A stretch of 37,500 nucleotides of DNA from the NCBI GenBank assembly GCA_030141605.1, contig JAQGDQ010000140.1, positions 32,501 through 70,000 of the forward strand, in the 5' to 3' direction. This document shows, piece after piece, positions 1 to 37,500 of the stretch. The notes under the pieces are model-generated. The model had not been told where the DNA came from. It was given only the letters and a program-made list of their open reading frames with translations, and ran no database searches. The translations under genes and the position numbers were made by a program. The stretch's first letter is position 1. Every line of letters starts with the position of its first letter. The stretch comes from Tubiluchus corallicola. Lineage: Eukaryota; Priapulida; Priapulimorpha; Priapulimorphida; Tubiluchidae.

Positions 1-1234
1 TGTTTTAACCCAATTAACAGACTGAATCTGTTAACTGACAGAAGTGATATTACTAATATAGAAGTACGAATTATTAGCTTCATACGCACTATAAGATTTT
101 GATGAATTTTAGGAATAAAGTAATGCCTAAATTCCTATGCAGTTATTTAAAAATAATAATTTATAAAGTGAGTTAAAAAAAGAAGTGAAAAACAGTTTAC
201 TTTTTCTAAATGACACAAGTCTGTTTAGTTTTAAAAATTACAAAAATACGTTCAACGTAGTGGCTTTATTTTTTTTGCACAAAGTCCTCATAATGATAAA
301 AACATCGAAAGTTTGTTGCAGTCTGATGCACAAATTATCGCGAAACAGTCAGTGCTTGGCGTGCTTGAAGTGCAGTTGATGTTGCCGGTGTTTTCCAAGA
401 GCGGAAATCTTTGTAGCTGACAAAAATGTCAGCTAGCTCAACTCCAATCACTGAGCGGATGCCGCAACCAAAGCTGGGTTTCTTATCGGCTAGGTCGACT
501 GTAGAAATAAATCGGCTGTAGCTCTGCTCAAACTGAGTGGCTCTAGGCTCTAGTTATGTAAAATTTGCAATGTATAAGTTAATGTGTATTTAACTTTTCA
601 GCCGTGGAGGAGTAGCATCAATTGTATACTTCTATTTAGGACATTGAGTCTTTTGCATTTTTTAGTTACCGCAATAAAAATTGATGTCAGGCTGAAACAC
701 GTTGATCTAAAGCAGGTCGAATGGCAGTACTGTACAGAAGGTTGCATTATATTTGTAAGTGCTTAAAACAAAATGAGTCGTATAGCAATTTGTATCAGAT
801 ACAGACAGAAATTTAGGTAGCAATTTAGTTTTTTTTAAACACAGTGGACACAGTGAAATGGATCTAAATCAAATTTCAAAAATTGAATAATTGTTTGCGT
901 CAGGTAATCAAAATCGAGAGACAGAGCAACTTGAAAGAGCAGATATTTCTGCAGTAGAATAACATCCCATTTCTCTACTATAAAACAGTAACATTCTTAC
1001 TTGCTGTTGTTGAATTTTGGTAAAGATTAGTAAGTATCAGATCTATCGAGCAGGAATACTATCCTACAGGAACACTCCTAAACCAACTTCTCTCATCTGT
1101 TATCTTCAACTATCAGACTTGATCAAAATGATGCATACATGTTTTAGGAATCATGACAAAGAATAGCAAAAGGTTTTCAGCATTTTTGGATATTCATCGT
1201 ATAAAAAATAAATCCACATAATTATGTGACGTAC
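1..1234. other. No exon recognised; probable intron
   Basis: I searched the minus strand for the linker exon expected after exon 35. It should start with one base completing a TG-initial codon and end in phase 0. All candidate acceptors led to in-frame stops, so that exon probably lies left of the window. The only structure seen is a short perfect hairpin at 415-434 (8-bp arms, AAAA loop). Two short plus-strand open frames have no recognisable content. Confidence 0.5.
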
Positions 1235-1297
1235 CAATTGCGATGACTGCTGCTTTGCAAATGCTGAGCGAGTTCTGGAACAGTACTTAGTGTTCTT
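1235..1297 (-). CDS. Exon 35: HxxH half of finger 13 (beta type)
   Basis: 63 nt, phase 2 to 2, flanked by a TTACAG acceptor and a GTACGT donor on the minus strand. It completes the CLSC half from exon 34 and reads LRTLSTVPELAQ-HLQSSSH, an exact CX2CX12HX5H finger. The last two bases (TG) plus one from the missing next exon would make W or C, as in exons 15 and 23. This is the last exon visible; the gene continues past the left edge. Confidence 0.85.
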
Positions 1298-1984
1298 CTG
1301 TAAGATTGACAATGTAAATTAGTGTCCATTTCAGTTTATAAAGCGTAGAAAAAATGTATAATATTAAAAATATTTTAAGATACTTAAAAATGTAGACTTA
1401 TTTGAAATTTGTTTCGAATAATGCTGTTGGGTCGTAGGAAAATGGGTTGCTTTGTTACAAAACAAGTTACTGAAATTTTTTTTCAGTTTTATGCACAGAA
1501 AATTTCAATTCATGTCCACTGATATCTGAGCAAGATTGCAAGGTTTCAAACTACAGCAAAAAAAGAAAAACCAACATTTCGAATACCCGCCTTTCTCCAT
1601 TTAGAATGAAGACCTCAATTAACGCTCAAATTTTTAGCAAAACAAAATATCCATATGAGCAAATTTATGGTACTGATGCACATCGTTATAACGCACTATA
1701 ATGTTAACTGTTTTGCGGCCCCAAAGTTCACTGTATAAAGAGGTTTGTCTGTAATTCAAATAACAACAGACAATCAACCGACATAGAATGAAGTCTAGAA
1801 AGTGCTACGTTAGTAAAGAATTAAAAACCTATTGTTGAATTCAGTACAAGTGTGGAAGTAATTAAGATCGCCTTTTCTTTATTCAAAACACAACGCTAAA
1901 CAAGGTACAGAGCAACAAAAATGATGCGCAATGCTGCATGTGAATTTGGTATGTTCGAACCTAAGTTAAATGGTGCTAAACGTG

Positions 1985-2360
1985 TCTAGTAAACCTTTTC
2001 ACAATTTCGTTGCATGCAGCGCAAGTTGCTGCAGGTCAAAGGTTAAGTGTACCACAGCAACCCGTATCTTAACAACAGCTGTCATGATGTGACATGTGTG
2101 TAAAGCAAAGCCGCCTGCTGCATCAGTTCAGCAACTTCAATTGTTTTACGCGGACTTTTCCTATTTATACATTAGTCAGTGCTATGTATTACTAGCAGGG
2201 TCATGCTTGGGAACTAGAAAAATTAACTAGGCAAGGCTTCCGCTAGCTATTAAAGTTGTTACTATTACAATAGCTTGAGCTGCGAGGCGTTATCTGGTAC
2301 ACTTAACCTTTGACCCTTTCACAATCATCATCAATTGCTGGAACTGTGAAAAAGCTTGTT
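1985..2360. mobile_element. Foldback/MITE-like element with perfect 21-bp inverted core
   Basis: The 21 bases at 2035-2055 (GGTCAAAGG...GTACCA) recur as a perfect reverse complement at about 2295-2315. Weaker inverted similarity (CTTTTTCACA-like) extends the arms outward to about 1985 and 2360. The enclosed 240 bp has no coding capacity. This is typical of a non-autonomous foldback DNA element. The ends and target-site duplication are not clear. It sits in the intron between exons 35 and 34. Confidence 0.6.
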
Positions 2361-2685
2361 GTACTATGCAACTTACAATATGTGCTACACTGTATGAATT
2401 ATACAAATTGCATACTTAGTTTTATGAAAAAAGCTTAGGAGAGCGGTTTCTGCACATGTGTATGTAATAAAGGTGAGAGAGAAGCATTTAGTTAGGTAAA
2501 GTAATAATGCTTTATTACACCAGGTGGTGCAAAAAATGTCACTGATATTCGAATCATGATATTTATCTACTTAGCACCTGATTAGTAAAATGCAAGCACT
2601 AGTATTGCGCAGTTGCGTAATTCGTAAAAATTAATGTACATGTGCTGGCAAAAATAGAAAAATTCAATAAATAAGTTGTACATAC

Positions 2686-2753
2686 AGGCAAGACAGGCAC
2701 TGCCTCTTTTCCACATCAACACAGAACTCTATCTTAGTGCCGTCCCACTTAAA
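2686..2753 (-). CDS. Exon 34: CxxC half of finger 13 (beta type)
   Basis: 68 nt, phase 0 to 2, acceptor TTTCAG, donor GTATGT. It encodes FKWDGTKIEF followed by CVDVEKRQCLSC. The (D/N)GT(K/M)(I/V)(E/D)F...V motif before CLSC is shared with exon 14 (ENGTKVEFRVN) and exon 22 (NDGTMIDFRVN), marking these as duplicated copies. The intron falls directly after the second Cys of CxxC, as in every finger of the gene. Confidence 0.9.
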
Positions 2754-3011
2754 CTGAAATGTCAAAAAAGCCAGTATAGAAAACAAGTAGAGATATAGCA
2801 TTACCTAAAATATTAGAAAAATACAAGGTTTTTTGCCGATCTTCCGAAAAAAAGTCCGTACAAAAAATAAAAAATGCCCAATTGCACATTTGTTAGAAGA
2901 GATAGAGGAAAAGCTAGCTCTACAATAAAAAATCTAGAAAGGCATTGTCAAAAACTTTTATATTTTTTCAAACCGAACATTGTCTCTGACAAGTCTATGG
3001 TCAAGTAAGTG

Positions 3012-3290
3012 ACAATAATAATAACAATAATAATAATAATCTTTATTTAAAGTCGGCTTTTGGGTCAACAATTCACATTAGCTCAAAGAGCTATTATCGC
3101 CAACTGTAAATAACAACCTACAGCTGCATAACAGAGACTATTATTAGCCGACTTTTACTCTAAATACCACGCGTCAGGCAGGGCAAAGCAGGTACCATTT
3201 TAAGTCTTTGGTATGACTCGGCCGCTGGTTCGAACTCACGACCGCCTAGATGGAAAGCAGACGCATCACCACTAGACTAAACCGTCTGAT
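3012..3290 (-). mobile_element. tRNA-derived SINE with (TTA)n tail
   Basis: On the minus strand the element starts near 3290 with a tRNA-like head. An A-box-like TTTAGTCTAGTGG is followed about 40 nt later by the B box GAGTTCGAACC (near 3228-3240). About 200 bp of unrelated body follows, then a tail of ATT repeats at 3014-3042. This is the standard layout of a pol III-transcribed SINE. It lies in the intron between exons 34 and 33. Confidence 0.75.
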
Positions 3291-3402
3291 ACGTAGTCTG
3301 ATCCAGCACACGACAATTTTGATACAGAAAAAAGTCAAAATTAGAAGCAAATATGAGTAATTTTTAAGAAATGTTGTCTATATTATACATAAATGAACTT
3401 AC

Positions 3403-3439
3403 TTCCCCAAAACATTTCTGTTTAGCTAACATGTCTTTC
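3403..3439 (-). CDS. Exon 33: linker after finger 12
   Basis: 37 nt microexon, phase 2 to 0, acceptor TTGCAG, donor GTAAGT. With the split codon it reads V-KDMLAKQKCFGE, matching exon 13 (KDMLSKDQCIE) and exon 21 (RDTLAKEQTLK). These linkers always follow an alpha-type finger. It is too short to be found by ORF length; the call rests on the paralogy and on phase continuity. Confidence 0.85.
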
Positions 3440-3540
3440 CTGCAAACAAATAAAAAAATGTCAAAATAATGAATTCAATTGTGAATGCAAAGCGCAAATG
3501 GTAGTAATCTTAGACAATTCATATGGCTTCATATTATGTA

Positions 3541-3765
3541 ATTATTCAATTATTCAATCATTAATTATTATTCAATTATTCAATCACTAATTATTATTCA
3601 ATTATTCAATCAGTAATTATTATTCAATTATCCAATCATTAATTATTATTCAATTATTCAATCAGTAATTATTATTCAACTATTCAATCAGTAATTATTA
3701 TTCAATCATTAATTATTATTCAATTATTCAATCAGTAATTATTCAATCATTCATTATTCAATTAC
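3541..3765. repeat. 26-bp AT-rich minisatellite
   Basis: Roughly eight to nine imperfect tandem copies of a unit built from AATTATTATTCAATTATTCAATCAGT or close variants, some with internal deletions. It is intronic, between exons 33 and 32. Confidence 0.9.
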
Positions 3766-3996
3766 GTAATGATTTTGATTATAGAGTCATAAATAAAACC
3801 AATTTTCAAAAGTAGGGTTTCCAAGACTGTATTGAATACAGCATGTTCTCCATTCATTTGTCAAACTAGTCTCATGACATTTGAGTTAATTTGTTGAATT
3901 AAAAACCTAATTTTGACTCACTAAACGTAAAAGACTTTTCTCAAAAAGCTAGATTGCTTGCTTGGTGTTAATGAGAGCAAAAATGACATTACTCAC

Positions 3997-4092
3997 ACTT
4001 TAATTGCAGTCAGGTGTTCGTTACTCGTTAAATGAGGTGGTACAGATAGAAAGAATTGTTCTACAGTGTAGAATTTTCCTTCTCCATAATAG
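3997..4092 (-). CDS. Exon 32: HxxH half of finger 12 (alpha, long loop)
   Basis: 96 nt, phase 2 to 2, acceptor TTGCAG, donor GTGAGT. It completes CKTC from exon 31 with a 20-residue loop ending FYTVEQFFLSVPP, then HLTSNEH. The spacing is CX2CX20HX5H instead of X12. The EQFFLS.P.HL core is shared with exons 12 and 20. I placed the donor at GT|GTGAGT, which keeps phase with exon 33. Confidence 0.85.
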
Positions 4093-4409
4093 CTGCAATA
4101 AACATTATCAGACTAAGAGTGAACACAATTAAGCTAACTAACCAAACTAAATTTTTCCAAAAAAAAACTATATAAACGTTCTAATTTTGGCTAATGATTC
4201 AACCTTTACTTAACCGTCGCAAAAATTGCTGCAAAAAGTTGTTCTTATCAAAATCCTAATAATATAATTTATACTCTAATCGTAGTCATAATCATAATTG
4301 ATACTCTAATCAAAACATGATTAGCTGTGAGTTCGTAATTTAACGTATAATAACCTAAACGTTAAGATTAATAAATAATAAAGTGATATATATCATTTTT
4401 ATTATATAC

Positions 4410-4519
4410 CTGCATGTCTTACACGCATAACAAGCATATCTTAGTTTAAGAATATTAGTCAAGTCCGTCTTTGCAATATTCACTTCCACATCTCCTGCCT
4501 CGCAAGCTTTCCTTATTAG
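4410..4519 (-). CDS. Exon 31: CxxC half of finger 12 (alpha)
   Basis: 110 nt, phase 0 to 2, acceptor TTTCAG, donor GTATAT. It starts LIRKACEAGDVEVNIA and ends CYACKTC. It is the same length as exons 11, 17 and 19 and shares the (I/L)IRKA.E.GDV start with exons 11 and 19. This conservation shows that the alpha CxxC exon is a duplicated module. Confidence 0.9.
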
Positions 4520-5700
4520 CTGAAACGTAAAAAAGTCGACTAATCATCGATTCATAAAACAGGCAAAGACGAAGGCCTAAATGTCTTATGATTGTTCAAT
4601 TTGACACGTTGGTAATATGAAATGGCTCTTGATCATGTTTGATGAAATCAAACGTTATAAATGTTATAATGAAATCTTATTAGAATGGCAGTAGCAGCAC
4701 AGTGCTCAAGTGCTATAGACACAGTGGTGGTTTTAATAAATTTGGGATAAACAGTCCAAAACAAAAGAAAAAAATGGAATACGGTTTAAAGTTGGTTCAA
4801 TCTGCAGGATTTATTTAACAAAAGTGCATACAACTCAAAAAATGCGTTGCACATCACACCCGTCTTGAAAATAATCTTACATTAAGCAGTAAAAAGTTTA
4901 AATAATCAGTAATGGTTAATTACATATGTTCACTACGAGTATTACCAGAAATGTATAAATGAAATTTCACGAATTCTCGCTTCTCAATATTCTTCTTAGC
5001 TATCACAACAGCGACTTTTATTCCGGCATAAACGTACATATTTAACATGTTAGCATAGTTGCATGACGTAGTTGAAATAAATGACAGGTTATATATCCAT
5101 ATTCATTTTTAACGCACACTGGAAACAACAACAGCAATAATTATGCGTGTCATGGATGAGCTCTTGAGAAGGGAAAGTAAGACTACTTGGTGCAAAGTAA
5201 ACTCGAAAACGATAAATTAAAGTTGAAGAAACGTTAGTTTTATTTAGTTGAGAGAAAATATTGCAACCATATTAGTGGAAGCAACGAAGTACTGAATTGA
5301 ACAGAACTAAAAAGGGGGGACTAGTAAAAAAACTGGCTTCGCTTATATATAAGTGAATTCATGAAACAGGGGCGCAGCGTGTCAAATTCTTCACGCCATT
5401 CCCCTCCTTGACAAGTAGTGCTTAACTTAAGCCTTATCAACTAACTGTTATCATCTTAAAAGTATGTTTTAGCAAAGCTCCTACCACAGAATTAGTATCC
5501 GTGACAAAACTTTAAATTTTGCAAAACATCGTACATTTGAAAAAGCTAATGAAATTACAATTCGCTAGAAATTTCCGAAAGCTCAGGATAAACTTTTGAA
5601 TGAAAACAGTTTTAAAATTGCGTGAAAGTTATTACAGTGACATTTCAAATTTAATTTTTCAATGAATATCAAGATGATGTAAATTTTCTTCTTAGTTTAC
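4520..5700. other. Intron, no gene recognised
   Basis: This is AT-rich intron between exons 31 and 30. I found no exon fitting the gene's phase pattern, no recognisable transposon ends and no RNA gene. Confidence 0.5.
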
Positions 5701-5726
5701 ATCCAGTGGGCACAGCTTTGTGATCG

Positions 5727-6086
5727 GACACGTGATGACGGACACGTGATGTGGACACGCGATGACGGACACGCGATGACGATGGACACGTGATGACGAT
5801 GGACAAGCGATGACGGACACGCGATGACGACGGACACGCGATTACGATGGACACGTGATGACGATGGACACGTGATGACGATGGACACGTGATGACGATG
5901 GACACGCGATGATGGACACGCGATGACGACGGACACGCGATAACGATGGACACGTGATGACGATGGACACGTGATGACGGACACGCGATGACGACGGACA
6001 CGCGATTACGATGGACACGTGATGACGATGGACACGTGATGACGATGGACACGCGATGACGGACACGTGATGATGGACACGTGATG
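5727..6086. repeat. 14/17-bp minisatellite rich in CACGTG and CACGCG
   Basis: Tandem units alternate between 17 bp (GACGATGGACACGTGAT) and 14 bp (GACGGACACGCGAT). By eye there are about 12 CACGTG and 10 CACGCG cores, plus many TGACG motifs. It sits about 80 bp downstream (in gene direction) of exon 30, inside the intron. All frames on the minus strand stay open only because of the repeat; no protein is inferred. Confidence 0.95.
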
Positions 6087-6168
6087 ATGGATTTTCCTAT
6101 TTCAAAATCATAAAAAAACATAAAAAACTTCTATCTAAATTGAAAGAAACCTGTACAGTCGAACATAC

Positions 6169-6214
6169 CTCTGACAAATTGTAATTCTTGCAAACATTCA
6201 AGACTCTAAATGTT
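6169..6214 (-). CDS. Exon 30: linker after finger 11
   Basis: 46 nt, phase 2 to 0, acceptor TTTCAG, donor GTATGT. With the split codon it reads RTFRVLNVCKNYNLSE. It occupies the position of the beta-type linkers (exons 10, 16, 24) but is shorter and diverged. It is weaker than its neighbours because little sequence is shared; phase and splice signals support it. Confidence 0.65.
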
Positions 6215-6336
6215 CTGAAAAAAAAATTTTCCCATCTAGTTTGTGATAAAAAAGTTTTTAATTTAACAGCAACAAAAACTAACCACTTTTTATATGTAAA
6301 CATGTTTATTTATTAACAGCAATAGTAATGAAGCAT

Positions 6337-6352
6337 CCACACATGCACACAT

Positions 6353-6419
<67 letters not shown>

Positions 6420-6424
6420 CACAT
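6337..6424. repeat. (CA)n microsatellite
   Basis: About 85 bp of nearly pure CA dinucleotide repeat with a few interruptions, in the intron between exons 30 and 29. Confidence 0.95.
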
Positions 6425-6581
6425 ATAAATTGCTTAACTGACACTTTTGGCAGCACTTCCAAGTAAGTAATATTGCCTAATTGATGATCCAAAAATTTGT
6501 TAATTAAGTACAAATACTAAACAACAAACATGAACGGAAAACAAGAATACTGATTATTTTATTAGGTTTTTTATAACTTAC

Positions 6582-6644
6582 CTACTATTGTGTGCAAGAG
6601 ATATATTGTGTTTTGCCAAATGCCCTTTCGATGCAAAACACTTC
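6582..6644 (-). CDS. Exon 29: HxxH half of finger 11 (beta type)
   Basis: 63 nt, phase 2 to 2, acceptor TTATAG, donor GTAAGT. It joins CVSC from exon 28 to give LKCFASKGHLAK-HNISLAH, an exact CX2CX12HX5H finger. It is the same length (63 nt) as exons 9, 15, 23 and 35. Confidence 0.88.
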
Positions 6645-6734
6645 CTATAAATTCAAAATATTACCTAACATTTGAGCTGCAAAAAGTCAAGAAACAGAAA
6701 AAACTATATACTTCAATCTGTCAAATAAATTTAA

Positions 6735-7395
6735 CATGGGTGTCTAGGGTGTTAAGTAAAAGTAACACTGTGTGCAGACTAATGAGTAAATGTATCCAGA
6801 CTGTAATGTCATGCTGTCATGCAACACGTCCAGGCTGCCAGTTAAATAAAATATATGTGTTCAGATAGTAAAGAGCAAAAAACCTGTCTAAACTGTCAGG
6901 TAAATTTAACAATTATGTCCAGAATGTCATGCAAATTTAGCTAATGTGTCCAGAATGTCAAGGAAATTTAGCAATTGTGTCCTGATTGTCTAGTAAACAC
7001 AACATTTGTGTCCTGGCTGTCTAGTAAATTTAACATTGTCCTACTGTTAATTAACATTGTGCTGACTGCTATAAAACATTGTGTCTTGTTAGTAATTTAA
7101 CAATTGTCGACTGTCTAGTAATTACATTGTTTTTGTTTGTGTTGTGTTTTTTTGTGTGTTTGTTTTGTTATTGTACCCTGACTGTCTAGTAAATTTAACA
7201 ATTGTGCCCTGACTGTCTAGTAAACACAACATTTGTGTCCTGGCTGTCTAGTAAATTTAACAATTGTGTCCCGACTGTCTAGTAAATTCAACAATTGTGT
7301 CCTGACTGTCTAGTAAACACAACAATTGTGTCCTGACTGTCTAATAAGTTCAACAATTGTGTTCTGACTGTCTAGTAAAAATTAATAATTGTGTC
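6735..7395. repeat. 31-bp minisatellite (GTCTAGTAAATTTAACAATT core)
   Basis: About 20 imperfect copies of a 31-bp unit with core GTCTAGTAAATTTAACAATT followed by GTGTCCTGACT. The copies are degenerate at the left end and in the middle (about 7040-7170) and well conserved at 7180-7390. It is intronic, between exons 29 and 28. Confidence 0.9.
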
Positions 7396-7715
7396 ACAAT
7401 TGTGTCAACTTTACTCAAATAGAACAAACATTATTTTAAAATGCAGAGGAGATGCAAAGAATAACTAGGCAGTTACTGCTTGGTCAGTAAATGGATAGAT
7501 GACAACCAAGGAAACAGCTTCTTGGTTGTTTCATTTGCCTAGTTCTGCATTTTTAAATGAAAGGATAAATGATTATGGTTCCTAAGAAGTAGGTTTTGGT
7601 CCTGCCACAACTGTGTAAAAAATGCACGACTGATGCAAACTGCCAGTATCAGGTTGCTTTCATTTATATTCACTCGGTGTTTATAAATATAAAATGCTTT
7701 TGCATTACAACATAC

Positions 7716-7783
7716 AGGCATGAGACACAAGGATGCATGTCTTCATCAGTGGTAACCTGCTGCATTTCCCCATCTTCCATTGC
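7716..7783 (-). CDS. Exon 28: CxxC half of finger 11 (beta type)
   Basis: 68 nt, phase 0 to 2, acceptor TTGCAG, donor GTATGT. It encodes AMEDGEMQQVTTDEDM followed by HPCVSC. It shares a DG near its start with exons 22 and 34, and ends with CxxC at the same intron position. It follows a gamma finger and precedes an alpha finger, so it is an extra beta unit outside the alpha-beta-gamma order. Confidence 0.85.
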
Positions 7784-8177
7784 CTGCAAAAAATCAATAA
7801 AATAATCATAAATCGCAAACCCGTGTAAAGAATCACTTTTAATTATATTAGTAATCGGACATCAATTGCATTTTCATCATTGATTAATCGAATACGAAAT
7901 TAATTCGATGATTGATTACAATAGTTTTGTGTCATTTTATAAGAAAACAATCGTACACGATAACAATTTGCTCGTATTTACGATAAACATTGGTGTTTAA
8001 GTGTGGCTTTGCAAGAATGGAGGACCTCATGGACTGTGACTTCGAAATTGCTTTCAAATTGTTGTAGGTTTCCCATATTGTGTTTCCTCCCAGGTTGTAA
8101 AAAGTGAAAATTTGTAGAAGTTTTTTGTTTTATTCTTCTAACACTTATAGCTGTGGTTTGTTCATTATTATGTAGAC

Positions 8178-8589
8178 CAGGGGTGTGCAAACTGCGGCCC
8201 GCGGGCCACTTGTGGCCCGCCGAGAGATCTTGTGCGGCCCGCGAAGAGGTTTGTCAACGTAATGAAAGTGTGGCCCGGGCAATCCAGTTGAAGTCTGCGC
8301 CAATATCGCAAAGATAGTGCGGGTAGTTTTTTCCTCTAAATCGGATGGCATTAACCCTTACAAGACTGTTGTCACTTAATGTCACTGTCGGACATGACGA
8401 AATATATGGTTTTTAATATAAATTTTAATGACTTCTAAAATAGTTTCTTGAGTGTAGTAGTGATGATGTGCGCAAATCGGATGCAAAAAAAATCGTTATT
8501 AGGTCCTACTATACTTGGCTCCTCAGGAATGCGCGCAGGAATTGCGGGAATGTTTAATGTGGCCCGGCTAGATAATTTGCACACCCCTG
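8178..8589. mobile_element. hAT-type non-autonomous DNA transposon
   Basis: The left end is CAGGGGTGTGCAAACTGCGG and the right end is TTTGCACACCCCTG, forming terminal inverted repeats of about 15 bp. Flanking 8-bp sequences ATGTAGAC (8170-8177) and ATGTAGAT (8590-8597) match at 7 of 8, as expected for a hAT target-site duplication. The interior is GC-rich near the ends (GGCCCGC motifs) and has no transposase. It is intronic, between exons 28 and 27. Confidence 0.88.
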
Positions 8590-8754
8590 ATGTAGATTAA
8601 GATTAACCGTTTATTACTGTTTATGAACTTTTCTGAATTTCGTATATAAGGCATTTTTTACATTTCCTTTGAATTTCTTTCTAGTCATATCTGCGTTTAT
8701 TCTGACAATTTGAATTTTATTCTTTGATTTTGTAATTATATATAGTATGCCTTA

Positions 8755-9560
8755 ATACTGTAATGTAAAATTTATTCATATACCACATTACATCATTTAA
8801 AATCTCAGCATGTTGGAGAATAAAATACATTTAAAATTCATAAGAAGCAGAAAATTTAAAAGACATTAAAAATAATTCATCATAAAAAGTACAATTTTCA
8901 GTTGTTTGGTGGTTGAGAATATGTTTGATTTTTCCAATTTTCCACAAAGCCAATGATGCTGACCGACTAAGGTTTGCTACACGGTTTGACATAGTACAAA
9001 AAGTGTCAAAAGACACTCCAAGATTTTTTACAGTACAAAATGAGTCAAAAGATACTCCCAAGATGTTTTACAATCTCAAAAGAACTAACACTGACATCAT
9101 CAATCTCTACAAAACATGGAGGGAGATCAGGAAAAGCTCCTTGAAATTTAGTCAACAAATGAACTAAGTCTGTTTTGCCATCATTTAAGGCGAGTTTGTT
9201 GATCTTCGTACGATGTCGAATTTCACTGATACATGCTTCAATTTAATCGACTGGAGCAATGTTCTCCTGACATGTGATGTAGAATTGTGTGTCGTCAGCA
9301 AATTATGACTTAAAATGACAGATTCTACATAAACAAAATAATACAGGACCAAAAACTGAACCCTGATGAACCCCACATACTAGTGTTAAACATCTGATGC
9401 CATTGAATGAACGTGAACAGGCTGACTTCGCGCACATATATAAGATGTGAACTAATTTAAGGCAACATCAGAGATGCGGAACATTAGCTGTAACCTCTAC
9501 AGCAAGATATTATGGTCAATGGTGTCAAAAATGGCGGATAATACCACATGTACAAATTAC
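8755..9560 (-). pseudogene. CR1/L2-like LINE fragment, reverse transcriptase, decayed
   Basis: Several frames on the minus strand contain reverse transcriptase blocks in the right order: SAIFDTIDHNILL (about 9503-9541), GVHQGSVFGPVLF (about 9335-9375), FADDTQFYITCQ (about 9270-9305), then LGVSFD...MSNRVANLSRSASLAL.KIGKI (about 8920-9060). These are typical of the CR1/L2/Jockey group. Stops and frameshifts separate the blocks. The LGVSFD...FCT segment is locally duplicated. The 3' UTR (about 8755-8890) matches a second copy at 13078-13283. Confidence 0.85.
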
Positions 9561-9748
9561 TCTTTTTGGTTTGATTTATAGCATTGAAAATGACTGCTAA
9601 GTTGAAACGATCATCCGTGCTTAATAAACATGTTGATCTCCAGACAGTTAGAAATCATTCAAGCTTTTTAAAGCAGCTCAGTTCAGTCACTTAGGATAAA
9701 CAGAGTTAATTGAATGTAAATATATAAGATATTATAAAAATGTCTTAC

Positions 9749-9782
9749 GTTTGATTTCTTTGCCTTATTCGACTCCATTAAG
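9749..9782 (-). CDS. Exon 27: linker after finger 10
   Basis: 34 nt microexon, phase 2 to 0, acceptor TTTCAG, donor GTAAGA. With the split codon it reads S-LMESNKAKKSN. It has the same length as alpha linker exons 13 and 21 but follows a gamma finger. The call is supported by phase, splice signals and length. Confidence 0.75.
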
Positions 9783-10091
9783 CTGAAAGAAAGTTAGAAA
9801 TTAAATAATGAATATTAACAATGATGTAGTTTGTCTCAATAGTATGAGCAGCAACGCTAATCATCGTGATGATTATGATGATAAAGATAATGATGTTGAT
9901 GATGAAGAAATTTATCATTTCATTTTCACATTTGCATTTAATAACAGGGAAATTGTAGTTTTCAATTCTCATTAGCTCTACTACTGGGTATTAATTGACT
10001 TCAAAAATAATTTCTATTATATGTACCTGCGGGCGAATACGACCTCCACAATCTATATAAAGTTGACATATAAAGCTAATGCTGCACTAAC

Positions 10092-10166
10092 CTTTTCTCC
10101 CCATACGGCAAGTTGTGCCAAATCGATAGATGGTAAATCATGTATGGATTAAACCCAAAAGTTCTC
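10092..10166 (-). CDS. Exon 26: HxxH half of finger 10 (gamma type)
   Basis: 75 nt, phase 2 to 2, acceptor TTTCAG, donor GTTAGT. It completes CEMC from exon 25 with QRTFGFNPYMIY-HLSIWH, then NLPYGEK. The spacing is CX2CX12HX4H. It closely matches the start of exon 18 (QEKFGFTLAMIY, HLPVAH, NLPYVEEK), defining the gamma class. Confidence 0.9.
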
Positions 10167-10604
10167 CTGAAAAGTCGTAGCAAAATAGGTTTTTCACAAA
10201 ATAATAAAATGGTTGTTAATTATCAATTAAGAACATAAAATGTTAACTAATTAGCAAGTAGGCAAAACCTACATATTGTTTTTTAAGCTCACAAACTGGA
10301 TTTCTTAACAGAAAAGAAGATAGACACAAATAGTTTTAAGACCGACTGTATTGCTGCATTGTTTTATGTATGATCACTTTTCCTAACTGCTAGCAGTGTC
10401 TTAACCACTAGTGTAGTTAAGATTCTGCACATTATGCAGAATCTTACTGGTTTTCAGACATTTGCCTGTAAAAGACTGGAGTCTCAAACAAAGATAAGCA
10501 TAGTAGTAGTATTCTAGCATTGTTTCTGAATCATGTTTTGCATCAAATTCTAAATACGTTAATTTATCAGCAGAAAAGAAACATACTACACAAACTATTA
10601 ATTA

Positions 10605-10778
10605 CTGTCAAACCTCATTGTACCACTTATTTTAAGACTGCAAAAAAAGTTGGCATTATAGCTAGTTTGAACGAGTGCATTAATACGTACATGTCTAAGC
10701 AAATACAGACATTTATTTGCCCAAAACTTGATTGCTAAGCAAAATTGGGGGGGGGGGGGTTATAATGAGGTTTGACTG
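10605..10778. mobile_element. pogo/Tc1-mariner-like MITE with G13 run
   Basis: The left end CTGTCAAACCTCATTGTA and the right end (reverse complement CAGTCAAACCTCATTATA) are inverted repeats, both flanked by TA. Similar CAGTCAAACCTC ends and TA duplications are typical of Tc1/mariner/pogo MITEs. The 174-bp element contains a run of 13 G at about 10747-10759 and no coding sequence. It is intronic and ends only 18 bp from exon 25. Confidence 0.75.
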
Positions 10779-10796
10779 TACTAAGTAAAGACGTAC

Positions 10797-10912
10797 TGGC
10801 ACATTTCACAAGTGAACGTCGTGCTAGGAGCGGTGAGCTTGGATACATCGTTGAGTTCATCTTTTGATAAGTTCACACGCCAATGGGCATTCCTTAAGGC
10901 CTGTTTCACCGT
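10797..10912 (-). CDS. Exon 25: CxxC half of finger 10 (gamma type)
   Basis: 116 nt, phase 0 to 2, acceptor CTCCAG, donor GTACGT. It starts TVKQALRNAHWRVNLS and ends TTFTCEMC. The (A/T)(I/V)KQ(S/A) start is shared with exon 17, the other gamma CxxC exon. Confidence 0.9.
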
Positions 10913-11454
10913 CTGGAGAAGAAAAAGCATTAAAAGTGCACTCGTCTTAAAATGAACTGAATCAAATGCCTGAAATCACTGATGAAATTAAACATAGATA
11001 ATAATGGCAACAAAAATAGCAACAACACACAAACAAAAACAATAAAATACACTAACAAAAACAATAAATAGTGTTGTACAAACAAAAATAGACTATATTT
11101 AAGTCTATTGGAAAATAGATAAGTAAACAAGTTAAACAAACTACTTAAAATACAGGTTCATCGACTCAAGTTGCTGATCCTGAAAATACCAAAAATATTT
11201 TGAACTTATTGTTGTGCCTACTGTCTAAATTATCTGGTCTATAGTGTGCAAATTGCAGTTTTAAACTACGTCACCTCTTAATGTTAGTCAAGTTTAGTAA
11301 GACTTGCTGCTCTTTCTGCTCTAGTAAGAAAACAAATCTCTGTCTATTGCATTTTCACCTTGAATCACGTCATAACACGTTGTAAGATCAGTGTGAACAC
11401 GTCGTAACTCAAGTGGTTCTAAATTTAAGTAAGTTAACTACCATGGTTAGTTTA

Positions 11455-11955
11455 AACATAGAAACAAACATAGACATAGACATAAACATAGACATAGACA
11501 TAAACATAGGCATAGACGTAGATGTAGACATAAACATAGGCATAGGCATAGACATAAACATAAACATACATAGGCATAGGCATAGGCATAGACATAAACA
11601 TAGGCATAGGCATAGACATAAACATAGGCATAGACATAGGCATAGGCATAGACATAAACATAGGCATTGGCATAGACGTAGATGTAGACATAAACATAGG
11701 CATAGGCATAGACATAAACATAAACATAGGCATAGGCATAGGCATAGGCATAGACATAGACATAGACATAAACATAGGCACAGGCATAGACATCGGCATA
11801 GACATAAACATAGGCATAGGCATAGACATAGACATAGACATAAACATAGGCATAGACATAGACATAGGCATAGACATAGGCATAGGCATAGGCATAGACA
11901 TAGACATAAACATAGGCATAGACATAGACGTAGATGTAGACATAGGCATGGACGT
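11455..11955. repeat. Hexanucleotide (CATAGR/CATAAA)n array
   Basis: About 500 bp of CATAGG, CATAGA and CATAAA hexamers arranged in longer irregular super-units, ending in CATGGACGTGGACGTG. Because the unit is 6 bp, long open frames arise on both strands (HRHRHR, MSMPMP, YVYAYV); none is taken as a gene. It is intronic, between exons 25 and 24. Confidence 0.97.
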
Positions 11956-12565
11956 GGACGTGTCTATTCTCTCTCAATACCTTTGGCATTTTGCTGTTTT
12001 GCTTGAACTTTGTACAGATGAAAACAAACAAGGGAAATTGTGGAGCTTCATGAGTTTCAGCTTTCTCATCAACAATCCAATGAACATGAAACAGAACCAC
12101 AACACATTCCGACAGATTTTGTATAATTAATTAATTAAGCTGAGTTCAGGTCATAAAACGAATGGTCATAAGCATGCATAGGTTGTAAGTCGAAGACTAC
12201 TTGTAGAGTACAATGACAGAATAATGACAAGCTTCACCTTAATTATTGGAGTAACAATGAAACAAACTTTGGAACCTAGCAGTTGACGTATGTATGTAAC
12301 AAGTTCGTACAAGATCTTGAAAATATGCTTAAGGTAATAGCATTGTTACATAAGACTTGCGCTTTAATTTAAAACAAAACTACAAAAAAAGTTACCATTA
12401 AAGTGAAAAAACTGTATGTGTAAAATCCAAATTAGGTATACGTTTGAAATGGCTAATGTGAAACCAACACTTGTGCCATACGAGCATTCCCTTGGAACAA
12501 CAAAGCTTAAATAAGCGCACTAGACCAATGCATTACTCTAGCAGGTAGAAGTTTAAGGTACTTAC

Positions 12566-12632
12566 CATAAGTGAATCAAGGATTGGAGCAACATTAAAAT
12601 TTTCAGCTAATTTATGCAGATAATCATTTACC
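12566..12632 (-). CDS. Exon 24: linker after finger 9 (beta)
   Basis: 67 nt, phase 2 to 0, acceptor TTGCAG, donor GTAAGT. With the split codon it reads W-VNDYLHKLAENFNVAP followed by ILDSLM. It is homologous to exon 16 (W-VVNQLKRMAKEKNVEP, then VLNLFS): same length, same WV start, and N.(A/E)P.L..L pattern. It may form a short amphipathic helix. Confidence 0.9.
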
Positions 12633-12739
12633 CTGCAATAAATTAACATATGATTATAATAATAATAAGACTTGCAAAACCTTTTAGGGGGAAGACTAGA
12701 ATGGTGGACATTTTAAACAATGACGATAATATCATTGTC

Positions 12740-12860
12740 GTTAACATCACCATTGCCATCATCAGCAGCATATCTTCATCACTGTCATCGCCGTCGTCAT
12801 CATCGCTGTTGTCACTACCATCACCATCATTACCAATATCATCAATGTCTGTGTACAATG
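12740..12860. repeat. Imperfect (ATC)n trinucleotide tract
   Basis: Imperfect TCA/TCG/TCC triplets in the intron between exons 24 and 23. The Asp-rich and Ser-rich frames on the two strands are products of the repeat. Confidence 0.85.
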
Positions 12861-13077
12861 TAACCACAAACAACATACGCGACATTATTTTTCATGGGTC
12901 ACTGTAAAATTTTTTATTTATAAACATATGACTTTGCTGTCCCACTGAAAGCTAAGACTATTACGACACATTTTTGGCTATAAAATTACATTTATACGGG
13001 AATAACTTACCCGTTGCTATACGTTCTATAAATTCATTACATTGTTTTGAACAAAATCTTAAAACACATTTGATTAA

Positions 13078-13283
13078 ACTGTACTTTTCATGATGAATTA
13101 ATTTTAATATTTAATGTCTTTTAAATTTTATGTTTCTCGTGAATTTTAAACATATTTTATCGTTCAGGGTGCTGAGATTTTAAATGATGTAGTGTGGTAT
13201 ATAAATTAATTTTACATTACATTGCATTACATTGCACTACATTGCATTACATTACATTACATTGCATTACATTACATTATGAA
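13078..13283 (+). mobile_element. LINE 3' end (CR1/L2-like), 5'-truncated copy
   Basis: This plus-strand segment closely matches the reverse complement of 8755-8890, including TTTAATGTCTTTTAAATTTT and GCTGAGATTTTAAATGATGTA. It starts within the end of the coding region and ends in a tail of ATTACATTGC-type repeats (about 13208-13280). A 5'-truncated copy with a simple-repeat tail is typical of L2/CR1 retroposition. Confidence 0.85.
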
Positions 13284-13488
13284 GAAATGAGAGCGGCCAA
13301 ATGAAGCAAATAGTGCAAACGATAACTCTTCTTTGCAAAAATGAAACAAATTTGATGCAAAAAATGTGAATTTCCAAGCGTAACCAGTAAAACTAAAGCA
13401 TTTTCACACTGCATCTAGTTCTTGGCTACATAACCTAATGCTCTTGTTAAAGTACAATATTCACACGGGTAAAACACAGTCTTCTCAC

Positions 13489-13551
13489 CATTCACGATGT
13501 TTGGCTCCCTCCAAATGCTTGTACAACTTTGGAACAGATTCGAACTCCATG
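13489..13551 (-). CDS. Exon 23: HxxH half of finger 9 (beta type)
   Basis: 63 nt, phase 2 to 2, acceptor TTTTAG, donor GTGAGA. It completes CFSC from exon 22 with SMEFESVPKLYK-HLEGAKH, then RE and the first two bases of a W codon. It is an exact CX2CX12HX5H finger with the H.(x)G.KHR signature of U1/JAZ fingers. Confidence 0.93.
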
Positions 13552-13594
13552 CTAAAAAATAACATACATGATAGATTTGCTGCACGTTACAGAA

Positions 13595-13640
13595 AAACAA
13601 ACAAACAAACAAACAAACAAGCAAACATATAAACAAACAA
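13595..13640. repeat. (CAAA)n microsatellite
   Basis: About ten AAAC/CAAA tetramers with one or two interruptions, intronic between exons 23 and 22, 44 bp beyond the acceptor of exon 23. Confidence 0.9.
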
Positions 13641-14270
13641 GACAATAAACCCTTCACAGCCTCACATGGTTAAGATTATCATCAGTTTGTTAAACAATGC
13701 AGCACATTTTTGAAGTTTTGGCTGCTGCCATACTGACCAAAGAGTTCAGTGAAAGGCAATGCAAATTCGCGCGCAACCAAACTGCTGTGCTTTTGTCTGG
13801 GGTGTAGAAAAGTTGTAAAGTTAGGGGGAGCAGGCACACACAAAAAAGGTGCCACGACGCCTGAATCAATTACATGTTTGTCTAGGCCACAGCAGACAGT
13901 ATCAGCGACGCAGCGTGTGACAAGAATATATTATGATAATTAGATTTGCGACAATTTGATCAGTTCAGTCAGTCAACATTGACAAATGAGTTGCGTAAAT
14001 GCGCACTAATTTCAAGAACATGTAAGGCAGGTTGGTCAAATAAAGTAACGAGGCAGGTTGTTGGAAAGGTGCCAGTTTTTAAAAAAATTGGCTCAGGGGA
14101 AATGGTTGCTCCCGTTGCTCACCTATTAGTTACGCCACTGCCATTTGCGCAAATCCAAATATTTAAAGCACAATCAATTTTAACTGTGGTAAGCCAAATT
14201 CAGTGGCCTAATTGAATAATCAAATCCATAATTAACTGATTATCACAAAACGTTGTCATTGTTTACTTAC

Positions 14271-14335
14271 GAGCAAGAAAAGCATTGTTTATGCTTGACG
14301 TTCACTCTGAAATCTATCATTGTGCCATCGTTTGA
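14271..14335 (-). CDS. Exon 22: CxxC half of finger 9 (beta type)
   Basis: 65 nt, phase 0 to 2, acceptor TTTTAG, donor GTAAGT. It encodes SNDGTMIDFRVNVKHK then QCFSC. It is nearly superimposable on exon 14 (VENGTKVEFRVNTETR then DCLTC), with the same length. Confidence 0.93.
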
Positions 14336-14744
14336 CTAAAATAGCAAGTAAAAAATGATGAGTGTCCACTAAAAAGTCAAACAACTATTCACAGTACAGC
14401 GTACTTTAATCTGCTATCAAGTGATAAACCAGTAGAAAGGCAGATGCAAGTAAGTATATGAAAATCATTATTATTAATATAAATTTTTCCTACTAAAAAT
14501 TATATAGGTATACCTATATAAAATTTTACATGTATATATGACTTTATAACTTACCTGTACATTATGTACATGTAAATTATAAAGTCATATTAACAAGTAA
14601 ACTAGTAAAGCCAGTCTTAAACTAAAAACACCACTAACTCAAAGTGAATTAGTATGCATGAAAAAACATGTTCTAGATAAAATAGCTTTAATGCTGCAAG
14701 AGAAATATTGCGGTATCAAAAAACAGATGTGAGTATATATTTAC

Positions 14745-14778
14745 TTTTAGGGTTTGCTCCTTTGCCAATGTGTCTCGT
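14745..14778 (-). CDS. Exon 21: linker after finger 8 (alpha)
   Basis: 34 nt microexon, phase 2 to 0, acceptor TTGTAG, donor GTAAAT. With the split codon it reads I-RDTLAKEQTLK, homologous to exons 13 and 33. Confidence 0.87.
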
Positions 14779-15129
14779 CTACAAAAAAAAACATAAGAAC
14801 GTTACATATAAAACTTCAAAACAAAACAAATAGTTTTCTATGATCATATATTACAGTATGAGAAATTAAATCATACCTAACTGCACTACTGTATTTTCAA
14901 TAACTGTTGTCATTATTCCTGTTAATTAAGACATCATTGATCTTACAAAATCTAGGATAAAATATTGAAACATGCTTGCCATGGGCTGTTGTTAGATAAA
15001 TTTGATATTAACTAATAGCAGCAAACCTGCAAGGTACATGCATAGGAACTGTCCTGTTCTACATCAGTTTCATGTTACAAATATGTGCCAAACTGAAGAA
15101 CGCAGGCCCATATAACAATAACAACTCAC

Positions 15130-15228
15130 ATTTTTAAGTTAGCTAAGTGATTCCCGCTCTGCAAGTGCGGTCGATCCGAAATAAAGAACTCTTGCGCGCT
15201 GTACCAAACTTCATGCCCGTCGTATTCC
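15130..15228 (-). CDS. Exon 20: HxxH half of finger 8 (alpha, long loop)
   Basis: 99 nt, phase 2 to 2, acceptor TTACAG, donor GTGAGT. It completes CKLC from exon 19 with a 21-residue loop ending WYSAQEFFISDRP, then HLQSGNH and LANLK. The spacing is CX2CX21HX5H. The EFFIS.RPHL core aligns with VEQFFLS.P.HL of exons 12 and 32. Confidence 0.9.
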
Positions 15229-15547
15229 CTGTAACATGGTTTGATCGTCAGAACAATTAGGATCAGAATCAGATCTGATTCTCTAACAGACAAAAGAGGC
15301 TAAAGTTGAGATACGTGTGAGAGACCCACACATTACAAGAATCAGAAGATGCCGTACTGATAAATTTAAAATTTTATGCTGCAGTCTGTAATATCATTTA
15401 TAAGCACTAACATAAAAAGCTCTTATTATCAAAATGCATATCAAAAATAAGTTTGCTGACCTAATTTTTAGAGCAATACTACTTAGTTGCCCATTATAGT
15501 GCACAAATACATTTCAGCTGTTTTACAACTTAATGAAATCCATCACT

Positions 15548-15695
15548 CATATATATAGATATAAATATAAATATATGTTATGTATTATGTATATGTATGT
15601 GTGTATATCTATATATATATCTATATATACACACATACATACATATACATAATACATATTGTACGATACATAGTCATACACACATATATATATAT

Positions 15696-15776
<81 letters not shown>

Positions 15777-15805
15777 CATACACATACATATATATAAATA
15801 CATAT
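15548..15805. repeat. (TA)n / (TACA)n microsatellite
   Basis: About 250 bp of TA and TACATA repeats, readable as tyrosine-isoleucine open frames on both strands. It is intronic, between exons 20 and 19. Confidence 0.95.
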
Positions 15806-15854
15806 TGTATGGATTGAATTATCCATATTTGGCAAATGAATGTAAGTACTACAA

Positions 15855-16115
15855 AATGGAATTTATTGCCAACCGGATTTAAATAAACAGTTCATTGTCA
15901 AGGCATCTGAAACAGAGAAATTTACCAGAATTTAGAAACATCGAAATACAATTCAGTAGTGAGGCAAAAGATATATTCTGTAATATTATATATCTTTTGG
16001 CTATCTAATTACAGAATTGTATTTCGATGTTTCTAAATTCTGATAAAATTCCTTGTTTTAGATGCATTGACAACGAACAGTTTGTTTGAAACCGGTCAGC
16101 AAAATTACATTTTGA
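15855..16115. mobile_element. Foldback element with about 100-bp inverted arms
   Basis: The left arm (about 15855-15953) and right arm (about 16012-16112) are imperfect reverse complements sharing GAATTGTATTTCGATGTTTC, TCTAAATTCTG, TGACAA and ACCGG blocks. The spacer holds a smaller inverted repeat (AAAAGATATA...TATATCTTTT). The arm module also occurs at 26400-26512. The right arm ends about 70 bp from exon 19. Confidence 0.8.
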
Positions 16116-16182
16116 TGTTTTATATGTATATTAACATTAATCAATTATTAACACAACAACCTAGTGAAAAATGTCAGCTTAC

Positions 16183-16292
16183 CTGCACAGTTTGCACATG
16201 TATTTAGCCTTCTTTAATTTTTCCATCTTAGAATCATTGGATTGTGGCAAGGTTACTGCAACAACACCGCTGTCGAATGATTTGCGTATCAA
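16183..16292 (-). CDS. Exon 19: CxxC half of finger 8 (alpha)
   Basis: 110 nt, phase 0 to 2, acceptor TGTCTAG, donor GTAAGC. It starts LIRKSFDSGVVAVTLPQS and ends KAKYMCKLC. It is homologous to exons 11 and 31 in length and N-terminal motif. It directly follows giant exon 18. Confidence 0.92.
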
Positions 16293-17096
16293 CTAGACAA
16301 AACAAAATAACACGCAAATTTAGAAAAAAGCGAAAAATTGCTACACGTTTAACACACAGAGCAACTATTGCAAAAATTTATTTTCAGACATTAGCAGAGC
16401 AGAACTGAAGATAAAGCTAAAAATAGTAAAAAAAGTAGCCAGTATAAGTTCACCTAGAGTTTTAAAAGTGGCCCCATATTTAGACCACTTTTTCTTATGC
16501 GGTGCTTTCTCAGAAATCTTATTAGACATTCGTAGAATCTCTACAGCATGAAGCCAACCAAATAATCAATGTGCATGTACAACATTTTAACAAACTGTCT
16601 ACAAATGTGTTTTATTTACACTAAAATAAAAAAAGGCAGGTCCTGATCTGGTTCACAAATGCTGAAAAAAATGCAGTTGTGGACAGGTGAAGAGGAAGAT
16701 TGAAAGAGACCCAAATAATTCTCAATATAATCAATCATTTTGATACTTTAGAAAAATGGCTGCATTGTACCATGTTTATAGAAGAAGAAATACAGTTGTT
16801 AAGTACCAATGAAAACGAATGCACTGTAATTTTATGTAGTGTTCTCTTTTCAGGTACAGTACATACAGTGCATACGTTCTTGGCATCGGCTTGATTCACA
16901 TAATAGCTGCATTTATGCATATTGGCTCATTAGTTCATTCACGTAACTGGGTCTAGACCATTTAACCAATTACATAGCATCTACTGCAACTGTTTTAAGA
17001 TGCTGAGACAAGAGTCTAGTAAGCGGCACCTTTTTGCAAAAGCGAAAATTTTTATCGTTTAACTAAATTGCTTTTGTAAAGAAAAAACGCAAATAC

Positions 17097-19311
17097 CTGA
17101 AATAGTTTCACATCGCTAATTTTTGCTGAAACTTCAGAGGATGGTGGTTTCTCTGTCTTGCTAACGGGAGCAAATGGTTTTACACTGCTTTCAGTTGGTT
17201 TTACATCGGAGCTTGTTTTCACAACAGGAGTTTCCTGGGTGATGACACTTGCTTTTGAATCAAGACTTTCTTTATTGCTACTTGAACCCGCTTTGTTGTC
17301 ATCAGTTCTCTTGACAAGATGCGGGCTACCTTTCGTGTCAAGAGCTTGCTTGTCTTCACTAAAACTTTCTTTTGCATTTTGAGTTCGTCTTTTGTCCTGT
17401 AAAGCTGTTTTATCATCTAGAGCTTGCCTTCCTTCACTGGAGCGTGCTCTACTACCTCGAGCATGCCTTCTTTCATGCGACCTTGCTCTACCATTATGAA
17501 ATTTCCTGCGTTCACGCGAATGCGCTCTTTCACGCGAGCGGCTTCTTTCCTCGTGAGTTCGCCATCTTTCTCGTGAGCCTGCTCTTGTATCTCGTGCATG
17601 TCTTCGTACACTCGAGCCTGCTGTTGTATCCCACGTTTGCCTTTTTTCAATTGAGCCTGATCTTAAATCATGAGCTGCTCTTGTATCTCGAGCTTGCCTC
17701 GTTTCATTTGAGCTTGCCTTTGCTTCATTAGCTCCTTTTCCGACACCAACAATAGCATCATTAACCTTCTTGCGATCTGCTGTTGTTATTTTTCCTGTAG
17801 CAGCTTCCATCTCATCAACAGTAGCTGTTCCAGCTTTAGAATTTTGCTTTTTGTCAGTTACACTTACTGTAAGTTTAGCCACCTTAGTGCCAATTGCACT
17901 TGCAGCAAAATTAGCTGCTTCCTTTGTATCAACCACAATCACTGCAGCTCTAGCCACTTCCATTGTGCCAACTCTGGGAACCCTTGTGTCAACTCCAGGA
18001 ACCTTAGTGTCAACTGCAAGAACCCTAGTGCCAATTGCAGGAACCTTTGCGTCAACTCCAGGAACCTTAGTGTCAACTGCAAGAACCTTTGTGTCAACTG
18101 CAGGAACCTTTGTGTCCACTACAGAAATATTTGTGTCAACTCCAGAAACATTTGTGTCAACTGCAGGAACCTTTGTGTCAACTCCAGGAAGCTTTGTGTC
18201 AACTCCAGGAACCTTAGTGTCAACTGCAAGTACCTTTGTTTCAACTACAGGAAGCTTTGTGTCAACTACAGGAAGCTTTGTGTCAACTCCACTCCCTGCA
18301 GTTGTAGCCACTTCCTTTGCACCAACTGCACATGTCACAAATTTAGCCACTTCCTTCTGGTCAACTGCATTCACTGCAGCTTTAACTACTTCCTCTGTGC
18401 AATCTATACCCCCTCCATCTTTAGTTAATTCCTTTGTATAAGTTCCAGTAGCTTTAGCCATATCATTTGTGCTAATTACATTTCCTGAAAGTGGTTTGAT
18501 GCAAGTTGCCACTACAATATCCACTCGCTGAGTTCTTTGCAGTTCTGTTACGTTAGCAATCAATGGAACTTGTCTTGCATCACTTGGTGCTATTTGCCTC
18601 GAACTGTCCGCAGAATCAGCAACTGGATTAGTGTCCGTTTCATCAATCAGATTCTCCGATACAAATTTACTACCTCTTGTAAAAATTTCTGGAAAAGCAG
18701 TGTCTAAAACAGTATCAACTGCGTCATCAACTCCTTTCAAAGAACCAGCATTCGCAGCAGCCACACTAGTGCCACCAATTGTTTTCAAATCAGTAACATC
18801 ATCAACTATTTTTACAACGTTAATACTTTCCACGTCATCCATCGGTTCTGCGCCACTACTACTGGCTGCAACATCTTTTTGTTCTGCCGTTGTTTCATCT
18901 ACTTGTTCCAAAATATCCATTGAAGCAGTTACCATGTTGGTGGGCTTAGCATCTGCCGCTTGGTTGGTCACATTGGTTACCCTGGTTACCCTGGCAGTTG
19001 GTTGGATGACAATCAGATTACTACACCTAGGTTTTCTACCAACAGTAGAAGGAGCGGTGTTTGCATTAACGCCGAGTGCTTCAATAGGTTTTGAACTGGT
19101 TGCAATCATTTCAGTGCCTTTAGTACTAGCAGTGATCACTTCAATGGATTTATCAGCAACTGCAGCATTTGTCCCAGTACCTACAGGTTTAGTTTTTTCA
19201 ACAGGTACATTTTCATAGCAAATGACGATTTCTTCTTTTTCCTCTACATAAGGCAGGTTATGAGCTACGGGAAGGTGGTAGATCATTGCTAAAGTAAATC
19301 CAAATTTCTCT
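17097..19311 (-). CDS. Exon 18: gamma finger half plus 738-codon low-complexity domain
   Basis: 2,215 nt, phase 2 to 0, acceptor TTTCAG, donor GTATTT. It opens by completing CSLC from exon 17 with QEKFGFTLAMIY-HLPVAH, then NLPYVEEKEE. A long region rich in Thr, Val, Ala, Asp and Lys follows, without recognised domains. It contains 15 tandem VDTKVPG-type heptads flanked by related VD.KE(V/A)A.F segments. A basic RS/RE tract comes next (RSRSRERAHSRERRKFH and neighbours), then Ser/Lys-rich sequence ending in DVKLFQ. The whole is probably disordered. In cassette terms it is an HxxH exon fused to a hugely expanded linker. The methionine in MIYH is internal to the finger, not a start. The open frame runs 45 nt past the donor to a stop; the donor keeps phase with exon 19. 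Confidence 0.88.
17963..18290 (-). repeat. 21-bp coding minisatellite (VDTKVPG heptads)
   Basis: Within exon 18 a 21-nt unit is repeated about 15 times in frame, coding VDTKVPG, VDTKLPG, VDTNVSG, VDTKVLA and similar heptads. The exact multiple of three keeps the frame open. Copy number may vary between individuals. Confidence 0.95.
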
Positions 19312-19607
19312 CTGAAAAAAATTTATATACGCAACTTTTAAAAATGAGTATAGAAAACGGATTTTTATTTATTATTGCAAATCTCCAATACTAGTGACAA
19401 TATTTGTAACAATGATTTATCAAGAAATTCTTCATTCTCCACTGAAGTAGGAAATTACAGAGTGAAAATTGAAGACAGGTAACTGGAGAAACACTCCACC
19501 TGCTAATTAGTAGTGCAACAGCGCAACCGAGGTTGGTAAGAATATGAAGCACTAAAGATTAGCACTCAAATTACCGAGATCGGATACAGTTATGTAGCAA
19601 TACTTAC

Positions 19608-19717
19608 TGGCATAGCGAACATGTGTACTTTGCCAATCGTATCTTATCGAAATCAATTTCTTCACTTTCATCTAAGTCTGTGACCATGTTGCCTTTCTGT
19701 ACAGATTGCTTTATTGC
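19608..19717 (-). CDS. Exon 17: CxxC half of finger 7 (gamma type)
   Basis: 110 nt, phase 0 to 2, acceptor ACGCAG, donor GTAAGT. It starts AIKQSVQKGNMVTDLDES and ends LAKYTCSLC. The AIKQS start parallels TVKQA of exon 25. It feeds into the gamma HxxH half at the start of exon 18. Confidence 0.92.
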
Positions 19718-19884
19718 CTGCGTAAATAGAAAACATTTGTTTCCTATAGCTAATTACGAATAAAAAGCAAAGTAAAGCAATATTTGAAAATGTTAATGAT
19801 GACTTCTGTTGCAGTTCTAAACAGTCGGAGTTGTCTACGGTATCTTTATCAATTTGTAATTAAAGGGAAGAAAATTTTAAAGTC

Positions 19885-20215
19885 CATCCCCAAAAATTTT
19901 CCATACAAAGTTAAATTACTTAGCATTCCACTTACTTGCTTAAAACATTTATGTAACTATAAAAATTGTTAATAATTTAACAAAGTTCGTGCCACCTGTT
20001 AAAATGTCACTCACTCAGCTTCCAAGCATGCACAACTGACACACAAAGAAACATATTTTTAATCTTACTGACAAGATTAAGTAAATTATACCTTTATTTA
20101 ACAACTGAAATTTCACTACAAATGCTCTGATTATTTTTTAAAAATTCATGTCACGTTATTTAAACTTATTTCAAAACCATCTATTGACAAATTGGCTGCA
20201 CCTAAGTGTCCTTGA
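19885..20215 (+). repeat. Dispersed repeat family, copy 1
   Basis: About 330 bp with clear similarity in the same orientation to 30825-31140. Shared blocks include TTTCCAT(A/G)CAAA, TTACTTAGCATT(C/T)CACTTAC, TATTTTTAATCTTA and GATGCTCTGATTATTTTTT-like sequence. No coding or terminal structure was recognised; the strand is arbitrary. It is intronic, between exons 17 and 16. Confidence 0.75.
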
Positions 20216-20535
20216 GAGAGTTCAAATACAGGATTATTGCTAATGCAAACTCTGTGCGCAATATAACAGCAAGGGACATGAAATTTCAAAATGAGTTTTT
20301 TTAGCTCTGTAAGTAAAAGAGTTTCCATGTGCTTTAGAACCTATATTTACATAACCAACTTTTTGCTTATTTAAAAAACGCAAGAAATCATAAACAAGTT
20401 GTGGTACAATATGTTTTGAGACAATGATAAAACTATAATATGGTACAAATGCTGTTCAAAAAATACTATTTAATTTTACAACTAAGGAACAATCAACCCA
20501 ATAGTTAAATAATTGCTCTAGTTTCACAAACTTAC

Positions 20536-20602
20536 TGAGAAAAGATTGAGGACAGGCTCCACATTCTTCTCTTTAGCCATCCTTTTGAGCTGGTTGACAA
20601 CC
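20536..20602 (-). CDS. Exon 16: linker after finger 6 (beta)
   Basis: 67 nt, phase 2 to 0, acceptor TTTTAG, donor GTAAGT. With the split codon it reads W-VVNQLKRMAKEKNVEP then VLNLFS. It is homologous to exon 24. Confidence 0.92.
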
Positions 20603-20625
20603 CTAAAAAACAGTTTCCCAACTTT

Positions 20626-20900
20626 ACAGCAACACAATAACACAATGCAACACAATAATGCAAATACAATAACACAATGCAACACAATAATGCAATACAA
20701 TAACACAATGCAACACAATAAAACAATACAATAACACAATGCAACACAATAATACAATACAATAACACAATGCAACACAATGACACAATAATACAATACA
20801 ATAACACAATGTAACACAATAATACAATACAATAACACAATGCAACACAATACAATACAATAACCCAATGCAACACAATAATACAATACAATACAATAAC
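20626..20900. repeat. 31-bp minisatellite (AACACAATGCAACACAATAA core)
   Basis: About eight to nine copies of a 31-bp unit made of AACACAATGCAACACAATAA plus ATACAATACAA, some shortened. Long Cys/Val/Leu/Tyr frames on the minus strand are by-products. It begins about 25 bp from exon 16. Confidence 0.95.
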
Positions 20901-21059
20901 ATTAGAAAATAGCTAATCTACTCTAAATCACCTGATCAAATGTTGAAATAATGACGTAGTTTTATTCAACAAAAAGTAGGTGCAGCTAGACTCGTAGTGA
21001 AAAAGCTTGTGATTAATGTTTTGGTTTTTCTATATAGCTTATCACTATGTCAAATACGA

Positions 21060-21520
21060 CACCTACATGCTCTGATTTATTCGCTTTACACTTATGCAAA
21101 TCATGCTATCAAGTTCTTCTGAGCCCTGGGATTGAGGCTCACTTTCAATGCACAGTGAAAGCTACTTGCCTGGATGTAATATCGTTTATATTATACAGTA
21201 GAAGTGTGAAAAATCTGTATTTGCTTCACAGTTATGCAAGTCATGTTTCTAATTTCTACTGAACCCTGGGATTGAGGTTCATTTTCAATACTACAATGAA
21301 AGTTGCCTACTTGCATCTGAAATCATTTATTTCACACAGCAGGGGTATGAACAATCAGTATTTGCTTTATACTTACGCATATCTGCTGAGCCCTGCAAGT
21401 GAGGTTCACTGTCAATGTACAGTCAAAGTTACTTAGCTGCAGACAAATTATGTTACTAATTTGTACTAAACTCCGTTACCTCATATAGTTTATTTCACAC
21501 AGTAGAAGTGTGAACAGTCT
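21060..21520. repeat. About 145-150-bp tandem repeat, three copies plus a partial
   Basis: Units start near 21070, 21219 and 21362 with TTGCTT(C/T)A-type sequence followed by TTATGCAA(A/G)TCATG. Each contains CTGA(G/A)CCCTG(G/C)(G/A)A(T/G)TGAGG and a (C/T)A(C/G)AGTAGAAGTGTGA-like end. A partial fourth unit is at about 21490-21520. Copies are diverged. It is intronic, between exons 16 and 15. Confidence 0.8.
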
Positions 21521-22054
21521 GTACACAATGTAGACATCTGTACACATCTGTACACAGTCTGTACACAATGCTGCCCCATCCACTACGACATTGTCACTTT
21601 TTATGCAGTTCGACACACTGCAAACTGCTATCCTCCACTCAACAACAGGGCACACTACTAAAATGGGATGGCTGTGGCAAGACTGGAGAGGTTCATTATC
21701 AAGGATAACTTTCTCAAATATGGGACATTGAAACACGACTGAAATGGCAATATAGTCACTTTCCCTGTGCAACATAGCAAGAGGAAGTATGGCTAATGAA
21801 ATCACTTAGAAGTAACTTCCGTAGCTATCACTCATCCATTTACTAGCCCAACTTAGCATTGCTTAACTGTAACTGTTGTAGCGAAGCACACAACTTGAAC
21901 ACCCAGCTAAAGTCTCACTACAAAGGGTTTTGTGTAGTTTCTGTTGTGGAGCATAGCATCATTGATAAAACTCCAGCTGTACCAAAGTGAATAATTTACC
22001 TAGAGTGTTAGATAACAGAAGTTTTAATAAACACCACGTTCAAACTTGACTTAC

Positions 22055-22117
22055 CACTTGCGATGTTTGATTCCCTTCAGATGAGCTACGAGTTCGGGAA
22101 TATTTGCAAAACTTTTC
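22055..22117 (-). CDS. Exon 15: HxxH half of finger 6 (beta type)
   Basis: 63 nt, phase 2 to 2, acceptor TTCCAG, donor GTAAGT. It completes CLTC from exon 14 with LKSFANIPELVA-HLKGIKH, then RK and the first two bases of W. It is the best textbook CX2CX12HX5H JAZ/U1 finger of the gene. Confidence 0.95.
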
Positions 22118-22993
22118 CTGGAAAAATCAATTTCATGTGATGAACAACAGATAAAATTGGTTCACATGTTCAAGACATACAGTATTGCAGAACCTTTCTC
22201 CAACATTGCACATTACCCAGCAACATTTTTAATGTAATTTGTAATTTTTATTTTTCACATCAGTACAATAGTACAAAACATATACAAAAATAAAACTATA
22301 ACACAAAATAATTAACATGATAGCAGTAACAATTTACATATTATTGAAATCCTATCTAATGTACTGCAGAAACAAGTACAGAACTTCTGTAAAGAAGTAC
22401 AGAACGGCAGAACGAAGAACTGCAGTAAGATGTTAAGGTATCTTGTAATATTTCAAAAATTGGGAAATATGTCAGGCAAGCAAATGGAGAAAAAACCAAA
22501 TGTCACAAACCAAATGCTTAGTCTTACACTCTTTATGACAATCTTTTCATCTTACTTTGTTAAAAAGAGAAGCCATGTTGCTATAGGGCGGATGGTAAAA
22601 ATTCTCAAGAATCAAGAACAAAAAGAATGAAAAAATCCCTTAATAAAAACATAAATGATACGAAATGAGTAAAGATAGAAAAAGCGGGAAAAACACAAAA
22701 AACAGAGCACAGAAAGCACACAACAGTCAATACTAGATCATTGTTAATATATGCAGCAAATAAGAGACTAACCGCTTGTGGTGTACTACCACAATTAATT
22801 GCTTGTGGTGTGCTAAGAAAACAAACTGCTTTGTCGCATCTTTTTCAATGAAATTTTTTTATTACTTGAAAAAATATCATGAAAAATGAACGAATTAGCA
22901 CCAACATTTTTTTACAAATAGTTAAAGTTTTAACCATTATTTTACATTTATTTTATTTTGTAGTTTATTAACAATTTACAATATTGTACGTAC

Positions 22994-23058
22994 AGACAAG
23001 TTAAGCAATCCCTTGTTTCCGTATTCACTCTAAATTCTACCTTAGTCCCATTTTCAAC
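22994..23058 (-). CDS. Exon 14: CxxC half of finger 6 (beta type)
   Basis: 65 nt, phase 0 to 2, acceptor TTTTAG, donor GTACGT. It encodes VENGTKVEFRVNTETR then DCLTC. It matches exons 22 and 34. Confidence 0.94.
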
Positions 23059-23404
23059 CTAAAACACAACAGTGAATAATACCGTGCTATATAAAAGTAA
23101 ACACAAGCATCAACAAATTTATATTTCTAACTAAGTGTTTCTAACCATTGAATTTGTATATTGTTTACATAGTAATATTAACATTATGCTTTGAATGCAG
23201 TTACACTGCTAATAGCCATACTGTAATGATTCTACAGTACATTTATTGTCTGCACCCTTGTAAGTGTTATTTTCCATCGGCAAGAACGTCTATCGGTTGT
23301 AAAACTGTCTTATTCAAGCCATGTTGTAATCTCTGTTATTCAATAAAACTATATTTCAACTAAACTTTGCATGTGAATAGAACGCAAACTGCAAAAACTG
23401 CAAT

Positions 23405-23555
23405 ATGATTTGCAGTAATGAAAACAATGCCAGTTATGAAAACAATGCCAGTTATGAAAACAATGCCAGTTATGAAAACAATGCTAGTTATGAAAACAAT
23501 GCTAGTTATGAAAACAATGCCAGTTATGAAAACAATGCTAGTTATGAAAACAATG
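23405..23555. repeat. 18-bp minisatellite (AGTTATGAAAACAATGCC)
   Basis: Eight to nine copies of AGTTATGAAAACAATGCC with a C/T variant (GCC or GCT). It is intronic, between exons 14 and 13. Confidence 0.97.
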
Positions 23556-23697
23556 AACTCAATTGATCTTATATCGACACCTGAAATTAATCGATAGTAA
23601 AACCAGAGCAAGAAAAGCCTAATTAGAATTTACTAATCAACCACTTTGTTACCTCACTTTTCAAATGGTATAAACAGTATAAATCTAGTAAACTTAC

Positions 23698-23731
23698 CTC
23701 TATACACTGGTCTTTTGACAACATGTCTTTA
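23698..23731 (-). CDS. Exon 13: linker after finger 5 (alpha)
   Basis: 34 nt microexon, phase 2 to 0, acceptor TTGTAG, donor GTAAGT. With the split codon it reads T-KDMLSKDQCIE. It is homologous to exons 21 and 33. Confidence 0.9.
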
Positions 23732-24111
23732 CTACAAAAAAACAGAACCAAATCAAATATCACAAAAAAGGATGTAAATTTTTAATTTAAATCTTAGTTC
23801 TTATGCAATTATAGCCGTGATTGCCACAATTATTATAAACCATTGTGTGCAACGAGCTTGAGTTTGAGAAAGGAGACTAGTCCACAATTTTTCAGTGTCT
23901 CTTCTCTCCAACTCATCACCCAAATGGGTAATAATTGGTAAAATAAATTGCAATGGTCGGGGAAGGTACTGATACGATAAATGTTACCATTTAGTCATGT
24001 TTTGCAAGTACAAAAACAAACTCAGAAAAAAACATTTATATCAATATGAAACTCACTACTAATCACTCAAATTTTGAAATATTTCTTTTTTCACGTAGCA
24101 GAAACACTTAC

Positions 24112-24228
24112 GTTTCCAAGTTTGCGATGTGACTTTCGCAAACTAAATGAACCGGTGATGACAAGAAAAATTGTTCAACATCACAGTAAGCGCTTTCATC
24201 AGATCCCAATTTTTTGCTCCCAAAAATA
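24112..24228 (-). CDS. Exon 12: HxxH half of finger 5 (alpha, long loop)
   Basis: 117 nt, phase 2 to 2, acceptor TCTTAG, donor GTAAGT. It completes CKVC from exon 11 with a 27-residue loop ending YCDVEQFFLSSPV, then HLVCESH and IANLE. The spacing is CX2CX27HX5H, the longest loop seen. Two extra Cys residues in the loop and the HxxH segment could be alternative ligands. Confidence 0.9.
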
Positions 24229-24394
24229 CTAAGACAAAATTAAAATAGGATTAACCACAATCAACTGAAAAGGCAAATATCAATGTCGAAACTGACTCTG
24301 GTTGACATACCAAATTGGTCACTAATATTGGACAGAAACAATAAAACAGACAGAAATGAAACACTGCTTACAGAAAGATATTCAGTTTTAAACA

Positions 24395-24838
24395 AAACGA
24401 AAACATCAAATTGTTAATGTATTTTTGTGGCACAGTGCCTGCGAATTATTTAATAGATAGTCGAAAATTAAATTTTGTGAAAAAAATTGCAAAGTCTTGC
24501 ACATTGAGAATTCCAAAGCTATGCTACTATGTAAATAACAGTAGTGCAAAAAATTTAAGATTTAAATATTGCTGTACTGTAGATCTAAACGAAAATGTAA
24601 GATTAAAGGTCAAGAACTCATTTAAAGATTATGTTTTAAGATACCTATTATAGCTTCTTACAACACTGTATACTGTAATATAATTGCAAGAGTACTACAA
24701 TGAGTGGATATTATAAAGTTGAATTTCTGTAGATATGTTACTTTATTAACATCGCATTACTTGTTTTACTAACATCTTTAACTTTGTAAGCTGTATATTT
24801 TTATGCGAAATAAACTCATAATAATAATAATAATAATA
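24395..24838 (+). mobile_element. 3' end of a second LINE, with (TAA)n tail
   Basis: An open frame at 24411-24653 reads like the C-terminus of a non-LTR retrotransposon ORF2 (ANYLIDSRKLNFVKKIAKS...). About 170 bp of 3' UTR follows, containing AATAAA, and then an ATA/TAA tail at 24816-24838. The clade is not assigned; it differs from the 8755-9560 LINE in tail type. Confidence 0.65.
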
Positions 24839-25149
24839 AAAACATGGGTGTTAGAGTAAATGAAAAATCAAACATGATCCATTGATTTACAAGGCAAATG
24901 ATGAAGAGGCACTAAAGGCTGATTTTGCACCCTTTTTGATTATGAAAATAATATGAACTATTTATAAATATTGTATAGAACTTACAAAGTTTTCACACAT
25001 TGAAAAAAGTGCACAACAATTATACAACCTTGTTTGCAATTAAAACAGACAGCAACAGTGGCTAATCAGACACCACAGTTGGAGAGATAAAGAACTAATC
25101 GCCATACACATACGTATAAACACACTTGCATAAGGATACATTACTCTTT

Positions 25150-25275
25150 ACAATAATAAACGACTAATTAACTGAAGAAGAAAGAAGGAACTGAAAAGCT
25201 GTGACTCAACCAGGGTTTGAACTCAGAACCTTGGATTTCAAGTCAAATGTTCGGCCATTTGATCTAATAATTCAC
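25150..25275 (-). mobile_element. tRNA-Ser-like SINE remnant
   Basis: On the minus strand ATGGCCGAACATTTGACTTG and AAATCCAAGGTTCTGAGTTC are followed by AAACCC. They resemble tRNA-Ser(UGA): the D-arm region, the CTTGAAATCC anticodon loop and the B box GAGTTCAAACC. The acceptor stem does not pair, so this is a SINE head or tRNA pseudogene rather than an active tRNA. A short body ends near AATAATAA. Confidence 0.6.
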
Positions 25276-25605
25276 GTAGCAGAGTAAATCTGAGATTACA
25301 TTCTAGTGGTTACAGTATCAATCAAACCACCTACACGATGCTGGCAATTTATCACTACATCATTTGAATACGCACATCATTGACACATACTCGCATGCAT
25401 TGCATAAATGCACACATACACATACACATACATAAACATACTCAGTGACAAGAATTTTTCTACACATCATAACAAAAGTATCTCTTAAAATGACTTGTTG
25501 CTGGCAATGCTTTGAACCCTATTAGCCTTTAATAAGTCAAGGTGCGACATTTACAGATGCAAAAAGAATTCAAAGAATCCGCAACGAGTGTTACAAACAC
25601 CATAC

Positions 25606-25715
25606 CTGCAAACTTTGCAGAAAAAGCGTCCCTCTCTAAGACGGCTCATATTAGTGACCCGAGTTGGTGGTACGTCTGTTTTCACATCACCACTTTCAAT
25701 TGCTCTCAGAATTAT
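25606..25715 (-). CDS. Exon 11: CxxC half of finger 5 (alpha)
   Basis: 110 nt, phase 0 to 2, acceptor ACGCAG, donor GTATGG. It starts IILRAIESGDVKTDVPPT and ends EGRFFCKVC. It shares (I/L)I.(R/K)A.ESGDV with exons 19 and 31. Confidence 0.93.
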
Positions 25716-26299
25716 CTGCGTGAAAAATGGAAATGTGAGCAAACAAATACCAGATTTTAGCTCCAAGTTTGGAGTTAGAGAAAGTCTCACACACAAAATC
25801 AACAATTTCCCTAGGATAACAAGCAAACAATCAGTAAACATTAAAACTGATGTATAAAAGGTTCACTAAGTCAGCTATCTATAAAAAAAGTTGTCAGTAA
25901 AGCAAGGCGTCATTAAGTCCTATATTAAGTGTTACAGAAAGTTAACTAGAATACATGTTTATTTCCTATTATTGTCAAAAGTACAAGATTTTTTAATGCA
26001 TGTTAATATAACAGAAATAACGCATATTAATTGATAAAAAACAATGTTGCGTTTTTATTTTATTTTTTATCACTTTAAACATTTGTAAGGGCAACGCGTT
26101 TTCAGTTTTTCATTTTTCTTCGAATGTTTTTAAATCTTGTAACTTATGAAATTTACTTTGCATGTGAACAGGTTTCATCTTTTTGATTAGGAATGCCTTC
26201 AGCTTCTACAAATTCTTTGGGTGACTCTGGATATAAGGTGTCACCGTTTCTGTGGCAAAAGATACTTCGTTTAAGTCCCTGGACTGAGTCCAGTCCACT

Positions 26300-26395
26300 A
26301 GTATTTTATCACCATAATACGGCTTCAGGCTATCTATGTGAACTACTTTAGGACTAGATTTAGAATACTTTTGAATTTTGAACATGAGGACTGAT
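26300..26395 (-). pseudogene. Ty3/gypsy integrase C-terminal fragment
   Basis: The minus strand reads VLMFKIQKYSKSSPKVVHID followed by SLKPYYGD. This matches the KVVH.D.LKPY end of gypsy-type integrases. No upstream integrase core, RT or LTR is nearby, so it is a short relic. It is intronic, between exons 11 and 10. Confidence 0.75.
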
Positions 26396-26399
26396 GAAT

Positions 26400-26512
26400 G
26401 AATATGAGAAACATTCAATAAATTCTGGTAAATTTTTTTGTTCTTACTTTTAGATGCCTCGACAATGAACAGCATTGGTCGAAACCGGTCGGCAATAAAT
26501 TCCATTTAAGCA
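26400..26512. repeat. Single copy of the foldback arm module
   Basis: About 110 bp similar to the arms of the foldback element at 15855-16115. Shared blocks on the minus strand are AATGGAATTTATTGCCGACC, GGTTTCGA, TGTTCATTGTCGAGGCATCT and AATTTACCAGAATTTA. It directly abuts the gypsy integrase fragment. Confidence 0.75.
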
Positions 26513-26570
26513 AGTACTTGTGATCACATTAAGCGCATAAAAATACACATTTAACTACAACACAACCTAC

Positions 26571-26634
26571 CCTAAAAAGATTATCAGTCATCGGTATGCC
26601 CATAGCTTGACTAACTACTAGCACCCTCTCTTGT
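26571..26634 (-). CDS. Exon 10: linker after finger 4 (beta)
   Basis: 64 nt, phase 2 to 0, acceptor TTCTAG, donor GTAGGT. With the split codon it reads R-QERVLVVSQAMGIPMTD then NLFR. It shares VV near the start and NLF(R/S) at the end with exon 16. Confidence 0.85.
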
Positions 26635-26983
26635 CTAGAAAACATTACAAAACATTTCATAGAAAATAAAATTGATTAGAAATTATTAAACTCTAATTAA
26701 ACAAAACTCAAATTTTGTGCATTAAAGAGCAATGTCACAAAAAGTGTTAACATCTAGAAGCTGTTTGTATTTCATGATTTATATAATTAGTATTAATAAT
26801 TATTAGTTCTATAGTACTCAATAAAAAAGTTATTCGCACTGAATTGTTGGTATTATAGACAGGAAACTGTCACTTATATGCAACTTATATGCAATTATAC
26901 ATAATATGCAATTAAATGTACCTTGTTATTTAAAACTTATAATAAATAATATGAATAAATAAAAACTACGTGATTATTTTTAC

Positions 26984-27046
26984 CTTTCACTATGCTCTTT
27001 TGTGTTTTTATGCTCGATTAAGGCAAGATTGGTCGCAAAGTACTTC
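26984..27046 (-). CDS. Exon 9: HxxH half of finger 4 (beta type)
   Basis: 63 nt, phase 2 to 2, acceptor TTTTAG, donor GTAAAA. It completes CYCC from exon 8 with LKYFATNLALIE-HKNTKEH, then SE. It is an exact CX2CX12HX5H finger. Confidence 0.92.
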
Positions 27047-27397
27047 CTAAAAGAAACAAAAAGAGCACTTGTATTATCATCGAAAATCAAACCACCAATC
27101 TAGTGACAATTATCAAAGCTATTCATAATGAATTTAAATACAAGAAATGGGGAGGACAATATAAAAAGCAAAGCAAGCAAGGTAAATGCACAAAAAGAGC
27201 TGAAAATGGTAAAGCACGACAATAGCAAAAATGAAGTTTCTGTCGGGAATCTACCATGAAGGAGCAGCTTAAGGAAAAATGTTAGTTGACCTCTTGACCT
27301 GCAAATTATTTGAAAATACAAAGGAAGACATAGGGATGAACAAGGAAGAAAGACACAGAGATTTCACCTGATGTTTTTTGAGCATTATATCAAATAA

Positions 27398-27625
27398 TAA
27401 TGTTGATGATGATGATGATGACAATAATAATAATAATAATAATGATAATAATGCTAATAATAATAATGATAATGATAATGATTAATAATAATAATGAATA
27501 ATAATGATTAATAATAATAATAATAATAATAATGATGATAAATAATAATAATAATAAAATAATAATAATAATAATAATAACAATAATAATAATCATAATA
27601 AATAATAATAATAGTAATCATGATC
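27398..27625. repeat. (AAT)n / (GAT)n microsatellite
   Basis: About 225 bp of ATA/AAT triplets with GAT at the left end and scattered slips. It is intronic, between exons 9 and 8. Confidence 0.97.
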
Positions 27626-27769
27626 ATCATGAATAATCGTTTATACGTCTAATGTTAATCTTTTAACAATTGCCCACAAAAACGAAACAAAAGCAAATCA
27701 TTATTATACATAAAACTGAATGCAAATGCTATAAATTCTGACCATTTAGTAGTTTGAATTTTAACATAA

Positions 27770-27805
27770 ACTTACAAGCAACAATAGACTTACAAGCAAC
27801 AATAG
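27770..27805 (-). repeat. 18-bp tandem duplication of a splice donor
   Basis: ACTTACAAGCAACAATAG occurs twice in perfect tandem (27770-27787 and 27788-27805). Each copy carries the GTAAGT donor of exon 8 on the minus strand. Use of the distal donor would add 18 in-frame nucleotides beginning with a TAA stop, so the proximal one is taken as functional. Confidence 0.9.
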
Positions 27806-27843
27806 CAAGGCCAACTTCCACAGGCAATGGATGCATCACTATC
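27794..27843 (-). CDS. Exon 8: CxxC half of finger 4
   Basis: 50 nt, phase 0 to 2, acceptor TTTTAG, donor GTAAGT. It encodes DSDASIACGSWPCYCC. It is shorter than the other CxxC exons. It is Cys-rich, so the ligand pair is ambiguous; CYCC fits the finger spacing. Confidence 0.85.
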
Positions 27844-28039
27844 CTAAAAAAGCAATGATAGTGGTATAACAATAGTGTTAATATGAGCATATTAATATCT
27901 CTCATCAAGTAATACATGTTACAGTAAATTGTGCAAGATCTTAAGCAAATGAATTTGGTCTATCAGAAAAACTCCCTTTAAATCTTAACACCGCAGTTTG
28001 ACAAATGAAAAGACACAAGTTTAAAATGCAGTTGGTTGG

Positions 28040-28459
28040 CATCCTTCTGTCTCAGAAGACAATGGAGTGTGCGCCAAGAGAGTCAGTTATTGATCAACTG
28101 ATGGAACTGCAGTGTCGACTGTGGCTGAGCAGTGCAATCCTTTAACGTCTCCAGGGCACACGCCTGGGCAAGGTGTATGGAGGTCCTGAGTTGCCCAGAC
28201 AACAGGAACCCCCTCTCTTCCTCGCTCGTGTAGTCCAAAGGAAAGCGGAGCAATACATTTGGCACCAGGTTGGCTGCAGGAGCTGCCGGAGTCAGTGAGC
28301 ATGCTGCACTGGTCCGTCTTCGGGGCTCCACTCCTGATTTGGAAAATCTACTTCTCTATACATGGCTGTAGGGTCACTTGACCTTCTCCGCCCTCTAGCC
28401 GTTGGCTGCTTGTGCAGCTCCTCCGCCTAGTGTCGAGATACAGTGTGGGCATCCCGCAA
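28040..28459 (-). mobile_element. GC-rich body linked to 5S sequence (5S-derived SINE candidate)
   Basis: Immediately downstream of the 5S sequence, in the 5S transcription direction, lies about 420 bp that is far more GC-rich than its surroundings. No T-run terminator separates the two. Open frames of 71-82 codons inside it have no recognised domain. The layout resembles SINE3-type elements (5S head plus body), but boundaries and target-site duplication are not defined. A linked rDNA fragment is an alternative. Confidence 0.5.
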
Positions 28460-28575
28460 GCCTACAACACCTGGTATTCCTAAGCGATCACCCATCCAAG
28501 TACTAACCAGGCTCTATGCTGCTTAACTTTGGTGATCAGACGAGAACTGGTGTTTTTAACATGATTTGGTCGTAG
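28460..28575 (-). rRNA. 5S rRNA-like sequence (about 116 nt)
   Basis: The minus strand starts CTACGACCAAATCATG and contains CCAGTTCTCGTCTGATCACC, AAGTTAAGCAGC (A-box region), GGTTAGTACTTGGATGGGTG (C-box region) and ends TACCAGGTGTTGTAGGC. These are diagnostic metazoan 5S segments and the internal pol III promoter looks intact. The central CATAGAGCC replaces the usual GTCGGGCCC. No TTTT terminator follows. It is probably a 5S-derived retroelement head or pseudogene rather than an active gene. It lies inside the intron between exons 8 and 7. Confidence 0.85.
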
Positions 28576-28890
28576 TGTAAAAACACAGTAAGTTTCTAAT
28601 ACAACTAATGAATCACACTTAATGTGAACTAGAATGAAGTAGTTGACATATTTAGCTGATAGCCAGTATCCACAGTTAAGCAACAATAAATCTGACATAT
28701 GCCTGAATGAATTCTGTGACATGTCAAATAATATGTCGACATGTCAAACAATTTTACTAATATACTTCCTATAAAACATATACTTTTCCCTTTGAGGATT
28801 ATTATTCCACAGAGGACTCTAATGAAGAAATGAATATATCATACCACCACAACTAACGGCGTTAAATTTTTAAAAATAAATAACTACTAC

Positions 28891-28963
28891 CTTGTGTCCC
28901 TTTTCTGTATCTGCCTCATCACCATTTCCCAGTTTTTTCTGACGTAGGTTTCTCATGATGGCA
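28891..28963 (-). CDS. Exon 7: linker after finger 3
   Basis: 73 nt, phase 2 to 0, acceptor TTTCAG, donor GTAGTA. With the split codon it reads N-AIMRNLRQKKLGNGDEAD, then TEKGHK. It sits in linker position but is diverged from later linkers. Confidence 0.78.
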
Positions 28964-29359
28964 CTGAAATTAGAAATTATTTCAATTAAAAAGTTTATAT
29001 TACACTATACTGTTTAGTAAACATTTTAACTGAATGTTAGGACTACAGGTTAAAATCCCAGAATTTATTGAAACAATAATTTGGCAATAATGTACAAAAG
29101 TGCTACAATTAAAAATTCATTGCAGTTTACTATTGAGTAATTCAGCAACAATGAATCCAATAAAACTTATCTTTGCAAAGTTATTCGTCTTGCTAAAATT
29201 TATTTTTCCCTAGTGCAAGAGCAGGAAATCTTTTTTTCCCTGTTTTGCGCATTCTTCCTTTAATTCATTTATATGTTGATTTGTTCACTCATTTATGAAT
29301 TTGTCAAATAAGGAAAGAAAATAAACAAGCGCTAATGATTATATTTTGTAAACGCTTAC

Positions 29360-29416
29360 TTTTGACGATGAGACAAGGTCAACTCGTGCTCTGAAACTGG
29401 CATATTATGACTCCTC
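29360..29416 (-). CDS. Exon 6: HxxH half of finger 3
   Basis: 57 nt, phase 2 to 2, acceptor TTGCAG, donor GTAAGC. It completes CHIC from exon 5 with LRSHNMPVSE-HELTLSH, then RQ. The spacing is CX2CX10HX5H, two residues short of canonical. Confidence 0.85.
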
Positions 29417-30272
29417 CTGCAATGCAAAATTTGGGTCTAAATCAATGGCGGTCAATCGAATTTGAATGAATAATGATGATCACAGTCAACACCAAGCTGA
29501 ATAATCAATAGTATTTAAAAAAACATTGTACGATGATACGAACGTTAAAGCTATTCGTCAATGAAGCTCTTGGAAATTACGGAAACTAGAATAATAATTT
29601 TAAAACACACATTTTACTTAATGGACTCCAGGACAGTAGTATCTCAGTAAATTGTAGGATATTTACTCATGCGCATGATTATAATAAAGAAACTAAACAT
29701 TTTAACTTGAGCTGAATTCTATATTTTCAGTTGAAAATGTCATGTATTATACGTTTGTTTGCCTCATATGTACTAGATTGCGACTGTCTTTTTCATTAGT
29801 TAATATGCTTGTCTAATTGTGGATACCTACAGTAGCAGCAAACAAAACAGCTAAGTATTTCCAAGTGTGTATTCTACCATAATTTGGTTACTGATGATTT
29901 GATGAGTGATATTGGGTGTTTGGCATCAGAAGTTTAAATCTTAAGAAAATTCTACGCATAATCTGTATTTTCGACAATTCTAGCTGCCACCCAAACTGCC
30001 CTTTTTCATACTTATATCATCTATCTGCAAAAACCTTAAACAGTAAGGCCTATGGCTCTGCAGTCACGCTAATTGTTATGTAGATACTAATTATGCACTT
30101 TGTCTTTCATGTTTTGTATATGTATTATCTCTGTAACCAGAAAACTTTTGTATCAGTTTTACTGAATGTCGAAAGGTTGTAAAATAAATATGTTTAAACT
30201 AAATGACACCAAAGACAAAGTAATAAGTAATTATAAAAATTATTATTTGTGCTACCAGCTAAGAATGCTTAC
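29417..30272. other. Intron, no gene recognised
   Basis: This is AT-rich intron between exons 6 and 5. I see no repeat family, no RNA gene and no further exon fitting the phase pattern. Confidence 0.5.
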
Positions 30273-30340
30273 AAGCAAATGTGACAGTATGTCGGAGTGC
30301 CCGATTCCTCTGTGACGTCATGCACTTTTGCTTTTGCTGC
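30273..30340 (-). CDS. Exon 5: CxxC half of finger 3
   Basis: 68 nt, phase 0 to 2, acceptor TTTCAG, donor GTAAGC. It encodes AAKAKVHDVTEESGTPT followed by YCHIC. The intron falls right after CxxC, as elsewhere. Confidence 0.87.
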
Positions 30341-30824
30341 CTGAAATTAAAATAGAAAAATTAATTAACCTTCATATTAGAACAAAACACAGAACAGCAG
30401 TGGTAACCATTCATCACAGAGGCACCAATAGAGCTCTCCTAAGCGCATTGTATGAAGGGGGCCACTTAGAAGCTTTGTCACACCACCACCGCCGCCGCCG
30501 CCAGGTTGTAACTCTCTGGTTGTAATTACTCTGGTTGTAAAACACAGGACGAGTCTTACAATATTCTGCAGGTACCTTATAATTACAACATTTACATAAC
30601 AAGTTAAAGGACAAGAAAAGGGGTACTTCAAGTAGGTTTCAGAAAAATCGCCTTAAAAACTCATACTACTTTACATCAATTTTATGCACATATCGCATTC
30701 GTGTTGAAAGGATTTTTTTATTTTCATTTTGAATTTCCCGCAATTCTGTTCCAATGACATCATTACACGACTACGTCACTACGCCGAGTAAATCAGGGGA
30801 AGAAAACGTAATGTTAAATTATGA

Positions 30825-31140
30825 TCAAAAAACTTTCCATGCAAATCTATATTACTTAGCATTTCACTTACCTGCTGGAAGACTTATGTAACTAGACTAA
30901 TAATTTAAAATGTTTTCACCAATTGGTAAATGTCGCTGACTCACCCTCCAGGGTGCGCCACTCACTAGCCAAAAACGTATTTTTAATCTTATTCACAAGA
31001 TACAGTAATTTAAAATTTTACTTAATTAGCAACATGTATGCTACGGATGCTCTGATTATTTTTTCAAACTTTACTTAATGTTATCAAAACTTGTTTCAAA
31101 CAACCTACGATTAAAATGGCTACGCCTAACGGTCATCACG
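30825..31140 (+). repeat. Dispersed repeat family, copy 2
   Basis: This is the same unnamed repeat as 19885-20215, in the same orientation, with moderate divergence. It is intronic, between exons 5 and 4. Confidence 0.75.
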
Positions 31141-31305
31141 GGAGTTTAAATTTACACGTTTTATACAGCGTTTCGGCCGATTCAAACCATGTATACGAAA
31201 AGGCAGTACGTAGATGGTATAAAATGGCGAGACAAATTTTTTAAGCTTTATGTAAGTGGAGGGTTTTCTTGTACTTTAATATTTAAAAAATGCTAGCATA
31301 CTAAC

Positions 31306-31333
31306 CGCCTCTGTTTGTGTCGTGTATGTTACA
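31306..31333 (-). CDS. Exon 4: candidate linker microexon after finger 2
   Basis: 28 nt, phase 2 to 0, acceptor TTTCAG, donor GTTAGT. With the split codon it reads N-VTYTTQTEA. There is no sequence similarity to other linkers. It is needed to bring phase 2 of exon 3 to phase 0 of exon 5 and fits exactly. This is the weakest exon of the model. Confidence 0.6.
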
Positions 31334-31810
31334 CTGAAAATGAAAATAAAAAATGTTAAAGGACACAATTCACGATGCATCATAAGTTGACTTTACAAAA
31401 CAGGATATAACTAAACAGGCATTTCAAAAAAATGTTTTAACGGTGTTCTTATAATTATGAACATTGGTTGACTTCTAAAAATGTTTTGCAGACGAACTGT
31501 TCTAAGTAGCCAAAACAAAAATTTTTAAACATATTTCAATGGAGGACCTATGACTTAGGATATATACACTTGCTTAATCACATGAAAGTATTGTATAAAA
31601 AAGAAGTATATATTAGTATTAGCCACATAGTATTTTTGTATTCATAAGTGTATTTTAAAATTTTATATGGAAGCAAGCGATCTAGTGAAAAAATAAAACT
31701 TTATTAATGTACAGATCATTTAATCTCTTGTTAATATTGACAGATATGACCATTATGGTTATTTAAAATGGAATTTCAGAATTAAAAAGAATAAAGGAAC
31801 AAAGACTTAC

Positions 31811-31876
31811 TTCGTTTCGTGTTTTGCTGCCATATGCTGCTGCAAACTAATCTCATCTTTAAACTCTTTCTTTGAA
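31811..31876 (-). CDS. Exon 3: HxxH half of finger 2
   Basis: 66 nt, phase 2 to 2, acceptor TTCTAG, donor GTAAGT. It completes CIFC from exon 2 with SSKKEFKDEISLQQ-HMAAKH. The spacing is CX2CX14HX4H, a variant C2H2 finger. Confidence 0.85.
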
Positions 31877-32015
31877 CTAGAAATGAAAAACAAGGCTTTT
31901 ACGTAAGATTTAAGTTACAAAACAGCAGTATTTTTTGTGAACTAAGGCACACAATATTTTTACAAACACAATACAAAGCTTTTTATTGGTTGGCCACCAT
32001 GAAAAATAGACTGTG

Positions 32016-32090
32016 ATGATGGCTGGGGAATACACATGCTCGGTAAGCTGAAAGTCCCTAGATCAAATCTAAGTAGTGTTAAAACTTTTT
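32016..32090 (+). mobile_element. Possible tRNA-derived SINE head
   Basis: The plus strand reads GATGGCTGGGGAATACACAT, GCTCGGTAAGCTGAAAGTCC and CTAGATCAAATCT. This resembles a tRNA D-arm to T-arm region, with a B-box-like AGATCAAATCT. The stems are poor, so only a degraded SINE or tRNA pseudogene is proposed. Confidence 0.4.
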
Positions 32091-32488
32091 TTGCGTTTCA
32101 CATTCTTCAAATCTGATTTAAAAAGATTCTATTAATTATCACGTTGCATCGTCATCAGATTACTACTATTTAACAAAATTTGTTAGAAAAGCAGGGCTGA
32201 TTCCGTTTGGACAGTTGTGAAGGGACCTGAGTTTGACTCAGTTTCAAGGTCATATCTCCAAGACAAAACACTAAACAGTCAGAAGTGTCTTTCAGGCGTG
32301 AATGGGCTTCTTCCCTTTGTGAGGTAAACATCCTGAATTAATATGGGGAACAAAATCTATTGGTAGTCAAAAGTTACCAGTCTTGGTTGCTGTGGCAGTA
32401 TCCAAGCACACGCCATGATTACTCGGTTATTTTCTTTGCTCAACAAGCTTATCAAATTACAACATTATACGAGTGATCGTATTCGTAC

Positions 32489-32902
32489 CTGCAGAATATG
32501 CACCGCATTTTCAACAATGGTGACGCCGCTGCAGCGTCTTTACCTTCCTCAACCGTCTTTGCATCCACATTTTCATTTCTCTTTTCGGGTGTTCCATTGC
32601 GCCGACGTTCTCCGGACGGGCTGCGTTTGGATCTGCCACGTGGAGATTTGCTGCGGTGACGAGACCTGACTGGTGACCGGCTATGTCGCGTACGGCTCCG
32701 GGATCTGCTACGCCGACGTCTGTTTCTGGATCGACTACGTCGTCGTGACCTGCTATGTCTGACAGGTGACTTGCTCCTCCGTGATCCGATCGGTGAAATG
32801 CTCCGTCTTGGTGATGAAATACTACCGTGTCCACCACATCTCTCCGAATTACGGGTCTGACAGGAATGGGAAAAATATGCAGATTTGTACTCAAAATTCT
32901 TC
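32489..32902 (-). CDS. Exon 2: finger 1 end, SR domain, finger 2 CxxC
   Basis: 414 nt, phase 2 to 2, acceptor TTACAG, donor GTACGA. It completes CGVC from exon 1 with RKNFEYKSAYFS-HSCQTRN, a degenerate finger with Asn in place of the last His. An SR domain of about 60 residues follows, including SRSRRRSRSRNRRRRSRSRS, then SRSPVRSRHRSKSPRGRSKR. Acidic/basic linker sequence leads to MRCIFC, the start of finger 2. It fuses an HxxH exon and the next CxxC exon without an intron. A different frame gives a 142-codon open frame with no RS content; the phased SR frame is preferred. SR domains typically mediate contacts with splicing factors. Confidence 0.9.
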
Positions 32903-35154
32903 CTGTAAAAGAAAAATTCTTCTCCATTTCTACCCTCAATTTAAGAATTGAAATTAAAGTTCAAGCATCAAAATTAAAAACACATATTTCATATTAAAAA
33001 AGAGATCAAAGACAATAACATTTTAAAATTTTTTATAACGCTAACAATAACCATTTCACAAGTGATCCACTGCATAGTAACTTTTATTTCATGTTCATTT
33101 AGAGAGGCCAATGTTTGTTCGTTTTTGTTTTGATCCGAATTTTACATATTTTAAATGATTCTTTGTTTACTGAAGATAATTTGCAATGGAAACGTTGGAT
33201 TTTCCTAATAACAATATCATATAATAAATATGAAATCCTGTTATTTCCTACTTATGATATCAAAAGCAATATTTTGAGGTTGCACCAATTACATGATTAC
33301 TAGCTTGCAATGCTACCTAGTAGCACATATGTTATATAATTAAAACAAAAAATGTCACTGACATCAGCAATGTGGAGTCTGTCAATCGACTATCACTTCA
33401 ACTGACTCTCACTTCTGACTCCTGGAGTCCTCAAAATTGTGACTTCCGCTTGACTCTTGACTTTTAGGATTTAAAACAACTCAACCAGTTCTTATGAATC
33501 TCGTATTAAGTATGAATATTGTTTAGCATGTATGATTAAGGGCGGACAAAGACGAAAACAACATTTATTTAGGAATATTTTAACCAGGGATGTTACCGAA
33601 ACGAATATTTCATTTCGGTTTGCTGATAATTGCACTTTTGGTTTAGTTTCGTTTTCGTCGAAAATTTTCAAGCTTCGTAGCCGAAACTTTCGGTCATTTT
33701 TCTGTAACATTTTTCCCAGGTTTTACTAGTATTTATCCAGCTTACCTTTTTTTCTGCTAAATGTCAAAACTGTTGTAAAATTTTGGTTAAAATAGTTCAA
33801 ATAAAGTGTAACTAATGTAACATGCTTTTTATAAAAATGCAGCATATCTTCAGTGCTGACGACTGCACAGCTTGAAGGGTCTCCAGGCAAAATCAATGTG
33901 TAATTTGAATTAAATCAAGTTTAATATTATATTTCATGAAATATAGGCAACAAAATATTTACAAGATTAACTTGTAATAAACGTTGCTTTACTTTTTTTT
34001 TGGTTAGGATTTTTTGCTTATCTATTTCAATCAAGTTTGCATCACAGCAAATATAAGCAAACAAGCAAAAACAAAGTATTTTATTTATTTCAGAAATTTT
34101 CAGTTTTGATAGTAGTTGATTTTGCAAAAATGATTTAGCTTCAGTTTTGTTTCCATATTCGTTTCCGATGTTCCATAAATTTCGGTTTCGGTTTGAGTTC
34201 TGAGTTCAATAAACTGCTTGTTGCTTCTTGCTGCTTTAAGAAATAAACTAACAGATTACAACCAGAGAACTATGTCATGTGAGCATCGTGATGTCTGCTG
34301 CTAAATTTGTAAACACGAATAAAGCCTTTTACGTACGAAGCATGTATGACAATAACTGCCACTGTTACTCTCACTACTAATGATCTAGATCATAATTAAG
34401 GAAATTTAGTAAATGTGTTATGTAAAATAAATGACTTATGGCTTTAGAAAAAAAAGTTTGAGAAAAAAACAATCCATAGAAAGTTACGTAAACAAACTTA
34501 CAAAGTTACTTTAAAGTTTATGAATATTTACTGATAGATAACAAACAAAACAAGTTTGACACATTATTGTGAAAAACTTGTAAGTTATTCTGTCTAAGAA
34601 GTTCACTGTTATTTTTTTATGTTTTTTTTAAATTTTAGCTTTAGTTTTACACAAAATACTGCTACACTGTCTTAAAATGTAATGTTTTAGGCAGGAGTCA
34701 GAGTCAGTCAGGTATTTTCCATCTCCAACTCTTATCCAGAATTAACTTATCCCGACAGACCGACTTCACAATCGTGATATAAACACTACACTATGAGTAA
34801 AGACATTATTCAATCCAGAAATATCTAAGTTACTACTGTACAGATTTCTAATTTAACAATGCAGAAACAAAACAGCAAAACAAGCAAAACTTATCTTGCC
34901 TGCTCTGAATTCATACGAGCACAGCTTAACAGTTCAAGTTTTGTATAGAGTGTTTGTGAAAGAATGTTTATTGTAAACAATAACAAAAAATGTGTAATCG
35001 AAGCATATAACAACAAACTTTGACATTTATGTTTTGATCAGATGCTTTTCTTTGTCATTATTTGACGTTGAATGAAAAATTCGAAAAAACTTTAGCAGTG
35101 AAAAACGTGAAAATTTAAATTAACGCTTAGAGCATCAAAAATAATGAAACGAAC
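32903..35154. other. Large intron, mostly unrecognised
   Basis: This is the intron between exons 2 and 1. Besides the MITE-like element at 33586-33720, I see TGACTC-rich stretches at 33380-33470 and 34690-34720 and CGGTTTCGGTTT motifs near 34180-34195. The rest is AT-rich sequence with short uninformative open frames. Confidence 0.5.
33586..33720. mobile_element. Short MITE-like element (CAGGGATGTTACCGAAA ends)
   Basis: The left end CCAGGGATGTTACCGAAACG and the right end (reverse complement CCTGGGAAAAATGTTACAGA) are inverted with a small insertion. The interior is rich in TTTCGG-type motifs. Flanking ATTTTAAC and GTTTTACT match only loosely, so the target site is uncertain. Confidence 0.5.
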
Positions 35155-35465
35155 CTGCAAACTCCACAATGGAAAATCTGTTGCCTTGCTATTCTTGCTA
35201 TTCCTGGCTCCATATGCGGGAGTTTTTGTGGCACCGGAGGTGACGATTGCCGTCTTTTTCTTTTCATGCTCTCTCTGACCGTTTCCCTGTACGAGCGTGG
35301 CAGCACATCCGACTTATCATGCAAGCCGCCAGTGTTAAATCTACCGGCAGCTGTCACTTGTGCGTGCCCTGATCGTTTGTACGAGTGAGCAAACTGGGTT
35401 TCCAATTCTGGTTTGCTTTCTATAATGTCAAGTGCTCGTTCCAAATCATGTTCAACGTCCTCGCT
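35155..35465 (-). CDS. Exon 1 (first seen): N-terminal region and CxxC half of finger 1
   Basis: 311 nt, phase 0 to 2, acceptor GCTTAG, donor GTTCGT. It starts SEDVEHDLERALDIIESKPE, a predicted acidic helix. A basic segment follows (ESMKRKRRQSSPPVPQK, possible nuclear localisation signal), then RIARQQIFHCGVC. An in-frame TAG is formed by the acceptor itself, so the true start lies in an upstream exon. I could not identify that exon in 35466-37500. Confidence 0.85.
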
Positions 35466-35802
35466 CTAAGCAAAAACGATGAAAAACAAATAAAATTTTT
35501 CTAGCTGTAAACAACAAACAACCTAATAACAATAAGAGGGTTATGGATAAGCAAGTAGCCGCTGAAGGGTAAGTAATAGGGTGAGCACTCTACCAGAATC
35601 GAACTTGTGACTTTCGAACTCGAATTAAACAAATTTCCAAATTTTAAATCCAAATCGAATTTGAATTCAGTTTTAAAGGTTTTCCGAAAAATTTTGGAAT
35701 CACTAACGAAAAGTGGTTCCACACAGATCCTGCATATTACTTGGTTTTGTTCTGCAGTAAGAACATTAATAATTTGTTGAAAACTTGAGCACAGAAATCA
35801 CA

Positions 35803-36752
35803 GATAAACTGTGCTAATTGTATGACATTTCAAATGTCTCAATAATAAAACCATACGCAGTTCAAGTGCTAATTGTATGACATTTCAAATGTCTTAATGA
35901 TAAAACCATATGTAGTTCAAGTGCAGATTACATGACGTTTCAAATGTCTTAATGATAAAACCATATGTAGTTCAAGTGCTAATTGTATGACGTTTCAAGT
36001 GTCTTAATGATAAAACCATATGTAGTTCAAGTGCTAATTGTATGACATTTCAAATGTCTTAATAATAAAACCATACGCAGTTCAAGTGCTAATTGTATGA
36101 CATTTCAAATGTCTTAATGATAAAACCATATGTAGTTCAAGTGCAGATTACATGACGTTTCAAATGTCTTAATGATAAAACCATATGTAGTTCAAGTGCT
36201 AATTGTATGACGTTTCAAGTGTCTTAATGATAAAACCATATGTAGTTCAAGTGCTAATTGTATGACATTTCAAATGTCTTAATGATAAAACCATACGCAG
36301 TTCAAGTGCTAATTGTATGACGTTTCAAATGTCTTAATGATAAAACCATATGTAGTTCAAGTGCTAATTGTATGACGTTTCAAGTGTCTTAATGATAAAA
36401 CCATATGTAGTTCAAGTGCTAATTGTATGACATTTCAAATGTCTTAATGATAAAACCATACGCAGTTCAAGTGCTAATTGTATGACATTTCAAATGTCTC
36501 AATAATAAAACCATACGCAGTTCAAGTGCTGATTGCATGACGTTTCAAATGTCTTGATGAAAAAAACATATGTAGTTCAAGTGCTGATTACATGACGTTT
36601 CAAATGTCTTGATGATAAAACCATATGTAGTTCAAGTGCTGATTACATGACGTTTCAAATGTCTTGATGAAAAAAACACATGCAGTTCAAGTGCTGATTG
36701 CATGACGTTTCACATGTCTTAATGATAAAACCATAGGTAGTTCAAGTGCTGA
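35803..36752. repeat. 55-bp satellite, about 17 copies, with higher-order period
   Basis: The unit begins TTCAAGTGCTAATTGTATGA, continues CATTTCAAATGTCTTAATGA and ends TAAAACCATATGTAG. Each unit carries a palindrome GACATTTCAAATGTC (7-bp arms). Variant sites (CGCAG or TGTAG; CATTT or CGTTT; GCAGATTAC or GCTAATTG) repeat every four units at about 35862-36302, giving a 220-bp higher-order repeat. It lies upstream of exon 1. Confidence 0.95.
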
Positions 36753-37500
36753 GCTATTTGAATCTATAATTTTAGGATCGAATGGAATTGGAAAAAAAAC
36801 TCGTTTGAATGGAATCCAATCAAACGTCCAGTAAGCAAGTGACAGCAGTCATCTTACTAGTGCTAGATACGATTGATACAGCAACTGTCAACTGTGGAAC
36901 AACTGCGCAAAAACTCAGAATTACTTGTATTGCTACAACCCTTTGTTCAAATCGCATTTATCAGAGCCAGTTCACGGAAATTTTAATAACAGAAAGCAGG
37001 CAGCAATAAGTTCATTTTCTTACACAACTGAAGTCTAGCATCATTTTATAAGACTGACTTATTTTAAAGCAAAACTAGGCCCAATTTTAAACAGTAGGTC
37101 AAAATAATCTATACTTTAAAATATTGAAAGGAAACACGCTATTTTTTCAAAAATAACTTTCGTGAAAGAATTATTACCACACAAACACAATTTTAAGTTC
37201 GCGCCACTAGTTCTTCTCTGTTATACATGCATTTTGCCATTCGCTAGTTAGACGGGCACTAGCGACGGCATTTCAGAAATGCATTGCACAAAAATCAGGT
37301 GCAGTGATAAAATAGAGAAAAGAGAACAACGTTTTTCATTGTTCTAGAGTTCATAAGCGAAGAAGAACCTTGTAAAGGATCACTCTTAAAGAAAAGATAC
37401 TAATAACGATGATGCTAGCCCAGCAATTGACATGTACCCAAAAATATTTTGCACATAAAATACGCACAATTTTTTCAGCGAACTTCCCAATAATGACATC
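36753..37500. other. No feature recognised
   Basis: AT-rich sequence upstream of the satellite. A 66-codon plus-strand open frame at 36809 has no recognised content. A minus-strand candidate exon at about 36860-36910 has splice-like borders but does not phase with exon 1. Confidence 0.45.

Follow-up and report, generated by a model that had tools for sequence, protein, structure and literature searches.

A probable giant gene of uniformly split, block-copied zinc fingers in the priapulid Tubiluchus corallicola

The window, i.e., the whole stretch of 37,500 nucleotides analysed here, comes from the 343.5-Mb genome of the priapulid Tubiluchus corallicola. Its minus strand, read from position 35465 down to 1235, holds 35 exons separated by 34 introns with GT-AG at every border (Table 1); the introns measure 296-2252 nt (median 804), and the joined model runs through 1729 codons without a stop in a single consistent phase pattern. 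The introns match the 34 junctions proposed by the original prediction, which had been made from the letters alone, and no frame break was seen. Most probably, the window covers the 5' and central portions of one very large, spliced, protein-coding zinc-finger gene on this strand, with the gene borders drawn from position and pattern.

Nearly all fingers had been proposed to form frame-neutral cassettes of a CxxC exon (a), an HxxH exon (b) and a linker exon (c). Frame-neutrality stands: since the cassette borders lie in phase 0, the reading frame survives the gain or loss of one cassette or of several in a row. The count, however, drops to nine of 13 cassettes (3, 4, 5, 6, 8, 9, 10, 11 and 12) with three separate exons inside the window. 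One 414-nt exon unites the second half of cassette 1, an RS-rich stretch and 2a; in finger 7, exon 7b continues as a single 2215-nt exon without a separate 7c; and exon 13c falls outside the window. A phase-2 intron does cut every finger, as predicted, and follows each of the 13 CxxC exons, but it splits the codon next to the second Cys behind its second base and does not lie exactly after this residue. The repeated lengths singled out beforehand (110, 63-68, 34 and 67 nt) are all present: 110 nt in 5a, 7a, 8a and 12a (116 nt in 10a), 34 nt in 5c, 8c and 10c (37 nt in 12c) and 67 nt in 6c and 9c, with 63-68 nt frequent among the exons.

Table 1. Exons of the zinc-finger gene in the window, in order of transcription
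Exon	Class	Position	Strand	Length (nt)	Phase	Remark
1a		35155..35465	-	311	0-2	ends at CGVC of finger 1
1b/RS/2a		32489..32902	-	414	2-2	incomplete finger 1 second half, RS-rich, finger 2 CxxC
2b		31811..31876	-	66	2-2	
2c		31306..31333	-	28	2-0	linker
3a		30273..30340	-	68	0-2	
3b		29360..29416	-	57	2-2	
3c		28891..28963	-	73	2-0	linker
4a	D	27794..27843	-	50	0-2	
4b	D	26984..27046	-	63	2-2	
4c	D	26571..26634	-	64	2-0	linker
5a	A	25606..25715	-	110	0-2	
5b	A	24112..24228	-	117	2-2	
5c	A	23698..23731	-	34	2-0	linker
6a	B	22994..23058	-	65	0-2	
6b	B	22055..22117	-	63	2-2	
6c	B	20536..20602	-	67	2-0	linker
7a	C	19608..19717	-	110	0-2	
7b		17097..19311	-	2215	2-0	finger 7 second half, long low-complexity insert
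8a	A	16183..16292	-	110	0-2	
8b	A	15130..15228	-	99	2-2	
8c	A	14745..14778	-	34	2-0	linker
9a	B	14271..14335	-	65	0-2	
9b	B	13489..13551	-	63	2-2	
9c	B	12566..12632	-	67	2-0	linker
10a	C	10797..10912	-	116	0-2	
10b	C	10092..10166	-	75	2-2	
10c	C	9749..9782	-	34	2-0	linker
11a	D	7716..7783	-	68	0-2	
11b	D	6582..6644	-	63	2-2	
11c		6169..6214	-	46	2-0	linker
12a	A	4410..4519	-	110	0-2	
12b	A	3997..4092	-	96	2-2	
12c	A	3403..3439	-	37	2-0	linker
13a	B	2686..2753	-	68	0-2	
13b	B	1235..1297	-	63	2-2	gene continues past window

A search by fixed rules for CxxC exons (open frame, pyrimidine-rich acceptor, CxxC, two bases, GT[A/G]) yielded 12 on the minus strand and none on the plus strand, while 100 dinucleotide shuffles gave a mean of 0.19 and a maximum of 2. 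HxxH exons by rule numbered 10 (plus strand, 3; shuffles, mean 1.46, maximum 5), and a-b pairs in order numbered nine, against a shuffle mean of 0.03 and a maximum of 1. On a 95-kb string, the two-base offset returned 19 minus-strand exons and no plus-strand exon, whereas each of 15 other offsets returned 0-5 on the minus strand. As a measure of selection, synonymous differences between copies amounted to 0.67-0.88 per site and non-synonymous ones to 0.31-0.43 in seven of eight pairs; the eighth, D4-D11 (31 codons), gave a synonymous value of 1.11, which is out of range, and a non-synonymous value of 0.42. With 28-45% protein identity and synonymous change near saturation, the copies are not recent assembly duplicates. 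This divergence and the unbroken frame leave it scarcely credible that the region, rich as it is in minisatellites and transposon remnants, is a decayed or mis-assembled repeat array instead of a working gene.

Four classes, in the order D-A-B-C, A-B-C, D-A-B, account for ten of the 13 fingers; fingers 1-3 match none of them. Against 100 shuffles with C and H fixed, z was 21.7-26.0 within class A (fingers 5, 8 and 12), 11.4-19.6 within class B (6, 9 and 13), 12.7 within class C (7 and 10) and 6.9 within class D (4 and 11).

The array extends beyond the window. Up to the end of the same contig (C1797) we found seven single-cassette copies of a fifth class, E, mutually alike at z of about 9-21, whose 21 exons including linkers are stop-free and keep the phases of the window. 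Two further class-E cassettes lie on the expected strand at the right end of contig C225, which putatively joins C1797, as judged by position and pattern. Window and class E together comprise at least 22 fingers seen partly or wholly, and the CxxC offset is identical in all 20 readable CxxC exons on C1797 (13 in the window, seven in class E).

Elsewhere in the genome, contig C2212 harbours two sister loci, P1 and P2, putatively single genes, which show the window classes and phases in the orders A-B-C-B-C-E and D-A-B-C. Scored against the window, their classes reach z of 9.4-23.7 for A, B and C, while D4 gives 13.3, and their exon lengths largely equal those of the window; in either locus, for instance, the B exons are 65, 63 and 67 nt long, just like those of fingers 6 and 9. 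Linker exons, for cassettes other than P2 A and those of class C, were chosen among a few candidates for their resemblance, so that the agreement in linker length is partly chosen (a 31-nt alternative exists for the P1 A linker). In the second locus, D, A, B and C are followed on one strand by an E-type HxxH exon, whose CxxC partner was not found there. Many candidates on C2212 match no class, the joined pieces P2_102, 99, 92 and 89 reaching at most z 4.4. Of two hits on other contigs, C1000:91787 (E 0.77) was dropped, being an ordinary long C2H2 open frame, and C1248:118768 had E 1.47.

In trees including the sister loci, A (98/94), C (92/83) and E (97/92) each occupied one side of a branch and one branch separated B from D (97/98); the three window blocks failed to group together. 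Profile comparison related A-C, B-D and C-E beyond the highest of 20 column shuffles. The links B-E (23.6; highest shuffle, 18.8) and A-E (20.6; highest shuffle, 18.6) blur a clean split into long and short fingers, and C-D, A-B and B-C did not exceed their own 20 column shuffles. With A and B failing to match, common descent of every class is less than certain. Nothing was found, however, that speaks for repeated independent insertion of the phase-2 intron at the same finger position, and we regard such a coincidence as highly improbable, because the offset common to 20 of 20 fingers is most simply explained by an intron inherited with the cassette.

Growth by duplication of exon cassettes had been proposed; growth by exon blocks is borne out, but the unit has to be revised, as the copies in the window recur with a period of as many as four cassettes (D-A-B-C). 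Copying there thus appears to have proceeded chiefly by such blocks, the largest with four cassettes (12 exons), and not by the single cassette. It is very unlikely that the array grew by single three-exon cassettes copied one by one: all cassettes are frame-neutral, and the class-E array beyond the window fits, yet window neighbours are dissimilar, strong matches recurring instead at every third or fourth finger (e.g., 5-8-12 and 6-9-13), and the orders D-A-B-C and A-B-C are kept in the sister loci, which disfavours it. What looks like single-cassette copying is seen in the class-E array. The four-cassette block was itself probably built from a doubled pair. By our scheme of block copying, a long-finger/short-finger pair may have doubled into the four-cassette block, which unequal exchange between introns would have copied into the series D-A-B-C, A-B-C, D-A-B; one class-D cassette, to be expected at the position of exon 7b, may have been lost or displaced at the present site of that exon; and a C-like cassette would have given rise to the class-E run by one-cassette-at-a-time copying.

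One may ask whether the exons belong to two or more adjacent genes, with a break, e.g., at the 2.2-kb exon 7b, which is very long and of low complexity, or before the class-E run, with some of the sequence between it and the window unreadable; the gene ends were not located. Against this, the donor of 7b is in frame and in phase 0, the phase in which 8a starts, and the second sister locus keeps D, A, B, C and the E-type exon in order on one strand. Several genes are therefore rather unlikely, and a single gene remains our preferred reading.

In the broad C2H2 sense (C-x2-C plus H-x3-6-H), 11 of the 13 window fingers match, with loops of x12 to x27. Finger 3, read from the sequence, fits C-x2-C-x10-H-x5-H, a spacing outside the search pattern, and finger 1 is incomplete, without a normally spaced second His; the spacing C-x2-C-x12-H-x5-H occurs in five of 13. 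Residues 1-608 and 1326-1729 of the model were scanned against Pfam, i.e., all of it but the 717 residues of the 7b insert. For zf-met (PF12874, cut-off 21.2 bits), these pieces scored 18.1 and 11.2 bits and the class-E run 11.1, while one class-free sister-locus finger passed with 27.5; the predicted kinship to ZnF_U1/zf-met is thus weakly backed within the window. The matches listed for the two window pieces included neither zf-C2H2_jaz (PF12171, cut-off 22.6 bits; sister-locus pieces 20.7 and 21.6, below it) nor zf-U1 (PF06220, cut-off 22 bits; one sister-locus finger 15.2, below it). For zf-C2H2_2 (PF12756, cut-off 26.9 bits), the window gave 24.1 and 15.2 and the class-E run 33.9. Protein searches with residues 350-608 (523 candidates), residues 1325-1729 (2282) and the 480-residue class-E run (4720) returned none at E <= 1, i.e., no relative outside this genome, which is weak evidence of absence given the uncertain animal coverage of the database. 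Among solved structures, the best match had E 0.42, and class E had none. Of the publications listed in the literature searches, none dealt, judging by title or abstract, with this gene or with super-repeats of split fingers, which is no proof of absence in print.

Most likely, the gene encodes a large protein that carries an RS-rich stretch and binds nucleic acid, probably RNA, a function we infer, as regards RNA, from the finger spacing and that stretch. It would be a nuclear, multivalent binder, most likely of RNA, in which the RS-rich stretch would locate the protein and the different finger classes contact the target. The joint account, one giant split-finger gene with block-copied fingers and such a product, we hold with considerable confidence. 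Skipping of cassettes is conceivable from their structure. It is a quite unlikely extension that the protein acts as a nuclear zinc-finger "ruler": giant and RS-containing, it would carry 22 or more split fingers arranged as nested super-repeats, and splicing would include or omit frame-neutral cassettes or entire four-finger blocks. One gene could then provide surfaces for RNA that vary widely in length and specificity, as nebulin varies its super-repeats. Zinc-finger gene growth would be readable here at three levels, the exon cassette, the pair and the four-cassette block, and such a gene would allow a direct test of the way in which long binding proteins are assembled from frame-neutral exon blocks, and of whether splicing treats a block as one unit.

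Zinc-finger proteins of the zf-met/U1-like and JAZ type include ZFR, ZNF346, ZMAT and similar. The gene resembles them in the C-x2-C-x12-H-x5-H fingers and in the sister-locus finger that passes zf-met; it departs from them in that the window fingers score below the Pfam cut-offs where scanned, the loops of classes A and E are longer, every finger is split, and the fingers number at least 22. U1-like fingers are described as typical of RNA-binding proteins (PMC2889900). With KRAB-type C2H2 arrays the gene shares many tandem C2H2-like fingers, but all 13 window fingers are divided by an intron across two exons, and no uniform finger-to-finger linker is present, whereas in KRAB genes, "unlike genes of other families", a single exon mostly holds the C2H2 domains (PMC5509000). 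The contrast drawn by the original prediction with single-exon arrays is therefore true of KRAB genes, but from that same wording splitting as such is not unusual; the unusual feature is the identical split with identical phase in every finger. Alike in architecture, not in kinship, is nebulin, whose super-repeats hold seven modules each, some being spliced in or out (PMC7109182). In both, modules are grouped into a higher-order block that is itself repeated, the modules being zinc fingers in a four-cassette block here and actin-binding modules there, with block splicing hypothetical here. The gene would thus extend the super-repeat architecture of muscle giants to a nucleic-acid-binding protein.

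Sequence reading together with scripted exon assembly gave, on the minus strand from 35465 to 1235 of the window, a gene of 35 exons whose 34 GT-AG introns, the very junctions of the original prediction, leave an open frame of 1729 codons with zero stops. The cassettes are built from a exons (CxxC, phase 0 to 2), b exons (HxxH, 2 to 2) and c exons (linker, 2 to 0), and in all 13 window fingers the codon that follows the second Cys is interrupted by an intron after its second base. The frame-neutral phases claimed earlier thus stand, but three separate exons, formerly ascribed to nearly all cassettes, are found in 9 of the 13 only: cassettes 1 and 2 are exceptional in one 414-nt exon (the second half of finger 1, an RS-rich stretch and 2a), cassette 7 in a 2215-nt exon, and cassette 13 is cut by the window edge.

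Exon counts were made by fixed rules, with 100 dinucleotide shuffles and the plus strand as controls. The minus strand carried 12 CxxC exons (shuffle mean 0.19, maximum 2; plus strand 0), 10 HxxH exons (1.46, 5; plus strand 3) and 9 ordered pairs (0.03, 1; plus strand 0). Furthermore, in a 95-kb string the count reached 19 exons at offset two, and 15 other offsets gave 0-5 apiece. Non-synonymous change per site (0.31-0.43) was lower than synonymous change (0.67-0.88) in seven of eight copy pairs, the eighth being too short and its value out of range.

When the 13 window fingers were compared all against all with C and H held fixed (100 shuffles), four classes emerged, in the order D4 A5 B6 C7, A8 B9 C10, D11 A12 B13, and fingers 1-3 matched no class. 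Exon lengths are 110/96-117/34-37 nt in class A, 65-68/63/67 nt in class B, 110-116 nt in class C and 63 nt for the b exon of class D. The same genome holds two sister loci on another contig, C2212, matched by an A-B-C query at E 0.001 and 0.06; exon scanning and class scoring read them as A-B-C-B-C-E (P1) and as D-A-B-C plus a trailing E-type HxxH exon (P2); the scanning of C2212 found no CxxC partner for that exon. Both repeat the lengths of the B exons of fingers 6 and 9 (65/63/67 nt), of the class-A b exon 8b (99 nt) and of the class-C a exon 7a (110 nt), and the sister-locus D exons (b 63, c 64 nt) equal those of cassette 4, the length agreement being partly chosen for some linkers, which were picked by likeness from candidate lists.

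In trees with these loci, one branch set apart each of the groups A, C and E, and one divided B from D; P1 and P2 lay nearer to one another (95/93) than either did to a window block. The blocks of the window did not form one group. Profile comparison exceeded 20 column shuffles for A-C, B-D and C-E, and likewise but more weakly for B-E and A-E; A-B, B-C, C-D and D-E did not rise above their own 20. In the simplest history, the starting unit would be a pair, a long-loop finger with long leader plus a short finger, which may have doubled into an A-B-C-D block that was then copied, one D presumably being missing where exon 7b lies.

The array continues into the readable 3'-side neighbour stretch, where seven further cassettes, E1-E7 (a exons 83-86, b 60-66, c 55-58 nt), preceded by the linker of one more, keep the window phases without a stop and reach the first bases of the contig, C1797, on which the window occupies 32501-70000. 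Because the E units are strongly alike (z about 9-21), this run would have grown by single cassettes. An E query of the genome gave one further site (E 0.005), the right end of contig C225, with an HxxH exon, a linker and a full CxxC/HxxH pair on the expected strand, and we infer that the two contigs are joined. Fingers seen in part or whole number at least 22: 13 in the window, seven in E1-E7 and two on C225.

Other elements in and around the window gene and the sister loci (window positions unless a contig is named)
Feature	Position	Strand	Location	Basis	Reading
5S rRNA, full-length match	28459-28577	-	intron 3c-4a	Rfam, 88 bits	5S gene, pseudogene or 5S-derived SINE
Element with inverted ends CAGGGGTGTGCAAA / TTTGCACACCCCTG	8178-8589		intron 10c-11a	by reading	presumably a short hAT-type transposon
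55-bp minisatellite, 17 copies	35811-36750		just upstream of exon 1a
Open frame	26206-26505	-		by reading	taken to resemble the end of a retroelement integrase
Remnants	about 8850-9500	-		by reading	taken to resemble LINE reverse transcriptase
tRNA-like stretch	about 3200-3300	-		by reading	may be a SINE head; ARAGORN reported no tRNA
In-frame 21-bp repeat, 15.7 copies	17963-18291		exon 7b		encodes VDTKVPG-like heptads
RS-like open frame	C2212:104684-103977		upstream in C2212
Two long open frames	C2212:134976-139087	-	just upstream of first class-A exon of P1		taken to resemble a LINE (endonuclease and reverse transcriptase)

The suggested zf-met membership is weakly backed in the window model, where Pfam scans of residues 1-608 and 1326-1729 stayed below every cut-off (best zf-C2H2_2, 24.1 of 26.9; zf-met, 18.1 of 21.2). 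The E run passes the zf-C2H2_2 cut-off (33.9), and one sister-locus finger passes that of zf-met (27.5). Elsewhere in this genome, at least 20 zf-met matches over the cut-off lie in other genes on several contigs (150 of 1116 candidates scored); each lies inside one open frame, and these other fingers are therefore not split like those of the window. The spacing C-x2-C-x12-H-x5-H, which we take to be the U1/matrin pattern, is present in 5 of the 13 window fingers. One source (PMC2889900) presents U1-like fingers as a typical feature of RNA-binding proteins. Given the U1-like spacing and finger matches and the RS-rich stretch, nuclear RNA binding is our best, if tentative, guess for the predicted product. 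The proposed account of the gene's anatomy and growth is very probably right, with function kept conditional.

Protein searches with parts of the window model and with the E run found no relative beyond this genome, in databases that may hold few animal proteins. The multi-finger protein is a known kind, and the fixed split in every finger together with the nested super-repeats is, among the literature listed, new. The nearest likeness, one of architecture, is to nebulin (PMC7109182).
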